Below, one piece after another: positions 1 to 64,000 of a DNA stretch of 64,000 nt. The DNA is from Nocardioides marmorisolisilvae (GTDB lineage Bacteria > Actinomycetota > Actinomycetes > Propionibacteriales > Nocardioidaceae), in the NCBI RefSeq assembly GCF_003725775.1, contig NZ_RJSG01000002.1, positions 558,001 through 622,000 on the forward strand. The letters run 5' to 3'. A model generated the notes under the pieces. It was not told where the DNA came from and did no database searches. It saw nothing but the letters and a program-made list of their open reading frames with translations. The position numbers and the translations under genes were made by a program. Within the stretch, counting starts at the first letter, position 1, and each line of letters begins with the position of its first letter.

Positions 1-606
1 GTCTACCGGGCGCGGTTGCTGCGCGGCGAGTCCGGCCTCGGTCTGCGCGCGCTGTCGCAGGTCGCGCTGCCGGTGCTCCAGGACACCTTGGACCGCTCGC
101 TGATGCTGGCCGCCGCGATGGAGTCCCGCGGGTACGGCAGCAGGCGCGAGGCCGACGGAACCCGTCGGTTGCTCACCGGGACGCTGACGCTCGGGGGGCT
201 GCTCGCGCTGGCGTTCGGGATGTACGGCGTCCTCGACTCCGAGCACACCACCGGCCACTGGGGCGTTCCGCTGCTGGTGCTCGGCTTGTTGTCCTCAGCC
301 GGGGGACTGGCCCTGGGCGGCCGCGAGGTCCGGGTGACCAGCTACCGGTCCGACCCGTGGCGGCTGCCGGAGACCCTCACCGTGCTGTCCGGAGTGGTGA
401 CGGCTACGGCGATGGGGATCAGCCGCAACGTCGACAGCCACCAGCTGGTGATGCCGTTGCAGCCGATCGCGGCGCCGACGCTTCCGTTGCTCGCGACCGT
501 GGGGATCCTGATCGCGGCTCTGCCCGCCTTCGTCACCCCGCCGACGCCGAGCAGCCACCGAGCCGCCGCCCCGGTACGCCGCGAGCTCGAGGAGGTGGCC
601 GGATGA
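1..606 (+). CDS. ECF transporter transmembrane (T) component, 5' end cut by the window
   Basis: The open frame runs from base 1 to the stop at 604-606 (201 residues visible), so the N-terminal half lies outside the window. The segment at about 109-135 encodes AMESRGYG, the AxxxRG-type coupling motif through which EcfT proteins contact their ATPase partners. Several hydrophobic segments follow (about 175-235, 260-300, 370-420, 470-540). The stop overlaps the ATG of the next gene (ATGA), which encodes the ATPase component, so the two are translationally coupled. Family membership is clear; the transported substrate cannot be read from this subunit. Confidence 0.85.
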   Translation, partial: VYRARLLRGESGLGLRALSQVALPVLQDTLDRSLMLAAAMESRGYGSRREADGTRRLLTGTLTLGGLLALAFGMYGVLDSEHTTGHWGVPLLVLGLLSSAGGLALGGREVRVTSYRSDPWRLPETLTVLSGVVTATAMGISRNVDSHQLVMPLQPIAAPTLPLLATVGILIAALPAFVTPPTPSSHRAAAPVRRELEEVAG

Positions 607-2219
607 CCGCGATCGAGCTGCGCGACGTCTCGGTGACCTACGCCGACGCTGTCGAGCCGGTGCTGCGCGAGGTGGACCTGTCGATCTCCGAGGGAGAGCT
701 CGTGCTGGTCGTGGGCCGCACCGGCTCGGGCAAGAGCACCCTGCTCGGCCTGCTCAACGGACTGGTCCCGTACTCGACCGGCGGAACCGTCACCGGCACC
801 GTCACCGTCCACGGTCGCGAGACCAGCGCGCACCGGCCGCGCGACCTGGCCGACCTCGTCGGGGTCGTCGGCCAGGACCCGCTGGCCGGGTTCGTCACCG
901 ACACGGTCGAGGAGGAGCTCGCCTACGGGATGGAGCAGCTCGGCCTGCCGCCCGAGGTGATGCGCAAGCGGGTCGAGGAGACGCTCGACCTTCTCGGCAT
1001 CGCCGAGCTCCGCGACGCCCCGCTGGCCGACCTGTCCGGCGGCCAGCAGCAGCGGGTCGCGATCGGCGCCGTGCTGACCGCGCACCCGAAGGTGCTGGTG
1101 CTCGACGAGCCGACCTCGGCCCTGGACCCGACCGGCGCCGAGGAGGTGCTGGCCGCGATCACCCGCCTGGTTCACGACCTCGGCATCACCGTGGTGGTCG
1201 CCGAGCACCGCGTCGAGCGGGTCCTCGCCTACGCCGACCGCGTCGTGCACGTCGTCGACGGAGCCGTCGAGTCGGGAGAGCCCGCTGCGGTGATGCGCAC
1301 CGCGACGGTGGCGCCACCGGTCGTCGAGCTCGGCCGCTGGGCCGACTGGTCGCCGCTGCCGTTGTCGGTGCGGGACGCCCGGCGGTTGGCGGGGGACCTC
1401 CAGTCCTCGGTGGTTGAGGTGCAGGCGCCCCAGCGCCTGCCTCGAAACCCGATCGTTCTGTCCGCTCGCTCCGTCTCGGTCCGGCACGGTGACCTGGTCG
1501 CCGTGCGAGAGGTCGACCTGGACCTGTACGCCGGCGAGGTGGTGGCGCTGATGGGCCGCAACGGTGCCGGCAAGTCCAGCCTGCTCTGGGCGCTGCAGGG
1601 CTCGGGCCGACGCTCGGGCGGCTCGGTGACCCTCGGTGGTGGCGACGACGCTGTGGACCCTGGCGACCTCGCGCCGGCGGTGCGCCGTACCCGGGTCGGG
1701 CTGGTGCCTCAGACCCCGACCGACCTGCTCTACCTGTCGACCGTGGGGGCCGAGTGCGCCCAGGCCGACACGGAGACCCGGTCCGCTCCCGGAACCTGCC
1801 GCGAGCTGCTGGACCGGATCCTGCCCGACATCGATCCGGCCACCCATCCGCGCGACCTGTCCGAGGGACAGCGCCTCGGACTGGTGCTCGCGGTGCAGCT
1901 CACCGCGCGCCCGGACGTGCTGATGCTCGACGAGCCGACCCGCGGTCTGGACTACCAGGGCAAGGCAGCGCTCGCCGAGGTGCTCCGCGGGCTCGCGGAC
2001 GACGGCCACGCGGTGCTGCTGTCGACCCACGACGTCGAGTTCACCGCGATCGTCGCCGACCGGGTGGTCGTGATGGCGGGCGGCGAGATCGTCGCCGACG
2101 GTCCGACCCGTGACGTCGTGACGTCGAGCCCCGCGTTCGCGCCGCAGATCAGCAAGGTGCTCGGCGGCGGTCTGCTCGCGATGGACGACGTGGTTCGCGC
2201 CTTCGGAGAACGCCGATGA
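603..2219 (+). CDS. ECF transporter ATPase, two ABC domains fused in one chain (EcfA-EcfA')
   Basis: This 538-residue protein energises an ECF uptake transporter. The ATG at 603 is chosen because it overlaps the upstream stop and directly precedes the first ABC domain; the open frame itself extends further upstream. Domain 1 has Walker A GRTGSGKST (residues 38-46) and signature LSGGQQQR (near 144). Domain 2 has GRNGAGKSS (near 318), a divergent signature LSEGQ (near 419) and Walker B LMLDEP (near 440). The linker between the domains (about residues 270-283) is encoded by a copy of the window's long palindromic repeat (1412-1449). The 3' end overlaps the S-component start by four bases. The two-domain fusion is common in actinobacterial ECF systems. 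Confidence 0.93.
   Translation: MTAIELRDVSVTYADAVEPVLREVDLSISEGELVLVVGRTGSGKSTLLGLLNGLVPYSTGGTVTGTVTVHGRETSAHRPRDLADLVGVVGQDPLAGFVTDTVEEELAYGMEQLGLPPEVMRKRVEETLDLLGIAELRDAPLADLSGGQQQRVAIGAVLTAHPKVLVLDEPTSALDPTGAEEVLAAITRLVHDLGITVVVAEHRVERVLAYADRVVHVVDGAVESGEPAAVMRTATVAPPVVELGRWADWSPLPLSVRDARRLAGDLQSSVVEVQAPQRLPRNPIVLSARSVSVRHGDLVAVREVDLDLYAGEVVALMGRNGAGKSSLLWALQGSGRRSGGSVTLGGGDDAVDPGDLAPAVRRTRVGLVPQTPTDLLYLSTVGAECAQADTETRSAPGTCRELLDRILPDIDPATHPRDLSEGQRLGLVLAVQLTARPDVLMLDEPTRGLDYQGKAALAEVLRGLADDGHAVLLSTHDVEFTAIVADRVVVMAGGEIVADGPTRDVVTSSPAFAPQISKVLGGGLLAMDDVVRAFGERR
1412..1449 (+). repeat. Long-form palindromic repeat inside the EcfA linker
   Basis: The 38 bp start with GGTTGAG and end with CGAAACC, the ends shared by all copies of the family in this window. 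The interior forms a hairpin: GAGG-t-GCAGGCGC pairs with GCGCCTGC-CTC around a short loop. It is read in frame as VVEVQAPQRLPRNP in the linker between the two ATPase domains. Confidence 0.75.
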
Positions 2220-3001
2220 GCACCGTCGTCCCTGCGATCGCCCTCCGCCCGCGCTCCACGATCGCCATCGCCCTGGCCGTGGTCGCCGGCCTGATCGCCT
2301 TCGCCTGGCCGCTGCTGGTCACCCCGGGGTCCTCACTGTCGGGCAACGAGGCCGCGCCACTGATCCTCGGCTCGCTGCTGCCGGTCGTGCTGGCCGTGGT
2401 GCTCTTCGAGATCAGCGAGGGCGGCCTGGACCCGAAGGCGGTCGCGATGCTCGGGGTGCTCTCGGCGATCGGCGCGGCGATCCGCCCGCTGGGCGCCGGG
2501 ACTGCCGGCATCGAGACCGTGTTCTTCCTGCTGATCCTGGGAGGGCGTGTCTTCGGGGCCGGCTTCGGGTTCGTGCTCGGCGCGACCACGCTGTTCGGCT
2601 CGGCGCTCTTCACCGGCGGCGTCGGGCCCTGGTTGCCGTACCAGATGCTCGGCGCCGCGATCGTCGGGCTGTTCGCCGGGCTGCTGCCGCCGCTCACCGG
2701 TCGGTGGGAGCTGGCGATGCTGACCGTCTACGGAGCGATCTCGGGAGTCGCCTACGGCGTGCTGCAGAACCTGTCGTTCTGGCCGTTCGGCCTGGGGGAA
2801 CGGACCTCGCTCAGCTTCATCGCCGGTGCCCCGATCACCGAGAACCTGCACCGGTTCTTCGTGTTCTCGTTCTCGACCTCGCTCGGCTGGGACCTGGTCC
2901 GCGGGCTGACCAACGTGGTGCTGATCCTGGTCACCGGGCCGGCGATCCTGGCCACCCTGCGGCGCGCGGCCCGCAAGGCGCACTTCACCCGTGCTGGTTG
3001 A
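2216..3001 (+). CDS. ECF transporter substrate-binding (S) component
   Basis: This 261-residue, almost wholly hydrophobic protein with about six membrane segments ends a T-A-S gene order, which identifies it as the substrate-specificity subunit. Its sequence (for example GIETVFFLLILGGRVFGAGF and a conserved ITENLHRF segment) resembles S components that actinobacterial genomes carry beside a fused A-A ATPase. Cobalamin or a related cofactor is a possible substrate, but I cannot assign it. The start overlaps the ATPase stop by four bases. The stop TGA (2999-3001) lies inside the first of three tandem GGTTGAGCC repeats, so the repeat sets the C-terminus (RAG). Confidence 0.85.
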   Translation: MSTVVPAIALRPRSTIAIALAVVAGLIAFAWPLLVTPGSSLSGNEAAPLILGSLLPVVLAVVLFEISEGGLDPKAVAMLGVLSAIGAAIRPLGAGTAGIETVFFLLILGGRVFGAGFGFVLGATTLFGSALFTGGVGPWLPYQMLGAAIVGLFAGLLPPLTGRWELAMLTVYGAISGVAYGVLQNLSFWPFGLGERTSLSFIAGAPITENLHRFFVFSFSTSLGWDLVRGLTNVVLILVTGPAILATLRRAARKAHFTRAG

Positions 3002-3080
3002 GCCTGTCGAAACCTCCTTGCCCGTGCTGGTTGAGCCTGTCGAAACCTCCTTACCCGTGCTGGTTGAGCCTGTCGAAACC
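2991..3080 (+). repeat. Three tandem copies of the GGTTGAGCCTGTCGAAACC repeat, 33 bp period
   Basis: Copies start at 2991, 3024 and 3057. Each reads GTGCTGGTTGAGCC followed by TGTCGAAACC, with a 9 bp spacer (TCCTTGCCC, TCCTTACCC). The array fills the gap between the stop of the S component (2999-3001, inside copy 1) and the stop of the convergent DUF1697 gene (3083). It lies where a terminator would be expected, but the repeat forms only a weak imperfect hairpin. Confidence 0.95.
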
Positions 3081-3082
3081 CC

Positions 3083-3613
3083 TCAGCACCAGCGATCCAC
3101 GATCTCCGTCAGCACCTTGAGGCTGCGGTTCGTGGCGGGTCCGACTGCCTTCTCCAGCTTGGGGTTCGAGAGCTTGGCCTGCCCGTAGGGGATGTCGTAG
3201 AGCAGGTGCACCGCCCTGCCGTGGACCACCACGGTCTCGCCCGGAAGGCTCAGCGCGGCACCTGCCGCCGCCTGCGCCGCGGTGGCCGGCTGCTGGAGCA
3301 GGCTCACGTAGTGCGCGTACTCCGGCTTCTTCTCCGGGACCTCGGATGCCTCCTCGACCAGGGTGCGCAGCTCGGCCGGGGTGAACACCATGGTGGGCAC
3401 CTCGAATCCGCGGTCGGCGAGGAACAGCGCCTCGAGCTCGTCCTGGACCTTGGCCCGCGAGCGCAGCGGCGTCGTGATCCGGACGTTGCCGGTCTGGATG
3501 TAGGTGTCCACGTCGTCGTACCCGGCGCCGGTCAGTGCGGCGCGGAGGTCGGCGGTCTTGTACTGCCGTTTCCCGATGTTCACCGCGCGCAGGAAACCGA
3601 TGTGGGTGGGCAT
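3083..3613 (-). CDS. DUF1697 family protein
   Basis: This 176-residue cytosolic protein matches DUF1697 in length and pattern: the N-terminal HIGFLRAVNIG block, TGNVRI near residue 43, and the C-terminal ATNRSLKVLTEI block. The function of the family is unknown. The start at 3613 is supported by a TAGCCT -10 box (3620-3625 on the minus strand) six bases upstream, so the mRNA is probably leaderless. It converges on the ECF operon with the tandem repeats between them. Confidence 0.85.
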   Translation of the reverse strand: MPTHIGFLRAVNIGKRQYKTADLRAALTGAGYDDVDTYIQTGNVRITTPLRSRAKVQDELEALFLADRGFEVPTMVFTPAELRTLVEEASEVPEKKPEYAHYVSLLQQPATAAQAAAGAALSLPGETVVVHGRAVHLLYDIPYGQAKLSNPKLEKAVGPATNRSLKVLTEIVDRWC

Positions 3614-3619
3614 GTGCTG

Positions 3620-3625
3620 AGGCTA
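3620..3625 (-). promoter_or_regulatory. -10 box TAGCCT for the DUF1697 gene
   Basis: TAGCCT reads on the minus strand six bases before the ATG at 3613. This is the TANNNT-plus-6 spacing seen at many starts in this window and implies a leaderless transcript. Confidence 0.5.
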
Positions 3626-3651
3626 GCCGCGCCATCTGACAAGGTGGCGCC

Positions 3652-4005
3652 ATGGCGACCAAGGAAGAGATCCACGCGCTGATCGAGAGCTACGTCGCGG
3701 CCGTGGGCCGTCAGGACCTGGAGGGGACGCTGGCGGTGTTCGCCGACGACGCCTACCAGGAGGACCCGATCGGCACCCCGCCGAACGTCGGAATCGACGC
3801 CGTGCGCGGGTTCTTCGAGAAGTCCTTCGGGATGCCGTTCAGCACCGAGCTGACCGGTCCGGTCCTGGTCGCCGGCGACTTCGCGTCGTTCCACTTCACC
3901 ATCACCGTCCCGCTGGGCGAGGAGAACATGGTGGTGCGGGTGATCGACACGATCCGGGTCGACGGCGAGGGACGCATCGCCGAGCTCCGCGCCGTCGTCG
4001 ACTGA
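3652..4005 (+). CDS. NTF2-like (SnoaL/ketosteroid-isomerase fold) protein
   Basis: The 117-residue protein has the length and layout of the NTF2-like superfamily: an N-terminal helix ([28 protein letters not shown]), an EDPIGT turn, then beta strands ending in [22 protein letters not shown]. Members include steroid delta-isomerases, polyketide cyclases and many proteins without known activity, so no substrate is proposed. It lies 13 bases before clpS but has its own apparent start, and clpS has its own -10 box. Confidence 0.75.
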
Positions 4006-4006
4006 C

Positions 4007-4012
4007 TACGCT
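4007..4012 (+). promoter_or_regulatory. -10 box TACGCT for clpS (leaderless)
   Basis: TACGCT lies six bases before the clpS ATG at 4019, with no Shine-Dalgarno sequence between them. Confidence 0.5.
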
Positions 4013-4018
4013 GGTCCC

Positions 4019-4318
4019 ATGTCAGCTCCCAGCCCGATCGAGCTCGACGAACCGGTCACCGACGACCTCACCCTGCTGGCGACTCCCTGGGTCACCATCG
4101 TGTGGAACGACCCGGTGAACCTGATGTCGTACGTGACCTTCGTCTTCACGACGTACTTCAAGTACTCGAAGAAGAAGGCCGAGAAGCTGATGCTCGAGGT
4201 GCACCACGACGGCCGCTCGGTGGTCTCCACCGGCAGCCGCGAGGAGATGGAGCGCGACGTGCAGGCGATGCACGAGTACGGGCTGTGGGCGACGATGCAG
4301 AAGGCTGACACCCCGTGA
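4019..4318 (+). CDS. clpS: ATP-dependent Clp protease adaptor ClpS
   Basis: ClpS brings N-degron substrates (bulky hydrophobic N-terminal residues) to the ClpC/ClpP protease. The 99-residue protein shows the family core: [20 protein letters not shown] near residues 24-43, where the N and D line the N-degron pocket, then [19 protein letters not shown] and a final EYGLWATM block. The stop overlaps the GTG of the DUF2017 gene. The same order (Rv1331, Rv1332) is found in mycobacteria, which supports the call. It appears to be transcribed without a leader from TACGCT at 4007. Confidence 0.95.
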
Positions 4319-4890
4319 GCGGCTTCACGCGCGTCAAGAAGACCGGTGTCTGCGCGGCGACCTTCAGCGCGTTCGAGGCGGACCTGCTGCGCTCGCTGGC
4401 CGGCCAGCTGATCGAGCTGCTGCGCAACGAGGTCGCCGCCCCGGAGACCCTCGACCCGCTGGAGCAGCTGCTGGACTTCTCCGGGCCGACGTTGGTGCCC
4501 GAGGACCCGGTGCTGGCACGGCTCTTCCCGACGGCCTACCCCGAGGACGCCGAGGCCGCCGCCGAGTTCCGCCGCTACACCGAGTCGGACCTGCGCAACG
4601 GCAAGGCCGCCGGCGCCGCCACCATCATCGACACCCTCGAGGAGGCGGGCCTCGACGAGCAGCCCGAGGACGGCGTCTTCATCGACGTCGAGCTCGGGCC
4701 GCAGGCCGCCGTCACCTGGATGCGCTCGTTCACCGACATGCGGCTGGCGATCGCGACCCGGCTCGGCATCGAGGAGGGGGACGAGGAGCGCTGGTACGCG
4801 CTGCCGGATGACGACCCCGAGGGACAGGTGCACGACATCTACGAGTGGGTCGGCTACCTCCAGGAGACGCTCGTCCACGCTGCCTCCTGA
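4315..4890 (+). CDS. DUF2017 family protein, partner of ClpS in gene order
   Basis: The 191-residue acidic cytosolic protein matches the actinobacterial DUF2017 family (Rv1332-like), which almost always follows clpS. The start is the GTG at 4315, overlapping the clpS stop by four bases, so translation is probably coupled. The sequence has an [12 protein letters not shown] helix near the N-terminus, an acidic middle and a [27 protein letters not shown] tail segment. No catalytic motif is visible. The tight coupling suggests a role linked to Clp proteolysis, which is inference only. Confidence 0.88.
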
Positions 4891-4993
4891 AGCGTTCACC
4901 GCAGGTTTCCCCGGCCACCGGTTATCCGGGACGCCGGCTGGGTATGAGAGCCACGGCTGATCGGAGCCGTTCCCCACTCTCTCGGAGGTCTCG

Positions 4994-5878
4994 TTGTTCG
5001 CTCGAGTCCGGATCGCCCAGGCGATCACACGCAATTCCCGACGTACGCTCACCGTGCTGGCGCTCGCCGGCGCCGCCCTCGGGCTGACCCTGACCGGGTC
5101 CGCCGTCGCGGGAGGCCACGTCGCGGTGCCCGCCCCGCCGGCCAGTCCCACCAGCGCGTCGCAGATCCAGAACATCGACCAGGTGAAGACCGCCATCAAG
5201 GGCTACTACGGCGACACCACCACCGCCCAGGTCGACCCGGTCGACAACAGCATCGACGGCGGCGACAAGGCGCTGCACACCTTCTCCTCGACCAGTGCGT
5301 ACGTGAAGGAGATGGCGGGCATCGAGGCGCACGCCCAGGCCTACCTCGAGGACCCGTACCGCGGTCACCACCACCATCACCACGCGCACGGCCAGAAGGC
5401 GGTGCTGTTCGACGTCGACGACACCACGCTGAACACCTACAGCTACGAGATCTACAGCAACTTCGTCTACAACCCCACGACGAACGCTGCCTTCGTCAAC
5501 GCGGGTGTGTTCCCAGCGGTGCCGGGGATGCCGGCGCTGGTCAGCTGGGCCCAGGACCACGGCTACACCGTGTTCTTCCTGACCGGTCGCCCCGAGTCCC
5601 AGCGCGCCGGGACCCAGGCCAACCTGCAGAGCGTCGGGTACCCGGCCGTCCCGAACGCGCAGCTGTACCTGAAGGACCTCAGTGCGCCCTGGCTCTCCAG
5701 CTGTGCGACCTCGACGCCGGTGTGCACCACGGTCCAGTACAAGTCGCTGACCCGGCAGCACATCGAGTCGATGGGCTACGACATCGTCGCCAACTTCGGT
5801 GACCAGTACAGCGACCTGACCGGCGGATTCGCCGACAAGACGTTCAAGGTCCCGAACCCGATGTACTTCCTGCCCTGA
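4994..5878 (+). CDS. Secreted HAD-family acid phosphatase
   Basis: The start is the TTG at 4994, five bases after GGAGG (4984-4988). An N-terminal signal sequence (basic RNSRR, then hydrophobic residues 19-36) indicates export. The HAD motif LFDVDDTTLNTY gives nucleophile D140 and acid D142; motif II is FFLTGRPESQR, and motif IV lies in VANFGDQYSDLTGG. This matches the plant-type/class-B acid phosphatase family (about 295 residues). Residues 125-130 are a run of six histidines, with another at 132, just before the first catalytic strand; this could bind divalent metal. It is monocistronic and followed by a hairpin at 5888-5936. Confidence 0.88.
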   Translation: MFARVRIAQAITRNSRRTLTVLALAGAALGLTLTGSAVAGGHVAVPAPPASPTSASQIQNIDQVKTAIKGYYGDTTTAQVDPVDNSIDGGDKALHTFSSTSAYVKEMAGIEAHAQAYLEDPYRGHHHHHHAHGQKAVLFDVDDTTLNTYSYEIYSNFVYNPTTNAAFVNAGVFPAVPGMPALVSWAQDHGYTVFFLTGRPESQRAGTQANLQSVGYPAVPNAQLYLKDLSAPWLSSCATSTPVCTTVQYKSLTRQHIESMGYDIVANFGDQYSDLTGGFADKTFKVPNPMYFLP

Positions 5879-5887
5879 CACCCCCAC

Positions 5888-5936
5888 GGCAGCGCCGTCC
5901 GGAGCGTGGGCCTCGTGCCTCCCGGACGGCGCTGTC
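5888..5936 (+). terminator. Hairpin terminator after the acid phosphatase gene
   Basis: GGCAGCGCCGTCCGG (5888-5902) pairs with CCGGACGGCGCTGTC (5922-5936), 15 bp with one G-T pair and a 19-base loop. There is no U tract, as is usual in high-GC actinobacteria. Confidence 0.7.
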
Positions 5937-5939
5937 GCC

Positions 5940-5945
5940 TACGCT
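5940..5945 (+). promoter_or_regulatory. -10 box TACGCT for the mec-cysO-cysM operon (leaderless)
   Basis: TACGCT lies seven bases before the GTG at 5953, directly downstream of the upstream terminator hairpin. Confidence 0.5.
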
Positions 5946-5952
5946 TGTCCAC

Positions 5953-6390
5953 GTGTTGAGACTCGACCAGGCGACGTACGACGCCATCGTGGCGCACGCC
6001 AAGCGGGACCACCCGGACGAGGCGTGCGGCATCGTCGCCGGCCCCGAGGGGTCGGACGCGGCGACGCGGCACGTGCCGATGATCAACGCCGCCGGATCGC
6101 CGACCTTCTACGAGTTCGACTCCTCAGAGCTGCTCGCGCTCTACAAGGAGATGTGGGCCAAGGACGAGGAGCCGGTGGTGATCTACCACTCGCACACTGC
6201 GACCGAGGCCTACCCGAGCCGCACCGACATCGGGCTGGCCAACGAGCCAGGAGCGCACTATGTGCTCGTTTCCACACGGGAACATGGGAATAGTGACGGC
6301 CCGGTGGAGTTCAGGTCGTACAGAATCATCGACGGCGACGTGACCGAGGAACCGGTCGAGGTCGTTGAACAGCTGACGGAAAGCGCCTAG
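5953..6390 (+). CDS. mec: Mec: JAMM/MPN zinc peptidase releasing cysteine from CysO
   Basis: The 145-residue protein has a complete JAMM motif: E23 (in DEACG), H79 and H81 (YHSHTAT), S89 and D92 (PSRTD). In mycobacteria the orthologue Mec (Rv1334) hydrolyses the CysO-cysteine adduct, freeing cysteine and CysO. The next genes, cysO at 6400 and cysM at 6674, complete that pathway in the same order as Rv1334-Rv1336. The GTG at 5953 follows TACGCT by seven bases, suggesting a leaderless operon mRNA. All catalytic residues are present. Confidence 0.93.
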   Translation: MLRLDQATYDAIVAHAKRDHPDEACGIVAGPEGSDAATRHVPMINAAGSPTFYEFDSSELLALYKEMWAKDEEPVVIYHSHTATEAYPSRTDIGLANEPGAHYVLVSTREHGNSDGPVEFRSYRIIDGDVTEEPVEVVEQLTESA

Positions 6391-6399
6391 AGGAGCGAC

Positions 6400-7969
<1,570 letters not shown>

Positions 7970-7977
<8 letters not shown>

Positions 7978-8371
7978 GAAGGCGGGCCGGGCGGCGACCA
8001 GCCGCGGTTTCGGCCGCGTCATCGTCTTCGTCTACGGCATCCTGGCGTTCGCCGCGAGCGGCCGGGCGACCTTCGAGCTGACCACCAAGTTCAGCGACGC
8101 GCCGTTCCCGTACTCGCTCTCGATCCTGGCCGCCGTGATCTACGTCGTCGCCACCTGGGCGCTGGCCACCGGGCGGCGCCGGATCGCGCTGGCGACCGTC
8201 TCCTTCGAGCTGCTCGGGGTGCTGGCGGTGGGCCTGAGCAGCCTGCTCGCCACCGACAAGTTCCCCGAGGCCAGCGTCTGGTCGGACTTCGGAGCCGGCT
8301 ACGGCTGGGTGCCGCTGGTGCTGCCGATGGTCGGCCTGTGGTGGCTCTACCGGACCCGCCGCGTCGGTTGA
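7970..8371 (+). CDS. Small four-helix integral membrane protein
   Basis: The 133-residue protein has four hydrophobic stretches (about residues 16-34, 48-66, 74-93, 106-127) and a basic C-terminus. It resembles short actinobacterial integral membrane proteins annotated only by topology. The start overlaps the preceding gene. The last codons GTC GGT TGA lie in the long palindromic repeat at 8366-8400, so the repeat supplies the stop codon. Confidence 0.75.
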
Positions 8372-8400
8372 GGAGGTTGCGCTGCAACCGTCCCGAAACC
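8366..8400 (+). repeat. Long-form palindromic repeat supplying the stop of the preceding gene
   Basis: The 35 bp begin GGTTGAGG, contain the inner hairpin GGTTGCG-CT-GCAACC, and end CCCGAAACC. It has the same ends as the copy in EcfA. The TGA at 8369-8371 ends the upstream membrane-protein gene. Confidence 0.7.
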
Positions 8401-8439
8401 CGGTCGCCGGAATGAACCCGGGTCGCCGAGACTTGTCCT

Positions 8440-9699
8440 GTGGTGAGCAGTGACGTGACGGCCCAGCCGACCGATTCGACCGTGACGGTTGAGCCTGTCG
8501 AAACCCGTGCCGAAACCCGGGCGACCCACGTCGGCCTCGCCATCACCGCCCTCGCGCTCGGCGGATTCGCGATCGGCACCACGGAGTTCGTGACCATGGG
8601 TCTGCTCCCGGAGATCGCGGACGGCATCCACCGCTCGATCCCGACGACCGGCCACATCATCTCGGCCTACGCGCTCGGGGTCGTGGTGGGCGCACCGGTG
8701 ATCGTCTCGCTCGGCGCCCGCCTTCCGCGCCGCGGTCTGGCTGTCGCCCTGGTGCTGGCGCTCGGGATCGGCAACGCGGTCACCGCGGTGGCGCACGGGT
8801 ACAGCCAGGTGATGGTCGCCCGGTTCCTCGCCGGTCTCCCGCACGGCGCCTACTTCGGGGTCGCCTCGCTGATCGCGGCGTCGCTCGTTCCCGAGGACCG
8901 GCGCGGACGGGCCGTGAGCGGCGTGATGCTCGGCCTCTCGGTCGCGACGGTGGCCGGTGTCCCGGCGAGCACCTGGCTCGGCCAGGGTCTCGGCTGGCGC
9001 AGCGCCTACTGGGCCGTGCTCGGGATCACCGTGGTGACGATGGTCGGCATCCTGGCCTTCGTCCCGTCCTCGCCCGGCAACCGCAGCGCCACGATCCGCG
9101 GCGAGCTGACCGCGCTGACCAAGCCCCAGGTGCTGTTCGCCCTGGGCGCGGGGATGATCGGGTTCGGCGGCATCTTCGCGATGTACTCCTACGTCGCTCC
9201 GCTGGTCACCGATGTCGCGGACCTGTCGCGCTCGGCGATCCCGTGGTTCCTGCTCGCCTTCGGCATCGGCTCGGTCTTCGGGTCCTGGCTCGCCGGTCGA
9301 CTGGCGGACTGGGACAACGTCCGTGCGATCGTGGTCGGCTTCCTCGCCATCGTCGGGGTACTGCTCGCCGTCGTCGCGGTGGCGGGCTTCCCCCTCGCGC
9401 TGTGGCTGATGGTCCTCGGAGTCGGTGTGCTCGGCTCGGTGCTGGCGATCAACCTGCAGATCCGGCTGATGCACTCGGCGGGGGACGCCGAGATGCTCGG
9501 GGCGGCCCTGAACCACTCCGCGCTCAACATCGCGAACGGCCTGGGCGCCTGGCTCGGGGCCGTGGTGATCGCGGACGGCCACGGCTACCGCGCGCCGAGC
9601 CTGGTCGGGGCCGGGCTCGCAGGTCTGGGCCTGCTGGTGTTCCTGCTCGGCCTGACGCGGACCGCGAAAAGTGTGCCCCAGGGAACAAGCGGGACGTGA
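8440..9699 (+). CDS. MFS transporter of the DHA1 drug/sugar-efflux type
   Basis: The 419-residue protein has about 12 membrane helices. GTTEFVTMGLLPEIA in helix 1 and the GARLPRRGLAV loop between helices 2 and 3 are typical of the DHA1 group (AraJ, CmlR, PbuE-like exporters). The substrate is unknown. The GTG at 8440 is the first plausible start. The N-terminal cytosolic tail carries VEPVET, encoded by the short repeat at 8487-8505. The gene lies between the cysM group and murI, where mycobacteria have a rhomboid gene (Rv1337), so it is an addition to the conserved block. Confidence 0.85.
   Translation: MVSSDVTAQPTDSTVTVEPVETRAETRATHVGLAITALALGGFAIGTTEFVTMGLLPEIADGIHRSIPTTGHIISAYALGVVVGAPVIVSLGARLPRRGLAVALVLALGIGNAVTAVAHGYSQVMVARFLAGLPHGAYFGVASLIAASLVPEDRRGRAVSGVMLGLSVATVAGVPASTWLGQGLGWRSAYWAVLGITVVTMVGILAFVPSSPGNRSATIRGELTALTKPQVLFALGAGMIGFGGIFAMYSYVAPLVTDVADLSRSAIPWFLLAFGIGSVFGSWLAGRLADWDNVRAIVVGFLAIVGVLLAVVAVAGFPLALWLMVLGVGVLGSVLAINLQIRLMHSAGDAEMLGAALNHSALNIANGLGAWLGAVVIADGHGYRAPSLVGAGLAGLGLLVFLLGLTRTAKSVPQGTSGT
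8487..8505 (+). repeat. Short GGTTGAGCCTGTCGAAACC repeat inside the MFS gene
   Basis: An exact 19-base copy is read in frame as (G)TT GAG CCT GTC GAA ACC, giving VEPVET at about residues 17-22, before the first helix. A nearby CGAAACCCG (8511-8519) looks like a partial duplication of its end. Confidence 0.9.
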
Positions 9700-9737
9700 T
9701 GTGGGTCGCGGTCGTCCCCAAAACGGACGATCACCAC

Positions 9738-9743
9738 TAGCCT
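9738..9743 (+). promoter_or_regulatory. -10 box TAGCCT for murI (leaderless)
   Basis: TAGCCT lies six bases before the GTG at 9750, with no ribosome-binding site between them. Confidence 0.5.
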
Positions 9744-9749
9744 GTTCGC

Positions 9750-10589
9750 GTGGCGGACTCACCCATCGGCATCTTCGACTCGGGGTTTGGTGGTCTCACC
9801 GTGGCCCGGGCGGTGATCGACCAGCTTCCGGACGAGTCCGTCCTCTACCTGGGTGACACCGCGCGCCAGCCGTACGGGCCCAAGCCGATCGGCGAGGTCC
9901 GCGAGTACGCCCTGGAATGTCTTGACCACCTGGTCGACGTCGGCGTGAAGATGCTGGTCATCGCGTGCAACTCCGCCAGCGCGGCCATGCTCCGCGACGC
10001 CCGCGAGCGGTACGACGTACCGGTCGTCGAGGTGATCCTGCCCGCCACCCGGCGCGCGGTCGCGGCCACGCACAGCGGTCGGATCGGCGTGATCTGCACC
10101 CGCGCCACCGCCGAGTCGCAGGCCTACGACGACGCGTTCGCCGCCGCCCCGCACGTCACCCTGACCACCCAGGCCTGCCCGCGGTTCGTCGAGTTCGTCG
10201 AGAACGGCGTGACCGGCGGTTCTGAGCTCATCGAGGTCGCCCACGAGTACCTCGACCCGCTCGTCGAGGCCGGTGTCGACACCCTGGTCCTGGGCTGCAC
10301 CCACTACCCGTTGCTGACCGGTGTCATCTCCTACGTCATGGGCGAGGACGTCACCTTGGTGAGCAGTGCGGAGGAGTGCGCGAAGGACGTCTACCGCACG
10401 CTGACCTCGCGCGGCCTTGAGCGCGCTGCCGGCGGAACGCCTCCGGCGCACCAGTTCCTGACCACCGGGCAGCCTGGTGAGTTCGCCACCATCGGTCGCC
10501 GGTTCCTCGGTCCCGAGCTTCAGAGCGTCTCCCAGTACGCCGGGGGCTCGCCGAGCGCCTGGACCGCTGCCCAGGTGGTGAACCTGTGA
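9750..10589 (+). CDS. murI: Glutamate racemase MurI
   Basis: MurI makes D-glutamate for peptidoglycan. The 279-residue protein has the N-terminal [12 protein letters not shown], the first catalytic cysteine C73 in ACNSASA (usually ACNTA) and the second C183 in GCTHYPLL. The start GTG at 9750 has a TAGCCT -10 box six bases upstream. Its stop overlaps the start of the next gene, as in the mycobacterial murI-Rv1339 pair. Confidence 0.96.
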
Positions 10590-11344
10590 GGCTGACCGTG
10601 ATCGGGGCCTCCGGGTCCTACCCGGGCCCGGACTCGCCCGCGAGCTGCTACCTGCTGGAGTCCGACTTCGAGGGTCGCAACTACCGGATGCTCATCGACA
10701 TGGGCAGCGGCGCGCTCGGCGTGCTGCACCAGTACATCGACCCGACCACGGTCGAGGCGGTGGTGCTCTCGCACCTGCACGCCGACCACTGCCTGGACCT
10801 GACCGGCTTCTACGTGCTGCGTCGCTACCACCCGAACGGGCACTGCCCGAAGATCCCGGTCTGGGGTCCGGAGGACACCGACCGGCGGATGGCCAAGGCC
10901 TACGACCTCGACGAGGACCCGGGGATGAACGAGGAGTTCGACTTCATCGTCTACCCCGATGCCCCGTTCACGGTGGGCCCGTTCACGATCACCGCCCGCC
11001 GCGTGGCGCACCCGGTGACGGCGTACGGGCTGCGGATCGAGGCGGACGGCAAGGTGCTGGCCTACTCGGGCGACACCGGGACCTGCGACGCCCTGGTCGA
11101 GACTGCGCGCGACGCCGACTTCTTCCTCTGCGAGGCCTCGTTCCTCGAGGGCGCGGACAACCCGCCGGACCTGCACCTGACCGGCGCCGAAGCCGGCACG
11201 ATGGCCAGCCAGGCGGGTGCCAAGCGCCTCGTGATCACGCACGTGCCGCCGTGGCACGACTGCGCGGTGATGCTCGAGGAGTCGCACCTAACCTGGGACG
11301 GCCCGGTCGAGCTCGCGGTCCCGGGCAAGACCTACGACATCTGA
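10586..11344 (+). CDS. Metallo-beta-lactamase-fold hydrolase, Rv1339-like (possible cyclic-nucleotide phosphodiesterase)
   Basis: The 252-residue protein has the metal site H63-x-H65-x-D67-H68 in [12 protein letters not shown], plus [11 protein letters not shown] and a final ITHVPPW histidine. It is the positional and sequence counterpart of Rv1339, reported to be an atypical class II cAMP phosphodiesterase; the activity here is inferred. It starts at a GTG overlapping the murI stop. A variant short repeat (11353-11371) lies between its stop and the convergent response-regulator gene. Confidence 0.85.
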
Positions 11345-11352
11345 TGCTCGCT

Positions 11353-11371
11353 GGTTGAGCCAGTCGAAACC
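11353..11371 (+). repeat. Variant short repeat GGTTGAGCCAGTCGAAACC
   Basis: It differs from the consensus by one base (CCAGTC for CCTGTC). It sits in the 47-base gap between two convergent genes, in the same orientation as all other copies. Confidence 0.85.
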
Positions 11372-11391
11372 TGGTGCCGGACGCGCGCAGA

Positions 11392-12051
11392 CTAGGCCAG
11401 CCCGGCGTCGTGCACGCACAACGCGATCTGCACCCGGTTCTCGACCTCGAGCTTGGTGAACAGCCGGCCGATGTGCGCCTTCACGGTCGGCACGCTCAGG
11501 TAGAGCTCGGCGGCGATCTCGGCGTTGCTCAGACCGCGACCGACCGCGAGGGCGACCTCGTGCTCGCGCTCGGTGAGGCGCCCCATCCGGGCGAGGGCGT
11601 CGCTGCGGTCCGGTGACTGGTGGGTCGTGACCTGCTGGATGAGTGTCGAGGTGACGCTGGGGGAGAGCATCGGCTCGCCGTCGGCGACCTTGTGGATCGC
11701 CTCGACGATCTGCTCGGGCGGGGTGTCCTTGAGCAGGAACCCGCTCGCGCCCGCGGCCAGCGCGCGGAGCACGTAGTCGTCGGCGTCGAAGGTGGTCAGC
11801 ACGATCACCGCGGGCGGCGCCTCCCGGGCCACGAGCGCGGTGGTGGCCTCGATCCCGTCCATCAGCGGCATCCGGATGTCCATCAGCACCACGTCCGGTC
11901 GGTGGTGCTCGACCACCTCGAGCCCGGCGAGCCCGTCGCCGGCCTGGCCGACCACCTCGATCTCGCGGCTGCCGCCGAGGATCATCGCCAGCCCGCTACG
12001 GACCAGCGGGTCGTCATCGACGATGACGACCTTGATCGGGCTCTCGCTCAC
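11392..12051 (-). CDS. NarL/LuxR-type response regulator
   Basis: The 219-residue protein has a receiver domain (VDDD at 11-14, phosphoacceptor D58 in VLMDIRMP, lysine in GFLLKDTPPE) and a LuxR-type HTH (LTEREHEVALAVGRGLSNAEIAAEL). The GTG at 12051 gives the normal receiver N-terminus and lies seven bases after the stop of the kinase gene at 12059, with GCAGG as ribosome-binding site. The two form one two-component operon. The divergent ABC exporter genes at 13363 are a likely target by position, though this is inference. Confidence 0.93.
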   Translation of the reverse strand: MSESPIKVVIVDDDPLVRSGLAMILGGSREIEVVGQAGDGLAGLEVVEHHRPDVVLMDIRMPLMDGIEATTALVAREAPPAVIVLTTFDADDYVLRALAAGASGFLLKDTPPEQIVEAIHKVADGEPMLSPSVTSTLIQQVTTHQSPDRSDALARMGRLTEREHEVALAVGRGLSNAEIAAELYLSVPTVKAHIGRLFTKLEVENRVQIALCVHDAGLA

Positions 12052-12058
12052 CCTGCAC

Positions 12059-13231
12059 TCATCCTTGGCTCCCCGGGCTCCACGGGAGCCAGCCTCGCAG
12101 GGTGAAGGTCGCGCTGTCCTGCACCACCGCCAGCGAGCCGCCGGCGAGCTCGGCGCGCTCGCGCAGGCCGACCAGGCCGAGGCCGGCACCGGGAGTGGTC
12201 GGCATGCCCTGGACGCCGACGCGGCGGGCGTTGCTGACGCTGACCGTGACGCCGTCGTCCGGGCTCCCGGTCACGCGGACCGCGACGTGGGCGCCGATCG
12301 CGTGCTTGCGGGCGTTGGTCAGCGCCTCCTGGACGATCCGGTAGACGGTGCGGCCGGTCTGCTCGGCCGGCGCCTCCGGGCCGGTCTCGTCGGCGAAGTC
12401 GACGGTCATCCCGCTCGTGGTCGCTTCCTCGACCAGCTCGCCGAGGTCGGAGAGCGTCGGTTGCGGTCGGTCGCCGTGCTCGGTGCCGCGCAGCACGCCC
12501 AGCACCTGGCGCAGGTCGGCCAGCGCTTCGTGCGCCTTGGTCTGGATCAGCTCGGCGGTCTCGCGCACCTGCTCGGGCGGGAGGTCGGTGCGGTAGGCGA
12601 GGGCGCCGGCGTGCATCGTGACGAGCGAGATCCGGTGGGCGAGGACGTCGTGCATCTCCCGGGCGATCCGTTCGCGCTCCGCGGACCGCGCCTGCTCCAC
12701 GCGCAGGCCCTGCTCGGCCTCGGCGTCGATCGCGCGTTGCTTCAGCGTCCAGACCAGCTCGAGGCGGGATCCGATGTACATGCCGAAGGCGACCACCGCG
12801 ACGGTGACCACCAGCGTGAACGCGAAGTTCACCCACGCCGGGCTGGAGTCCTTCGAAGGGTCGTAGAGCGCATAGACCTGGGTGGCCAGCACGTTGGTCA
12901 GGGCGATCGGAACGATCTGTCGCAGGTTGCGGCGACGGCAGAGGGACACCACGGCCCAGACGCCGGGGCCCGCCGAGGACATCGAGAAGAACCCGAAGGC
13001 GGTGAGGATGAGTGCCACCGGGTAGGGCCAACGACGCCGGTAGCGCACGAGGACGAACGAGACGATCCCGCCCGCCAGGTCGACCCAGAACCAGACCTGG
13101 TTGCCGTTCCACTGGTGGTACGCGATGTTTCCCCAGGCTAGGCCCGAGATGACCAGCGCGAGCAGGACGCGCCAGACCCGACTCCACCGCGACAGCGGCT
13201 GGTCGTAGATCTCCGGCGTTGCTTCCTGCAC
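12059..13231 (-). CDS. Sensor histidine kinase, HisKA_3 (NarL-partner) type
   Basis: The N-terminal half has about five or six membrane helices with very short loops, so it may sense membrane stress rather than a soluble ligand. The dimerisation box ERERIAREMHDVLAHRIS holds the phosphoaccepting histidine (H194), and the ATPase N box is IVQEALTNARKHA with GLGLVGLRERA. Two adjacent GTG codons are possible; 13231 is preferred because it lies six bases after the TAGCCT -10 box (13238-13243 on the minus strand), while 13234 would lie only three. Length about 390 residues. Confidence 0.92.
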   Translation of the reverse strand: MQEATPEIYDQPLSRWSRVWRVLLALVISGLAWGNIAYHQWNGNQVWFWVDLAGGIVSFVLVRYRRRWPYPVALILTAFGFFSMSSAGPGVWAVVSLCRRRNLRQIVPIALTNVLATQVYALYDPSKDSSPAWVNFAFTLVVTVAVVAFGMYIGSRLELVWTLKQRAIDAEAEQGLRVEQARSAERERIAREMHDVLAHRISLVTMHAGALAYRTDLPPEQVRETAELIQTKAHEALADLRQVLGVLRGTEHGDRPQPTLSDLGELVEEATTSGMTVDFADETGPEAPAEQTGRTVYRIVQEALTNARKHAIGAHVAVRVTGSPDDGVTVSVSNARRVGVQGMPTTPGAGLGLVGLRERAELAGGSLAVVQDSATFTLRGWLPWSPGSQG

Positions 13232-13237
13232 CACCCC

Positions 13238-13243
13238 AGGCTA
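13238..13243 (-). promoter_or_regulatory. -10 box TAGCCT for the two-component operon
   Basis: It reads TAGCCT on the minus strand, six bases before the GTG at 13231. This spacing decides between two in-frame GTG starts. Confidence 0.45.
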
Positions 13244-13362
13244 GGGATCCTGTACGGTCCGCGACCAGCGACCGGGGTTCCGAGCACCCCCTACTTTCGT
13301 CTACCCCAGATCGAGCCCGCGGTCCGATGTATTCGGTTGCGCTGATCGGCGAGGCTGGACCC

Positions 13363-14277
13363 ATGATCAAACTCGAAGGTGTGACCAAGAGGTACGGCGA
13401 CTACACCGCCGTCGACGACGTGTCCTTCGTGGCTCAGCCCGGTCGGGTGACCGGTTTTCTCGGGCCCAACGGCGCCGGCAAGTCGACCAGCATGCGGATC
13501 ATGGTCGGGCTCACGCCCCCGGACCGCGGCACGGCGACCATCGGCGGCTTGAAGTACCACGACATCCCCAACCCCGGCCTGCACGTCGGTGTCCTCTTGG
13601 ACGCCTCGGCCCAGCACGCGGGCCGGACCGGCCGAGAGGTGCTGGCGCTCTCCGCCCTGACCATGGGCCTGAAGGAGAAGCGCGTCGACGAGATGCTCGA
13701 GCTCGTGGGCCTCACCGAGAGCGAGTCCAAGCGCCGGGTGCGCAACTACTCGCTCGGCATGCGCCAGCGCCTCGGTATCGCGAACGCGCTGATCGGCGAC
13801 CCGTCGGTGCTGATCCTCGACGAGCCTGCCAACGGTCTCGACCCGGCCGGCATCCACTGGATGCGGACCCTGCTGCGCGGCTACGCCGAGCGCGGCGGCA
13901 CGGTGCTGCTGTCCTCGCACCTGCTGCACGAGGTCGAGATGATCGCCGACGACATGGTGCTCATCGGTCGCGGCAAGATCGTCAAGCAGGGCACCAAGGC
14001 CGAGCTGCTGCAGACCGCGGGCACCTTCGTGAAGCCGGAGTCGCCGGAGAAGCTCACCGCCGCCCTCGCCGAGGCCGGCATCAAGGCGCTGCCGTCCGGT
14101 GACGGCGGCTTCCGTGCCGAGTGCGACCCGATCGTCGTCGGCCGTGCGGCTGCGGCCGCCGGAGTCGTGCTGGCCGAGCTGCGGCCCGCCGAGGGTGCCG
14201 GCCTGGAGGAGATGTTCCTCGAGCTCACCGCCGACGACGCGCGCGAGTCCATCAACACCCAAGGAGTTTCCGCATGA
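13363..14277 (+). CDS. ABC exporter ATPase (DrrA/BcrA type)
   Basis: The ATG at 13363 gives a standard N-terminus ([20 protein letters not shown]), although the frame is open further upstream. Of 304 residues, the first 220 or so form the ABC domain: Walker [10 protein letters not shown], signature [12 protein letters not shown], Walker [15 protein letters not shown] and the switch histidine in LLSSHLLHE. The C-terminal 80 residues are the accessory domain found in daunorubicin/bacitracin-type exporters. The stop overlaps the permease ATG. It is transcribed divergently from the two-component genes. Confidence 0.93.
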
Positions 14278-15056
14278 GCACCGCAACCGCCCCGTACGGC
14301 GCGAAGCTAGACGTCTCGCGCACGCCGCGCGTGCCGATGAGCCGGCTGATCAAGGTCGAGCTGCGCAAGATGACCGACACCCGGTCGGGATTCTGGCTGA
14401 TGGTCACGATGGGTGGTGTCGCGGTCATCGCGAGCACGATCTTCGGGATCTTCGGCCACGACCAGGACCGGACCTTCTACAACTTCATGCAGTTCTCCGG
14501 AGCCCCGCAGGGCTTCCTGCTGCCGGTGCTCGGCATCCTGCTGGTCACCCAGGAGTGGAGCCAGCGCACCGGGATGGTGACGTTCGCCCTCGAGCCGCAC
14601 CGCGGTCGAGTCCTCTGGGCGAAGGTTCTCGGCGCCCTGCTGGTCGGTGTCGCTGCGTTCGCGATCGCCGTCGCGGTCGCGTTCCTCGCGACCACGGTCT
14701 TCGGCGGGCACGACCCGTACCGCGACTTCGGCGGGATCGACATCGTGAAGTTCGGGATCCTCCAGGTCACCGGGATCCTCCAGGGTCTGGCCTTCGGTCT
14801 GCTGCTGCTGAACTCGGCGGCCGCGATCGTGCTGTACTTCGTGGTCCCGACGGTGTTCTCGATCCTGTTCAACGTGATCCCGGCCCTCCAGGACTCGGCT
14901 CCGTGGATCGACTTCGGCACCGCGCAGGGTCCGCTGGGCGACACCGGCAACCTGACCGGGACCGAGTGGACCCAGCTGGCAGTCACGGCGACGATCTGGG
15001 TGATCCTGCCGTTCCTCGCCGGCCTGTGGCGGGTGCTGCGAGCCGAGGTCAAGTAG
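14274..15056 (+). CDS. ABC exporter permease
   Basis: The 260-residue protein has a cytosolic N-terminus (residues 1-40) and about six membrane helices in the ABC-2 layout. The ATG at 14274 overlaps the ATPase stop (ATGA), so the two subunits are coupled. [27 protein letters not shown] is the usual cytosolic loop that contacts the ATPase. The exported substrate is unknown; the nearby NarL-type system suggests response to an envelope-active compound, but this is inference. A hairpin follows at 15092. Confidence 0.88.
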
Positions 15057-15091
15057 CTCCTCGCCCTGAGCGTTCCCGGACGCCTTCTCAG

Positions 15092-15131
15092 CCGACGCCG
15101 GTGTCCTCCCTCCCGAGGACGCCGGCGTCGG
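15092..15131 (+). terminator. Hairpin between the ABC permease and rph
   Basis: CCGACGCCGGTGTCCTC (15092-15108) pairs with GAGGACGCCGGCGTCGG (15115-15131), 17 bp with one G-T pair and a six-base loop CCTCCC. Confidence 0.75.
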
Positions 15132-15141
15132 TGCGTCTGCG

Positions 15142-15147
15142 TAGGGT
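15142..15147 (+). promoter_or_regulatory. -10 box TAGGGT for rph (leaderless)
   Basis: TAGGGT lies seven bases before the ATG at 15155, just after the upstream terminator. Confidence 0.5.
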
Positions 15148-15154
15148 TCTGCCC

Positions 15155-15883
15155 ATGACCCGAGCAGACGGCCGTGCCGACGACGAACTCCGCCCGATCA
15201 CGTTCACCCGGAACTGGCAGGACCACCCCGCCGGCTCGGTGCTGGTCGAGTTCGGCCGGACCAAGGTGCTCTGCGCCGCGTCCGCCTCGGTCGGCGTCCC
15301 GCGCTGGCGCAAGGGCTCGGGCCTGGGCTGGGTCACCGCCGAGTACGCGATGCTCCCGTCGGCCACGAACACCCGGTCGGACCGCGAGTCGGTCAAGGGC
15401 CGCATCGGTGGTCGCACCCACGAGATCTCGCGCCTGATCGGCCGCTCGCTGCGCGCTGCGATCGACTACAAGGCGCTGGGGGAGAACACCATCGTCCTCG
15501 ACTGCGACGTGCTCCAGGCCGACGGCGGTACCCGCACCGCGGCGATCACCGGCGCCTACGTCGCGCTTGCGGATGCCGTCGCCCACCTCAAGGCCGAGGG
15601 CGCGTTGGCCGGCGAGCCGCTGGTCTCTTCCGTCGCCGCCGTCTCGGTCGGGATCATCGACGGCGTTCCACGCCTCGACCTCCCCTACGAGGAGGACGTC
15701 CGCGCCGAGACCGACATGAACGTGGTGATGAACGGCGCGGGCGCCTTCATCGAGGTCCAGGGCACCGCCGAGGGCGCTCCGTTCTCGCGCACCGAGCTGG
15801 ACGCTCTGCTCGCGCTGGCCGAGAAGGGCTGCGCGGACCTCACCCGGCTCCAGCACGAAGCGTTGGCGACCCCCGTTGGTTGA
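15155..15883 (+). CDS. rph: Ribonuclease PH
   Basis: RNase PH trims tRNA 3' ends by phosphorolysis. The 242-residue protein shows RNase PH hallmarks: [16 protein letters not shown], the [19 protein letters not shown] block with conserved arginines, [20 protein letters not shown] and the C-terminal [11 protein letters not shown]-type segment (here [11 protein letters not shown]). The ATG at 15155 follows a TAGGGT -10 box by seven bases. The stop TGA (15881-15883) lies inside a short repeat, and the start of rdgB overlaps by eight bases. Confidence 0.96.
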
Positions 15884-16493
15884 GCCTGTCGAAACCCAGG
15901 TCTTCCTGGCGTCGCGCAACGCCAAGAAGCTCATCGAGATGGAGCGCATCCTCGGTGAGGCGCTGCCGGGCGTGAAGGTGCTCGGGCTCGACGACGTGAC
16001 CCCGTACGACGAGCCGGTCGAGGACCAGCCCGACTTCACCGGCAACGCGCTGCTCAAGGCACGGGTCGGCTTCGAGAAGACCGGCCTGCCGACGGTTGCC
16101 GACGACAGCGGGCTCTGCGTCGATGCGCTCAACGGGATGCCCGGCGTGCTCTCGGCTCGCTGGTCCGGTCTGCCCAAGAGCGACGACCGCAACAACCAGC
16201 TGCTGCTCGACCAGCTGCACGACGTCCCCGACGAGCGGCGCACGGCGTACTTCGTCAGCGTCGTCGCCTTCGTGCACGACGGCGGAGAGCTGGTCGTCGA
16301 GGGCCGGATGGACGGAAGCGTGATCCGCGAGGTCCGCGGCGCCGGCGGCTTCGGCTACGACGTGGTGTTCGTCGCGGACGACATGCCGGGCGTCACGACC
16401 GCCGAGCTGTCGAAGGACGACAAGGACGCCATCTCGCACCGCGGCAAGGCGCTGCGTGAACTGGCGCCCCAGGTCGCCGCAATCCTGGGCTGA
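15876..16493 (+). CDS. rdgB: RdgB/HAM1 non-canonical purine NTP pyrophosphatase
   Basis: This enzyme hydrolyses dITP and XTP to keep deaminated purines out of nucleic acids. The core begins [18 protein letters not shown] and has the metal/substrate block [23 protein letters not shown] and the HRGKALREL tail. The only plausible start is TTG at 15876, overlapping the rph stop, and it gives an N-terminus MVEPVETQ encoded by the short repeat at 15878-15896. There is no ribosome-binding site, so translation is probably coupled to rph. The gene order rph-rdgB matches mycobacteria. Length 205 residues. Confidence 0.93.
15878..15896 (+). repeat. Short repeat bridging the rph stop and the rdgB start
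   Basis: An exact copy of GGTTGAGCCTGTCGAAACC. In one frame GGT TGA ends rph; in another GTT GAG CCT GTC GAA ACC encodes residues 2-7 of RdgB. Confidence 0.92.
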
Positions 16494-16494
16494 G

Positions 16495-16575
16495 TGCCGA
16501 AGAGGGGAGTCGAACCCCTATACCCGAAGGCACAACGTCCTAAGCGTTGCGTGTATACCGTTCCACCACTTCGGC
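16495..16575 (-). tRNA. tRNA-Leu (anticodon UAG)
   Basis: On the minus strand the acceptor GCCGAAG pairs with CTTCGGC, the anticodon stem CAACG/CGTTG closes the loop CTTAGGA (anticodon TAG), and a long variable arm (TGCCTTCGGGTA) marks it as class II. The T arm is GGGG-TTCGACT-CCCC. The 3' end lies two bases from the rdgB stop; CCA is not encoded. Confidence 0.95.
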
Positions 16576-16587
16576 TCGGGCTCGAGT

Positions 16588-17130
16588 CTATGCGGCGCTG
16601 CCGTCTGGCGGCTTGAGGGTGTTGAACAGGGCGAGCTGGCCCGTCTGGTTCACGTACTTGCCGCGGGTCCGACCTGAAAAGTTGTCTGTCTGTGTGTGGC
16701 AGTTCGGACAGAGGAAACGCAGATTCCATTCCTCGTTGTTGTGGTAATCGCCGTCGATGTGGTCGACCTCTAGGCGGAGCGGGGCGCCCTGCCAGGTCCC
16801 GTCAATGCCGCAGAGAGCGCATCGGTAGGGGCGGCCAGACTCTCTGAGAGCTCGGTGCAGCAGGTGCGGCTTCTGGCGGTTTGAACCTGGTGTCAGCCGG
16901 ACGAGGATCTGCTCGGGCTTCAGCCGACGCTTGTGGCTGTCGTTGGTGCGCTTCCAAGCGCCGAAATGAGATGTGTCTATCTCGAATGCCTTGATAGTTC
17001 GACTGATGTGCGCGTGCGTTCCGCCGGCTTGGTTGAGCCCGAGTCGGCGCAAGACGTCTGCTACCGACGATGACCGAGCGACGACGTCCTCAAGCAGTTC
17101 TCGCGTGTACTTTCTACGACTCCCCGTCAT
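16588..17130 (-). CDS. HNH endonuclease with N-terminal helix-turn-helix-like region
   Basis: The 180-residue protein has a zinc/HNH module: CALC (C104, C107), VDHIDGDYHNN (H124, D128, N131) and CPNCH (C141, C144, H145). The N-terminal 60 residues (YTRELLEDVVARSSSVADVLRRLG) look like a DNA-binding helical domain. Such stand-alone HNH proteins are common in phages and mobile DNA. It lies 12 bases from a tRNA-Leu gene and appears lower in GC than its neighbours, both consistent with horizontal entry. A TATAAC -10-like box lies eight bases before the ATG (17139-17144 on the minus strand). Its target is unknown. Confidence 0.88.
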   Translation of the reverse strand: MTGSRRKYTRELLEDVVARSSSVADVLRRLGLNQAGGTHAHISRTIKAFEIDTSHFGAWKRTNDSHKRRLKPEQILVRLTPGSNRQKPHLLHRALRESGRPYRCALCGIDGTWQGAPLRLEVDHIDGDYHNNEEWNLRFLCPNCHTQTDNFSGRTRGKYVNQTGQLALFNTLKPPDGSAA

Positions 17131-17207
17131 GTAACGACGTTATAGGCGAGCGTCGACATTCCGACTCGAGACCTCGGTCCCGCCCGTGCGCTGGCTATCG
17201 TTGCGGA

Positions 17208-17363
17208 GTGGGCCGCGGCAGGAACATCCTCGGAGACTTCGCTGTCGGAGGGGTGTTTGTCGGCGTGGTCTTCATGTGCGTGACGATCTTCGGCGTCATC
17301 GCACTCTTCTTCGGAGTCCTGACGGGCATCCTGGATTTCCCGATGCCCATCCCCGGCAGGTAG
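17208..17363 (+). CDS. Small single-pass membrane protein (51 residues)
   Basis: The GTG at 17208 follows TATCGT (17196-17201) by six bases, the leaderless spacing used elsewhere in the window. The product (MGRGRNILGDF, then about 28 hydrophobic residues and a short PMPIPGR tail) has one or two membrane segments and no recognisable domain. It ends one base before the convergent bcp stop. Coding status rests on the promoter spacing and hydrophobic pattern only. Confidence 0.45.
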   Translation: MGRGRNILGDFAVGGVFVGVVFMCVTIFGVIALFFGVLTGILDFPMPIPGR

Positions 17364-17364
17364 G

Positions 17365-17838
17365 TCAGGCGTCGAGCCCGAGGTCCCGGCGCAGCTTGGC
17401 GACGTGACCGGTTGCCTTGACGTTGTACTGGGCGACCTCGACCTTGCCCTTCTCGTCGACCACGAACGTCGAGCGGATGACGCCCTCGACGACCTTGCCG
17501 TAGAGCTTCTTCTCACCGAAGGCGCCGTAGGACTGCATGACCTTCTTGTCGGCGTCCGAGGCCAGCGCGATGGTCAGGTGGTCGCGCTCCCGGAACTTCG
17601 CGAGCCTCGTAGGCGTGTCAGGTGAGATGCCGACGACCGTGTAGCCGGCGGACGTGAGCGAGGCGATGTTGTCGGTGAAGTCGCAGGCCTGCTTGGTGCA
17701 GCCGGGGGTCATCGCGGCCGGGTAGAAGTACACGATGACCTTGCCGCCACGGAGGTCCTTGAGGCGGATCTTCCCGCCGTCGTCGGTGGGGAGCTCGAAG
17801 TCGGGAGCGGCATCGCCGGGCGCAAGACGGGTAGTCAT
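17365..17838 (-). CDS. bcp: Thioredoxin-dependent peroxiredoxin Bcp
   Basis: Bcp reduces hydrogen and organic peroxides. The 157-residue protein has the peroxidatic C47 in TPGCTKQACDF and resolving C52 five residues later, the atypical 2-Cys arrangement. The ATG at 17838 follows TACCGT (17845-17850 on the minus strand) by six bases; the longer open frame upstream covers the divergent DUF3618 gene. The divergent bcp/DUF3618 pair resembles Rv2521/Rv2520c. Confidence 0.94.
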   Translation of the reverse strand: MTTRLAPGDAAPDFELPTDDGGKIRLKDLRGGKVIVYFYPAAMTPGCTKQACDFTDNIASLTSAGYTVVGISPDTPTRLAKFRERDHLTIALASDADKKVMQSYGAFGEKKLYGKVVEGVIRSTFVVDEKGKVEVAQYNVKATGHVAKLRRDLGLDA

Positions 17839-17844
17839 GACCAC

Positions 17845-17850
17845 ACGGTA
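17845..17850 (-). promoter_or_regulatory. -10 box TACCGT for bcp (leaderless)
   Basis: TACCGT on the minus strand lies six bases before the ATG at 17838. Confidence 0.5.
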
Positions 17851-17886
17851 ACGTTCCCCTCGCAGGCACCGAGACGAGGAGTGGTC

Positions 17887-18132
17887 GTGGCAGACAGGAA
17901 CCTGAGCTCGATCGAGAGCGACATCGAGCAGACGCGTGCGCGGCTGGCCTCGACGATCGACCAGCTCGCCTACCGGACCAGCCCGAAGACCATCGCCAAG
18001 CGCGAGGTGAACTCGATCAAGGGCTTCTTCGTCGACGCCAACGGCCCGCGCACCGACAACATCATCAAGGTCGCCGGCGGCGTGGTCGGGTTCGTCGTCG
18101 TCTTCTCGCTGATCCGCAAGATCGCCAAGTAA
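17887..18132 (+). CDS. DUF3618 family membrane-associated protein
   Basis: The 81-residue protein matches DUF3618: the N-terminal IESDIEQTRARLASTIDQLAYRTSP helix, a central KREVNSIKGFF and a C-terminal membrane helix (VAGGVVGFVVVFSLI). The GTG at 17887 is preferred to that at 17881 because AGGA (17877-17880) then lies six bases upstream. The family has no known activity and often lies near stress or cell-envelope genes. The GroES-like gene follows seven bases later, probably in one transcript. Confidence 0.85.
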   Translation: MADRNLSSIESDIEQTRARLASTIDQLAYRTSPKTIAKREVNSIKGFFVDANGPRTDNIIKVAGGVVGFVVVFSLIRKIAK

Positions 18133-18139
18133 CACCCTC

Positions 18140-18490
18140 GTGAGCAAGCGCACCACCAAGCAGGCGGAGGGGGAGAAGCTCCCGATCCGGATGCTGCACG
18201 ACCGGGTCCTGGTCGTGCTCGACCGGGAGGCCGGTGAGCGGAAGTCCAGCGGCGGCATCCTCATCCCCGCCACCGCGGCCATGGGCGGCAAGCGCCTGAG
18301 CTGGTGCCGCGTCGTCGGTATCGGGTCGCTGGTCCGCTCGGTCCAGGTCGACGACCGGGTGCTGTTCGACCCCGAGGACAAGGCCGAGGTCGAGGTGCAC
18401 GGCGAGATCTACGTGGTGCTGCGTGAACGCGACCTGCACGCGGTCGCCGCAGACCGTTTGGGCGACAGCCCGACCGGCCTCTACCTCTGA
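18140..18490 (+). CDS. GroES-like (Cpn10 fold) protein without an adjacent groEL
   Basis: The 116-residue protein keeps the Cpn10 pattern: LHDRVLVVLDREAGERKSSGGILIP, in which GGILIP is equivalent to the mobile-loop hydrophobic triad, and DDRVLFDPEDKAEVEVHGEIYVVLRERDLHAV at the end. The N-terminal 15 residues and the SPTGLYL tail are extra to canonical GroES, and no groEL is nearby. It is therefore more likely a paralog than the main co-chaperonin. The 3' end overlaps the convergent methylase gene by 10 bases. Confidence 0.82.
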   Translation: MSKRTTKQAEGEKLPIRMLHDRVLVVLDREAGERKSSGGILIPATAAMGGKRLSWCRVVGIGSLVRSVQVDDRVLFDPEDKAEVEVHGEIYVVLRERDLHAVAADRLGDSPTGLYL

Positions 18491-19545
18491 GCCAGCGCTG
18501 ACGGTGCCGCCGTCGCGGCGGCGACCTTCTCCTTCGGTCCGGCCACGAACACCAGCTCGGTGTTGCGCAGCTTCTTGACCTCGCCGACCTTCTCCCCAGC
18601 ACCGTTGAAGATGCCGATCTGCGCGCCGACGTACCGCTTGGCGTCGAAGGCCAGCACGCCGACCTCCTCGTGCCCGGCGTCGAGCAGCCAGGAGGTCATC
18701 TCCTCCGGGGTCACCCAGGACTCGTCGTTGTAGGAGACGACCACAGTCTCGGCGTTCACCGACGCGATCAGCTCGGCGAGCGCCTGCGGCATCTCGCGCT
18801 TGCGGTTGAACCGGCTCTTGGTGACGTCATCCCGGGCGTCGATGCGCTTGCACGCGATGCCGTAGTGCTCGGGGGCGTCCCATCGGACCAGGGTCTCCCA
18901 GACGTGGTAGTTCGTGAAGTACCGGTGCTGGTTGTACGGCGGGTCCAGGTAGGCCAGGTCGACCCTCGGAGTGCTGCGGGCTGTTTCGGCCGCATCGCCG
19001 ACCACGGTGCGTCCCGGGCCGGCGATCAGCTGCGGCTCGCGCAGCGTCAGGTCCTCGTACGAGCGCGGCGCCCACGCCTTCAGATAGGCCATCTGCAGAC
19101 CGGTCGTGGAGTCCACCCGGTCGGCGGCATCGAGGAGCGAGGTCAGCAGGATCGGGCGCAGCGGGCTGGCGGCGTACCGGGCCTCGATGTGGTCGCGGAT
19201 CGCGTCGATCCGCATGCCGTTGTGCGGCTGGAAGTAGCGCGAGGCCTCGCAGAAGGTCTCGGTGACGTACCCGCGCACGCCAGGCAGAGCCGCCAGCTCG
19301 TCCAGCGCGGCTCGTACCTCGGTGGGGTCGACGCAGTCGGCGTCGGTGGCGATGTAGCAGTCGGAGAACACCCCCGAGTACGACGCGACGTCGGCCGCCG
19401 TGACGAACAGGCCGCGGCTCTTCAGCTCCTGGGCGACCCGGGTCGTGCCGGTGAACAGGTCGAGCGCGGTACTCGCCCCGACGGCCTGGGCGATGTCGCC
19501 CAGCACGCCGACCAGCAGCCGCTTGGAGCCGAGGTACTTGATCAC
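18481..19545 (-). CDS. D12-class DNA adenine N6-methyltransferase, orphan
   Basis: The 354-residue protein starts IKYLGSKRLL, the conserved N-terminus of D12-type (Dam-like) adenine methylases. It has an AdoMet motif DLFTGTTRVAQ (residues 29-39) and the catalytic motif DPPY at 201-204 (LAYLDPPYNQHRYF). The GTG at 19545 is chosen to place that N-terminus correctly. No restriction enzyme is adjacent, so it is an orphan methylase, perhaps regulatory. It begins seven bases after the stop of a large histidine kinase on the same strand, which suggests co-transcription. The recognition sequence cannot be predicted. Confidence 0.9.
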   Translation of the reverse strand: MIKYLGSKRLLVGVLGDIAQAVGASTALDLFTGTTRVAQELKSRGLFVTAADVASYSGVFSDCYIATDADCVDPTEVRAALDELAALPGVRGYVTETFCEASRYFQPHNGMRIDAIRDHIEARYAASPLRPILLTSLLDAADRVDSTTGLQMAYLKAWAPRSYEDLTLREPQLIAGPGRTVVGDAAETARSTPRVDLAYLDPPYNQHRYFTNYHVWETLVRWDAPEHYGIACKRIDARDDVTKSRFNRKREMPQALAELIASVNAETVVVSYNDESWVTPEEMTSWLLDAGHEEVGVLAFDAKRYVGAQIGIFNGAGEKVGEVKKLRNTELVFVAGPKEKVAAATAAPSALAQR

Positions 19546-19552
19546 GCCGGCC

Positions 19553-21601
19553 TCATCGAGCAGCCGCTGCTTCCTGGCGCGGGAACTCGACCCGGAACGT
19601 CGAGCCCTGGCCGTGCACCGAGCTGGCGCTGATCTTGCCGCCGTGCACCTCGGTGATCGCCTTGGCGATCGAGAGGCCGAGGCCTGACCCGGGGACATTG
19701 AGCTCATGGGCGTGCGAGGTTCGGAAGAAGCGGGTGAACAGCATCGAGCGGTCCTCCTCGCGGATGCCGATGCCGGTGTCCTGGACCTCGAGAACCGGCC
19801 CGCAGCCGTCGCGGGGACCGGCCAAGCGCACCGTGATCGTGCCGCCGTCCGGGGTGAACTTCACCGCGTTGGTGGCGAGGTTGATGACCAGTCGCTCGAG
19901 CTCGCCGTTGTCCCCGGTGATCGAGACCGGGTTCGCGGGCGCGTCCACCGCGAACGTCAGCTCGCGGTTCTCCAGGCCGGGTCTCACGATCTCGACGGCG
20001 CGCTGCACCACGCCAACCAGGTCGACCTGCCCGCGGCGCCGCCGCTGGTCGATGCTCTCCATGCTGGAGAGCGTCAGCAGGTCGTCGATCAGGGTGAGCA
20101 GGCGCCGAGCGTTCAGGTCGATACGGCTCATCGCGTCGGTCTGACCTGGCGTCGGCACTCCGTAGACGCCGTCCTGCATCAGCTCGAGGTAGCCGACGAT
20201 GTTGGTCATCGGCGTGCGCAGCTCGTGGCTGACCGAGGACACGAACGCGTCCTTGACCTGGTCGACCTCGGTGAGCCGCTTCACCGCCCGGCGCTCGGTG
20301 TCCAGGGCCTTCTGGAGCGCGTTCTGGGCGTCGATGCGGTCGGTGATGTCGTCGGCGGTCGCGACGTACCCGACGAAGGCGCCGTGGTCGTCGGTGATCG
20401 GCGACAGGATCAAGGACAGCGTCCGCGGGATGCCGTCCTTGCGCACGAACTGCCACGTCCGCGCGGTACCCGGCGGCAGCTGGCCGGTCGCCCGCACGAC
20501 CGAGACGTACGTCGGGTCGGTGCCGAGCTCACGGGCGTGGCGGGCGAGCTCGGCCTCGGTGTGGAACATCCGCGTCGACTGCCCGAAGACCTCCTCCGGG
20601 GCGTAGCCGAGGATCGCCTCCGCGCCGGGGCTGAACAGATTGATCCGGCCGAGCTCGTCGGTGCCGATGATCGCGATGCCGCGGGCGCTCTGCACCAGCC
20701 GCTCGCTGCGGGCGCGCTCGCGCAGCGCCTGGCTCGCACTCGCGCGCTGCATGGAGACCGCCATCGCGAACGGGATCGTGACCATCGCGCACGCGATCAG
20801 GAACGCCTGCTGGGGGAGGTGGTGCGCCTCGGGGTTGAGCCGGTCCATCAGGGCCGGGTCGGAGAACGGTCCGTAGCCGCTGTTGCTCAGCGTGCTGGAG
20901 ATGATCCCGACGGTCAGCAGCTGGAGCAGCCCCTCGCGCATCGGCGCGCGGAAGGCGACCCAGCCCAGCAGCGGGATCACCAGGAACGCCAGGCTCGGCA
21001 TCTCCCGCGGGATGAACGCCGCCGTGGTGACGCCGATGGTGAGGACCCACGCGGCGATCCGCTCCAGGTTGCCGTAGTAGACGGCGTTGGCGCCGCTGTA
21101 GGTCTTGAACAGACCGAGAAGGAGCGCCTCGCTCGCCAGGTGGGTGACGAACACGGCGATCGCGACGCGCCACGGCACCCCGAAGCTGTTGGCCGCCGAC
21201 ACGGCAGCGAAACCGCCGGCGCCGGTCAGCGCGCTGAGGGCGCAGGCGAAGAAGAAGCGGCCCAGGTCGTTCGGCTCGAGCAGCGACCAGCGTCGGGTCC
21301 ACCCGAGGGTCAGCACCCGCTGGGCGACGATCGCCTCGATCGTGACCGCGACCGAGTACCCGAGGGAGACCCCGACCGGGTAGCCGCCGATGAGGAAGGT
21401 GATCGAGGTGAGCGTGGTGATGCCGGCGACGACGTACGGGGTGGCCCGGCGCGGGCTGATCACCAGGGCGCCCGAGGCCAGGCCGACCGGCCACATGAAG
21501 CCGGCGTGCCCACCGTCGGGCTGGGTGGCGACCGCGCTCAGGCCGAAGCCGAACATCAGAGTCAGGACTCCGGCCAGACGCAGGCCCAGAGTGCGGTTCA
21601 A
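19553..21601 (-). CDS. MASE1-PAS sensor histidine kinase without adjacent response regulator
   Basis: The 682-residue protein has an N-terminal region with about eight membrane helices of MASE1 type (residues 1-300), a PAS domain (about 305-425; ARGIAIIGTDELGRINLFSPGAEAILGY) and a HisKA domain with the phosphoacceptor H459 in SSVSHELRTPMTNIVGYLEL. A HATPase domain follows with N box NLATNAVKF, G1 DTGIGI and G2 GSGLGLSIAKAI. It is an orthodox HisKA kinase. No receiver-domain gene is nearby; the next gene downstream is the DNA methylase. Confidence 0.93.
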   Translation of the reverse strand: MNRTLGLRLAGVLTLMFGFGLSAVATQPDGGHAGFMWPVGLASGALVISPRRATPYVVAGITTLTSITFLIGGYPVGVSLGYSVAVTIEAIVAQRVLTLGWTRRWSLLEPNDLGRFFFACALSALTGAGGFAAVSAANSFGVPWRVAIAVFVTHLASEALLLGLFKTYSGANAVYYGNLERIAAWVLTIGVTTAAFIPREMPSLAFLVIPLLGWVAFRAPMREGLLQLLTVGIISSTLSNSGYGPFSDPALMDRLNPEAHHLPQQAFLIACAMVTIPFAMAVSMQRASASQALRERARSERLVQSARGIAIIGTDELGRINLFSPGAEAILGYAPEEVFGQSTRMFHTEAELARHARELGTDPTYVSVVRATGQLPPGTARTWQFVRKDGIPRTLSLILSPITDDHGAFVGYVATADDITDRIDAQNALQKALDTERRAVKRLTEVDQVKDAFVSSVSHELRTPMTNIVGYLELMQDGVYGVPTPGQTDAMSRIDLNARRLLTLIDDLLTLSSMESIDQRRRRGQVDLVGVVQRAVEIVRPGLENRELTFAVDAPANPVSITGDNGELERLVINLATNAVKFTPDGGTITVRLAGPRDGCGPVLEVQDTGIGIREEDRSMLFTRFFRTSHAHELNVPGSGLGLSIAKAITEVHGGKISASSVHGQGSTFRVEFPRQEAAAAR

Positions 21602-21653
21602 CAGGCCTCCTCGTCTCGACCTCAGGGCGCCACCCTATGCGGGTGGAGGCCTG
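21602..21653 (-). terminator. Hairpins downstream of the secreted propeller gene
   Basis: CAGGCCTCC (21602-21610) can pair with GGAGGCCTG (21645-21653), and CCACCC (21630-21635) with GGGTGG (21641-21646). The two pairings overlap and are alternatives. The site lies between the propeller gene stop and the kinase start on the minus strand. Confidence 0.5.
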
Positions 21654-21670
21654 CGAGTGGGCAGGTCCGG

Positions 21671-23209
21671 CTAACTGCCGTCGGCGATCCTGACCAGCCC
21701 GCCGAGGGTTCCCACGTACGCCGCGCCGTCCGGCCCGATGCTCACCGGGGCGTAGTTGTTGTTGAAGCCGAGGTTGCTGCCCACCAGCTTGGAGAACACC
21801 TGCTTTCCGGTGCGCAGGTCGAGTGCGGTGAAGAACCACGTCTCGGGCGCCAGCGCGTTCGGCAGCGGCAGAGCCTTCCAGGGCAGCTCGGCCGCGCTCG
21901 GGTGGGTGTAGGTGTAGAGCAGGCCGGTTGCGAGGTCGGCCTTGCTGACCACCGTCGGAACCCGCACCTGGTCGTTCTCCCAGGCGATGTGGCACCCGCC
22001 GTTGGCGTAGTCGACCGCGACCTTGACGACGCCGGGCTCGGTGTCGGGGGAGCGCAGGGTTACGTCCTTGGGGATCGGGCCCTCGTAGCCGTAGTTGTTC
22101 TCCGCGATCAGGCCGCCGGGCACCGAGACCAGGCTGTTCTCGTCGGAGCCGAGGTCGTCGGCGAAGATCGGCTGCTTGCACAGCACCGGACCCGGTCCGG
22201 CCTTGCCGCGACGGAAGACCAGGACGTTCATCTTCGGGTCGGCGTTGTCGGTGATCGCGATCGAGCCGCCGCCGGCGGCGGAGGCCGAGCCGATCAGTGT
22301 CGGTGTGGTGCCGCTGCCCTGGCTGACCTGGCCGGGCTTGACCCGTGAACCGTTGTCGTAGGGCTGGCGCCACGTCACGCTCGGCTGCCCGTTCTTCACG
22401 TCGAACCGGTACAGCGCCGCGGTCGAGACGATGAAGACGCCGCCAGACTCGTCCATGGCGAAGCTGTTCGCGATCGTCTCGCCGGTCGGCAGCGACATCG
22501 AGCGGACGACACCACCCGGGGTCACGAAGCCGACCTTGCCGGAGACGGTCACGAACCAGAGGTTGTTGTGCCAGTCCGGCAGCGCGGACTGGATGCCCGA
22601 GCCTTGGGCCACTGCGCTGACGTCGACGTCGCGGACCTTGGTCAGCGTGTTGCCGGAGACCTTGATAGTGAAGATGTGGCCGGTGAAGGTCGAGACCACC
22701 GCGCGATCGAGGTTGTCGAGGTAGAAGTACCCGCCGCCGGAGAAGTTCTGGAACGAGAACGATCCGACGTTCTTGCGCGCCGGCAGGTTGTACGACGCGA
22801 TGGTGGCCAGCGTCGTCGGGTTCATCAGCCGCAGCGTCGCGCCGGTCGGGGAGACGCAGACCGTCACGATCCGGCCGAGCTTGTCGAAGGTGACCGAGCC
22901 GCAGTCGGCGACGAAGAGCGTGCTCTTGACCTTGAGGTTCTTGCCGATCGGCCCCGGCCGGTTGTAGGCGTCGGTCTGGTAGGCGTCGTTGTGCAGGTTG
23001 CTGCTGTCGTTGGCTGCCATGAACGGGTGCTGCGGCACGTGCTGGAGCGGCAGCGGCTGTGCCGTCGACGGCGCTCCGACGAACGGCTGGAGCAGCGCAT
23101 CGCGCGGGTCCGACGGGATCGGGATCGCCGCGACGCCGAACGCCGAGGGGAGGGCCGTGGCGAGGCTGGCGGCGAGGAGCAGGGACAGCACGGTGAGGAG
23201 GCGGCGCAT
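21671..23209 (-). CDS. Secreted beta-propeller (PQQ-like repeat) protein
   Basis: The 512-residue protein has a signal peptide (MRRLLTVLSLLLAASLATALPSAFG) and a mature chain of repeated short beta blades such as DKLGRIVTVCVSPTGATLRLMN, SGGVFIVSTAALYRFDV and IGPDGAAYVGTLGGLVRI. These resemble PQQ-binding/WD-like propellers. No catalytic residues stand out, so it may be a structural or binding protein. The ATG at 23209 has GAAGGA six bases upstream. It appears monocistronic, with a terminator at 21602-21653. Confidence 0.8.
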   Translation of the reverse strand: MRRLLTVLSLLLAASLATALPSAFGVAAIPIPSDPRDALLQPFVGAPSTAQPLPLQHVPQHPFMAANDSSNLHNDAYQTDAYNRPGPIGKNLKVKSTLFVADCGSVTFDKLGRIVTVCVSPTGATLRLMNPTTLATIASYNLPARKNVGSFSFQNFSGGGYFYLDNLDRAVVSTFTGHIFTIKVSGNTLTKVRDVDVSAVAQGSGIQSALPDWHNNLWFVTVSGKVGFVTPGGVVRSMSLPTGETIANSFAMDESGGVFIVSTAALYRFDVKNGQPSVTWRQPYDNGSRVKPGQVSQGSGTTPTLIGSASAAGGGSIAITDNADPKMNVLVFRRGKAGPGPVLCKQPIFADDLGSDENSLVSVPGGLIAENNYGYEGPIPKDVTLRSPDTEPGVVKVAVDYANGGCHIAWENDQVRVPTVVSKADLATGLLYTYTHPSAAELPWKALPLPNALAPETWFFTALDLRTGKQVFSKLVGSNLGFNNNYAPVSIGPDGAAYVGTLGGLVRIADGS

Positions 23210-23271
23210 CAGGATCCTTCGGGAGGGAGTCTCGGGATATTAACGACTCACGTTGCTTCCCGGGTACGACG

Positions 23272-23526
23272 TCACCTTCGCGAGCTCGTGGCACAACCCT
23301 TGAACTGTGTCGGGGTCCCGTGCAGCTTCGAGCAATCGAGCGGTCTGGGTGGTGACGGCCACGGGGGGAGGCCTCCTCGAGGTGCCCCGTGAGGAGGAGG
23401 GCGATGGAGCGTGGGCCCCGACTCTGCGTGGATGACGAGGATGACTGCAGTTACCGCCACCGCGGTGGTCAGCAGGGCGATCGCAACCAGCTGGAGGATC
23501 GCGGTCCGGATCTGGTTCGAGTTCAT
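23272..23526 (-). CDS. Possible small single-pass membrane protein (84 residues)
   Basis: The frame MNSNQIRTAILQLVAIALL begins with one strong membrane helix (about residues 8-33), followed by a proline- and arginine-rich tail with two cysteines (LDC, KGCATSSRR). No ribosome-binding site or -10 box precedes the ATG, and I know no homologue, so the call is weak. If it is not a gene, the 412-base stretch 23210-23621 holds only the terminator at 23570-23609. Confidence 0.35.
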   Translation of the reverse strand: MNSNQIRTAILQLVAIALLTTAVAVTAVILVIHAESGPTLHRPPPHGAPRGGLPPWPSPPRPLDCSKLHGTPTQFKGCATSSRR

Positions 23527-23569
23527 ACAGGCGGACGGGCGTGGCCGCACATGATGACGCCGAATTGGT

Positions 23570-23609
23570 CGGAGGGCCCTCCCCACCCAGAAACAGGGAA
23601 GGCCCTCCG
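23570..23609 (-). terminator. Terminator hairpin after the LPXTG gene
   Basis: CGGAGGGCC (23570-23578) pairs with GGCCCTCCG (23601-23609) around a 22-base loop, 12 bases beyond the stop of the surface-protein gene on the minus strand. Confidence 0.65.
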
Positions 23610-23621
23610 GTCTGTGAGGGG

Positions 23622-24869
23622 TCAGCGGACCCCGTGCCGGCGGCTGAAGCGGATCAGCGCGGCACCGGCGAGCATCGCCAGCAGGCCGGTCGGCGCCATC
23701 CACGGCGGGACGCCGTTGCCGGTCTCGGGCAGAACGGTCGCCGAGGAGGAGGTCTCGGCGGCCGGGGCGGCCTGCGGCCCGGCGGTGTCGCCGGTCGGCA
23801 CGTCGGTGGTCGGGGTGCCCGGGTCGGTGGTCGGGTCGTCGCTCGGCGGGTCGACGCACGGCGCCGTGGCCGGCAGGGCCGGGCTGAGCAGGACCTGCTC
23901 GGTCCACCCGTCGCTGACGAGCTCCTTCGACTCGGGAACGTCGACGATCGTGGTCTCGGAGTCCGCGACCTCGCTCCAGCCGTCACCGGCGGGCGCGGCG
24001 GCCGAGGTCGCGTCGGTCTGCTCGTGGTGGGAGCCGCTGACCTTGGAGTTGCCGGTCGGGTCGTAGCCCGCCGGCGCGGAGGTTGTCCAGACGGTGTCGT
24101 AGACCGCGTCGAAGCTCCGGGTTGCGACCAGGCTCCACCCGTCGCCGGCCGGGGCGTCGCCGTCGGTCGTCTCGTTCTCGGTGGTGCTGGTGCCCGGCCG
24201 GCTGTCGGCCGGGCCGGTCCAGTCGCCGCCAGGGGAGGACAGCGACCAGACCGACTCGTCGTGGGTGATGGCCGGGACGGCCGGCGTACCGGGGGTGGCG
24301 GGGGAGTCGACGACCCAGACCTGGGTGGTGACGGCCGGCGTCACGACGGTCTCGCGGGTGTTGCCGGTCTTGACCCAGCCGTTGCCCTGGCCGTTCTGGG
24401 CGCCCCAGTCCTCGGACTCCCAGCGCAGCTTGTGGGTGACCTGGTGCTCGTACTCCCACTCGGTGATGACGACGGCGGGCGTGGTGACCACGGTGTCGTA
24501 GTGACCGGTCGCCGGGGTGCCGGGAACAGCGGGAACGGCGGGGACGTCGGTCACGGTCCGGGTCCACAGGTACTCGGTCGGGCCGGCGACCTGCCGGGTC
24601 CAGTTCGTCTCGACGCTCGCGGGGGAGACCAGCTTGGTGTACTCGTAGGAGTAGTCGTCGACGTCGCGCTGCCAGAGCCACTCGTTGTGGCTCTGCGCCG
24701 GGACGGTGCGGAAGACGGCGTCGTGCACGACCGTGCTGTAGACGGCGTCCACGGCCGGCTGGCCGCAGCCGCGCTCATCGGCCGCGTTGGCCGCCGGGGC
24801 GGCGAGGGTGAACGCCGAGGCGACGGCGATGCTGGCGAGGGAACCGGTGAGGAAGCGGCTGCGGGTCAT
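23622..24869 (-). CDS. LPXTG-anchored cell-wall surface protein
   Basis: The 415-residue protein has a signal peptide, a long Thr/Pro/Val-rich extracellular region and a complete sortase signal: LPETG (about 380-384), a hydrophobic helix and the basic tail RFSRRHGVR. The exterior contains repeated APAGDGWS units (about 24140 and 23975 on the minus strand) and VPAVPGTPA-type linkers, plus two cysteines near the ends. The second Met (24869) is preferred because AGAGAG then lies nine bases upstream; 24878 is the alternative. No sortase gene is in the window. The ligand is unknown. Confidence 0.88.
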   Translation of the reverse strand: MTRSRFLTGSLASIAVASAFTLAAPAANAADERGCGQPAVDAVYSTVVHDAVFRTVPAQSHNEWLWQRDVDDYSYEYTKLVSPASVETNWTRQVAGPTEYLWTRTVTDVPAVPAVPGTPATGHYDTVVTTPAVVITEWEYEHQVTHKLRWESEDWGAQNGQGNGWVKTGNTRETVVTPAVTTQVWVVDSPATPGTPAVPAITHDESVWSLSSPGGDWTGPADSRPGTSTTENETTDGDAPAGDGWSLVATRSFDAVYDTVWTTSAPAGYDPTGNSKVSGSHHEQTDATSAAAPAGDGWSEVADSETTIVDVPESKELVSDGWTEQVLLSPALPATAPCVDPPSDDPTTDPGTPTTDVPTGDTAGPQAAPAAETSSSATVLPETGNGVPPWMAPTGLLAMLAGAALIRFSRRHGVR

Positions 24870-24890
24870 GGTGATCATCTCTCTGGTAGG

Positions 24891-24908
24891 GCCCCATTCC
24901 GTTGGGGC
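24891..24908 (-). promoter_or_regulatory. Small hairpin in the LPXTG gene leader
   Basis: GCCCC (24891-24895) pairs with GGGGC (24904-24908) around an eight-base loop, just upstream of the ribosome-binding site. The leader (24870 to about 25060) is less GC-rich than its surroundings. I recognise no riboswitch in it. Confidence 0.3.
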
Positions 24909-25065
24909 GATATCAGGAGGTCCCGCAGTGGGTGCGAATCCGTTGGTGACTCCCGTGACCAGATCAACGCGAGCAAGAAAGGGAAGTTACGGGCGAAACG
25001 GACATAAAGGTAAGTCGGGACCTTGGTCCCGGAGTCGGCCGCGCCGCCGTGGGTAGGGGCTCCTC

Positions 25066-25299
25066 ATGGGAGCAGCTCTGATCGGTTTCGGCGCCGCCAT
25101 GCTCTGGGGCGCTATCGCCTTCGCCGTCGGCGTACGGGTCGGCTACATCCGCGCCTCACGGCGGGTCCTGGTCCTCCCGCCGCCCCGGATGCCGCTCGGC
25201 AACACGGTGCAGCGGATGCCCGAGGAACGGGCCGGCTCCTGGGAGGAGCCCGACTGGTCGAGGTCGACCCGGACCGAAGATCCGGGGACCGACACGTAG
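25066..25299 (+). CDS. Small membrane-anchored protein (77 residues), unknown function
   Basis: The product has one N-terminal membrane helix (MGAALIGFGAAMLWGAIAFAVGV) followed by a charged cytosolic tail rich in Arg, Glu and Thr. A TAGGGG box (25054-25059) lies six bases before the ATG, close to the TANNNT rule. It lies between the divergent surface-protein gene and a tRNA on the other strand. No family is recognised. Confidence 0.5.
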   Translation: MGAALIGFGAAMLWGAIAFAVGVRVGYIRASRRVLVLPPPRMPLGNTVQRMPEERAGSWEEPDWSRSTRTEDPGTDT

Positions 25300-25302
25300 T
25301 GG

Positions 25303-25378
<76 letters not shown>

Positions 25379-25487
25379 GTGAAGCGTTGGGAACCTTAGC
25401 AGCCGCAGAGCCGCTCGACGAAATCGGATACGCCCGATGTGCCCGGGCTCACGGACCGGTCGCCGACCGACCCGTTCCCGGCGCTTC

Positions 25488-25507
25488 CGACCCGATGCAT
25501 CGGGTCG
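25488..25507 (-). terminator. Perfect 20-base palindrome, likely terminator of the FAD oxidoreductase gene
   Basis: CGACCCGATGCATCGGGTCG is its own reverse complement. As RNA it folds as CGACCCGA-TGCA-TCGGGTCG. It lies 34 bases beyond the stop of the minus-strand gene ending at 25542. Confidence 0.55.
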
Positions 25508-25541
25508 CTCTGCCGGTTTCACGTCCTGCCTAGGGAAACCG

Positions 25542-27113
25542 TCAGCGCGACGCGAGCACCGCCTGGGCGGCGTTGTGCCCGCCGAGCCCCGAGACCGCTC
25601 CGCCACGCCGTGCACCGGAGCCGCAGAGCAGCACGGAGTCGAGGTCCGTGGCCACGCCCCACTGCTGGGCTGGGGTGGCCAGCGACTCCCGGTTCGAGGC
25701 CCAGGGCCAGGCCAGGTCGCCGTGGAAGATGTGCCCTCCCGGCATCGCCAGGTCGGCCTCGATGTCCTGGGGGAACTTGGCTTCGACGCAGAGCTCGCCG
25801 TTCGGTCCGGTCATCACGCAGCCGAGCAGCGGCTCCATCAGGTGCTCGTCGATGCCGGCGATCGCGCGGCGTACCGCCTCGAGCCGGCGCTCCTCGCTGT
25901 CGACGGCGAACAGCGGCTCGGGCAGGTGCAGTCCGAAGTAGGTCAGCGTGTGGGCACCGAACGAGGCCAGCTCGCCGAGGATCGAGGGGTCGGTCAGCGA
26001 GTGGCAGTAGAGCTCGCCAGGCGGGCTCGCCGGCAGGTCGCCCGCGGCCGCGCTCCGGTACGCCGCCCCCAGCGCGTCGTACTCCTCGCCCACGTGGAAG
26101 GTGCCGGCGAAGGCCGTGCGCGGGTCGACGCCGCTCTTGAGCCGGGGGAGCCGGGAGAGCAGGAAGTTGATCTTGAGCTGGGAGCCGACCGGCTTGGAGG
26201 CGGCGTCGGGCTCCTCGCCGAGCAGGATCCGCAGCACCCACGGGGCGACGTTCGAGAGCACCGTCCGGGCGCGCACGCTGTGCTCGCGGTCGCCGTCGTG
26301 CCAGGTGACCTCCGCGCCGTCGCCGTCGGCGCGGATCGCGCTGACCCCGGCGTTGGTGAGCACCTCGGCCCCGGCCTTGGCCGCGGCACGGGCGAGCGCG
26401 TCGGTGACCGAGCCCATGCCGCGGACCGGCACCCGCCACTCACCGGTGCCGTTGCCGATCAGGTGGTAGAGGAAGCAGCGGTTCTGGATCAGCGAGGTGT
26501 CGTGGACGTCGGCGAAGGTGCCGATCAGGGCGTCGGTCGCGACGACGCCGCGGACCAGGTCGTCGGCGAAGCGCTTCTCGATCACCTCGCCGATCGGTCG
26601 CTCCACCAGGGCGGACCAGATCTCGGGGTCGACGCCCTCGGCCATCGCGCGCGCGGTGACGAGCGGTTGGGTCAGGGTCGGCGCCACCCGCTCGGCGAGC
26701 CCGCGGACGTCGCCGTAGAACTGCTGCCAGGCGGCGTACTCGTCGTCGCTGCCGGTCAGGGCGCGGAACGACTCCTGGGTCGCCCGCCCCTCCTCGTGCT
26801 CGACCAGCAGGCCGAGGCTGCGGCCGTCGCGGATCGTGGGGGAGTAGGACGCGACCGACCGCGAGCGCAGCTCGACGTCGAGCTCGAGGTCCGCGGCGAT
26901 CGACTCGGGGAGCAGCGAGACCAGGTAGGAGTAGCGCGAGAGCCGGGCGGGCAGGCCGGGGAACGCCTCGGTGCTGATCGCGGCGCCGCCGGTGTGGTCG
27001 AGGCGCTCCAGCACGAGCACCGACATGCCCGCACGAGCCAGGTACGCAGCGGCCGTGAGTCCGTTGTGCCCGCCGCCCACCACCACGACGTCGTAGCTCC
27101 CCCGCGCGCTCAT
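25542..27113 (-). CDS. FAD-dependent oxidoreductase, phytoene-dehydrogenase/PYROXD2-like
   Basis: The 523-residue protein starts with an FAD-binding Rossmann motif VVVVGGGHNGLTAAAYLARAG and LVLERLDHTGGAA. It ends with the second FAD block SGARRGGAVSGLGGHNAAQAVL, the order found in CrtI-like desaturases and the PYROXD2 branch. No carotenoid genes are adjacent, so the PYROXD2-like group of unknown substrate is preferred. The ATG at 27113 follows TACGGT (27120-27125 on the minus strand) by six bases. A palindrome at 25488 follows the gene. Confidence 0.88.
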   Translation of the reverse strand: MSARGSYDVVVVGGGHNGLTAAAYLARAGMSVLVLERLDHTGGAAISTEAFPGLPARLSRYSYLVSLLPESIAADLELDVELRSRSVASYSPTIRDGRSLGLLVEHEEGRATQESFRALTGSDDEYAAWQQFYGDVRGLAERVAPTLTQPLVTARAMAEGVDPEIWSALVERPIGEVIEKRFADDLVRGVVATDALIGTFADVHDTSLIQNRCFLYHLIGNGTGEWRVPVRGMGSVTDALARAAAKAGAEVLTNAGVSAIRADGDGAEVTWHDGDREHSVRARTVLSNVAPWVLRILLGEEPDAASKPVGSQLKINFLLSRLPRLKSGVDPRTAFAGTFHVGEEYDALGAAYRSAAAGDLPASPPGELYCHSLTDPSILGELASFGAHTLTYFGLHLPEPLFAVDSEERRLEAVRRAIAGIDEHLMEPLLGCVMTGPNGELCVEAKFPQDIEADLAMPGGHIFHGDLAWPWASNRESLATPAQQWGVATDLDSVLLCGSGARRGGAVSGLGGHNAAQAVLASR

Positions 27114-27119
27114 GGAAGC

Positions 27120-27125
27120 ACCGTA
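27120..27125 (-). promoter_or_regulatory. -10 box TACGGT for the FAD oxidoreductase (leaderless)
   Basis: TACGGT on the minus strand lies six bases before the ATG at 27113. The divergent pirin promoter begins about 22 bases away. Confidence 0.5.
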
Positions 27126-27146
27126 GTGGACAAATCGCTCAGGGTC

Positions 27147-27175
27147 TGGAATAAAGTTGAATATCAAACTATTGT
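27147..27175 (+). promoter_or_regulatory. Pirin promoter with MarR-type operator in the spacer
   Basis: A -35-like TGGAAT (27147-27152) and -10 TATTGT (27170-27175) are 17 bases apart, with the ATG seven bases further on (leaderless). The spacer holds AGTTGAATATCAAACT (27155-27170), centred on the perfect half-sites TTGA-ATA-TCAA. A protein bound there would block the promoter. Similar half-sites flank the marR/yceI promoter at 52414-52472. Confidence 0.55.
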
Positions 27176-27182
27176 GCTGGAC

Positions 27183-28163
27183 ATGCCAGCAATCACCGTT
27201 GACGACCTGACCGTCCTGGACCGCCTGCCCGTTCCCGGGCTCGGCGACACGGTGCGCCCGATCAAGCAGATCATCGACGCGCCTTCGGGGTACGAGGGCG
27301 AGGGCTTCCCGGTGCGCCGGGCCTTCGCCGGAGTCGACCTGCGTGACCTCGACCCGTTCATCCACATGGACCAGATGGGCGAGGTCGAGTACGCGCCCGG
27401 CGAGCCGAAGGGCACGCCCTGGCACCCGCACCGCGGCTTCGAGACCGTCACGTACATCATCGACGGCGTCTTCGACCACCACGACAGCCACGGCGGTGGC
27501 GGCACGATCACCAACGGCGACACCCAGTGGATGACCGCTGGTTCCGGGCTGCTGCACATCGAGGCTCCGCCGGAGTGGCTGGTGCAGGCCGGCGGCCTGT
27601 TCCACGGCATCCAGCTCTGGGTGAACCTGCCCAAGGACGCCAAGATGAACGCCCCGCACTACCAGGACATCCGCTCGGGGCAGGTCGGCCTGGCCACCTC
27701 CGCCGACGCCGGTGCGCTGGTCCGGGTCATCGCCGGCAAGGTCGGCACCACCGAAGGCCCCGGCTCGACGTACACGCCGATGACGATGGTGCACGCCACC
27801 ATCGAACCGGGCGCCCGGCTCGAGCTGCCCTGGGACGCCTCCTACAACGCGCTGGTCTACGTGCTCTCCGGGCACGGTTCGGTGGGCATCGAGGCCAAGC
27901 CGCTGCGGATGGGCAACCTGGCCGTCCTCGGTGCCGGTGACTTCGTCACCCTCCAGGGCGCGACCACCCAGGACAGCCGGACGCCGGCCTTCGACGTCCT
28001 GGTCATCGGCGGTCAGCCGATCCGTGAGCCGGTCGCCTGGGCCGGGCCGTTCGTGATGAACACCAAGGCCGAGGTGATGCAGGCCTACGAGGACTTCCAG
28101 AAGGGCAGGCTCGGCACCATCCCGAGCGTCCACGGCGCGCCGACCACCCTCCAGGAGGGGTGA
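27183..28163 (+). CDS. Pirin family protein (bicupin)
   Basis: The 326-residue protein has the pirin signature: FIHMDQMGEVEYAPGEPKGTPWHPHRGFETVTYIIDG with the metal-binding histidines (HPHRG), then the GLLHIEAPPE histidine, and a C-terminal pirin domain (SYNALVYVLSGHGSVG and GQPIREPVAWAGPFVMNT). Bacterial pirins are iron-binding and include quercetinase-like enzymes and redox sensors; the activity here is undetermined. The ATG at 27183 is preferred over the GTG at 27174, which overlaps the -10 box. A MarR-type operator lies in its promoter. Confidence 0.93.
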   Translation: MPAITVDDLTVLDRLPVPGLGDTVRPIKQIIDAPSGYEGEGFPVRRAFAGVDLRDLDPFIHMDQMGEVEYAPGEPKGTPWHPHRGFETVTYIIDGVFDHHDSHGGGGTITNGDTQWMTAGSGLLHIEAPPEWLVQAGGLFHGIQLWVNLPKDAKMNAPHYQDIRSGQVGLATSADAGALVRVIAGKVGTTEGPGSTYTPMTMVHATIEPGARLELPWDASYNALVYVLSGHGSVGIEAKPLRMGNLAVLGAGDFVTLQGATTQDSRTPAFDVLVIGGQPIREPVAWAGPFVMNTKAEVMQAYEDFQKGRLGTIPSVHGAPTTLQEG

Positions 28164-28177
28164 CCCAGCAGGCGGAG

Positions 28178-28582
28178 CTAGCCGGGAACCGGCGCCACCG
28201 TCAGCGTGAAGTCCCAGCGCGGCTGGAGGTCGCGGTACTTCTCGACGAACTCACGGGCCGTGACGAGCGCGTGCAACCCGTCGGCGAACGGCTCCGACGT
28301 CGTGGCGGCGCCGGTCTCGGTGTCACGGGTGATCAGCACGTGCGGGATCGATGCGGCCATCGACTCCGCCTCCAGGCGCGCGCGGTGCACCAGCATCTCG
28401 ACGGCGCTGGGCGACATGGCGGCGAGGTCGTCGACGGGGTAGTGCCCCAGCGGAGCTGCGTCCTGCTCGGCGGGATCCGGTACGACGCGCAGGTTGCGTC
28501 CCGGCGTTTCGGTGCCGCGCTTGCTGGCGCGACCCTTCTTGCGGTGGCGCGGCCGGATGAGGCCGTCGTCGTTGTCAGGCAC
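28178..28582 (-). CDS. Hypothetical protein, 134 residues
   Basis: The GTG at 28582 is chosen because CCAGGAG lies six bases upstream; the frame extends further but without a start signal. The N-terminal 45 residues are basic and disordered (RPRHRKKGRASKRG). The rest (residues 50-134) looks folded, with a helix (VDDLAAMSPSAVEMLVHRARLEAESM), IPHVLITRDTETG and a final strand DFTLTVAPVPG. I recognise no family. It converges on pirin, with 14 bases between stops. Confidence 0.65.
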   Translation of the reverse strand: MPDNDDGLIRPRHRKKGRASKRGTETPGRNLRVVPDPAEQDAAPLGHYPVDDLAAMSPSAVEMLVHRARLEAESMAASIPHVLITRDTETGAATTSEPFADGLHALVTAREFVEKYRDLQPRWDFTLTVAPVPG

Positions 28583-28695
28583 GGTGCTCCTGGGAGGGAA
28601 GGAGTTGTCGTGAACCGAGACCCGCGAATTCGGGCCTCGTGACGCAGACGTCGACGTGACCTGGTTCACATGGGGCTGGATGCGATCATTCGTGC

Positions 28696-29592
28696 GTGCC
28701 CCGCTCCCGACTCCTCGCGCTCTCCCTCGTCGCTGCCCTGGCCGTGACGGTCTCGGCCTGCGGGAAGAAGGAGCAGCCCCCGCCGCCCGAGCAGGGCAAC
28801 GAGTACGTCGGCCTGGGTGACTCGTTCACCGCCGTCGCGGGCTACGGCCCGTTCGACAATCCGTGCCAGCGCAGCGCGGAGGACTATCCCGCGCTGGTGG
28901 CCAAGAAGATGAAGTACGACTCCTTCGCCGACGCCTCCTGCGGGGGCGCGCAGACCGTGAACCTGACCCAGAGCCAGGTCATCACCGGCAAGGGCGTCAA
29001 CCAGGCGCAGCTGGACGCGGTCTCCGCCGACACGAAGCTGGTCACCGTCGGGATGGGCCTCAACGACGCCCCGACGACCACCAACGGGACCCGGATCTCC
29101 TACCTCCTGCTGTTCACCTGCCTGCCCGAGAAGAACGGCAAGGCTCCGAAGACCTGCTCGGACTACCTGGCCCAGCCCGACTCCGGGTTCGACTCGGTCA
29201 TCCAGTCGCTCTCCGACGACGTCGAGAACGGGCTGGAGCAGATCCGCCAGCAGGCGCCGAACGCCCGCATCGTGCTGGTCGGCTACCCCCGTGTCGCCCC
29301 CGACAAGGGCACCTGCAAGCAGCTCCCGTTCCCACCGGTCGCCCTGAACCGGATCCGCACCGTGGTGCAGGCGGCAGACGAGGCCCTGGCCAAGGTCGCG
29401 AAGAAGGAGGGCGCCGACTACATCGACATGTGGGCGGCCTCCCGCGGCCACGACGCGTGCTCGGACGACCCCTGGGTCAACGGGTCGAAGGCGGTCAAGG
29501 GCAAGGCCCTCCAGTTCCACCCGTACAAGGCCTACCACCAGGCCGTCGCCGAGAAGATCGTGGCGCTGCTGACGAAGAAACCCCAGGCCTGA
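28696..29592 (+). CDS. SGNH/GDSL-family hydrolase lipoprotein
   Basis: A lipobox VSAC (C22) follows a hydrophobic signal, so the protein is lipid-anchored outside the membrane. The SGNH motifs are present: GLGDSFTA (S42 nucleophile), the GMGLNDAP block (G and N), and the final H in QFHPYKAYH. The 298-residue length and the cysteine pairs typical of actinobacterial secreted SGNH esterases fit. Likely activity is ester hydrolysis of lipids or wall polymers; the substrate is unknown. The GTG at 28696 is the start. The hairpin at 29581 overlaps the stop. Confidence 0.9.
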   Translation: MPRSRLLALSLVAALAVTVSACGKKEQPPPPEQGNEYVGLGDSFTAVAGYGPFDNPCQRSAEDYPALVAKKMKYDSFADASCGGAQTVNLTQSQVITGKGVNQAQLDAVSADTKLVTVGMGLNDAPTTTNGTRISYLLLFTCLPEKNGKAPKTCSDYLAQPDSGFDSVIQSLSDDVENGLEQIRQQAPNARIVLVGYPRVAPDKGTCKQLPFPPVALNRIRTVVQAADEALAKVAKKEGADYIDMWAASRGHDACSDDPWVNGSKAVKGKALQFHPYKAYHQAVAEKIVALLTKKPQA

Positions 29593-29613
29593 GGCACTGC
29601 CTCGGACCTGGGG
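29581..29613 (+). terminator. Terminator overlapping the end of the SGNH gene
   Basis: CCCCAGG (29581-29587) pairs with CCTGGGG (29607-29613), and an inner GAGGC/GCCTC adds to the stem. The stop codon lies inside the hairpin. Confidence 0.65.
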
Positions 29614-29622
29614 TCTCATCAG

Positions 29623-29696
29623 GGTGAGTAACGGGACTCGAACCCGCGACATCCGCCACCACAAGGCGGCGCTCTACCAGCTGAGCTATACCCACC
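29623..29696 (-). tRNA. tRNA-His (anticodon GUG)
   Basis: On the minus strand the acceptor GTGGGTA pairs with TACTCAC (one G-T), the anticodon stem CCGCC/GGCGG closes the loop TTGTGGT (anticodon GTG). The extra G at -1 (29696) opposite C73, the tRNA-His identity element, is encoded. CCA is not encoded. Confidence 0.95.
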
Positions 29697-29740
29697 ATCG
29701 CCCCCGCATCAGCGTGAGCAGGCAGAAGTGTACCGAAGAC

Positions 29741-30379
29741 TCAGGGGTGCTCCGAACCACGGTCGGCGACCGTGGCTCCGGTGAGCGCACCCTGGTGCAG
29801 GGCCGCGATCCGCTTGGCCTCGTCGGAGTCCGGACCGGGCTCGGCGACGAACACGGCCTGCCGGTAGTAGCGGAGCTCCTCGATGCTCTCCTGGATGTCC
29901 GCCAGCGCGCGGTGGCCGCCGGACTTCGCCGGGGCGTTGAAGTACGCCTTCGGATACCAGCGCCGGGAGAGCTCCTTGATCGAGGAGACGTCGACGATCC
30001 GGTAGTGCAGGAACGCCTCGAGCTCGGGCATGTCGCGCGCGAGGAACGAGCGGTCGGTGGCGACGGTGTTGCCCGCCAGCGGCGGGCGGCTGCCGTCCGG
30101 GCAATGCTCGCGGATGTAGGCCAGCACCTGCGCCTGGGCGTCCTCGAGCGTCGTACCGGCGCCGAGCTCGGCGAGCAGGCCCGACTTGGTGTGCATCTCG
30201 GTGACGAACGGCACCATCTGCTCGAGGGACTTGCGTGGTGGCGCGATGACCACGTCCACCCCGTCGCCGAGGACGTTCAGGTCGAAGTCGGTGACCAGAG
30301 CCGCCACCTCGATCAGCGCGTCGGCGCCCAGGTCCAGGCCGGTCATCTCGCAGTCGATCCACACAAGTCGGTCGTTCAC
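29741..30379 (-). CDS. orn: Oligoribonuclease Orn
   Basis: Orn degrades 2-5 nt RNA and pGpG. The 212-residue protein has the DEDDh motifs: DCEMTGLD near the N-terminus, [31 protein letters not shown] in the middle and [11 protein letters not shown] with the catalytic H and D. The GTG at 30379 follows TAGGCT (30388-30393 on the minus strand) by eight bases. The C-terminal 30 residues ([10 protein letters not shown] onwards) are a low-complexity tail seen in actinobacterial Orn. Confidence 0.96.
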
Positions 30380-30387
30380 AACGCGTG

Positions 30388-30447
30388 AGCCTACTCATGC
30401 TCCGTACGGCGATCCCTCAGTAACGATTCAGGACGCGCCCCTACGGT
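30388..30447. promoter_or_regulatory. Divergent -10 boxes for orn (minus) and the MauE-like gene (plus)
   Basis: Minus strand: TAGGCT at 30388-30393, eight bases before the orn GTG. Plus strand: TACGGT at 30442-30447, six bases before the ATG at 30454. Both transcripts appear leaderless. Confidence 0.5.
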
Positions 30448-30453
30448 GATCCC

Positions 30454-30939
30454 ATGCGACGCTGGATCGGCCTGCTCCTGCGCCTGGTCGTGGGCGGCAT
30501 CTGGATCTGGGCAGGTCTGCTCAAGATCGGCGATCCGGCCTCCAGCGTCACCGCCGTCCGGGCCTACCAGCTGCTGCCCTACGACCTGGCCGAAACAGTC
30601 GGCCACCTGCTGCCGGTGCTCGAGCTGACCGTCGGGATCGTGCTCGTCCTGGGTCTGATCACCCGGGTCTCGGGCGGCGTCTCGGCCCTGCTGCAGATCG
30701 CCTTCATCATCGGGATCTCCTCGGTGTGGGCGCGCGGCATCTCGATCAACTGCGGCTGCTTCGGCGACGGCGGCGCGGACCCGAACGCGATCTCGCACTA
30801 CCCGTGGGAGATCGCCCGGGACGTCGCGCTGCTGCTCGCCTCGGCGTACCTGGCCTGGCGACCCCGTACGGCGCTGTCGGTCGACGGCGTCCTGTTCCCC
30901 GAGCGGCCGGTGGCCGTTGACGATCTGGAGAGAGTCTGA
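30454..30939 (+). CDS. MauE/DoxX-type membrane protein, likely redox partner of the downstream DsbA-like protein
   Basis: The 161-residue protein has four membrane helices. A loop cysteine pair in ISINCGCFGDGG matches the MauE family, distantly related to VKOR/DsbB-type quinone-linked thiol oxidoreductases. MauE proteins support disulfide formation in methylamine dehydrogenase, but this short form occurs widely in actinobacteria beside thioredoxin-fold proteins. The last base overlaps the first base of the next gene, which encodes a membrane-anchored CPYC protein; re-oxidation or reduction of that partner is inferred. Confidence 0.82.
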   Translation: MRRWIGLLLRLVVGGIWIWAGLLKIGDPASSVTAVRAYQLLPYDLAETVGHLLPVLELTVGIVLVLGLITRVSGGVSALLQIAFIIGISSVWARGISINCGCFGDGGADPNAISHYPWEIARDVALLLASAYLAWRPRTALSVDGVLFPERPVAVDDLERV

Positions 30940-31661
30940 TGTCCAAGCAGAACCGTGAGGTCGGCCGCACCGAGCGTGCGGCGGCCATCCGCGCCGACCA
31001 GGCCCGCCAGGAACGCAACCGCCGCATCGGGCTGGTGGCGCTGATCGTGGTCATCCTCGGCGCGGTCGTCGCCGCCGGCACCTGGTACAGCGGCGGGGGT
31101 CCGTCCGACAAGCCGGCCGCAGCGGTGACCGCGACCGCCGGGGAGGGATCAGTGCTGGCCGGCAAGGCCGACGCACCGGTCAAGGTCGTGGTCTACGAGG
31201 ACTTCCAGTGCCCGTACTGCCGCCAGCTCGAGGACTCGACGCGCGACTTCCTCCGGGAGAACGCCGCGGCCGGCAAGGTGCAGGTCGAGTACCGCCCGAT
31301 CGACCTGCTCCAGTCCGTCTACGGCGAGCGCGGGATGAACGCCTTCGCCGCCGTGCTCGCGCACTCCACGCCGCAAGCGGCGCTGAAGCTGCACGACCTC
31401 CTCTACGAGAACCAGCCCTACGAGTCGGACTCCGGGAGCGTCTCGCAGAGCCAGATCCTGGGCTTCGTGAAGAAGGCCGGCGGCGACAACGCGGCTGTCG
31501 AGGCCGCGCTGAAGACCCAGGACAACGCCTTCTTCCAGGCGGCCAGCGCAGTGATGGCGCAGAAGAAGATCACCAGCACCCCGACCGTCTTCATCAACGG
31601 CAAGCCGGTCTCCGGCGGGGTGCCGCAGATCGTCGATGCGATCGAGAAGGCGGTCGGCTAG
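30939..31661 (+). CDS. Membrane-anchored DsbA-like thioredoxin-fold protein (CPYC)
   Basis: A basic N-terminus and one membrane helix (residues 30-48) anchor an extracellular thioredoxin fold. The active site C91-P-Y-C94 lies in YEDFQCPYCRQLED, and TSTPTVFINGKPVSG holds the cis-proline loop. The 240-residue length fits the DsbA/MdbA-like oxidoreductases that form or shuffle disulfides in secreted actinobacterial proteins. The start codon overlaps the MauE-like stop, so the two form an operon. The adenosine deaminase gene follows closely but has its own -10 box. Confidence 0.88.
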   Translation: MSKQNREVGRTERAAAIRADQARQERNRRIGLVALIVVILGAVVAAGTWYSGGGPSDKPAAAVTATAGEGSVLAGKADAPVKVVVYEDFQCPYCRQLEDSTRDFLRENAAAGKVQVEYRPIDLLQSVYGERGMNAFAAVLAHSTPQAALKLHDLLYENQPYESDSGSVSQSQILGFVKKAGGDNAAVEAALKTQDNAFFQAASAVMAQKKITSTPTVFINGKPVSGGVPQIVDAIEKAVG

Positions 31662-31664
31662 GTT
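31659..31664 (+). promoter_or_regulatory. -10 box TAGGTT for the deaminase gene, overlapping the upstream stop
   Basis: The TAG stop of the DsbA-like gene (31659-31661) is also the start of TAGGTT, seven bases before the GTG at 31672. Confidence 0.4.
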
Positions 31665-31671
31665 CGCCGAT

Positions 31672-32685
31672 GTGAGCCTCACCGATTTCATCGCCGGACT
31701 GCCCAAGGCCGAGCTGCACGTCCACCACGTCGGATCGGCGTCCCCGCGGATCGTCTCCGAGCTCGCGGAGCGACACCCAGGCGTGGTGCCGAGCGACCCG
31801 GACGCGCTGGCCGACTTCTTCGCCTTCCGCGACTTCGGGCACTTCATCGAGGTCTACCTCGCCGTCGTCGACCTGATCCGTACGCCGGAGGACATCCGCC
31901 TGCTCACCTACGAGGTCGCACGCGAGATGGCGCAGACCCAGTCGCTGCGTTATGCCGAGCTGACCTGCACGCCGTACACCTCGGTGGTGCGCGGCATTCC
32001 GATCGAGGCCTACGGCGAGGCGATCGAGGACGCACGCGCCGCGGCCCTGCGCGATTTCGGGCTGCGGCTCCAGTGGATCTACGACATCCCGGGGGAGAGC
32101 GGTCTGCCGGCGGCCGACGCCACCCTCGAGTTCGTGCTCAAGAACCCGACCGACGGGCTCATCGGATTCGGTCTCGGCGGCCCGGAGGTCGGCGTACCGA
32201 GGCCGCAGTTCCAGCCGCACTTCGACGCCGCCCGGGCAGCCGGGCTGCACAGCGTCCCGCACGCCGGCGAGACCACCGGTCCGCAGACGATCTGGGACGC
32301 GATCAACGTCCTCGGAGCTGAGCGGATCGGCCACGGCACCTCGGCCGCGCAGGACCCCGAGCTGCTCGCGCACCTGGCCGAGACCGGGATCCCGCTGGAG
32401 GTCTGCCCGTCCTCGAACATCGCCACGCGCGCGGTCGAGCGGCTCGAGGACCACCCGATCCGGGCGTTCCGCGACGCCGGGGTGCAGGTCACCGTGAACA
32501 GCGACGACCCGCCGATGTTCTCCACGACGCTGAACCACGAGTACGCCATCGCCGCGGACCTGCTCGGCCTGGACGAGGCCGGCCTCGGCGACCTGGCCAA
32601 GGCGGCGGTCGACGCGTCGTTCGCCGACGACGCCTTCAAGGCCCAGCTGCGCGGGGAGATCGACTCCTACGTGGCGGAGCGCTAG
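31672..32685 (+). CDS. Adenosine deaminase family protein
   Basis: The 337-residue protein has the ADA metal and catalytic motifs: ELHVHHVGS (H-x-H; most adenosine deaminases read HxHLDG), PHAGETTGP (H and E), IGHGTSA, CPSSNI and NSDDPPMF with the catalytic aspartates. The GTG at 31672 is chosen because it lies seven bases after TAGGTT. Substrate could be adenosine, an S-adenosyl-derived nucleoside or aminodeoxyfutalosine; the altered first loop makes a definite choice unsafe. A strong terminator follows at 32702. Confidence 0.88.
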   Translation: MSLTDFIAGLPKAELHVHHVGSASPRIVSELAERHPGVVPSDPDALADFFAFRDFGHFIEVYLAVVDLIRTPEDIRLLTYEVAREMAQTQSLRYAELTCTPYTSVVRGIPIEAYGEAIEDARAAALRDFGLRLQWIYDIPGESGLPAADATLEFVLKNPTDGLIGFGLGGPEVGVPRPQFQPHFDAARAAGLHSVPHAGETTGPQTIWDAINVLGAERIGHGTSAAQDPELLAHLAETGIPLEVCPSSNIATRAVERLEDHPIRAFRDAGVQVTVNSDDPPMFSTTLNHEYAIAADLLGLDEAGLGDLAKAAVDASFADDAFKAQLRGEIDSYVAER

Positions 32686-32701
32686 GTCCGGGAACGTTTA
32701 A

Positions 32702-32730
32702 GGGCCAGCGGTCTCATACTCCGCTGGCCC
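32702..32730 (+). terminator. Terminator after the deaminase gene
   Basis: GGGCCAGCGG (32702-32711) pairs perfectly with CCGCTGGCCC (32721-32730) around a nine-base loop. Confidence 0.8.
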
Positions 32731-32734
32731 AGTC

Positions 32735-33022
32735 ACATTTGTATGTCAATGCGACCCTTCACCCTGGCCGCGACACGCGTACGCAGTGGTACGGATCACC
32801 GTGCAACAGGCGAATTCGCAGGAAATTGCGAGGAAGTCCGCCCGGACGTGGAGGCAGCGCCGTCTCGGCTCTTGGGGGCAGGAGGCGAGACGGCGCGCCA
32901 GGATCGATCCTGAAGATCCAAGCGGTCGGCTGTCTGTAGCCAGTTCCGCCTAGGGCCCACTGGCTGAACGGACAATGCCGAAGCCCACCCGGCCGCGTGC
33001 GGTACGGCGGGTGGGCTTCGTG
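32735..33022 (+). ncRNA. Structured gene-free interval, possible small RNA locus
   Basis: The 476 bases between 32686 and 33161 contain no convincing gene. Within them are a palindrome GCGAATTCGC (32810-32819), an 11-bp hairpin GCGCCGTCTCG/CGAGACGGCGC (32857-32867 with 32886-32896), a palindrome AGGATCGATCCT (32900-32911) and a 13-bp terminator hairpin (32979-33020). A terminator also closes the upstream gene, so the segment could be its own transcription unit of about 250-280 bases. I do not recognise RNase P, tmRNA, SRP or 6S conserved cores. The strand is inferred from the terminator position. Confidence 0.35.
32979..33020 (+). terminator. Strong terminator-like hairpin
   Basis: CGAAGCCCACCCG (32979-32991) pairs perfectly with CGGGTGGGCTTCG (33008-33020); 13 bp, 16-base loop with an inner CCG/CGG. 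Confidence 0.8.
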
Positions 33023-33112
33023 GGCGACGGGGAACCGGGCGCCCGTTTCTGGGTGAGCGATTACTACCCCCGCCAGTACCGCTCAAACACGCTGCGGGTC
33101 TTCCCGGCTACT

Positions 33113-33130
33113 TAGAACACGTTCTACTAT
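33113..33130 (+). promoter_or_regulatory. KstR-type operator overlapping the EthD-gene promoter
   Basis: TAGAACACGTTCTA (33113-33126) fits the TNNAACNNGTTNNA consensus described for KstR, the TetR-family repressor of sterol/lipid catabolism in mycobacteria. It abuts a -10-like TACTAT (33125-33130). A related site lies at 54386. Confidence 0.6.
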
Positions 33131-33161
33131 TCGTCGCGGCGACGAACACGGAGGTGTGCCG

Positions 33162-33758
33162 GTGGAGAAGATCGATCTGTTGATCTGGGAGAGGGACCAG
33201 GTGGACGGCGCTGCGAGCCTGTCCGTGCCCGGCCTTCGGTCCGTCCGGGTCTCCGAAGCCGCGGACCTCCCCGGAGCCACGCTGTTGATGGGGCGTGGTT
33301 CCGAACTGCGGGGTCTGGCCGAGATCTGGGTCGACAATGTCGACGTGTGGCCCCAAGTCGTCGAGCAGGCCGCAGGCGATGCCTACCTCGTGACCGAGTC
33401 GGTGCCACAGCCGATCGCGCCCGGGACGCTGCTCACTCACTTCACCTGGTTCCCGAAGCCTGACCGGCTGTCGGAGGAGGAGTTCTTCCACGGGTGGCAC
33501 ATGATCCACACGCCCTCCTCGGCACGGTTGCACCCGCTGCGTCAGGGCTACGTGCGCGACGCCGTCGCGCGGACGCTCACCCCGGGCTCTCCGCCGGTGC
33601 GGGCGATCGTCAGCGAGTTCTTCGACGAGGACGTCTACCTGGACCCGGCGCGCCTGTTCGGTTCGTCCGAGGAGCTCACCTACACGATGGAAGAGCTGCC
33701 CCTGTACGCCGACCAGCCGGACATCTCCAGCTGCCCGCTACGGCAGCGGACAGTGTGA
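33162..33758 (+). CDS. EthD-domain (dimeric alpha/beta-barrel) protein
   Basis: The GTG at 33162 is preferred over 33156 because GGAGG (33150-33154) is then seven bases upstream. The 198-residue protein has two halves; the second contains the EthD pattern RLSEEEFFHGWHMIHTPSSARLHPLRQGYVRDAVAR, in which the tryptophan/histidine segment and GYVRD are diagnostic. EthD-like proteins act in ether and aromatic/steroid degradation, often as small accessory enzymes. The KstR-type site just upstream suggests a lipid or sterol regulon; substrate unknown. Confidence 0.75.
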   Translation: MEKIDLLIWERDQVDGAASLSVPGLRSVRVSEAADLPGATLLMGRGSELRGLAEIWVDNVDVWPQVVEQAAGDAYLVTESVPQPIAPGTLLTHFTWFPKPDRLSEEEFFHGWHMIHTPSSARLHPLRQGYVRDAVARTLTPGSPPVRAIVSEFFDEDVYLDPARLFGSSEELTYTMEELPLYADQPDISSCPLRQRTV

Positions 33759-33772
33759 GGATCCAGGAAGAG

Positions 33773-33846
33773 CGCCCCCGGCACGATTCGAACGTGCGAC
33801 CTAGAGATTAGAAGGCTCTTGCTCTATCCAGCTGAGCTACGGGGGC
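33773..33846 (-). tRNA. tRNA-Arg (anticodon UCU)
   Basis: On the minus strand the acceptor GCCCCCG pairs with CGGGGGC, the loop CTTCTAA gives anticodon TCT, and the T arm is GCACG-TTCGAAT-CGTGC. The anticodon stem AGAGC/TCTCT has a C-T mismatch at 31-39. CCA is not encoded. Confidence 0.93.
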
Positions 33847-33922
33847 TTGGTGCTCCGTCGATTATGCCGGTCCGCCCGCCCCAGACCTCGGCGATATCGC
33901 GCCGATACCCCAGGAGGAACCC

Positions 33923-34663
33923 ATGACCGAGACCCGAGCCCAGGATCGGGCCCAGCGCTTCACCGACCGCCGCGTGGTGGTGACCGGCGCGTCCGGCGGC
34001 GTCGGCCGCCAGCTGTGCGAGCTGTTCCGCGCCGAGGGCGCCCGGGTGGTCGGCGTCGACGTCGTCCCGAGCGAGGGCGTGCTCGAGGGCAACCTCGCCG
34101 ATGACGCCTCAATCACCGCGGTGGTCGAGCAGTCGCTCGCGGAGCTCGGCGGTCTCGACGTGCTCTGCAACGTGGCTGGCGTCCAGGCGCACGCCCGGCT
34201 CGAGACGCTCAGCCCGGCCATGCTGCGCAAGCACCTCGACGTCAACGTCGTCGGACCGGTTCTGCTGACCCAGGGATTCCTGCCGGCGCTCACCGAGTCA
34301 CGCGGCAACGTGGTCACGGTCGCGTCGATCTCGGCGATGATGGGCCAGCCGTACAACACCGCCTACTGCGCCAGCAAGGGCGGCGTCCTGCTGGCGATGC
34401 GGGCCCTGGCGATCGAGCTCGCCGACCGGGGGATCAGGGTCAACTGCGTCTCTCCGGGTGGCATCGACACCCCGATGATCAACGATGCGGCGCACAGCCT
34501 CCCCGAGGACGCGAACTGGGACCTCGTCGCGAAGAGCCAGAGCGTGATCCCGGGCTTCATGCCGCCGGCCGACATCGCCGAGGCGATCATGTTCCTGGCC
34601 TCGGACGCGGCCTCCTCGATCACCGGCTCGAACCTCAAGGTGGACCGCGGCGTCGTGTGGTGA
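33923..34663 (+). CDS. Short-chain dehydrogenase/reductase (SDR)
   Basis: The 246-residue protein has the NAD(P) motif TGASGGVG (residues 21-28), NVAGV, the catalytic Ser in VASISAMMG and YCASKGG with the catalytic Tyr and Lys, plus the SPGGIDTPM motif. This is a classical SDR of FabG type with no diagnostic substrate signature. The ATG at 33923 has AGGAGG six bases upstream. It lies next to the tRNA-Arg and the EthD gene, but nothing links it to a pathway beyond position. Confidence 0.92.
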   Translation: MTETRAQDRAQRFTDRRVVVTGASGGVGRQLCELFRAEGARVVGVDVVPSEGVLEGNLADDASITAVVEQSLAELGGLDVLCNVAGVQAHARLETLSPAMLRKHLDVNVVGPVLLTQGFLPALTESRGNVVTVASISAMMGQPYNTAYCASKGGVLLAMRALAIELADRGIRVNCVSPGGIDTPMINDAAHSLPEDANWDLVAKSQSVIPGFMPPADIAEAIMFLASDAASSITGSNLKVDRGVVW

Positions 34664-34748
34664 CCCACCCGGGTGGTCCGAATTGTCCGAACGGCTGATC
34701 TGTGGGCGAGCGCTGCCACAGGAAAGACAAATAGGGCATAGTCGTGCC

Positions 34749-36242
34749 GTGCGAGACGCCACCGGTTTTGGAGGGACCGGGCGGACGTCGACGACGGCAG
34801 TCGCGGAGTGGGCCGCGTTCACCGGGACACCCTTGGTCGTCCGGGGGTACCTGCTGGTCGCCGGCGCCGCCGCGGTCACGCTGCCGCTCGTCCTCGACCT
34901 GCCGGTCGACGCCTCGATCCCGGTCTGGGTCACCGCGGCCGCGTTGACGCTGGTCTCGGTGCTCAACGTCGAGATCAGCCGGATGATCACCGGTGGTCTC
35001 GCGCGCACCCAGCAACCGCACAAGGCGCTGTCCGCGTGGGCGTTCGCCTGCGCACTGCTGCTGCCCCCGGTCTGGTTGCTGCTGATCGTCCCGACCACCT
35101 ACGCGCACGCACGCTGGCGCAGCATCCGGGTCCCGTTGTGGAAGTGGGTCGGCTCGGCCGCCTTCCTGGTGCTGGCCGCGATCGCCGCAGCGCTGGTCCG
35201 GTACGCGATGGTCGACACCCAGGCGAACTGGATGCACGGGGACGGCGGGCGCGGGCTGGCGACGGTCGTGGTCGCTGCCGTCGCGTTCCTCGCGGTCGAG
35301 ACGCTGCTGTTCAGTGGCTCGGCGCTGTTGAACGACGCCGCGGACGAGGTCTGGTTGCGGCAGACCCTGACGAGCTGGTCGTTCTACGCCACCGAGTCCG
35401 GCGTCCTGGTCATCGGCGGTCTGCTCTCCGCGGTGTGGACCGGTGGCGCCTGGTTCACGCTGCTGTTCATCCCGGTCTACGTGCTCGCCCAGAGGGCCTC
35501 GCTGCACGAGCCCCTGCGGGAACGCGCCGCGACCGCGGCACAGCTGGCGCGGAAGAACGAAGAGCTCGAGCTGGCCAACCGGTTCAAGATCGACCTGATG
35601 TCGATGCTGAGCCACGAGATCGGCAACCCGCTCACCGCCGTCCAGGGCTGGGCACAGCTGGCCGAGGAGGCGATCGCGGACGAGGAGCCGCAGACCGCCC
35701 GCAAGGCGCTGGCGGTCATCGAGCGCAACGCCGTGCAGATCCGAGCGGTCCTCTACGACATCTTCACCATGGTCAGCAGCGACCGAGGAGCGCTCGCGGC
35801 GGCGCCCGAGCCCTGCCTGGTGCACCACCACCTCAGCGCCGCAGCCTCGGGACGCCCGCCCGGGATGCAGCCCGAGGTCGAATGTCCCGAGGGGCTGCTC
35901 GCCTCGGTGCAGCCCGGCCACTTCGACCAGATCCTGGTGAACCTGCTCAGCAACGCGGACAAGTACGCCGGCGGCGCGACCCGGGTCTCTGCGGTCGCGC
36001 GTCCTGACGGCCAGGTGGAGGTCCGGGTCGAGGACTGCGGGCCTGGCGTGCCCACGGAGTTCCGCGACCACCTCTTCCAGCGCTTCTCGCGCGGCGCCGA
36101 GACCGCGCCCGACGTGCTCGGCAGCGGTCTCGGCCTGTTCATCACCCGCGAGCTCGCCCGTGCCAACGGCGGCGAGGTCCGGCACAGCGACCGGACGCCG
36201 GCCGGCTCGGTCTTCGTGGTGACGCTGCCGCAGTCCGCCTGA
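34749..36242 (+). CDS. Orphan sensor histidine kinase
   Basis: The GTG at 34749 follows a CATAGT -10-like box (34737-34742) by six bases; a TTG at 34683 is the alternative. About seven membrane helices fill residues 25-250. A coiled helix (RERAATAAQLARKNEELELANRF) leads to the H box SMLSHEIGNPLTAVQGWAQL (H289), and the ATPase domain has LLSNADKYA, EDCGPGVP and GSGLGLFITREL. Length 497. No response regulator is adjacent; the flavin electron-transfer genes follow. Confidence 0.9.
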   Translation: MRDATGFGGTGRTSTTAVAEWAAFTGTPLVVRGYLLVAGAAAVTLPLVLDLPVDASIPVWVTAAALTLVSVLNVEISRMITGGLARTQQPHKALSAWAFACALLLPPVWLLLIVPTTYAHARWRSIRVPLWKWVGSAAFLVLAAIAAALVRYAMVDTQANWMHGDGGRGLATVVVAAVAFLAVETLLFSGSALLNDAADEVWLRQTLTSWSFYATESGVLVIGGLLSAVWTGGAWFTLLFIPVYVLAQRASLHEPLRERAATAAQLARKNEELELANRFKIDLMSMLSHEIGNPLTAVQGWAQLAEEAIADEEPQTARKALAVIERNAVQIRAVLYDIFTMVSSDRGALAAAPEPCLVHHHLSAAASGRPPGMQPEVECPEGLLASVQPGHFDQILVNLLSNADKYAGGATRVSAVARPDGQVEVRVEDCGPGVPTEFRDHLFQRFSRGAETAPDVLGSGLGLFITRELARANGGEVRHSDRTPAGSVFVVTLPQSA

Positions 36243-36394
36243 TCCGTTCAGGGTGCTGTCAGCCCCACCGGCGCACCCTCGTGGTGACGTCGAGGGTGGC
36301 GCGCTTGCACAGGAGCCACACAGGTCGAGCACACGGCCCGCCCATCCGTGGTTCACAGACTGGCGCTCACCAACCAAGACCTGGGGGAGGACCC

Positions 36395-36880
36395 GTGAGC
36401 GAGACCAACAACAGCGGCAACCGGTGGGAGAAGGACAAGCCCACCGAAGCGGACGAGAACGGCGTCGAGCCACCGGCGGCTTCCGCTGACCCGATCGAGG
36501 CGCCGGCAACCGCAGCCCCGATCGACGTTCCGGAAGCGACGGAGGCTTCGGAGCCGACAGCACCGCGTGGCTCGCGCCTGCCGAGCTGGGTGACGGCCCG
36601 CGGCCTGGCGACGACCGGCGCTGCTGCAGCGATCTTCATCGGCGGCGGGGGCATCGGCTACGCCGTCGGCGTCGGCCACGACGACGGCAACCGGCAGTTC
36701 CCGGCCCGGTTCGACCGCGCCGGCTTCAACGGCCCCGGCGGCCAGGTGCCCGGCAACGGGCAGATGCCCGGAGGCCAGAACTTCCAGGGCCCGAACCTGC
36801 AGCAGGGCCAGGGCCAGTCCCAGGGCCAGTCCCAGGGCCAGTCCCAGAACCAGAGCAACGACTCCGGCACCAACTCGTGA
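36395..36880 (+). CDS. Single-pass membrane protein with Gln/Ser-rich repeat tail, first gene of the flavin electron-transfer cluster
   Basis: The GTG at 36395 has GGGGGAGG four bases upstream. The 161-residue product has an acidic, Ala/Pro-rich cytosolic segment (1-65), one membrane helix (about 72-90, AAAAIFIGGGGIGYAVGVG) and an extracellular tail of Gly/Pro/Gln with GQSQ repeats (about 135-155). The stop overlaps the start of the ferric-reductase-like gene, so it belongs to that operon. The function is unknown; a scaffold or anchor for the redox proteins is possible. Confidence 0.72.
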   Translation: MSETNNSGNRWEKDKPTEADENGVEPPAASADPIEAPATAAPIDVPEATEASEPTAPRGSRLPSWVTARGLATTGAAAAIFIGGGGIGYAVGVGHDDGNRQFPARFDRAGFNGPGGQVPGNGQMPGGQNFQGPNLQQGQGQSQGQSQGQSQNQSNDSGTNS

Positions 36881-38289
36881 CCATGACCGTCCTCGACCGC
36901 ACTCCGCAGGCCGGCGCCGACAGCGCGCCGGTCTACGGGCGACGCGCCCGCTTCGACGCCTTCGTGCGCCGCGCTGCCGGGTGGACCCTGTGGCTCAGCC
37001 TGCTGCTGGTCACCTCGTGGTGGATCTCCGACCGCGGTGTGCAGGACTTGTTCGGCTGGGCGAGCGGACTGACCTCGGTCGGCCGGATCACCGGCCTGGT
37101 CGCGTCGGTGCTGCTGCTCGCCCAGGTCGTGCTGATGGCGCGTGTTCCGGTGCTCGAACGAGCCTTCGGGCAGGACCGGCTCGCGCACCTGCACCGCCTG
37201 GTCGGCTTCACCTCGTTCAACCTGATGGTCCTGCACGTCCTCACCATCACCTGGGGGTACGCCGGCGGCGGCATCCCCGCGATCCCCTCGACGTTCTGGG
37301 ACCTGACCACCAACTACGCGGGCATGCTGCTCGCGCTGGCCGGCACCGCGTGCCTGGTGATGGTCGTGGTGACCAGCGTGAAGGCGGCCCGGCGACGGCT
37401 GCGCTACGAGTCCTGGCACCTGATGCACCTCTACGCCTACCTCGGTGTCGGCCTCGCACTGCCGCACCAGCTCTGGACGGGCCAGCAGTTCACCGACTCG
37501 CCGACCAAGACGGTGTTCTGGTGGACGGCCTGGGCCGCATCGGCGGCCGCGGTCCTCTGCTGGCGGCTCGCGGTGCCGGCGTACCGGAACCTGCGGCACC
37601 GGCTGCGGGTCACCTCGGTGGTCGACGAGGGTGAGGGCACTTGGTCGGTCTACGTGACCGGCGAGAAGCTCGACCGGCTCAAGGTCGAGCCGGGGCAGTT
37701 CTTCGGCTGGCGGTTCCTGAACGGCCCGGGTTGGTCGCGGGCCAACCCGTACTCGCTCTCGGCAGCGCCGGACGGACGCAGCCTGCGGATCACCGTGCAG
37801 GGAGTCGGCGACGGCAGCGACGCCACCCGTGCTCTCAAGCCCGGCACCCGGGTGCTCGTCGAGGGCCCCTACGGCCGGCTCAGTGAAAGGGCCCGGACGC
37901 GGCACAAGGTCGCCTTCATCGGGGCCGGGGTCGGAAGCACGCCGCTGCGCGCACTGGCCGAGGGGCTGGAGTACCGCGCAGGGGACGCCGTCTACCTGGA
38001 GCGCTTCACCGACCGGCCGTTGTTCGCCGGCGAGCTGGACCAGCTCGCCGCCGAGCGCGGTCTGCGAGTGCTGCGGCTCCCGGGCCGCCGGCGGACGCCG
38101 GACTCCTGGCTCGGAGCCGGGATCGGCAGCGCCGACGACCTGACCGCGCTGCGCTACTGGGTGCCCGACATCGCCGATCGCGACGTCTACGTCTGCGGTC
38201 CGACCGCGTGGGCCTACCTGGTGCTGCGCACCCTCGACGCCGCCGGCGTGCCCGAGGAGAACATCCATCTCGAGACCTTTGCGTGGTGA
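36877..38289 (+). CDS. Ferric-reductase-like transmembrane NAD(P)H oxidoreductase
   Basis: The 470-residue protein combines about six membrane helices (residues 35-250), an FAD-binding barrel (about 255-360) and a NAD(P)H domain (about 365-470). Haem-ligating histidine candidates lie in HLHRLVGFTSFNLMVLHVLTI and WHLMHLYAYLGVGLALPHQL. NPYSLSAAP is the FAD motif, IGAGVGSTP the pyridine-nucleotide motif and VYVCGPTAW the C-terminal motif. It should carry electrons from cytosolic NAD(P)H through haem to the outside. The downstream FMN-binding protein is the likely acceptor. Confidence 0.9.
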   Translation: MTMTVLDRTPQAGADSAPVYGRRARFDAFVRRAAGWTLWLSLLLVTSWWISDRGVQDLFGWASGLTSVGRITGLVASVLLLAQVVLMARVPVLERAFGQDRLAHLHRLVGFTSFNLMVLHVLTITWGYAGGGIPAIPSTFWDLTTNYAGMLLALAGTACLVMVVVTSVKAARRRLRYESWHLMHLYAYLGVGLALPHQLWTGQQFTDSPTKTVFWWTAWAASAAAVLCWRLAVPAYRNLRHRLRVTSVVDEGEGTWSVYVTGEKLDRLKVEPGQFFGWRFLNGPGWSRANPYSLSAAPDGRSLRITVQGVGDGSDATRALKPGTRVLVEGPYGRLSERARTRHKVAFIGAGVGSTPLRALAEGLEYRAGDAVYLERFTDRPLFAGELDQLAAERGLRVLRLPGRRRTPDSWLGAGIGSADDLTALRYWVPDIADRDVYVCGPTAWAYLVLRTLDAAGVPEENIHLETFAW

Positions 38290-38296
38290 CACTGCG

Positions 38297-38815
38297 ATGA
38301 GAAAGATCAGCTACTGGGTGCTGAGCACCATCTCGACGGTGGTGCTGCTGTTCAGCTACCACACCTCCACCTCCGGCCCGCTCGCCACGAGCTCGACCAC
38401 CTCGCAGCAACCGGTGGTCAGCAGTGCGACCTCGACGTCCGGCTCGAGCACCTCGGGCACGGTCGACGAGTCCGGCGGATCGAGCTCCTCGAGCTCGGGG
38501 TCCAGCAGCTCCGGCAGCTCGTCGAGCAAGGCGAGCGCCTCGAGCACCGTGACCGGCTCGGTCGCCCAGACCCGGTGGGGTCCGGTCCAGGTCGAGCTGA
38601 CGGTGGCGAACGGCAAGATCACCAAGGTCAGCGTCGTGCAGTACCCGAACGGCAACGGCAAGGACGCCGAGATCAACAGCTACGCGCTGCCGATCCTGGT
38701 GCAGGAGACCGTGGACGCCCAGAGCGCGAACATCGACATGGTCAGCGGCGCGACGGTGACCAGCGACGGCTACGTGCAGTCCCTGCAGAGCGCGCTCGAC
38801 CAGGCCAACCTGTGA
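38297..38815 (+). CDS. FMN-binding domain protein with flavinylation motif
   Basis: The ATG at 38297 opens a hydrophobic anchor (residues 5-22), followed by a Ser/Thr/Gly-rich low-complexity linker (25-90) and an FMN-binding domain (91-172). SGAT at 150-153 in DMVSGATVTSDGY is the motif to which ApbE attaches FMN through the threonine (T153). ApbE is encoded next, with an overlapping start. The protein should sit outside the membrane on a flexible linker and accept electrons from the reductase encoded upstream. Confidence 0.93.
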   Translation: MRKISYWVLSTISTVVLLFSYHTSTSGPLATSSTTSQQPVVSSATSTSGSSTSGTVDESGGSSSSSSGSSSSGSSSSKASASSTVTGSVAQTRWGPVQVELTVANGKITKVSVVQYPNGNGKDAEINSYALPILVQETVDAQSANIDMVSGATVTSDGYVQSLQSALDQANL

Positions 38816-39594
38816 ACCCCGGAGGGACGACCTACCGCCGGGTCGAACAGGTGATGGGCATGCCGATCAGCCTGGCCCTGCGCGGCCAGCACGCCGACGA
38901 CGTCCGCGCCGACGCGGCCTGGGCAGCGGCGCTGGCGAGCCTGCGCGAGGCCGACCGCGTGTTCAGCACCTACCGGACCGGCTCGGTGATCTCCCGGCTC
39001 GATCGTGGCGATCTCGCCCTGGCCGACTGCCCTGCCGAGGTCGCTGAGGTGCTGGCGATCGCCGAGCAGGCGCGGGTCGAGTCCGACGGCGCCTTCGACG
39101 TCCGCCGACCGGGGGAGGACGGCACCGTTCGGCTCGACCCCAGCGGCGTGGTCAAGGGCTGGGCGGTGCAACGAGCCGCCGCGGCACTCGCGGTGCTCGA
39201 GGACACCGACTTCTGCCTGTCCGCCGGCGGCGACATGGTCTGCCGGTCGCAGTCCCCGACATCGCCGGGCTGGCGGATCGGCATCGAGGACCCGCACGAA
39301 CCGGGCCGGATCGTGGCCGTCGTACCGGTCCGCAACGGCGCGGTGGCGACCTCGGGAACCGCGCACCGCGGCGACCACATCGAGGACCCGCGCACCGGGA
39401 AGGCACCGGCCGCGCTGGCCTCGGTGACCGTGATCGGTGACGACCTGACGTGGGTCGACATCGAGGCGACGGCCGCGTTCGTGCTCGGCGACGGCGCCGC
39501 GACCTGGTTGGCCGGGCGCGCGGGACGTACCGGACTGATCGTGTACGCCGACGGCAGGACCGAGCTCGTCGGGAGTGCTGAGGACGTCTGCTGA
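38812..39594 (+). CDS. apbE: ApbE, FAD:protein FMN transferase
   Basis: The GTG at 38812 overlaps the stop of the FMN-binding protein. The 260-residue enzyme has the early MGMPISLAL strand, SRLDRGD, LSAGGDMVCR, the ATSGTAHRGDHIEDPRTGKAP block with metal/FAD residues, and DIEATAAFVLG near the end. It transfers FMN from FAD to the Thr of the SGAT motif in the neighbouring protein. No signal peptide or lipobox is seen, although many ApbE proteins are exported; how it meets its substrate is unclear. Confidence 0.94.
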   Translation: MNPGGTTYRRVEQVMGMPISLALRGQHADDVRADAAWAAALASLREADRVFSTYRTGSVISRLDRGDLALADCPAEVAEVLAIAEQARVESDGAFDVRRPGEDGTVRLDPSGVVKGWAVQRAAAALAVLEDTDFCLSAGGDMVCRSQSPTSPGWRIGIEDPHEPGRIVAVVPVRNGAVATSGTAHRGDHIEDPRTGKAPAALASVTVIGDDLTWVDIEATAAFVLGDGAATWLAGRAGRTGLIVYADGRTELVGSAEDVC

Positions 39595-39600
39595 GCGGGC

Positions 39601-39661
39601 GTCACGGGCGTCGTCACGTGCGCCGTCACGGGCGCGTCACGATGTTCCATCGTTCGTCACG
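39601..39661 (+). promoter_or_regulatory. Five GTCACG boxes upstream of the cupin gene
   Basis: GTCACG occurs at 39601, 39613, 39625, 39636 and 39656. The spacings of 12, 12, 11 and 20 bases place the first four on nearly the same face of the helix. The array lies between apbE and the cupin gene and is a candidate binding region for an activator or repressor. Confidence 0.5.
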
Positions 39662-39701
39662 CCTCCTGGGTGTCAGCACCACACAACCCCAGGAGGACAT
39701 C

Positions 39702-40085
39702 ATGCCCAGCGCCAACAAGCTCAGCACTCCCGTCGCCGTCGACGAGGAGCTCATCGAGGGTCGCTACGCGGAGCTCGACGGGTACACCGTCGGTTTCGAG
39801 AGCTTCCCGCAGGACGTCGACCCCGGTCCGTTCTTCGCCGGTCTGCCCGACGACCGCTGCCAGTGCCCGCACTGGGGAGTCGTCACCAGCGGCCAGATCA
39901 CCTTCCGGTACGCCGACCACGAGGAGACCTACGTCGCCGGTGACGCCTACTACGCCCCGCCCGGTCACCTGCCGCTGATCGCCGGGGGCACCTCGGTGAC
40001 CGAGTTCAGCCCGACCGCGGAGCTGAACGCCACCATGGAGGTCGTCGGCGCGAACATGGCCGCAGCCGCCGGGGCGCCGGCATGA
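39702..40085 (+). CDS. Small cupin-fold protein
   Basis: The ATG at 39702 has AGGAGG five bases upstream. The 127-residue protein contains a cupin-like barrel: CPHWGVVTSGQITFRYADHEETYVAGDAYYAPPGHLPLI, with a histidine in HWG, acidic residues in the turn and PPGH in the second motif. The first-motif histidines are reduced relative to metal-binding cupins, so metal binding is uncertain. The stop overlaps the next gene. Five GTCACG boxes precede it. Confidence 0.78.
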   Translation: MPSANKLSTPVAVDEELIEGRYAELDGYTVGFESFPQDVDPGPFFAGLPDDRCQCPHWGVVTSGQITFRYADHEETYVAGDAYYAPPGHLPLIAGGTSVTEFSPTAELNATMEVVGANMAAAAGAPA

Positions 40086-40501
40086 GCGCGGCGACCGAGA
40101 CCCGTCCCGACGCCACCACTGCGGTGGCCGGCCTGATCCGGTTCCTGGAGACCGGCGAGGTGGCCGAGGGGCTGTTCGCGCCGGACATGTTCTCCGACGT
40201 CAGCCTGCCGACCTGGTGGCTCCAGGCCGAGACCGCCGACCGGCTGGTCGCGATCCGCGAGCACGCACACCCGTTCCGGGGCACGGTGCAGGTCCAGCGG
40301 GTCGACCCGACCGACCGCGGATTCGTCATCGAGTTCGAGGAGCGCTGGGAGGACAAGGGTGAGCGCTGGTACGCGCGCGAGATCATCCGCGCCGACGTCG
40401 AGGGCGCCACGATCACCGAGATGGCGATCTACTGCACCGGCGACTGGGACGACCAGCGCCAGCGCGAGCACGCGGAGCAGGTCGCTCTGGTCAGGCCCTG
40501 A
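40082..40501 (+). CDS. Unknown small protein, NTF2-like length and pattern
   Basis: The 139-residue protein overlaps the cupin gene by four bases and must be co-expressed with it. The pattern (an N-terminal helix AVAGLIRFLETGEVAEGLFAPDMF, then strands RGTVQVQRVDPTDRGFVIEFEERWED and a final TITEMAIYCTGDWD) resembles the NTF2/SnoaL fold. No catalytic pocket residues can be named. A role together with the cupin, and possibly the following helical-repeat protein, is suggested by position only. Confidence 0.68.
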   Translation: MSAATETRPDATTAVAGLIRFLETGEVAEGLFAPDMFSDVSLPTWWLQAETADRLVAIREHAHPFRGTVQVQRVDPTDRGFVIEFEERWEDKGERWYAREIIRADVEGATITEMAIYCTGDWDDQRQREHAEQVALVRP

Positions 40502-40521
40502 CCGCAGCCGGTCTCGGTCCC

Positions 40522-40527
40522 TACGAT
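40522..40527 (+). promoter_or_regulatory. -10 box TACGAT for the helical-repeat protein gene (leaderless)
   Basis: TACGAT lies six bases before the GTG at 40534. Confidence 0.5.
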
Positions 40528-40533
40528 GAGGTC

Positions 40534-42336
40534 GTGGGGACCGAGACCTCAGAGCAGGCCGAGCTCCTCGCCCGGGCGATGTCGGAAAAGGTCGCCGGGC
40601 GAGGTTCCGAGGCGAACCGCCTGTACGGCGAGGCCGCCGAGGCCGCGCGCAGCGCCGACGACCTGGAGGCCTGGACAGAGGCGGCCCTCGGCCTGGCCGC
40701 CGTGCAGGTCTTCGGCGCCGAGCCGGGCCGGTTGCCCGCGCTGCTCTACGACGTCCTGGTCCGCACCACCGATGACCTGCAGCGCTCCCGGGTGGCGGCG
40801 GCACTGGCGCGTTGCTGGGCCTACGCCGGCCAGGCCGAGCGCGGGCAGCCGTTCGCCGACGAGGCACTGACCCTGGCTCGGCAGGCGGGGGAACCGGTGC
40901 AGGTCGCGGATGCGCTCGACGCGGCGCTGGCCGTGCGCTGGGGACCGGACGACCTGGAGGACCGACGCGCGCTGGCGGGCGAGCTCGACGAGGTCGCCGC
41001 GCACGTCACCGACCCGGACAAGCGCCTCCAGGCCCACCTGTGGCAGCTGCACGTCGCCTGCGAGACGCTCGACCTGCACGCCATGAACCGCCAGATCCGG
41101 GCGATCGAGCTGCTCGGTGACCAGTCACCGCGCGCACTTTTCTTCGCGGCCACCCGCCGCGCGATGCTCGACATGCTGCGCGGGCGCCCCGACACCGTGG
41201 CGCAGCTGATCACGGTCGCACAGCAGGCCGCCAGCGAGGTGGTCATCCCGGACGACTGGGCGCTCGTCGCGGTGAACACCGGGTACGCGGCGATGATGTC
41301 CGGCGACGCCGACACCCTGGCGGCGATGGCCGCCGGCGCCGAGGAGTTCGCGGTCAGCGAGGGCGTGATCGTGGTCTGCGGCGAGGCCGCGTTCATGTGG
41401 ATGATGGCCGGTCGGCTCGACCGTGCCGAGGCCTTGCTGCGCACCTTCCACGGTGGGGTGCTGTCGCAGCTGCCGCGCGATGTCGACTGGATGCTCACCC
41501 TGCAGACCGTGCTCGAGACGGCGCTGGCGCTGGAGGACCGGGAGCTGATCACCGAGGCCGCCGAGCTGCTGCACCCGTACGCCGGCCGCGCGGTCGTGAA
41601 CGCCGGCGCCGTGATGTTCCACGGCACGACGGACGACACCTTGAGCCGAGCCCTGCTGGTGCTCGGGCGTGACGAGGAAGCCGCGGTGCACCGCGAGCAC
41701 GCGTTGGCGACGTACGAGCGGATCGGTGCTTCCTGGTGGCGCGACCGGCTGGCCGGCTCGACGGCTGCGGCCGTCGCACCGGGACGATCGCAGGTCCACC
41801 TGCACCCGTCGTCCGGCGGACTCTGGCTGGTCGGGCGCGACGCGACGCCGGTCGCCGGGCTGCGTGGTCTCGGCTACCTGCGCGAGCTGGTCGCGCGGCC
41901 GGGCCAGCAGATCGCCGCCCTCGACCTGGTCGGCGCCGGTGGTGGCACGGTCGAGGAGAGCGGGCTGGGCGAGCTGGCCGATCCGCAGGCGCTGGCGGCG
42001 TACCGCAAGCGGCTGGCGGACCTGGACGCCGAGCTGGCCGAGGCCGAGGACTGGGCCGACAGCGGGCGCTTGGACGCGGCACGTGCCGAGAAGGAGGCAT
42101 TGCTCGACGAGCTCGGCCGGGTAGCCGGTCTCGGTGGTCGCGCCCGCACCACCGGCTCCAGCGCCGAGCGCGCCCGGGTCGCGGTGAAGAAAGCGATCAC
42201 CACCGCGATCGCCCGCGTCGAGACCGTCGACGAGGCGCTGGCCCGGCACCTCAAGCGCAGCGTGCAGACCGGCCTGACCTGTAGCTACGAGCCGGATCCG
42301 GACGACGAGCAGGACTGGGTGCTCACCCCCCGCTGA
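40534..42336 (+). CDS. Large TPR-like helical-repeat protein, regulator-type architecture lacking ATPase and HTH
   Basis: The 600-residue protein is almost wholly alpha-helical, with repeating Ala/Leu helix pairs (about residues 5-400) resembling TPRs of MalT/LuxR-type and SARP-type regulators. The C-terminal part has a coiled segment (LADLDAELAEAEDWADSGRLDAARAEKEALL, about 490-530) and a basic block RARVAVKKAITTAIARVETVDEALARHLKRSV that resembles the end of actinobacterial ATPase/TPR regulators. No P-loop or obvious HTH is visible. It could be a signalling or protein-interaction component for the cupin genes. The end overlaps the convergent gene by 14 bases. Confidence 0.75.
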   Translation: MGTETSEQAELLARAMSEKVAGRGSEANRLYGEAAEAARSADDLEAWTEAALGLAAVQVFGAEPGRLPALLYDVLVRTTDDLQRSRVAAALARCWAYAGQAERGQPFADEALTLARQAGEPVQVADALDAALAVRWGPDDLEDRRALAGELDEVAAHVTDPDKRLQAHLWQLHVACETLDLHAMNRQIRAIELLGDQSPRALFFAATRRAMLDMLRGRPDTVAQLITVAQQAASEVVIPDDWALVAVNTGYAAMMSGDADTLAAMAAGAEEFAVSEGVIVVCGEAAFMWMMAGRLDRAEALLRTFHGGVLSQLPRDVDWMLTLQTVLETALALEDRELITEAAELLHPYAGRAVVNAGAVMFHGTTDDTLSRALLVLGRDEEAAVHREHALATYERIGASWWRDRLAGSTAAAVAPGRSQVHLHPSSGGLWLVGRDATPVAGLRGLGYLRELVARPGQQIAALDLVGAGGGTVEESGLGELADPQALAAYRKRLADLDAELAEAEDWADSGRLDAARAEKEALLDELGRVAGLGGRARTTGSSAERARVAVKKAITTAIARVETVDEALARHLKRSVQTGLTCSYEPDPDDEQDWVLTPR

Positions 42337-42724
42337 CGGCTCGCCGTCGTCGGAGGACCTCCCACCAGACCAGGCACACCACGCCGCCGATCGAGAACAG
42401 GATGCTCTCGAGCAGAGCATCGCTGTGGCGGCCGTAGGCGTCGGAGGAACCCTTCACGACCTCGGCACGAACCCGGTCTCCCACGTGATCGATGCCGTGT
42501 CCGTCGTAGGTCACCTCATCCTGAACGATCGCCCCGTTGTCGCTCCGGAATGTCCCGTCCCACAGGCAGCCGCCACGCGAGCAGTGACGATCAGTCGCGG
42601 TGAACACGCCCCAGGTCCCGTCATGCCGTGCTGCGTGAATGGCAGACGGAAGGGATCCGAGCCCCACGAACACGAAGAGAAGTCCGAGAACGAGCAGCAG
42701 CCACCTCGAGTAGAAGCGGTCCAT
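42323..42724 (-). CDS. Small membrane protein with extracellular loop domain
   Basis: The 133-residue protein has two membrane helices (about residues 8-27 and 106-124) flanking a polar domain with a cysteine pair (DRHCSRGGCLW) that probably lies outside and could form a disulfide. The ATG at 42724 is the first in-frame start after the pepP gene; the much longer open frame upstream is antisense noise. The layout resembles short actinobacterial membrane proteins of unknown role. Confidence 0.65.
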   Translation of the reverse strand: MDRFYSRWLLLVLGLLFVFVGLGSLPSAIHAARHDGTWGVFTATDRHCSRGGCLWDGTFRSDNGAIVQDEVTYDGHGIDHVGDRVRAEVVKGSSDAYGRHSDALLESILFSIGGVVCLVWWEVLRRRRAVSGG

Positions 42725-42786
42725 GCGCGCGTCGTAGCACTCGTTCCACCCGCGGTAACGATCCCGCGCGCGGCGGATGCCTGAGC

Positions 42787-44217
42787 TCAACCGCGGAGCC
42801 GGCCCATCCACTCCTCGATCGCGTCGGGGTCGCGGGGGAGTGCCTCGGAGAGGTTGCGGCAGCCGTTCGCGGTGACGACGACGTCGTCCTCGATCCGGAT
42901 GCCGATGCCGCGCAGCTCCTCGGGCACGAGCAGGTCGTCGGGCTGGAAGTAGAGCCCGGGCTCGACGGTCAGCACCATGCCCTCGGCCAGCGGACCGTCG
43001 ACCGAGGACTCCGGGGACGCCGCACCGCAGTCGTGGACGTCGAGGCCGAGCATGTGGCTGGTGCTGTGCAGGGTCCAGCGGGTGTAGACCTTGTTGTCCT
43101 CGTCGAGAGCCTCCTCGACCGAGCACGGCAGCAGGCCCAGGTCGCCGAGTGCGTGCGCGAGCACGTTCATGGCTGCGTGGTGCGGAGCCCGGAAGTGCAC
43201 GCCGGGCTTCACCGCGTCGATGCCGGCCTGCTGGGCCTCGAGCACGACCGAGTACAGCTCGCGCTGGAGGCCGCTGAAGCTGCCGTTGATCGGCAACGTC
43301 CGGGTCACGTCGGCGGTGTAGAGGGACGACGCCTCGGCGCCCATGTCGAGCAGCATCAGCTCGCCGGGCACGATCGGGCCGGAGTTGTCGATCCAGTGCA
43401 GGGTGGTCGCGTGCCGTCCGCCGCCGACGATCGAGTCGTAGCCGATGTCGTTGCCCAGAGCGCGGGCGCGGCGGAAGAACGTGCCCTCGATCCAGCGCTC
43501 GCCGAACTCGAGGACGCGGTCCCACTCGGCGATCGAGTCCTCGAAGCCGAGGGTGGTGATGTCGCAGGCGTTCTGGAGCTCGGCGAGCTCCCACTCGTCC
43601 TTGACCAGCCGGAGCTCGGAAAGGACGCGGGCGAAGTCGGTGTCGCGGGCCTCGTCGCGGGCGACCTCGCGGTCGACCCGCGCATCGACGCCGCGCAGCA
43701 CCCGGGTCTTCGCGTTGTCGCCGAGAACGGCGGGAAGCTCGTCGATGTGCCGGGTGGTGATGCCCAGCGATGCCGAGATCTCGCCCAACGAGGGGCGGCG
43801 GCCGACCCACAGCTCGCCGTACTGGCGGTCCCGGAAGAACTCGTCGGTCTCGCGCGAGCTTCGCGGTCGCGCGTACAGCGTCGACTCGCCACCCTCGATG
43901 ACCAGGACCGCGTCGCTGGTCTGGTTGCCGGTCAGGTGCGTGTGTGCCGAGTCGGAGCGGAACCGGTAGTCGGTGTCGTTCGCCCGGACCTTGAAACCGC
44001 CCGAGGGAACGACCAGACGTTCACCGGGGAACAGCTCGGCCAGGCGGGCGCGCCGCGCGGCGGCGTACGGGACCACCGGGTGCGGTGGCAGGTCGAGGTC
44101 GCGGTCGCCCCAGCCGGTGCGCATGAACGCGGCGTACTTCTCCGGCACGGGTTGGTCGTGGCTCTCGACCTTGGGTCCGTGGGCTGCCTCTGGCGTGTTG
44201 GTGTCCTGGTCGCTCAC
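42787..44217 (-). CDS. Xaa-Pro aminopeptidase (M24 family)
   Basis: The 476-residue protein has an N-terminal creatinase-like domain and a C-terminal pita-bread metallopeptidase domain. Metal ligands appear in order: LLDMGAEASSLYTADVTRT (two Asp), HSTSHMLGLDVHD (His), TVEPGLYF (Glu) and IGIRIEDDVVV (Glu). It should remove N-terminal residues preceding proline. The GTG at 44217 follows TACAGT (44224-44229 on the minus strand) by six bases. It is divergent from prsW. Confidence 0.93.
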   Translation of the reverse strand: MSDQDTNTPEAAHGPKVESHDQPVPEKYAAFMRTGWGDRDLDLPPHPVVPYAAARRARLAELFPGERLVVPSGGFKVRANDTDYRFRSDSAHTHLTGNQTSDAVLVIEGGESTLYARPRSSRETDEFFRDRQYGELWVGRRPSLGEISASLGITTRHIDELPAVLGDNAKTRVLRGVDARVDREVARDEARDTDFARVLSELRLVKDEWELAELQNACDITTLGFEDSIAEWDRVLEFGERWIEGTFFRRARALGNDIGYDSIVGGGRHATTLHWIDNSGPIVPGELMLLDMGAEASSLYTADVTRTLPINGSFSGLQRELYSVVLEAQQAGIDAVKPGVHFRAPHHAAMNVLAHALGDLGLLPCSVEEALDEDNKVYTRWTLHSTSHMLGLDVHDCGAASPESSVDGPLAEGMVLTVEPGLYFQPDDLLVPEELRGIGIRIEDDVVVTANGCRNLSEALPRDPDAIEEWMGRLRG

Positions 44218-44223
44218 CCCGCC

Positions 44224-44259
44224 ACTGTACGTCGGAGGGCACCGCTCGCTCGCTAGAGT
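44224..44259. promoter_or_regulatory. Divergent -10 boxes for the aminopeptidase (minus) and prsW (plus)
   Basis: Minus strand TACAGT at 44224-44229, six bases before the GTG at 44217. Plus strand TAGAGT at 44254-44259, seven bases before the ATG at 44267. Both genes are predicted leaderless. Confidence 0.5.
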
Positions 44260-44266
44260 TTCGGGC

Positions 44267-45388
44267 ATGCGCAAGCCTGCGAACAGCGTCGCCTTCACCG
44301 TGCTCCTCGGTGCGACGCTGCTCCTCGGGGCGGGCGTGATGGCCCTGGTGCTGCTCGCCTCGGGAGCGCCCGAAGCGCTGGCGGTCGGCGTGGTCCTGGC
44401 CGCGATCCCGGTGGGTCCGGTGATCGGCTGCTACCTGTGGCTGGACCGCTACGAACCGGAACCGCGCTCGCTGCTGCTGCTCGGCCTGGGCTGGGGCGCG
44501 TTCGTGGCCACCAGCGGCGCGATCTTCCTGCAGGCCTTCGACTCCTTCGCCTTCGGCCCGAGTGAGGCGACCCAGTCGGTGCTGGTCGCGCCGGTGACCG
44601 AGGAGGCCGCCAAGGGCCTGTTCATCCTGCTGCTGCTCCTGTACCGCCGCGCCGAGCTCGACGGCATCCTGGACGGGATCGTCTACGCCGGGATGGTCGG
44701 CATCGGCTTCGCCTTCATGGAGAACATCCTGTACCTGACCCAGGCCTACGTCGGCGAGGACGGACGCACCGGCGGCATCGAGGACGCGGTCGGCCTGTTC
44801 GTGCTGCGCGGCATCGGTGCACCGTTCGCGCACCCGTTCTTCACCGCATTCACCGGGATCGGGATCGGGATCGCGGTCGGCAGCCGGTCACGCCTGACCC
44901 GCACGGTCCTCCCCGTGATCGGGCTGGTGTTCGCCATCGGCGCGCACGCCGCCTGGAACGCGGCGCTGCTGATCAACGGCGGCAGCGGTGCGATGTCGGC
45001 GTACCTGCTGCTGATGGTGCCCGCGTTCGTGGTGATGGTCGCGTTCGCCGTCTGGGCGCGGCGCCGCGAGGGCGTGCTGCTCGCCCGGGCGCTGACCGAC
45101 TGCGCCGGCCGTGGCCTCCTCGACGCGAGCGAGGTGCCCTGGCTGACCCGCATCCCCGCGCGGAAGGCAGCACGCTTGTACGCTGCTCGGACCGGCGGGG
45201 AGGGAGCCCTCGACGCGATGAAGAGCTATCAGTCGGAGGCAATCGAGTTGGGATTCCTGCACCACCGCTTCCTGCGGGGCACCGCGCCCGCGCACTACGA
45301 GGAGCTCGGGCAGGCCCACGTGCAGCGGATGTTCGAGCTGCGCCCGCGGCTGGTATGGCCACAGAACCTGGTCGGGGCGGGCCGATGA
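44267..45388 (+). CDS. PrsW-family intramembrane metalloprotease
   Basis: The 373-residue protein has about eight membrane helices and the PrsW/CAAX-protease-like motifs: APVTEEAAKG (EE), GFAFMENILY (E near a membrane helix), APFAHPFFTAFTG (H) and GAHAAWN (H). PrsW cleaves anti-sigma factors in Bacillus; the target here is unknown. The C-terminal 100 residues are a soluble domain. The stop overlaps the start of a dynamin-like GTPase, so the three genes to 48851 may form one operon. Confidence 0.9.
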   Translation: MRKPANSVAFTVLLGATLLLGAGVMALVLLASGAPEALAVGVVLAAIPVGPVIGCYLWLDRYEPEPRSLLLLGLGWGAFVATSGAIFLQAFDSFAFGPSEATQSVLVAPVTEEAAKGLFILLLLLYRRAELDGILDGIVYAGMVGIGFAFMENILYLTQAYVGEDGRTGGIEDAVGLFVLRGIGAPFAHPFFTAFTGIGIGIAVGSRSRLTRTVLPVIGLVFAIGAHAAWNAALLINGGSGAMSAYLLLMVPAFVVMVAFAVWARRREGVLLARALTDCAGRGLLDASEVPWLTRIPARKAARLYAARTGGEGALDAMKSYQSEAIELGFLHHRFLRGTAPAHYEELGQAHVQRMFELRPRLVWPQNLVGAGR

Positions 45389-47112
45389 CGTCGGGAGGGC
45401 TCACCGGTCAGGCCGCTGCCCAGATGGTCACCACGCTGGTCAAGCTGCGCGAGGCGCTCGAGACTGCGCACCTGCCGCTGCAGATCCCGGACGTCGAGAG
45501 CGCGCGGCACTCGCGGCAGGAGATGGTCGACCAGCTCGAGGACTACGTGCTGCCGCGGCTGATCCAGATCGAGGCACCGCTGCTGACCGTCGTGGGTGGC
45601 TCGACCGGCGCCGGCAAGTCGACGCTGGTCAACTCGCTGATCGGCGAGCGGGTCACCGAGCCCGGCGTGCTGCGCCCGACCACCCGGTCGCCGGTGCTGG
45701 TGTACAACCCCGCGGACGCCGAGTGGTTCGCCGGGCAGCGGATCCTGCCGGACCTGAACCGCACCGACGACGCCGGCGCCAACCCGGGCAGCCTGCAGCT
45801 GGTGGCCTCGGACGCCATCCCGTCCGGGCTCGCCGTGCTGGACGCTCCGGACATCGACTCGGTCGAGGAGCAGAACCGGACCCTGGCCGCACAGCTGCTC
45901 GGCGCCGCGGACCTGTGGTTGTTCGTCACCTCGGCAGCCCGGTACGCCGACCAGGTGCCGTGGGAGTTCCTGCAGTCCGCCGCCGACCGGAGCGCCGCGG
46001 TCGCGATCGTGCTCGACCGCACCCAGCCCGAGGCGATCGAGGAGGTGAGCACCCACCTGGCCCGGATGATGTCCGCGCGCGGCCTGCGGGACTCGCCGCT
46101 GTTCATCGTCCCCGAGGGTGAGGTCGACGCTGCCGGGCTGCTGCCGTCGTCCTCGGTGCGCGAGATCCGGGGCTGGCTGAGCTCCCTGGCCGGCGACGCA
46201 GCCGCCCGGCAGAGCATCGTCCGTCAGACCCTGGACGGCGTGATCCGGACGCTGTCGACGCGGACCTTCGCGGTGGCCGATGCCTGCCACGACCAGGTGG
46301 AGATCTCCGGACGGCTGCGGCGGGACGCCGAGGGCTCCTACGAGCAGGCGCTGAACGCCATCGACCACGCCTGCGCCGACGGGACGCTGATGCGCGGCGA
46401 GGTGCTGGCCCGCTGGCAGGAGTTCGTCGGCACCGGTGAGCTGATCAGCTCGCTGGAGTCGAAGGTGAGCTGGATCCGCGACCGGGTCAGCAACGCCGTC
46501 AAGGGGCAGCCGCAGCAGGCCACCCGGCTGACGGTCGCCGTCGAGTCGGGGCTGCAGACCCTGGTGATGGAGCACGCCGAGGCCGCCGCCGAGCGGGCCG
46601 ACGCCGCCTGGCGCTCGATCGCCGCCGGCCGCGACCTCCTGGCCACCACTGACGAGGACCTGTCCCGGGCCTCCCGCGACCTGCGGGTGCGTGCCGAGCG
46701 TTCGGTCCGCGAGTGGCAGGAGGCCGTGCTGGACATGGTCCGGGACGAGGGTGCCGACAAGCGCGGCTCGGCCCGGTTCCTGGCGCTCGGGGTCAACGGG
46801 CTCGCGGTCGCGCTGATGGTCACCGTGTTCGCCTCCACCGGTGGGGTCACCGGCGCCGAGGTCGGGATCGCCGGCGGCTCGGCCGTGATCGGCCAGAAGC
46901 TGCTCGAGGCCGTCTTCGGAGACCAGGCGGTACGCCGGCTCGCCGAGCGGGCGCGTGCCGACCTGAACCACCGGATGATGCTGCTGCTCGACGACGAGCA
47001 GCGCCGTTACGGCGCCCTGCTCGACGCCCTGGGCATCTCGACCGAGGTCGAGGAGGAGCTGCGCTCGGGCGCGCGCACCATCGACGACATCCGGTTCTCC
47101 GCTCCCGCGTGA
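45385..47112 (+). CDS. Dynamin-like GTPase 1 (bacterial dynamin superfamily)
   Basis: The ATG at 45385 overlaps the prsW stop. The 575-residue protein has P-loop GGSTGAGKST (71-80), a switch-1 threonine in RPTTRSPVLVY, the G3 region LDAPDIDSVEEQN (DAPD rather than DTPG) and a G4-like VLDRT. A long helical region follows, with a C-terminal hydrophobic hairpin (about 460-510) that would bind or insert in the membrane. A second such GTPase follows. Paired dynamins act in sporulation septation in Streptomyces (DynA/DynB) and form the IniA/IniC pair in mycobacteria; a membrane-remodelling role here is inferred. Confidence 0.87.
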   Translation: MTSGGLTGQAAAQMVTTLVKLREALETAHLPLQIPDVESARHSRQEMVDQLEDYVLPRLIQIEAPLLTVVGGSTGAGKSTLVNSLIGERVTEPGVLRPTTRSPVLVYNPADAEWFAGQRILPDLNRTDDAGANPGSLQLVASDAIPSGLAVLDAPDIDSVEEQNRTLAAQLLGAADLWLFVTSAARYADQVPWEFLQSAADRSAAVAIVLDRTQPEAIEEVSTHLARMMSARGLRDSPLFIVPEGEVDAAGLLPSSSVREIRGWLSSLAGDAAARQSIVRQTLDGVIRTLSTRTFAVADACHDQVEISGRLRRDAEGSYEQALNAIDHACADGTLMRGEVLARWQEFVGTGELISSLESKVSWIRDRVSNAVKGQPQQATRLTVAVESGLQTLVMEHAEAAAERADAAWRSIAAGRDLLATTDEDLSRASRDLRVRAERSVREWQEAVLDMVRDEGADKRGSARFLALGVNGLAVALMVTVFASTGGVTGAEVGIAGGSAVIGQKLLEAVFGDQAVRRLAERARADLNHRMMLLLDDEQRRYGALLDALGISTEVEEELRSGARTIDDIRFSAPA

Positions 47113-47120
47113 CCCGGCTT

Positions 47121-47138
47121 CCCCGTCGAGGCACGGGG
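47121..47138 (+). terminator. Weak hairpin between the two dynamin genes
   Basis: CCCCGT (47121-47126) pairs with ACGGGG (47133-47138) around a six-base loop. It could lower read-through between the two genes, but the stem is short. Confidence 0.3.
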
Positions 47139-47195
47139 GAGGACTCCTACTCGGTAGGCTGATGGTTCCATTCGTCAGCCGTGCAGAGGGAGCAG

Positions 47196-48851
47196 ATGTC
47201 GTCCTTGTTGGAGGGTGCCAAGCGACTGGTCACCCGGGGAACCGACATCGGGGTCCGCGTGAACGGTCTCGAGTCGGCGGTCCAGGCTGCCCGCGGCCGG
47301 CTCGACGACGCGCTGCTCGATCCCGCTGACGAGATCGTCTCCAAGGCCGCCGAACGGCTGCGCCTCTCGGCCGACCACACGGTCGTCGCTCTGGGCGGTG
47401 CCACCGGCTCCGGCAAGTCCTCGACGTTCAACGCCCTCGTCGGCCTCGAGCTGGCCTCGGTCAGCGTGCGCCGGCCGACCACCTCCTGGGCCACCGCCTG
47501 CACCTGGGGCGTCCAGGGTGCCAACGAGCTGCTGGAGTGGCTGGGCATCCCGCCGCGCCACCAGATCGTGCGGGACTCGATGCTCGACACCGGTCGTGAG
47601 CCCAAGGACCTCGACGGTCTGGTGCTGCTCGACATGCCCGACCACGACTCCACCGAGGTCGCCCATCACCTCGAGGTCGACCGGCTGGTGAAGCTCGCCG
47701 ACCTGCTGGTCTGGGTGCTGGACCCGCAGAAGTACGCCGACGCGGCGCTGCACGACCGTTTCCTCAAGCCGCTGGCGGCTCACAAGGACGTGATGCTGAT
47801 CGTCCTGAACCACATCGACGAGGTCGCCCCGGAACGACGTCCGGGCATGCTGGCCGACCTGCGTCGGCTGCTGGATGACGACGGCCTCGAGGGGATCACC
47901 CTGCTGGCGACCTCGGCGCGCGAGGGCATCGGCATCGACGAGCTGCGCCACGCGATCACCAGCCGGGTGGCCGACAAGGCTGCGACCCGGCACCGGCTGT
48001 CGACGAACCTGTCCGAGCTGGCCGCCTCGATCACCGCGGTCAGCGGCGATGCGCAGCCGCCGGCGTTCTCGGTGCGCGACCACGCGGAGATCCGGGCGGC
48101 CGTCGCCGACGCCGCGGGGGTGCCGGTGGTCGTCGAGGCCGTGGAGAAGGCGACCCTGATCCGCTCCCGTCGTGCCACCGGGTGGCCGCTGACCTCCTGG
48201 ATGTGGCGGTTCCGGCCGGACCCGCTGAAGAAGCTCCAGCTCGAGGTGCCGGGCGGGACCCGCGACCTGATCACCGCCGCGCGCTCCTCGATCCCGGACG
48301 CGAACGAGGTCCAGAACGCACGGGTCGACACCGCCGTGCGCGACTTCTCCGACCGGCTCTCGGCCACGCTCACCCGACCCTGGGCGACCGCAGTCCGCAA
48401 GGCGTCGGTCTCCCGGCTTCCCGAGCTCGAGGCCCGTCTGGACCGCGCGGTGGCCGCGACCGACCTCGGCGTCGCCAAGGTCCCGTTCTGGACCCGGGCC
48501 GTGCGGGCGCTCCAGTGGCTGCTGCTCCTCTCGGCTCTCGCCGGGGGAGCCTGGCTGGTGGCGCTGGCGGGCATCAGCTTCCTGAAGCTCCCCGACCTGC
48601 CCGACACCAAGGTCGGCTCCGTTCCGGTGCCGACGCTGCTGCTGCTCGGCGGGGTGGGGTTGGGCATCGTGCTCGCGGTGCTCTGCCGGGTGCTGGTGCA
48701 GCGCAGCGCGCGCCGCCGTGCCCAGCAGGCCGATGCCCGGCTTCGCAAGGCGGTCGACGAGGTCACCGAGGAGCTGGTGATCGAGCCGGTCGAGGCCGAG
48801 CTGCTGGCCTACCGGCTGACCACAGAAGGCTTGCGCGCCGCTCGCGGCTGA
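47196..48851 (+). CDS. Dynamin-like GTPase 2
   Basis: The ATG at 47196 has AGAGGGAG a few bases upstream, which favours it over a longer frame from 47181. The 551-residue protein has P-loop GGATGSGKSS (67-76), RPTTSWAT as switch 1, G3 LLDMPDHDST and G4 NHID. Two membrane helices lie at about 430-460 and 475-500, with a short exposed loop between. It differs from the upstream GTPase in length and G motifs, consistent with an asymmetric pair. No sporulation genes are nearby to define the process. Confidence 0.88.
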   Translation: MSSLLEGAKRLVTRGTDIGVRVNGLESAVQAARGRLDDALLDPADEIVSKAAERLRLSADHTVVALGGATGSGKSSTFNALVGLELASVSVRRPTTSWATACTWGVQGANELLEWLGIPPRHQIVRDSMLDTGREPKDLDGLVLLDMPDHDSTEVAHHLEVDRLVKLADLLVWVLDPQKYADAALHDRFLKPLAAHKDVMLIVLNHIDEVAPERRPGMLADLRRLLDDDGLEGITLLATSAREGIGIDELRHAITSRVADKAATRHRLSTNLSELAASITAVSGDAQPPAFSVRDHAEIRAAVADAAGVPVVVEAVEKATLIRSRRATGWPLTSWMWRFRPDPLKKLQLEVPGGTRDLITAARSSIPDANEVQNARVDTAVRDFSDRLSATLTRPWATAVRKASVSRLPELEARLDRAVAATDLGVAKVPFWTRAVRALQWLLLLSALAGGAWLVALAGISFLKLPDLPDTKVGSVPVPTLLLLGGVGLGIVLAVLCRVLVQRSARRRAQQADARLRKAVDEVTEELVIEPVEAELLAYRLTTEGLRAARG

Positions 48852-48969
48852 CCGTTCTGCACCCACAGGCCGTTTCGCCGGTCCGGTCCTGCACAGGCCT
48901 CTCGACGGTCCTCGCGACCGGCCCGTCCCCGCCGGGACGCTGCTCCCTCCACGACAAAGGAGGGAACAG

Positions 48970-49446
48970 ATGAACGAGTCCTACGTGACGCTGCAGGGCT
49001 GGGTGGGTAACGACGTCGACCAGCGGGAGGTCGGGGACACCGTGTGCAGCTCGTTCCGGCTGGGCTGCACGCCGCGCTACCTCAAGGGCGGGGAGTGGAC
49101 CAACGGCGAGACGTCCTGGTTCACCGTGAACTGCTGGCGGGCGCTGGGTCGCAACGTCGCCGACTCGGTGGCCAAGGGCGACCCGGTGGTCGTGCACGGC
49201 CGGGTCCGGGTCGACGTGTGGGAGCGCGAGGGTCAGCCGCCGTCGGTGTCCTGGATCGTCGATGCCATCTTCGTCGGCCACGACCTGAACCGCGGGACGG
49301 CCGCGTTCCTCAAGTCGGCGCGGTCCGGCGGCCCCGACCCGCTGGACGAGGCGGTCCGCGAGATGGTGCACGCGGTCGAGCCCGGCGGTCCGCGCCTGGA
49401 CGCCGACGGCAACGAGATCCTCGAGCGGGGTGAACCCGCTGCCTGA
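48970..49446 (+). CDS. Single-stranded DNA-binding protein paralog
   Basis: The ATG at 48970 has AAAGGAGGGA upstream. Residues 1-108 form an SSB OB fold (YVTLQGWVGNDVDQREVG, then NGETSWFTVNCWRALGRNVADSVAKGDPVVVHGRVRV). The C-terminus (NEILERGEPAA) lacks the acidic DDDIPF-type tip that recruits partner proteins. It is therefore a second SSB rather than the replicative one. The gene order SSB paralog-ettA matches Rv2478c-Rv2477c. Confidence 0.9.
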   Translation: MNESYVTLQGWVGNDVDQREVGDTVCSSFRLGCTPRYLKGGEWTNGETSWFTVNCWRALGRNVADSVAKGDPVVVHGRVRVDVWEREGQPPSVSWIVDAIFVGHDLNRGTAAFLKSARSGGPDPLDEAVREMVHAVEPGGPRLDADGNEILERGEPAA

Positions 49447-49464
49447 CCACGGCCGGAGTGACCG

Positions 49465-49470
49465 TAGGGT
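49465..49470 (+). promoter_or_regulatory. -10 box TAGGGT for ettA (leaderless)
   Basis: TAGGGT lies eight bases before the ATG at 49479. Confidence 0.45.
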
Positions 49471-49478
49471 TGGGGGCT

Positions 49479-51161
49479 ATGGGTGAGTACGTCTACACGC
49501 TGCGCAACGTCCGCAAGGCCCACGGCGACAAGGTGGTCCTCGACAACGTGACCTTGTCGTTCCTGCACGGCGCCAAGATCGGTGTCGTCGGCCCGAACGG
49601 GACCGGCAAGTCGACGCTGCTGAAGATCATGGCCGGGCTGGAGAAGGCCAACAACGGCGAGGCGCTGCTCGACCCGGGTGCCACGGTCGGGATGCTGCAG
49701 CAGGAGCCGCCGCTGACCGAGGGCCGGACGGTGCTGGAGAACGTCGAGGAGGCGGTCGCCGACACCAAGGCGAAGATGAAGCGCCTCGACGACCTGTACA
49801 TGGCCATGGGCGACCCGGACGCCGACCTCGACAAGCTCAACGAGGAGGCCGGCAACCTGCAGAGCGAGCTGGACGCCGCCAACGTGTGGGACCTCGACAG
49901 CCGTCTGGACCAGGCGATGGACGCGCTGCGCTGCCCGCCGCCGGACGCGCTCGTGGACCACCTCTCCGGTGGTGAGCGTCGCCGGGTCGCGCTGTGCAAG
50001 CTGCTGCTCCAGCAGCCCAGCCTGCTGTTGCTCGACGAGCCGACCAACCACCTCGACGCCGAGTCGGTGCAGTGGCTCGAGGGCCACCTCGCCAGCTACC
50101 CCGGCGCCGTCCTGGCCGTCACCCACGACCGGTACTTCCTCGACAACGTCGCGCAGTGGATCCTCGAGCTCGACCGCGGCAAGACGCACCCCTACGAGGG
50201 CAACTACTCCACCTACTTGGAGACCAAGAAGGAGCGTCTGGTCATCGAGGGCCAGAAGGACGCCAAGCGGGCGAAGATGCTGGAGAAGGAGCTGGAGTGG
50301 GTCCGCTCCAACCCGAAGGCCCGCCAGACCAAGAGCAAGTCGCGTCTGGCCCGGTACGAGGAGCTCGCGGCCGAGGCGGAGCGCGCCCGGAAGATCGACA
50401 CCTCCGAGATCAACATCCCGGCCGGCCCGCGCCTCGGTGACGTCGTGCTGGAGGCCAAGGGCCTGACCAAGGGTTTCGAGGGCCGCAACCTGTGGGAGGA
50501 CATCAGCTTCTCCCTGCCGCGCGCGGGCATCGTCGGCGTGATCGGCCCGAACGGCGTCGGCAAGACCACGCTGTTCCGGATGATCGTCGGCCAGGAGCAG
50601 CCGGACTCGGGCGCGCTCGACGTCGGCCAGACCGTGAAGATCTCCTACGTCGACCAGAGCCGCGGCGGCATCGACCCGAACAAGAACGTCTGGGAGGTCG
50701 TCTCCGACGGCCTGGACTTCATCAAGGTCGCCAACTTCGAGATGAACTCCCGCGCCTACGTCGCCTCCTTCGGCTTCAAGGGCCCGGACCAGCAGAAGAA
50801 GGCCGGCGTGCTCTCCGGTGGTGAGCGGAACCGGCTGAACCTCGCGCTGACCCTGAAGATGGGCGGCAACATGCTGCTCCTCGACGAGCCGACCAACGAC
50901 CTGGACGTCGAGACGCTGTCCTCCCTCGAGGACGCGCTGCTCGACTTCCCGGGGTGCGCGGTGATCACCTCGCACGACCGGTGGTTCCTGGACCGCACCG
51001 CGACCCACATCCTGGCGTGGGAGGGGACCGAGGACGAGCCGGGCAGCTGGTTCTGGTTCGAGGGCAACTTCGCCTCGTACGAGGAGAACAAGATCGAGCG
51101 CCTCGGCGTCGAGGCAGCCCGGCCGCACCGGGTCACGCACCGCCGCCTGACGCGCGACTGA
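49479..51161 (+). CDS. ettA: EttA, ABC-F translation factor
   Basis: EttA binds the ribosomal E site and gates early elongation by energy state. The 560-residue protein has two ABC domains (GPNGTGKST, LSGGERRRVAL; GPNGVGKTT, LSGGERNRLNL) and both Walker B LLLDEPTN motifs. The arm insertion lies at about residues 90-140, and the linker helix with KSKSRLARYEEL lies between the domains. Start at the MGEYVYT methionine (49479), eight bases after TAGGGT. The tail GVEAARPHRVTHRRLTRD overlaps the convergent membrane-protein gene by 29 bases. Confidence 0.96.
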   Translation: MGEYVYTLRNVRKAHGDKVVLDNVTLSFLHGAKIGVVGPNGTGKSTLLKIMAGLEKANNGEALLDPGATVGMLQQEPPLTEGRTVLENVEEAVADTKAKMKRLDDLYMAMGDPDADLDKLNEEAGNLQSELDAANVWDLDSRLDQAMDALRCPPPDALVDHLSGGERRRVALCKLLLQQPSLLLLDEPTNHLDAESVQWLEGHLASYPGAVLAVTHDRYFLDNVAQWILELDRGKTHPYEGNYSTYLETKKERLVIEGQKDAKRAKMLEKELEWVRSNPKARQTKSKSRLARYEELAAEAERARKIDTSEINIPAGPRLGDVVLEAKGLTKGFEGRNLWEDISFSLPRAGIVGVIGPNGVGKTTLFRMIVGQEQPDSGALDVGQTVKISYVDQSRGGIDPNKNVWEVVSDGLDFIKVANFEMNSRAYVASFGFKGPDQQKKAGVLSGGERNRLNLALTLKMGGNMLLLDEPTNDLDVETLSSLEDALLDFPGCAVITSHDRWFLDRTATHILAWEGTEDEPGSWFWFEGNFASYEENKIERLGVEAARPHRVTHRRLTRD

Positions 51162-51783
51162 GCACCCGGAGGACGGCAACGCCCGCGGCAGCCGTCACCA
51201 TCCAGGTCAGGGCGTCGAGCCAGAACTGACGGGCCAGGTTCGAGGTCAGGTGCACCACCGGCGCGGCCGTCATCGCGATCGCGAGACCGCGGTGGATGGT
51301 CCGGGTCCGGATCAGCGCGACCCCGATCAGCACGGCGCCGATGAGGTGCAGCGAGGCGGTGACGTTCACCGCGAGCACCACCGGGTTGGTGTACACGGCG
51401 TGGAAGGCCTTCTCGTCGCCCAGCTCGACCGCGACCGGATCGGTCATCATCGAGGTGGCCACGGCGATCCAGCCGACGATCGTGCAGCAGGCCGCTGCTG
51501 CGGCCACCCGAGGGCTGCCCGGGCGGAGTACCCGCAGGAACGCCAGTGCTGCCGGAACCGCGAGGACGCAGCCGAGGAGTCCGAAGACGTCCGCGAGCTG
51601 TGTGCGTCCGGTGTCAGCCGAGATCGAGCTGAAGACCGCGGCGGCCTTGGTCTCGCCGTACGCGGGGTAGAGGGCGAAGTAGGTCAGGATCAGCAGCGGG
51701 AAACCGACCAGCCCGAGGGCGCTCATGGTCAGGTTCGCGGACGCGTCGGTCCGGGTCGGTCGAGTCAGGGTCTGGGTAGTCAC
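51133..51783 (-). CDS. Six-helix membrane protein, DUF4386-like
   Basis: The GTG at 51783 has GAGGAGG seven bases upstream. The 216-residue product has about six membrane helices and layout features of DUF4386-type proteins (an N-terminal LVGFPLLILTYFAL helix, an extracellular loop with MMTDPVAVELGDEKAFHAVYTNP, and a C-terminal LARQFWLDALTW). No function is known. It lies on the same strand as marR, about 105 bases after its stop. The family match is tentative. Confidence 0.7.
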   Translation of the reverse strand: MTTQTLTRPTRTDASANLTMSALGLVGFPLLILTYFALYPAYGETKAAAVFSSISADTGRTQLADVFGLLGCVLAVPAALAFLRVLRPGSPRVAAAAACCTIVGWIAVATSMMTDPVAVELGDEKAFHAVYTNPVVLAVNVTASLHLIGAVLIGVALIRTRTIHRGLAIAMTAAPVVHLTSNLARQFWLDALTWMVTAAAGVAVLRVLSRASGGGA

Positions 51784-51890
51784 GGGAGCCTCCTCGTCGC
51801 AGGGTGCTCCCACGCTAGGAATCCCGGGCCCGCAGACGCATGGGGAGAACGCCTCATCATCGCCCGCAGGCGGGAGGCTGCCGGGGAGAG

Positions 51891-52379
51891 CTAGCGGATG
51901 TCCTCGAAGGTCGGGTTCTCGGCCACCAGCTGGTCGGAGACCGAGTTCATCACGCGTCCCAGCGCGGCGTAATCGGCCCGGTCCGCCAGGTCGACGAAGT
52001 GTGCCCGGACCCCGGAGACGTGGGTGTGGGCGGCTGCCTGGAGCAGCTCCCAGCCCTTGTCGGTCATGATCGCATCGACGCCGCGCTTGTCGTCGGTGGC
52101 GGCGATGCGGCGGATCAGGCCGTCCTTCTCCATCCGGCTCACGGTGTGGGTCACCCGGCTGCGCGAGTGCCGCATCGACTCCGCGATCTTCGCCATCCGC
52201 AGGGTCCGGTCGGGGGACTCCGAGAGCCGGACCAGGATCTCGTACTCGCCCAGGGAGATGTCGTGCTCCTGGCGCAGCTCGCGGTCGAGAGTGTCCATCA
52301 GCAGCGTGCTGCCCACGATGAACGCGCGCCAGGTCGCCTGCTGATCGGCGTCCAGCCAGCGGGTCTCGGTTGGGCTCAT
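51891..52379 (-). CDS. MarR-family transcriptional regulator
   Basis: The 162-residue protein has the winged-helix core: DISLGEYEILVRLSESPDRTLRMAKIAESMRHSRSRVTHTVSRMEKDGLIRR, then a wing (ATDDKRGVDAIMTDKGWELL) and terminal dimerisation helices. The ATG at 52379 follows TAGACT (52388-52393 on the minus strand) by eight bases and appears leaderless. Its likely operators are the TTGA/TCAA repeats between it and yceI; the same type of site lies in the pirin promoter. Confidence 0.93.
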   Translation of the reverse strand: MSPTETRWLDADQQATWRAFIVGSTLLMDTLDRELRQEHDISLGEYEILVRLSESPDRTLRMAKIAESMRHSRSRVTHTVSRMEKDGLIRRIAATDDKRGVDAIMTDKGWELLQAAAHTHVSGVRAHFVDLADRADYAALGRVMNSVSDQLVAENPTFEDIR

Positions 52380-52387
52380 GGGAGGGG

Positions 52388-52393
52388 AGTCTA
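52388..52393 (-). promoter_or_regulatory. -10 box TAGACT for marR (leaderless)
   Basis: TAGACT on the minus strand lies eight bases before the ATG at 52379. Confidence 0.45.
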
Positions 52394-52413
52394 GGGAATA
52401 GGGGCCGCCCAGA

Positions 52414-52472
52414 GATAGTTGACACTTCAACAAAGCGTGCTACGCTTGGAACAGATTTAGAATTCAACTATC
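52414..52472 (+). promoter_or_regulatory. yceI promoter with two MarR-type operators
   Basis: -35 TTGACA (52419-52424) and -10 TACGCT (52441-52446) are 16 bases apart. GTTGA-CACT-TCAAC (52418-52431) covers the -35, and a second half-palindrome (TTAGAATTCAA, 52457-52467) lies downstream of the -10. GATAGTTGA at 52414-52422 recurs inverted at 52464-52472. The marR gene is divergent, so autoregulation is likely. Confidence 0.65.
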
Positions 52473-52493
52473 AATCAGGAAGAGGCATCCGCC

Positions 52494-53039
52494 ATGACCA
52501 GCACCACGCAGACCCCCACCGAGCTTGTCGCCGGCACCTGGAGCATCGACCCCAGCCACTCCGAGGTCGGCTTCACCGTCCGCCACCTGATGACCAAGGT
52601 CCGCGGCCAGTTCGAGGCCTTCACCGGCACCGTCACCACCGGCGCGACCCTGGCCGAGACCAAGGCCGAGGCCACCATCGACCTCAACTCGGTCAACACC
52701 CGCGACGCCCAGCGCGACGGCCACCTGCGCAGCGGCGACTTCTTCGACGTCGAGAACCACGGCCCGATGACCTTCACCTCGACCTCGTTCGACGGCTCCA
52801 AGGCGGTCGGCGTGCTGACCATCAAGGGCATCGCGAAGGACGTCGAGCTGGAGGTCGAGTTCCTCGGCATCGAGAAGGACGCCTACGGCAACACCCGGAT
52901 CGGCTTCGAGGCCACCACCGAGATCAACCGCAAGGACTTCGGTGTCGACTTCGACATCCCGCTGGACGGCGGCAAGCTGCTCGTCGGCCACACCGTGAAC
53001 ATCACGCTGAGCATCCAGGCGGTGCTCGCCCAGGCGTGA
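52494..53039 (+). CDS. YceI-family lipocalin-like protein
   Basis: The 181-residue protein has the YceI pattern: WSIDPSHSEVGFTVRHLMTKVRGQF at the start, INLNSVNT-like IDLNSVNTRDAQRDGHLRSGDFFDVENHGPMTF, and TIKGIAKDVELEVEF with IGFEATTEINRKDFG at the end. These barrels bind isoprenoid or other amphipathic molecules. There is no signal peptide, so it acts in the cytosol, unlike periplasmic E. coli YceI. An AGGAAGAGG ribosome-binding site precedes the ATG, and the divergent MarR regulator probably controls it. Confidence 0.94.
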   Translation: MTSTTQTPTELVAGTWSIDPSHSEVGFTVRHLMTKVRGQFEAFTGTVTTGATLAETKAEATIDLNSVNTRDAQRDGHLRSGDFFDVENHGPMTFTSTSFDGSKAVGVLTIKGIAKDVELEVEFLGIEKDAYGNTRIGFEATTEINRKDFGVDFDIPLDGGKLLVGHTVNITLSIQAVLAQA

Positions 53040-53051
53040 CCTGTGGGAACG

Positions 53052-53085
53052 CGAAGGCCCCGGACCGAACGGTCCGGGGCCTTCG
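53052..53085. terminator. Perfect bidirectional terminator between yceI and the thiolase gene
   Basis: CGAAGGCCCCGGACC (53052-53066) pairs with GGTCCGGGGCCTTCG (53071-53085) around GAAC, a perfect 15-bp stem followed by TCTT on the plus strand. It lies between convergent genes. Confidence 0.9.
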
Positions 53086-53091
53086 TCTTGT

Positions 53092-53111
53092 GCTGGAGAG
53101 CCGGTCGAAAC
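53092..53111 (+). repeat. Degenerate copy of the GGTTGAGCC repeat
   Basis: CTGGAGAGCCGGTCGAAACC keeps the AGCC-GTCGAAACC part of the consensus but lacks GGTTG. It lies directly before the stop of the convergent thiolase gene, in the same orientation as the other copies. Confidence 0.5.
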
Positions 53112-53112
53112 C

Positions 53113-54324
53113 TCAGACGCGCTCGAGGATCATCGCCATGCCCTGGCCGCCACCGACGCACATGGTGATCAGACCGGTGGACTTGTCGTGCCAGTCCAGG
53201 CTGTTCAGCATCGTGTTCTGCAGGCGGGCGCCGGTCATGCCGAACGGGTGGCCGACCGCGATCGCGCCGCCGTTGATGTTGACCTTGTCCAGGTCCAGGC
53301 CGAGGTCCTGGTACGACGGGACGACCTGAGCAGCGAACGCCTCGTTGATCTCCGCGAGGTCGATGTCGCCGATCGACATGTTCGCGTGCTTCAGCGCCTG
53401 CTTGGTCGCCTCGACCGGGCCCAGGCCCATGATCTCGGGGGAGAGGCCGGAGACGCCGGTGGAGACGATCCGGGCCAGCGGCGTGATGCCGAGGTCCTTG
53501 GCCTTGGTGTCGGACATGATCACGACCGCGGCGGCGCCGTCGTTGAGCGGGCAGCAGTTGCCCGCGGTGACCACGCCGTCGGGGCGGAAGACCGGCTGCA
53601 GCTGGGAGATCGCGTCGTAGGTGACGCCGGCGCGCGGGCCGTCGTCCGCTGAGACCACGGTGCCGTCGGCCAGGGTGACCGGGGTGATCTCGCGGGCCCA
53701 GAAGCCGTCGTTGATCGCCTTCTCGGCCAGGTTCTGGCTGCGCACGCCGAACTCGTCGAGCTCCTTGCGGTCCAGGCCGCGGAGGCGCGCCACGTTCTCG
53801 GCGGTCTGGCCCATGGCGATGTAGATGTCGGGCAGCAGGCCGTCCTCGCGCGGGTCGTGCCAGTCCTGGCCGCCCTCGGCGTACTTCTCGGTGCGCTTCT
53901 GCGCGTCCTCGAACTTCGGGTTCTTGGTGTTCGGGATGTGGTCGGAGGTGCCGAACTGGTACCGCGAGACCATCTCGACGCCGGCGGAGATGTAGACGTC
54001 GCCCTCACCGGCCTTGATCGCGTGGAACGCCGAGCGCGAGGTCTGCACCGACGAGGCGCAGTAACGGGTCAGCGTGGTGCCGGGGATCTCGTAGCCCATC
54101 AGCGTGGTGACGATCCGGGCCATGTTGTTGCCGGCCTCGCCGCCGGGGAGACCGCAGCCGAGGATCAGGTCGTTGACCTCGTTCGGGTCCAGCCCGGGGA
54201 TCTTGTCGAGCGCAGCCTGGGTGATGAAGGCGGTGAGGTCGTCGGCCCGGAAGTCCTTGAGGGACCCCTTGTTCGCGCGGCCGATGGGGGTGCGGGCGGC
54301 CGAAACGATCACTGCCTCAGGCAT
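53113..54324 (-). CDS. Acetyl-CoA C-acetyltransferase (thiolase)
   Basis: The 403-residue protein has the thiolase triad: C89 in TRYCASSVQ (acyl-enzyme), the His of GGAIAVGHPFGMTGAR, and the Cys of CVGGGQGMA near the C-terminus. It is a degradative FadA-type thiolase of beta-oxidation or sterol side-chain breakdown rather than a condensing ketoacyl synthase. GGAGAA precedes the ATG at 54324. A KstR-type site (54386) lies in the divergent promoter region shared with the thioesterase gene. Confidence 0.93.
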   Translation of the reverse strand: MPEAVIVSAARTPIGRANKGSLKDFRADDLTAFITQAALDKIPGLDPNEVNDLILGCGLPGGEAGNNMARIVTTLMGYEIPGTTLTRYCASSVQTSRSAFHAIKAGEGDVYISAGVEMVSRYQFGTSDHIPNTKNPKFEDAQKRTEKYAEGGQDWHDPREDGLLPDIYIAMGQTAENVARLRGLDRKELDEFGVRSQNLAEKAINDGFWAREITPVTLADGTVVSADDGPRAGVTYDAISQLQPVFRPDGVVTAGNCCPLNDGAAAVVIMSDTKAKDLGITPLARIVSTGVSGLSPEIMGLGPVEATKQALKHANMSIGDIDLAEINEAFAAQVVPSYQDLGLDLDKVNINGGAIAVGHPFGMTGARLQNTMLNSLDWHDKSTGLITMCVGGGQGMAMILERV

Positions 54325-54385
54325 GTGGTTCTCCGATCAAAGGTGAAGTGTGAGTTGGGCAACGCCTGCGCTGCCCCGGTCATCC

Positions 54386-54399
54386 TAGAACGCGTTCTG
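54386..54399 (+). promoter_or_regulatory. KstR-type operator between the thiolase and thioesterase genes
   Basis: TAGAACGCGTTCTG contains the perfect palindrome AGAACGCGTTCT (54387-54398) and fits TNNAACNNGTTNNA except for the last base. It could control both divergent genes and resembles the site at 33113. Confidence 0.6.
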
Positions 54400-54416
54400 G
54401 TGGTTGGATCAGCGGT

Positions 54417-55286
54417 GTGCGTCACACCTACACAGGTCAGCTCCGCTGGGCCGACATGGACCTGCTCGGCCACGTCAACAACGTGACCTACGTGGACCTG
54501 CTCCAGGAGGCGCGGATCGCGTTCTTCGGCCAGCACCGCTCCATCGCCGCCGGCCAGGAGACTCCCGAGGGGATCCTGGTGGTCAAGCACCAGGTGGACT
54601 TCCTGATCCCGCTGAACCTGCGCAGCACGGTGATCCTGGTCGACACCTGGGTCGAGCGGATCCGCGCCGGTGCCTTCACCCTCGCCCACGAGATCTACCG
54701 AGAGGACGACTCCGGTCGCACGGTGTTCGCGCGCGCCTCGACCGAGCTGGCCCCGTTCGTCTTCGCCACCGCCTCGCCCCGCCGGCTGTCGCCCGAGGAG
54801 AAGGAGTTCCTCGGCCCGTACCTGGTCGAGACGCCGGCACGCTCGCCGATCAGCGTCGAGGGCTCGACGCGGCACGTCTACCCGCTGCACGTGCGGTGGT
54901 CCGAGCTGGACCCGTACCGGCACGCGAACAACGTGCACTACTACGAGTACTTCCAAGAGGCGCGGGTCTCCTACATCCGGCACCTGCACACCCGGGGCGA
55001 GGTCTGGAGCCAGAACGTCATCGCCCGGATGGACGTGGAGTACCTGCGGCCGCTGCACTACCGCGGTGCGCCGTACGAGGTGCACTCCTGGGTCAGCGGG
55101 ATGGGCTCCAAGTCGTACACGGTCGTCCACGAGATCCGCGACCCCGGCGACGGCACCGGTACGCCGGAGGTGCTGGCGCGCAGCCGGGTCGTGATGGTCA
55201 CCTTCGACGTGGAGACCCAGAAGGCCGCGCCGATGACCGAGCAGCAGCGGGCGGCCTTCGCCGCCGAGCTGGACCTCGGTTCCTGA
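54417..55286 (+). CDS. Acyl-CoA thioesterase with two hot-dog domains
   Basis: The 289-residue protein is two tandem 4-hydroxybenzoyl-CoA-thioesterase-like domains. Domain 1 starts LRWADMDLLGHVNNVTYVDLLQEARIAFF and domain 2 (residue 156 on) VRWSELDPYRHANNVHYYEYFQEARVSYI; each carries the catalytic Asp and the HVNN/HANN motif. It should hydrolyse acyl-CoA or aryl-CoA esters. The GTG at 54417 is the start. Its shared operator with the thiolase suggests lipid or sterol catabolism. Confidence 0.9.
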   Translation: MRHTYTGQLRWADMDLLGHVNNVTYVDLLQEARIAFFGQHRSIAAGQETPEGILVVKHQVDFLIPLNLRSTVILVDTWVERIRAGAFTLAHEIYREDDSGRTVFARASTELAPFVFATASPRRLSPEEKEFLGPYLVETPARSPISVEGSTRHVYPLHVRWSELDPYRHANNVHYYEYFQEARVSYIRHLHTRGEVWSQNVIARMDVEYLRPLHYRGAPYEVHSWVSGMGSKSYTVVHEIRDPGDGTGTPEVLARSRVVMVTFDVETQKAAPMTEQQRAAFAAELDLGS

Positions 55287-55311
55287 GGTCGAGCAGCGAC
55301 CGTTCGAAGGG

Positions 55312-55695
55312 TCAGGCCTCGGGGGTGTTCACCATGAACTGCGCCGCGTGGGTGACGTAGTCCCAGAACTGGGCGTCCTGCTCGGGCGTCAGCCCGACCT
55401 TGTCGAGCGCCGCGCGGAAGTGGGTCAGCCAGTGCTGCGCCGCGGTCGGCGTGACCGGGAACGGCGCGTGCCGCATCCGGAGCCGCGGGTGACCCCGGTT
55501 CTCGGAGTAGGTCGTCGGCCCGCCCCAGTACTGGGCCAGGAACAGCGCGAACCGCTCGGCCGCCGGACCCAGGTCGTCCTCGGGGTACATCGGACGCAGG
55601 AAGGTGTCGGCGGCGACGCCCGCGTAGAAGCGGTCGACGATCGCGGTGATGGTGGCCATCCCGCCGATCTCGTCGTAGAACGTCTCGCTGCTCAC
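55312..55695 (-). CDS. glbO: Truncated haemoglobin, group II (HbO)
   Basis: The 127-residue globin has the TrHbO pattern: TFYDEIGGMATITAIVDRFYAGV, then YWGGPTTYSENRGHPRLRMRHAPFPVT with the proximal histidine (RMRHAPF) and WLTHFRAALD at the end. The GTG at 55695 starts it. TrHbO binds O2 or acts in reactive oxygen and nitrogen chemistry. In mycobacteria glbO (Rv2470) lies near pepN and an Rv2466c-type gene, as here. Confidence 0.93.
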   Translation of the reverse strand: MSSETFYDEIGGMATITAIVDRFYAGVAADTFLRPMYPEDDLGPAAERFALFLAQYWGGPTTYSENRGHPRLRMRHAPFPVTPTAAQHWLTHFRAALDKVGLTPEQDAQFWDYVTHAAQFMVNTPEA

Positions 55696-55757
55696 GTGCC
55701 CATTCTGCCGACCGGCCACCAGCGCGCGGCGACCGGTCCCTCCCGAAGGGCGAGGCG

Positions 55758-56795
55758 CTACTCGGGCTGGTCGGTCTCCGGCGGCGGTCCGGCCGGCTTG
55801 CCCGGGTCGCCGTACAGGATCCGCTGGGGGAGCGGCGTGATCACGCCCTCCTCGTCGAACCGCGCCTTGACCCGCTCGCGCATCTCGCGGGCGACCACCC
55901 ACTGCTGCTGCGGCATCGTCTTCAGCGTCACCCGGACGACCACCGAGTCCGGGCCGAGTGACTGCACGCCCCAGACCTCGGGCTCCTCGATGATCTTCTC
56001 GCGGTAGCGCTCGTCCTCCCACAGCTGGTGCGCGACGTCCTTGAGGATCCGGCGCACCCGGGTGACGTCCTCCTTGTAGGAGACCGCGATGTCGAGCACC
56101 GTGCGCGACCAGTTCTGGCTCTGGTTGCCGACCTTGAGGATCTCGCCGTTGCGGACGTACCAGACGGTTCCGTCGACGTCGCGGACGCGGGTGACCCGCA
56201 GGCTGACGGCCTCGATGGTGCCGGAGACGTCGCCGAAGGTGACCGAGTCGCCGACGCCGTACTGGTCCTCGAAGATCATGAAGATGCCGGAGAGGAAGTC
56301 CTTCACCAGGCTCTGGGCACCGAAGCCGAGCGCGACGCCGACGATCCCGGCACCGGCGATCAGTGGCGCGATGTTCACCCCGACCTCGGCGAGCGCCATC
56401 ATGAAGACGACCACGAAGATCACGCCGCCGGTGACGCTCTTGAGCAGGCTGCCCATCGTAACGGCGCGCTGCACGCGGCGGTGCGCGGAGGTCTCTCCAC
56501 CCGGGTCGGCGAACGGCCCGCGGGCCAGCTTCGAGGGCAGGATCCCGTCGCTGGCCCGGGCGACCAGCCGGTCGATCACCCGGTTCAGCACCCAGCGGAC
56601 CACCAGCGCCCCGACGATCAGGCACAGGATCGAGAAGGGCTTCCCGATCGCCCAGTCCGCCGCGTGCGCGAGCCAGTCGTTGTGGGTCCAGTTGTAGACC
56701 GCCGCGCAGGTCCAGCTGCCGTCGCCGTTGTTGATGTCCTTGCAGGTCTTGGGCATCTCCAGCAGGGCCATCGGAACGGTCGTGGCGAAGGGCAT
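55758..56795 (-). CDS. MscS-family mechanosensitive ion channel
   Basis: The 345-residue protein has an N-terminal extracellular segment, about three membrane helices and the MscS pore-lining signature GVALGFGAQSLVKDFLSGIFMIFEDQYGVGD, followed by the beta domain (GTIEAVSLRVTRVRDVDGTVWYVRNGEI) and a C-terminal cytosolic vestibule. It protects against osmotic downshock. The ATG at 56795 follows TACGCT (56802-56807 on the minus strand) by six bases. It is divergent from the membrane protein at 56865. Confidence 0.93.
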   Translation of the reverse strand: MPFATTVPMALLEMPKTCKDINNGDGSWTCAAVYNWTHNDWLAHAADWAIGKPFSILCLIVGALVVRWVLNRVIDRLVARASDGILPSKLARGPFADPGGETSAHRRVQRAVTMGSLLKSVTGGVIFVVVFMMALAEVGVNIAPLIAGAGIVGVALGFGAQSLVKDFLSGIFMIFEDQYGVGDSVTFGDVSGTIEAVSLRVTRVRDVDGTVWYVRNGEILKVGNQSQNWSRTVLDIAVSYKEDVTRVRRILKDVAHQLWEDERYREKIIEEPEVWGVQSLGPDSVVVRVTLKTMPQQQWVVAREMRERVKARFDEEGVITPLPQRILYGDPGKPAGPPPETDQPE

Positions 56796-56801
56796 CTGTC
56801 G

Positions 56802-56858
56802 AGCGTAGCGAGGATCACGGCGGCTGGTGTGCTCGACCGCGCTCGCACTGAGTATTCT
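56802..56858. promoter_or_regulatory. Divergent -10 boxes for mscS (minus) and the membrane protein (plus)
   Basis: Minus strand TACGCT at 56802-56807 (gap 6). Plus strand TATTCT at 56853-56858, six bases before the GTG at 56865. Confidence 0.5.
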
Positions 56859-56864
56859 TCAGGT

Positions 56865-57251
56865 GTGATCGATCACCGTCCCCAGAAGTCCCGCAGCGTT
56901 GCCCGCCGGGCTGTGCTGGCCGTCTCCGTGGCCCTCTTCGGGCTCCTGCTCGCCCCGGTCGCCGCGTTCGCGGACACCCCGGCCGCCTGGGAGAACGAGA
57001 AGCACGTCTCCGGACTCCAGTTCCTCGTGGTGCTGGTGCTGATCCCCGCGGGCCTGTTCCTGGTGATCTCGCTGCTCGCGGCGCTGCCGTCGATGATCAG
57101 CGACAAGGGCTACGAGCCGGGCCAGGCCTGGCGCTCGGAGCCGGAGTGGTTCGGCGGCCCGCGCAAGGGTCTCGAAGCCACCGACGAGGTCAAGCCTGAG
57201 CAGATCGAGGCCGCCGAGGCCGACCGAGGTGGCACCAGTGGCAAGTGGTGA
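56865..57251 (+). CDS. Membrane protein with signal sequence, partner of DUF5130
   Basis: The GTG at 56865 follows TATTCT by six bases. The 128-residue protein has a signal peptide (ARRAVLAVSVALFGLLLAPVAAFA), a short external segment, one membrane helix (LQFLVVLVLIPAGLFLVISLLAALP) and a polar cytosolic tail with EWFGGP. It overlaps the DUF5130 gene by 23 bases; this gene pair is conserved in actinobacteria, and the two may act together at the membrane. No activity is known. Confidence 0.8.
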   Translation: MIDHRPQKSRSVARRAVLAVSVALFGLLLAPVAAFADTPAAWENEKHVSGLQFLVVLVLIPAGLFLVISLLAALPSMISDKGYEPGQAWRSEPEWFGGPRKGLEATDEVKPEQIEAAEADRGGTSGKW

Positions 57252-57618
57252 CGGTTTCTCCTCCGACCAGCGTTACGAGATCGACCGGGCCATCCGCGCC
57301 GCGGAGATGGTCTGCCGCTACGAGTTCTCCGTCTTCGTCGGTGCGTCCGAGGGAGAGTCGGGGCCGTTCGCGGAGAAGCTGCACGCCTCGCTGATCGCCC
57401 CGGGGCGCAGCGTCCTGATCATGGTCGACCCGGCAGCCCGGCTGCTCGAGATCGTCACCGGCTCGGTCGTGCGCCGGGTGCTCCCCGACGACGCCGTCCG
57501 GCTCGCCGCGGTGGCGATGGAGTCCGCCTTCGCCGAGGGTGACCTCGTCGGCGGTCTCAAGCGGGGTGTGGCGCAGCTGGCAGAAGCAGCACGGGTTCCG
57601 CAGACCCTGCACGCCTAA
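57229..57618 (+). CDS. DUF5130 family protein (TPM-like)
   Basis: The 129-residue protein (GTG at 57229; GTG at 57238 is the alternative) matches DUF5130 and the distantly related TPM-type domain: SSDQRYEIDRAIRAAEMVCRYEFSVFVG, SVLIMVDPAARLLEIVTG and ALAAVAMESAF-like segments. There is no signal peptide. It overlaps the upstream membrane-protein gene. A long inverted repeat (57627-57701) follows. Confidence 0.82.
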   Translation: MAPVASGDGFSSDQRYEIDRAIRAAEMVCRYEFSVFVGASEGESGPFAEKLHASLIAPGRSVLIMVDPAARLLEIVTGSVVRRVLPDDAVRLAAVAMESAFAEGDLVGGLKRGVAQLAEAARVPQTLHA

Positions 57619-57626
57619 GCAACAAG

Positions 57627-57701
57627 CAGTCGACCCGGCAGAAACTCCCACTTTCAAAGCGCCGACGGCGCTTTGAAAGTGAGTTTCTGCCGGGTCGACT
57701 G
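57627..57701. repeat. Near-perfect 75-base inverted repeat between DUF5130 and pepN
   Basis: CAGTCGACCCGGCAGAAACT (57627-57646) pairs with 57682-57701, and CACTTTCAAAGCGCC (57649-57663) with GGCGCTTTGAAAGTG (57667-57681). This gives a 35-bp stem with a 2-base bulge (57647-57648) and a GAC loop. It lies exactly between convergent stops (57618 and 57705) and may act as a terminator for both or be a miniature mobile/repetitive element. Confidence 0.9.
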
Positions 57702-57704
57702 GTG

Positions 57705-60248
57705 TTACTGGAGACTGTCCTTCTGCTGACCCTTCAGGTAGCGCGCCACGTCGGCACGACCCTCGCGCACCAGGCGCTGGGCGCCCGGGTTGGCGGTGGT
57801 CGTCTCCAACCAGGCGTCGATCTGGTCGAGCAGCTCCGGGGACGCGAGCGAGCGGGGGAACAGGCCCGCCAGGGCGACCGCGGCCTTGTGCGTGCCGAGG
57901 TGCTCCCAGGTGGTGTCCGCTGCCTCGAGGTACTTGGCGACGTACGGCGTCAGCACCTCGTCCTGACCGGTGGCGTGGAAGGCCATGGCGATCGAGCGGT
58001 GGGTCTCGTTCGGGGTGTCCGCCTGGACCATCGTCGCCTCCCAGGCCTCGGCCTTGGCCTCGGGCGTCGGCTGCGAGGCCCGCGCGGCAGCGGCGTTCTC
58101 CTTGCCGGAGATCGTGTTGTCGGCGGCGAGCTCGTCGCTGATCCGGTTGCCGGCGCGACCGCGACGGGCCAGGCCGGTGATCAGCACCCAGCGCAGGTCC
58201 TGATCCATCGCCAGACCGTCGAAGGTCAGGGTGCCGTCCAGCATCGCCTCCAGGTCGGCCAGCGCGGCGTCGCTGCGGGCGGCGCCGGCGAAGGACCGGG
58301 CGAACGTCAGCTGCTGGTCGGTGCCCGGCTCGGCCTCGGCGAGCAGCGTGCGCAGGCCCTGCTCCCACTTCGCCTGCAGCGCCGGACGGTTCGCGGGGGC
58401 CGAGAAGGAGTTCACCGACTGGGCCGCGTAGTCCGGGATCCGGCTGATGCCCCAGGCGTCCGTCTCCTGGCCGATGTTGGCCAGCACCAGGTCGACGAAG
58501 TCGGTGGCACTCATCTCGGCGTCCCGGGTCATGTCCCAGGCCGAGCCCCAGCACAGCGCACGGGGGAGCGAGTCGCCCAGCTTGCCGAGTCCGGTGATGA
58601 CGGTGGCCAGCGAGCGCTCGTCGAGCCGGATCTTGGCGTAGGTCAGGTCGTCGTCGTTGAGCAGCAGCAGGTCGGGCTGCTGCTTGCCGACCAGCGCCGC
58701 GAGCTCGGTCTCGGCGCCCTCGACGTCGACCTCGAGGTACTCGCGCCGGACCAGAGCGCCGTCGACCTCGTCGTACAGGCCCACGCCGATGCGGTGCCGG
58801 CGCAGGGTCGGCCAGTCCGGGTCGGCGGTCTGCAGGACCGAGAAGGAGGAGTAGCTCCCGTCGCCGTCCAGCTCGAACCTCGGGGACAAGGTGTTCACCC
58901 CCGCGGTCTGGAGCCACTCGGTGGCCCAGGAGTCGAGCTCGCGGCCGGAGGCCTTCTCGAGCGCGTGCAGCAGGTCGGTGAACTCGGAGTTCCCGTACTC
59001 GTGGTCCTTGAAGTACTGCCGCAGGCCGCCGAGGAACGGCTCCAGGCCGACCCAGGCGACCAGCTGCTTGAGCACCGAGGCGCCCTTGGCGTAGGTGATC
59101 ATGTCGAAGTTGACCTCGACCGCGTGCAGGTCGTAGTTGTCGGCCGCGATCGGGTGCGTGCTCGGCATCTGGTCCTGGCGGTAACCCGTCTGCTTGCGGG
59201 CGTTCGTGAAGCCGGTCCACGCCTCGGTGAACTCGGTCGCCTCAGCCTCGCACCAGTAGCAGGCCCACTCGGCGAACGACTCGTTGAGCCAGAGGTCGTC
59301 CCACCACTTCATGGTCACGAGGTTGCCGAACCACATGTGCGCCATCTCGTGGGTGATCACCGAGGCGCGGAACTCGTAGAACGAGCGCGGCTGGCGGGAG
59401 CGGGGGAGGTACTCGTCGCGCAGCGTCACGCAGCCGGCGTTCTCCATCGCGCCCATGTTGTACTCCGGCACGTAGAGCTGGTCGTACTTCTCGAACGGGT
59501 AGGGGTACTCGAACTGCTCCTCGAAGAACGCGAAGCTCTGCTTGGTCAGCTTCACCAGCTCGTCGCGGTCGAGGAACTCCACCAGCGACTGCCGGCAGTA
59601 GTGGCCCAGCGGGATGGTGCCGTGCTTGCCCTCGTAGACGTCCTGGACCTCGTGGTACTCGCCGGCAACGACGGCGGTGATGTAGGTCGACATCTTCCTG
59701 GTGGTCGGGAAGTGCCAGGTGGCCTTCCCGTCGCCGATCGGCGTGGGCTCCGGGGTCGGGGCGTTCGAGACGACCTTCCAGTGCTCCGGGGCGGTGACGA
59801 CGAACGTGAAGACGCTCTTGAGGTCGGGCTGCTCGAACGTGGTGAAGACGCGACGTGCGTCCGGCACCTCGAACTGGCTGTAGAGGTACACGCGGTCGTC
59901 AGCCGGGTCGACGAACCGGTGCAGGCCCTCTCCGCTGTGGCTGTAGGTGCAGTCGGCGCGGACGACGAGCACGTTCTCCACGTGCAGGTTGTCGAGCCGG
60001 ATGCGGCTGTCGGCGTACACCTCGGCCGGGTCCAGGGACTCCCCGTTCAGGGTGATCTCGTGGATCTCGGCGTCCACGAGGTCGGCGAACGCGCTGCCGC
60101 CGGGCTCTCGTGAGGTGAAGGCGATGGTCGTGGTCGAGGCGAAGGTCTTCTCGCTGGTGGTGAGGTCGAGCTCGATGGTGTACGAGCCGACCTCGAGGAT
60201 CCGGGCGCGGGTCTGCGCCTCATCGCGAGTCAGGTTGGTTCCAGGCAT
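57705..60248 (-). CDS. pepN: Aminopeptidase N (M1 family)
   Basis: The 847-residue M1 peptidase has the exopeptidase motif GAMEN (MGAMENAG), zinc motif H300-E-M-A-H304 and the downstream ligand glutamate in LWLNESFAEW. The N-terminal beta domain and a large C-terminal helical domain make up the usual length. It removes N-terminal residues from peptides in the cytosol. The ATG at 60248 is chosen for the MPGTNLTRDEA start. Homologous to Rv2467; the Rv2466c-like neighbour is separated by the CHAP gene here. Confidence 0.95.
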   Translation of the reverse strand: MPGTNLTRDEAQTRARILEVGSYTIELDLTTSEKTFASTTTIAFTSREPGGSAFADLVDAEIHEITLNGESLDPAEVYADSRIRLDNLHVENVLVVRADCTYSHSGEGLHRFVDPADDRVYLYSQFEVPDARRVFTTFEQPDLKSVFTFVVTAPEHWKVVSNAPTPEPTPIGDGKATWHFPTTRKMSTYITAVVAGEYHEVQDVYEGKHGTIPLGHYCRQSLVEFLDRDELVKLTKQSFAFFEEQFEYPYPFEKYDQLYVPEYNMGAMENAGCVTLRDEYLPRSRQPRSFYEFRASVITHEMAHMWFGNLVTMKWWDDLWLNESFAEWACYWCEAEATEFTEAWTGFTNARKQTGYRQDQMPSTHPIAADNYDLHAVEVNFDMITYAKGASVLKQLVAWVGLEPFLGGLRQYFKDHEYGNSEFTDLLHALEKASGRELDSWATEWLQTAGVNTLSPRFELDGDGSYSSFSVLQTADPDWPTLRRHRIGVGLYDEVDGALVRREYLEVDVEGAETELAALVGKQQPDLLLLNDDDLTYAKIRLDERSLATVITGLGKLGDSLPRALCWGSAWDMTRDAEMSATDFVDLVLANIGQETDAWGISRIPDYAAQSVNSFSAPANRPALQAKWEQGLRTLLAEAEPGTDQQLTFARSFAGAARSDAALADLEAMLDGTLTFDGLAMDQDLRWVLITGLARRGRAGNRISDELAADNTISGKENAAAARASQPTPEAKAEAWEATMVQADTPNETHRSIAMAFHATGQDEVLTPYVAKYLEAADTTWEHLGTHKAAVALAGLFPRSLASPELLDQIDAWLETTTANPGAQRLVREGRADVARYLKGQQKDSLQ

Positions 60249-60379
60249 GCAGGGATCATGCCACCACGCGTGAAGCCGCCGAAAACGGGCAGAAGAACGA
60301 CCAAAATTACATGCTTGTAACGGCGTGTCGCACCGTTGTAGTTTGTGACAGGTGGTAGTCAAAGTGACGAAAGTTGTTC

Positions 60380-60385
60380 TAGCGT
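60380..60385 (+). promoter_or_regulatory. -10 box TAGCGT for the CHAP-domain gene (leaderless)
   Basis: TAGCGT lies six bases before the GTG at 60392. The remaining 60249-60379 interval, shared with the pepN upstream region, is less GC-rich and shows no other clear element. Confidence 0.5.
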
Positions 60386-60391
60386 TCGGGT

Positions 60392-61972
60392 GTGTCTTCC
60401 CGCCGCTTGCCCTTTGCTGCCCTCGTTCTGACCGTCTTCGGACTGGTCGCCGGGGTGATCGTCGCGCCTCCCGCGGGCGCTTCCTCGACCCTGGTCTGCA
60501 AGGGATTCACCCAGTGCGAGGCCAACGGCTACAGCAGCTTCGGGTACGGCCCCGACAACTACCGCAAGATGTGGTGGCGGATGTACTCCGGCCACAACTG
60601 CACGAACTACGTCTCGTACCGGATGATCCAGCGCGGCATGTCCGCCACCCGGCCCTGGAGCGGCAGCGGCGACGCCCGCAACTGGGGCGTCGTGTTCTCC
60701 GACAAGGTCGACCAGACGCCGAACATCGGCTCGATCGCTTGGTGGAGCAGCAACCACGTCGCCATCGTCCAGAAGATCATCGACAAGGACACCATCGTCA
60801 TCTCCGAGGACCACTACGGCGGTGACTTCGACTGGCGCAAGATCGTGCGCACCGGTGGCGGCTGGCCAACCGGCTTCATCCACCTCATGGACGAGCAGCT
60901 CGTCACCACGGTCGCCCCGCGGGTGAAGGCGGACCCGAAGGTCGGGGTCGAGGTCGTCGGCAGCCACGGCACCTGGAACCACCTGCCCTCGGGCTACACC
61001 TACCGCTGGTACGCCGACGGCGTCGCCATCCCCAACGCGACCGGCGTCCGGTTCACCCCGACCACCAAGCAGTTCGGCAAGAGGCTCACCCTGAAGGTGA
61101 CGGCGGCGAAGACGAACTTCATGACCGGCACCTCGAAGAGCCTGGTCTCGGTCGCGACGGCGCCGGGTGACTTCGTCACGAACACCGCGCCGACCGTCAG
61201 CGGCACCCCCCGCGTCGACGGGCTGCTGCGCGCGAACGCCGGCACCTGGACCCCGCAGGCGGAGTCCACCCGCTACACCTGGTTCGCCGACGGTGTCGAG
61301 GTCCCTGGGGCGACCTCGCGCCTGTTCCACGTCCGGGCGGCGCAGCTCGGCAAGAAGATCACCGTGGTCAGCACCGCGTCGGCGTACGGGTACACCGACT
61401 CGCCGCAGACCAGCGCGGCGACCGCGGCCGTCGCCCCGGCGAAGTTCGTCGTCGCGCGGGACCCGAAGATCTCCGGATCGGCGCACCCGGGCAAGACGCT
61501 GACCGTCGACGTCGGTGCGATGACCCCGAGCTCGACCCGGACCCGGGTGACCTGGTTGCGCGACGGCGAGCCGATCGACGGTGCCACCGCGACCACCTAC
61601 GTCCCGACCGCGGGCGACGCCGGCCACACCATCGGCGTGAAGGTCAGCTACGCCCGCGACGGCTACACCTCGGTCTCCAAGACCGTCACCATGCGGGCGC
61701 CGATCAAGGTCGTCCCGCAGTTCAAGGTTCGCTCGATGAGCGCGGGCCACGTGACCATCTGGGTCACCGCACCCGGCCTGTCGACCGTCTACGGCACCGT
61801 GACCCTGTCGCACGCGAAGACCGACCCGATCGAGCACAAGCTCACCGCGGGCCACACCACCTTCGCGCCGAGCTGGCTGCCGACGCACGGGGAGCGGACC
61901 CTCACGTTCTCGATCCCGGCGACGCGCACCACGAACGCCCGCAAGATCACGATGGTGGTCCACTTCGGCTAG
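60392..61972 (+). CDS. Secreted CHAP-domain peptidoglycan hydrolase with Ig-like repeats
   Basis: A signal peptide (residues 1-30, ending PPAGA) precedes a CHAP domain with catalytic C70 (GHNCTNYVSYRM) and His122 (SSNHVAIVQ); SEDHYGG follows. Residues about 175-430 hold three Ig-like repeats of about 80-90 residues with the YxWxADG-type pattern (YRWYADGVAIPNATG; YTWFADGVEVPGATS; WLRDGEPIDGATA). A C-terminal strand domain follows. It likely cleaves peptidoglycan cross-links, with the repeats acting as spacers or wall anchors. It interrupts an otherwise conserved pepN/Rv2466c-like neighbourhood. Confidence 0.88.
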   Translation: MSSRRLPFAALVLTVFGLVAGVIVAPPAGASSTLVCKGFTQCEANGYSSFGYGPDNYRKMWWRMYSGHNCTNYVSYRMIQRGMSATRPWSGSGDARNWGVVFSDKVDQTPNIGSIAWWSSNHVAIVQKIIDKDTIVISEDHYGGDFDWRKIVRTGGGWPTGFIHLMDEQLVTTVAPRVKADPKVGVEVVGSHGTWNHLPSGYTYRWYADGVAIPNATGVRFTPTTKQFGKRLTLKVTAAKTNFMTGTSKSLVSVATAPGDFVTNTAPTVSGTPRVDGLLRANAGTWTPQAESTRYTWFADGVEVPGATSRLFHVRAAQLGKKITVVSTASAYGYTDSPQTSAATAAVAPAKFVVARDPKISGSAHPGKTLTVDVGAMTPSSTRTRVTWLRDGEPIDGATATTYVPTAGDAGHTIGVKVSYARDGYTSVSKTVTMRAPIKVVPQFKVRSMSAGHVTIWVTAPGLSTVYGTVTLSHAKTDPIEHKLTAGHTTFAPSWLPTHGERTLTFSIPATRTTNARKITMVVHFG

Positions 61973-62028
61973 ATCCCGCGGGGGGACGCGGCCGGGAATA
62001 CCGACCGCACGCAGTGGTTGAAATTGAT

Positions 62029-62644
62029 ATGACCACTTCAGATGCTGCTGCTCGGGACACCGCTGACTTCTGGTTCGACCCGCTCTGCCCGTTCGCCTGG
62101 ATCACCTCGCGGTGGATCCTCGAGGTGGAGAAGGTGCGCTCGGTCGACGTGCACTGGCACGTGATGAGCCTGGCGTACCTGAACAAGGACAAGGACATCT
62201 CCGAGGAGTACCGCGAGCTGCTGCGGCCCGCGTGGGGCCCGGTCCGGGTGCTCATCGCCGCGGCCCAGCGCCACGGTGACGGGGTGCTGTTCCCGCTCTA
62301 CAACGCGTTCGGCGAGCGGATCCACCACGGCAAGCAGAAGATCGACCGCGCCCTCATCGAGGCCGTCGTGGCCGAGGTCGGGCTGGAGCCGGACCTGGTC
62401 GACGCGATGGACGACTCCTCCTACGACGAGGACGTCGCCAAGTCGCACCACCTCGGCATGGACCAGGTCGGCACCGAGGTCGGTACGCCGACGATCTCGA
62501 TCAACGACGTCGCCTTCTTCGGCCCGGTGCTCACCAAGATCCCGCGCGGCGAGGAGGCCGGACGGCTCTGGGACGCCTCGGTGACGCTGGCGGGCTACCC
62601 GGACTTCTTCGAGCTCAAGCGCACCCGCAACCGGGACCTCGACT

Positions 62645-62652
<8 letters not shown>
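62029..62652 (+). CDS. Mycothiol-type DsbA-fold oxidoreductase, Rv2466c-like
   Basis: The 207-residue protein matches the Rv2466c family along its length: FWFDPLCPFAWITSRWILEVEKVR, WGPVRVLIAAAQRHG, the KSHHLGMDQVG segment and GTPTISINDVAFFGPVLTKIPRGEEAGRLWDASV. Mycobacterial Rv2466c is a mycothiol-dependent nitroreductase with a CPWC site. Here the site is C20-P-F-A23, so the second cysteine is missing and any thiol chemistry would be monothiol. ATG at 62029 is preferred; a GTG at 62014 is possible. The end overlaps the convergent ABC gene by eight bases. Confidence 0.9.

Positions 62653-64000
<1,348 letters not shown>

Follow-up and report, generated by a model that had tools for sequence, protein, structure and literature searches.

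The first 16 kb of the window, a stretch of 64,000 nucleotides from Nocardioides marmorisolisilvae, holds eight copies of a short palindromic sequence that all read in the + direction, where none was expected in a shuffle-based search. This arrangement raises the question of what kind of repeat this is, whether its orientation follows replication, and what spreads it. The exact 19-bp sequence GGTTGAGCCTGTCGAAACC is found at 2996, 3029, 3062, 8487 and 15878, and a copy with one change is located at 11353. These six + strand sites are the sole matches in the window when up to three mismatches are allowed (0.02 expected in shuffles), and a pattern search of the window identified two long forms at 1412-1449 and 8366-8400 (0.00 expected). 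The repeat family described in the initial annotation is thus real, and its positions stood at 1412, 8366, 8487, 11353 and 15878; the three tandem sites, given as 2997, 3030 and 3063, had been placed one base too high. The observation that all the window copies read + was borne out for the exact GGTTGAG...CGAAACC pattern, which is absent from the - strand of the window, but one relaxed - strand match, GGTTGCGGCCCTCGAAACC, is present at 50472. A degenerate copy had also been reported near 53092. It corresponds to 53094..53112 (+), which has three mismatches to GGTTGAG-N5-CGAAACC, and it is not proven as a single site because the window holds 17 matches at that tolerance against 5.1 expected. 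An Rfam search of the window returned tRNAs only.

Repeat copies provide stop and start codons to genes. The long-form copy at 1412..1449 (+), GGTTGAG-(hairpin)-TCGAAACC, lies in a gene for an ABC ATPase with two domains, within the linker, and encodes VEVQAPQRLPRN in frame. A 33-bp tandem array of 2.8 units at 2987..3080 (+) includes the three consecutive exact copies, the first of which supplies the TGA stop of the ORF 2216-3001. Tandem duplication could produce local clusters. The other long form, GGTTGAGGAGGTTGCGCTGCAACCGTCCCGAAACC at 8366..8400 (+), provides the TGA stop of the ORF 7970-8371, and the exact short copy at 8487..8505 (+) falls near the 5' end of the coding sequence for an MFS transporter (8440-9699) and uses the VEPVET frame. 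The copy with one change, 11353..11371 (+), lies between convergent genes and starts 8 bp past the stop of a metallo-beta-lactamase-fold ORF. At the rph-rdgB junction, the TGA within the exact copy 15878..15896 (+) ends the RNase PH ORF (15155-15883), while the TTG at 15876-15878, where the RdgB/Ham1 ORF (15876-16493) has its first start, overlaps the edge of the copy.

Across the genome the core TGAGCYTGTCGAA is present in about 149 copies, 73 forward and 76 reverse, and the reversed pattern in none. Copies were analyzed as clumps: 56 stretches were picked around the sites listed, and the 90 sites within them were thinned to 79 (same strand, less than 800 bp apart); the listed sites did not extend to contigs C5 and C6 or to most of C4 beyond 1.28 Mb. 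With genes called by codon usage rather than taken from annotation, 39 clumps are intergenic, nine more overlap only 3' ends, and 31 are within a called gene, 14 in sense and 17 in antisense. The intergenic sites include 14 convergent and five divergent ones, and the intragenic copies use one reading frame in 22 of 23 cases. Tandem and mosaic arrays of copies are common.

The suggestion that the copies are biased in orientation, possibly in relation to replication direction, did not hold for the genome. When GGTTGAG...CGAAACC was searched on both strands of the genome, the 147 matches, a number that counts some nested matches twice, were divided 73 versus 74. The origin was located by dnaA and the terminus was estimated near 1.1 Mb of C4. 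On contigs C2 and C4, with the clumps on C1 and C3 left out, 35 of 60 clumps matched the estimated leading strand (p=0.25), a weak test because the terminus was placed only by a faint GC skew. Local gene direction was matched by 32 of 57 clumps on the same two contigs (p=0.43). An orientation of the repeats by replication or transcription is not borne out by these figures. Eleven consecutive + matches are found at C4:555938-644851; the longest same-strand run on C4 was equalled in 17% of shuffles, and the runs test gave p=0.21. The one-way run of copies is local, and a significant tie to gene or replication direction is not supported in the clumps tested. In the one-contig congener G318, 33 of 43 copies and 16 of 23 clumps read +. 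Its dnaA was found neither at position 1 nor in 39 other stretches examined; with the origin not located, these counts test nothing so far.

The element has the layout of a REP-like hairpin, with a 5' YGYT tag followed by GGT, the core and ACC. A G occupies position -3 before the stem in all 79 clumps, and T or C occupies -1 in 77; the tags include TGCT (19 clumps), CGCT (15), CGGT (10), CGTT (9), CGTC (3) and TGTC (1). GGTT, the GA/GA step and a G-C pair make up seven positions around a 5-base middle, with no AT start. The pattern GGTTNNGN5CNNAACC occurs at 129 places in the genome (reversed control, 0); among 50 of these places listed, 45 have GAG...CGA and one has the fully complementary alternative. 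The near-identity of the copies was seen in sites that had themselves been picked by pattern. On the 3' side, the tail NNGTGA is common to 11 of the 79 clumps (0.33 expected), CCA directly follows the stem in none, and there is no T run, T being present in at most 25 of the 79 at any of the positions +1 to +8. In the energy model the short form folds no better than shuffled sequence, whether treated as DNA or as RNA (z about 0). Among the long forms, that at 1412 folds strongly (z -4.4 and -3.7) and that at 8366 is unremarkable (z -0.9).

The number of core copies ranges from 0 to 149 across 24 genomes of the genus, with four or fewer in 14 of them, and in a sample of 296 genomes from the phylum four have more than 10. 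In a set of 51 genomes from five phyla, 36 hold between 20 and 493 copies of the core, Leifsonia sp. Root4 having 317. The constancy of the core across phyla is partly built in, since the 19-mer served to pick loci and the core itself to pick the other copies. The arms differ between lineages, yet they remain complementary. In other genomes, 62 non-GGT copies were collected and four were dropped as duplicates; in the 58 unique non-GGT/AACC copies, pairing at arm positions 1-3 is seen in 50, 51 and 48, compared with means of 28, 19 and 21 and maxima of 38, 30 and 32 when arms were shuffled. In other genera, one-sided changes at the four innermost outer pairs gave G.T in 14 cases versus A.C in one (p=0.001), the outcome predicted for folding of the TGAGC strand; the own genus had two of each. 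Bacteroidota copies carry a TGtc tag. The repeat was found in only 11 stretches of a viral collection.

Where window sites have pairable flanks, relatives mostly have no copy or another hairpin type. At a Leifsonia junction, a 508-bp stretch rich in such hairpins takes the place of 94 different bases in a relative. The 15878 junction gives the impression of having been rewritten, not of a clean interruption, and relatives have GTTGAG- or GATTGAG-like partial sites there. A given junction may thus hold a copy in one species and lack it in another; insertion ends and target duplication cannot be fixed to the base because the relatives are about 70-85% identical here.

The assignment to the REP type is supported in form by the imperfect palindrome, the complementary arms that vary with lineage, the 5' tag and the copy number, and the repeats agree with a broad description of REPs as many short imperfect palindromes mostly outside genes or at gene ends. 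As described by Di Nocera, De Gregorio and Rocco (2013, PMC3733652), CGTC-tagged REPs are short hairpins whose four unpaired 5' bases are CGTC, or alternatively TGTC or CCTC, with a stem of 8-9 bp that nearly always has an AT start, a loop of 4-5 and a short tail, mostly CCA. They have no associated transposase, and what moves them is left open. The paper reports them in Proteobacteria, Chlorobi, Bacteroidetes, Spirochaetes and Thermotogae; a search of its text for the word Actinobacteria found none. Compared with this description rather than by sequence, the repeats share the short tagged hairpin, a 5-base middle comparable with the mostly 5-base loops, the absence of an associated transposase (PF01797 only), and a location at gene 3' ends, at convergent sites and within genes. 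They differ in that the stem lacks the AT start and no clump has the CCA tail, and with CGTC or TGTC in only four of 79 clumps they do not carry the tag of that class. A stretch of 50 kb from plasmid pNL2 of Novosphingobium, a genus with families in PMC3733652, gave one weak match. GTAG REPs and REPINs with RAYT (TnpA-REP) share the hairpin, the 5' tag, the high copy number and the gene ends, but no GTAG or GTGG tag is present in the 79 clumps. Rickettsia palindromic elements, as described in PMC3733652, are likewise in-frame palindromic repeats in protein genes, but host and setting differ here. The structures of class 3 TnpA-Y1, as given by Quentin et al. (2018, PMC6006769), are also atypical 5'-footed hairpins at high copy; they differ in their CnGA foot and in flanking a Y1 gene. 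Neither the exact 19-mers nor the 13-mer core, looked for on either strand, nor the VEPVET-type peptides are mentioned in the open PMC literature searched.

A RAYT-type transposase, which the initial annotation had suggested looking for, was found neither in this genome nor in the other 23 of the genus with PF01797, the only profile used. The same profile detected Y1 in one of 28 further Actinomycetota records and in repeat carriers from 7/7 Bacteroidota, 3/3 Chloroflexota, 1/1 betaproteobacterium and 5/10 Spirochaetota; phyla are as given in the sequence records, some matches outside the genus are fragmentary or have stops, and L036 was left out. Of 37 Y1 matches, 30 loci were inspected. One copy of the relaxed core was found within about 1.5 kb at two of them, and copies on both sides of the Y1 gene at none, although several loci were ended by contig ends. 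A MITE would carry the terminal inverted repeats of an IS and a target duplication; among 28 genes between close copies, judged by their first 90 residues, no transposase was recognised. In 291 ORFs with a minimum length of 150 residues located up to 1.2 kb from copies at 117 loci, no family occurred in more than three loci. No transposition event and no enzyme were seen.

We consider that the repeats are probably a RAYT-less, CGTC-like REP variant, that is, strand-specific tagged hairpins spread by a putative non-Y1 activity. On folding of the strand, the two noncomplementary GA steps of the core would face each other. Tandem GA steps are stable in the Y-GA-R context. The element may spread as folded single-stranded DNA, recognition depending on its core and tag, with a mover other than a Y1 transposase, and it would be largely selfish, tolerated at the 3' ends of genes and within flexible stretches of proteins. 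A broader version is conceivable but doubtful: a conserved cellular activity of non-Y1 type would recognise, in five or more phyla, one hairpin code consisting of a CG-type tag, free complementary arms and the core with its opposed GA steps, and by copying this code around genomes would add stop codons, start codons and VEPVET-like peptides to genes. Recombination alone, in which template switching and gene conversion at short homologies spread and correct quasi-palindromes without a dedicated enzyme, would account for the rewritten look of the 15878 junction, the partial sites in relatives and the tandem and mosaic arrays; it is unlikely, since on its own it does not explain why five phyla have one core and tag in common while the arms are specific to the lineage.

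Movement by a Y1 (IS200/IS605-like) transposase, as for GTAG REPs, with the enzyme lost here or acting from elsewhere, is quite unlikely. The tag adjoining the hairpin foot is the topology of TnpA-REP substrates in PMC6006769, and Y1 genes are frequent in carriers from other phyla, but with PF01797 they were not found in the 24 genus genomes, were found in one of the 28 other Actinomycetota records, and are seldom near the core. With 0 to 149 core copies and no Y1 found in these 24 genomes, a RAYT is therefore unlikely to be the present mover. Functional RNA elements that act at the 3' ends of mRNAs as stabilisers, processing sites or factor-dependent terminators, and that selection maintains and multiplies, would fit the excess of convergent over divergent sites and the one-strand G.T wobbles tolerated in other genera. 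This reading is very unlikely given the lack of alignment with transcription, the many intragenic copies in either direction, the poor RNA fold of the short form with no T run 3' of it, and the scarcity of copies in 14 of the 24 genomes. That scarcity also speaks against an oriented chromosome motif for replication or segregation, KOPS- or Chi-like, to which the run of eleven + matches and the G318 excess would lend themselves; the replichore-skewed orientation of such motifs was not found with a terminus taken from weak skew, the G318 counts are uninformative, and this reading is extremely improbable.

If the repeats are a RAYT-less, CGTC-like REP variant, the genus, with its range of core copies and no Y1 found, is a useful test bed for the mover of CGTC-type REPs, and the core common to phyla is a defined substrate for finding the enzyme. 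The in-frame copies are an example of repeats remodelling gene ends and linkers.

Eight GGTTGAG-N-CGAAACC copies lie within the window's first 16 kb, all on the + strand, and none was found in shuffled sequences, which confirmed the same-direction family described in the initial annotation. Six are short forms of 19 bp, one of which differs at one position; the other two are long forms in which the middle is a larger hairpin. The site near 53092 that had been assigned to the family is, taken by itself, not above chance. Directly before this doubtful degenerate copy, at 53050-53095, a GC-rich hairpin is followed by CTTCGTCTT, an arrangement whose sequence is possibly that of an intrinsic terminator.

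In the whole 3.83 Mb genome (six contigs, the window being bases 558001-622000 of contig C4), the pattern had 73 forward and 74 reverse matches, and its core, TGAGCYTGTCGAA, had 73 and 76; both reversed controls gave 0. The one-way run of copies in the window is a local feature. Of the REP/MITE-type family with orientation bias that had been proposed, the REP-like form was supported and the bias was not. When same-strand copies less than 800 bp apart were merged, the 90 sites (56 stretches picked around listed sites) formed 79 clumps, 44 on the + and 35 on the - strand. The longest same-strand run on C4 was 8 clumps, a length reached by 17% of shuffles. The suggested tie to replication direction was not borne out: with the origin set by dnaA (C2:93744-94229, - strand) and the terminus estimated from a weak skew, among the 60 clumps that lie on C2 or C4, 35 agreed with the leading strand (p=0.25). 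Local gene direction agreed with the repeat strand in 32 of 57 clumps (p=0.43). The one-contig congener G318 carries 33 + and 10 - copies among 43 core copies (16 + and 7 - of 23 clumps); its replication origin was searched for and not located.

The 5′ flank is part of the element, because across the 79 clumps G is found at -3 in all 79, T or C at -1 in 77 and C or T at -4 in 68. The pattern GGTTNNGN5CNNAACC occurs at 129 places genome-wide (reversed control, 0), and 45 of the 50 matches listed contain GAG...CGA, in which GA faces GA and is noncomplementary. Such opposed steps would be unexpected in a double-strand dyad and are consistent with a single strand that folds on itself. When flanked as Y-GA-R, tandem GA steps are unusually stable in DNA. 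An energy model gave no credit for this: the short form folded no better than shuffles, and the long form at 1412 folded well.

A 19-mer scan of species genomes found at least 117 stretches, whose record titles indicated Actinomycetota, Spirochaetota, Bacteroidota, Chloroflexota, betaproteobacteria and one Clostridiales record. Among them, 58 unique copies with other arms showed arm complementarity well above shuffling; one-sided arm changes, G.T versus A.C, numbered 14 versus 1 in other genera and 2 versus 2 in Nocardioides. Groups differed in their flanking consensus: Bacteroidota copies have TGtcA, betaproteobacterial copies CCGTTCG and those of Arthrobacter and its kin CGGT, and Treponema copies have GGTGGT...ACCAC stems. 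At least 20 core copies were present in 36 of 51 genomes (maximum, 493; reversed control, at most 2), which is no prevalence estimate since 49 were picked for holding the 19-mer. The Clostridiales genome had only 2. Of 296 genomes sampled from the Actinomycetota, 4 had more than 10.

Gene context was taken from our own gene caller. Intergenic copies were convergent in 14 cases versus divergent in 5. Three ORFs (2216-3001, 7970-8371 and 15155-15883) take their TGA stop from the GGTTGAG end, and the copy at 15878 overlaps the earliest start codon of the RdgB ORF. Of 23 sense copies within genes, 22 share a single frame (13 of 14 when counted by clump, p=0.002): 16 read VEPVET, 3 VELVET and 1 VEFVET, and 2 are long forms; another frame would hit a stop. 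The stretch C1:13184-15091, - strand (L009:1-1908), codes for the N-terminal 636 residues of a long protein that is acidic and rich in Pro, Glu and Val. Its numerous VEPVETPEP-like units are built from hairpin-repeat copies, and these 636 residues had no Pfam match.

Within the genus (24 genomes), core copies ranged from 0 to 149, with 4 or fewer in 14. Where flanks could be paired, relatives mostly lacked the window's copy or had another hairpin type. At the rph-rdgB junction matching 15878, congener G314 (L219) has a tandem array of six related GGTTGAGGTGCGAGCGCAGCG-type units; versions with GAT/ATC arms are found there in G307 and G300. At the junction matching 11353, G315 has a near-copy. 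The same junction holds a different, MITE-like palindrome of ~90 bp, GGTTGAACGGGCCCTATTTGTC..., in G307 (L191/L223). In G299 (L234) it carries yet another inverted repeat, GGGTTTTGCCGGGCACCCGGCAAAAC, which occurs in two forms. A Leifsonia junction has 508 bp rich in three hairpin types versus 94 other bases in a relative, between flanks 93% and 82% identical. In Leifsonia sp. Root4 (L097:4700-5200), composite BIME-like blocks combine three hairpin types with common GGTYGAG...CGARACC ends, and pieces of them match many places in five Leifsonia genomes.

The expected RAYT-type transposase, of the family that usually mobilizes REPs, did not emerge: a profile search for PF01797 (Y1_Tnp) had no match in any of the 24 genomes of the genus. 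Repeat-bearing Actinomycetota records had it in 1 of 28 (one of these, G354, is probably congener G306, as one contig has copies at the same positions), and repeat-bearing genomes overall in 17 of 49, 15 of the 17 being Bacteroidota, Chloroflexota or Spirochaetota. The relaxed core flanked both sides of the Y1 gene at none of 30 loci taken from 37 matches, and a viral collection held only 11 stretches with the repeat. The most similar known system is the CGTC-tagged REPs, which have been described from five phyla, Actinomycetota not among them, and likewise lack a transposase (PMC3733652). Judged on that published text description, the element fails the tag and tail tests of the family, and it is therefore called CGTC-like and not a member. 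It behaves as a REP would, and the useful fact about its mover is that the genus carries the repeat with no Y1 gene detected.
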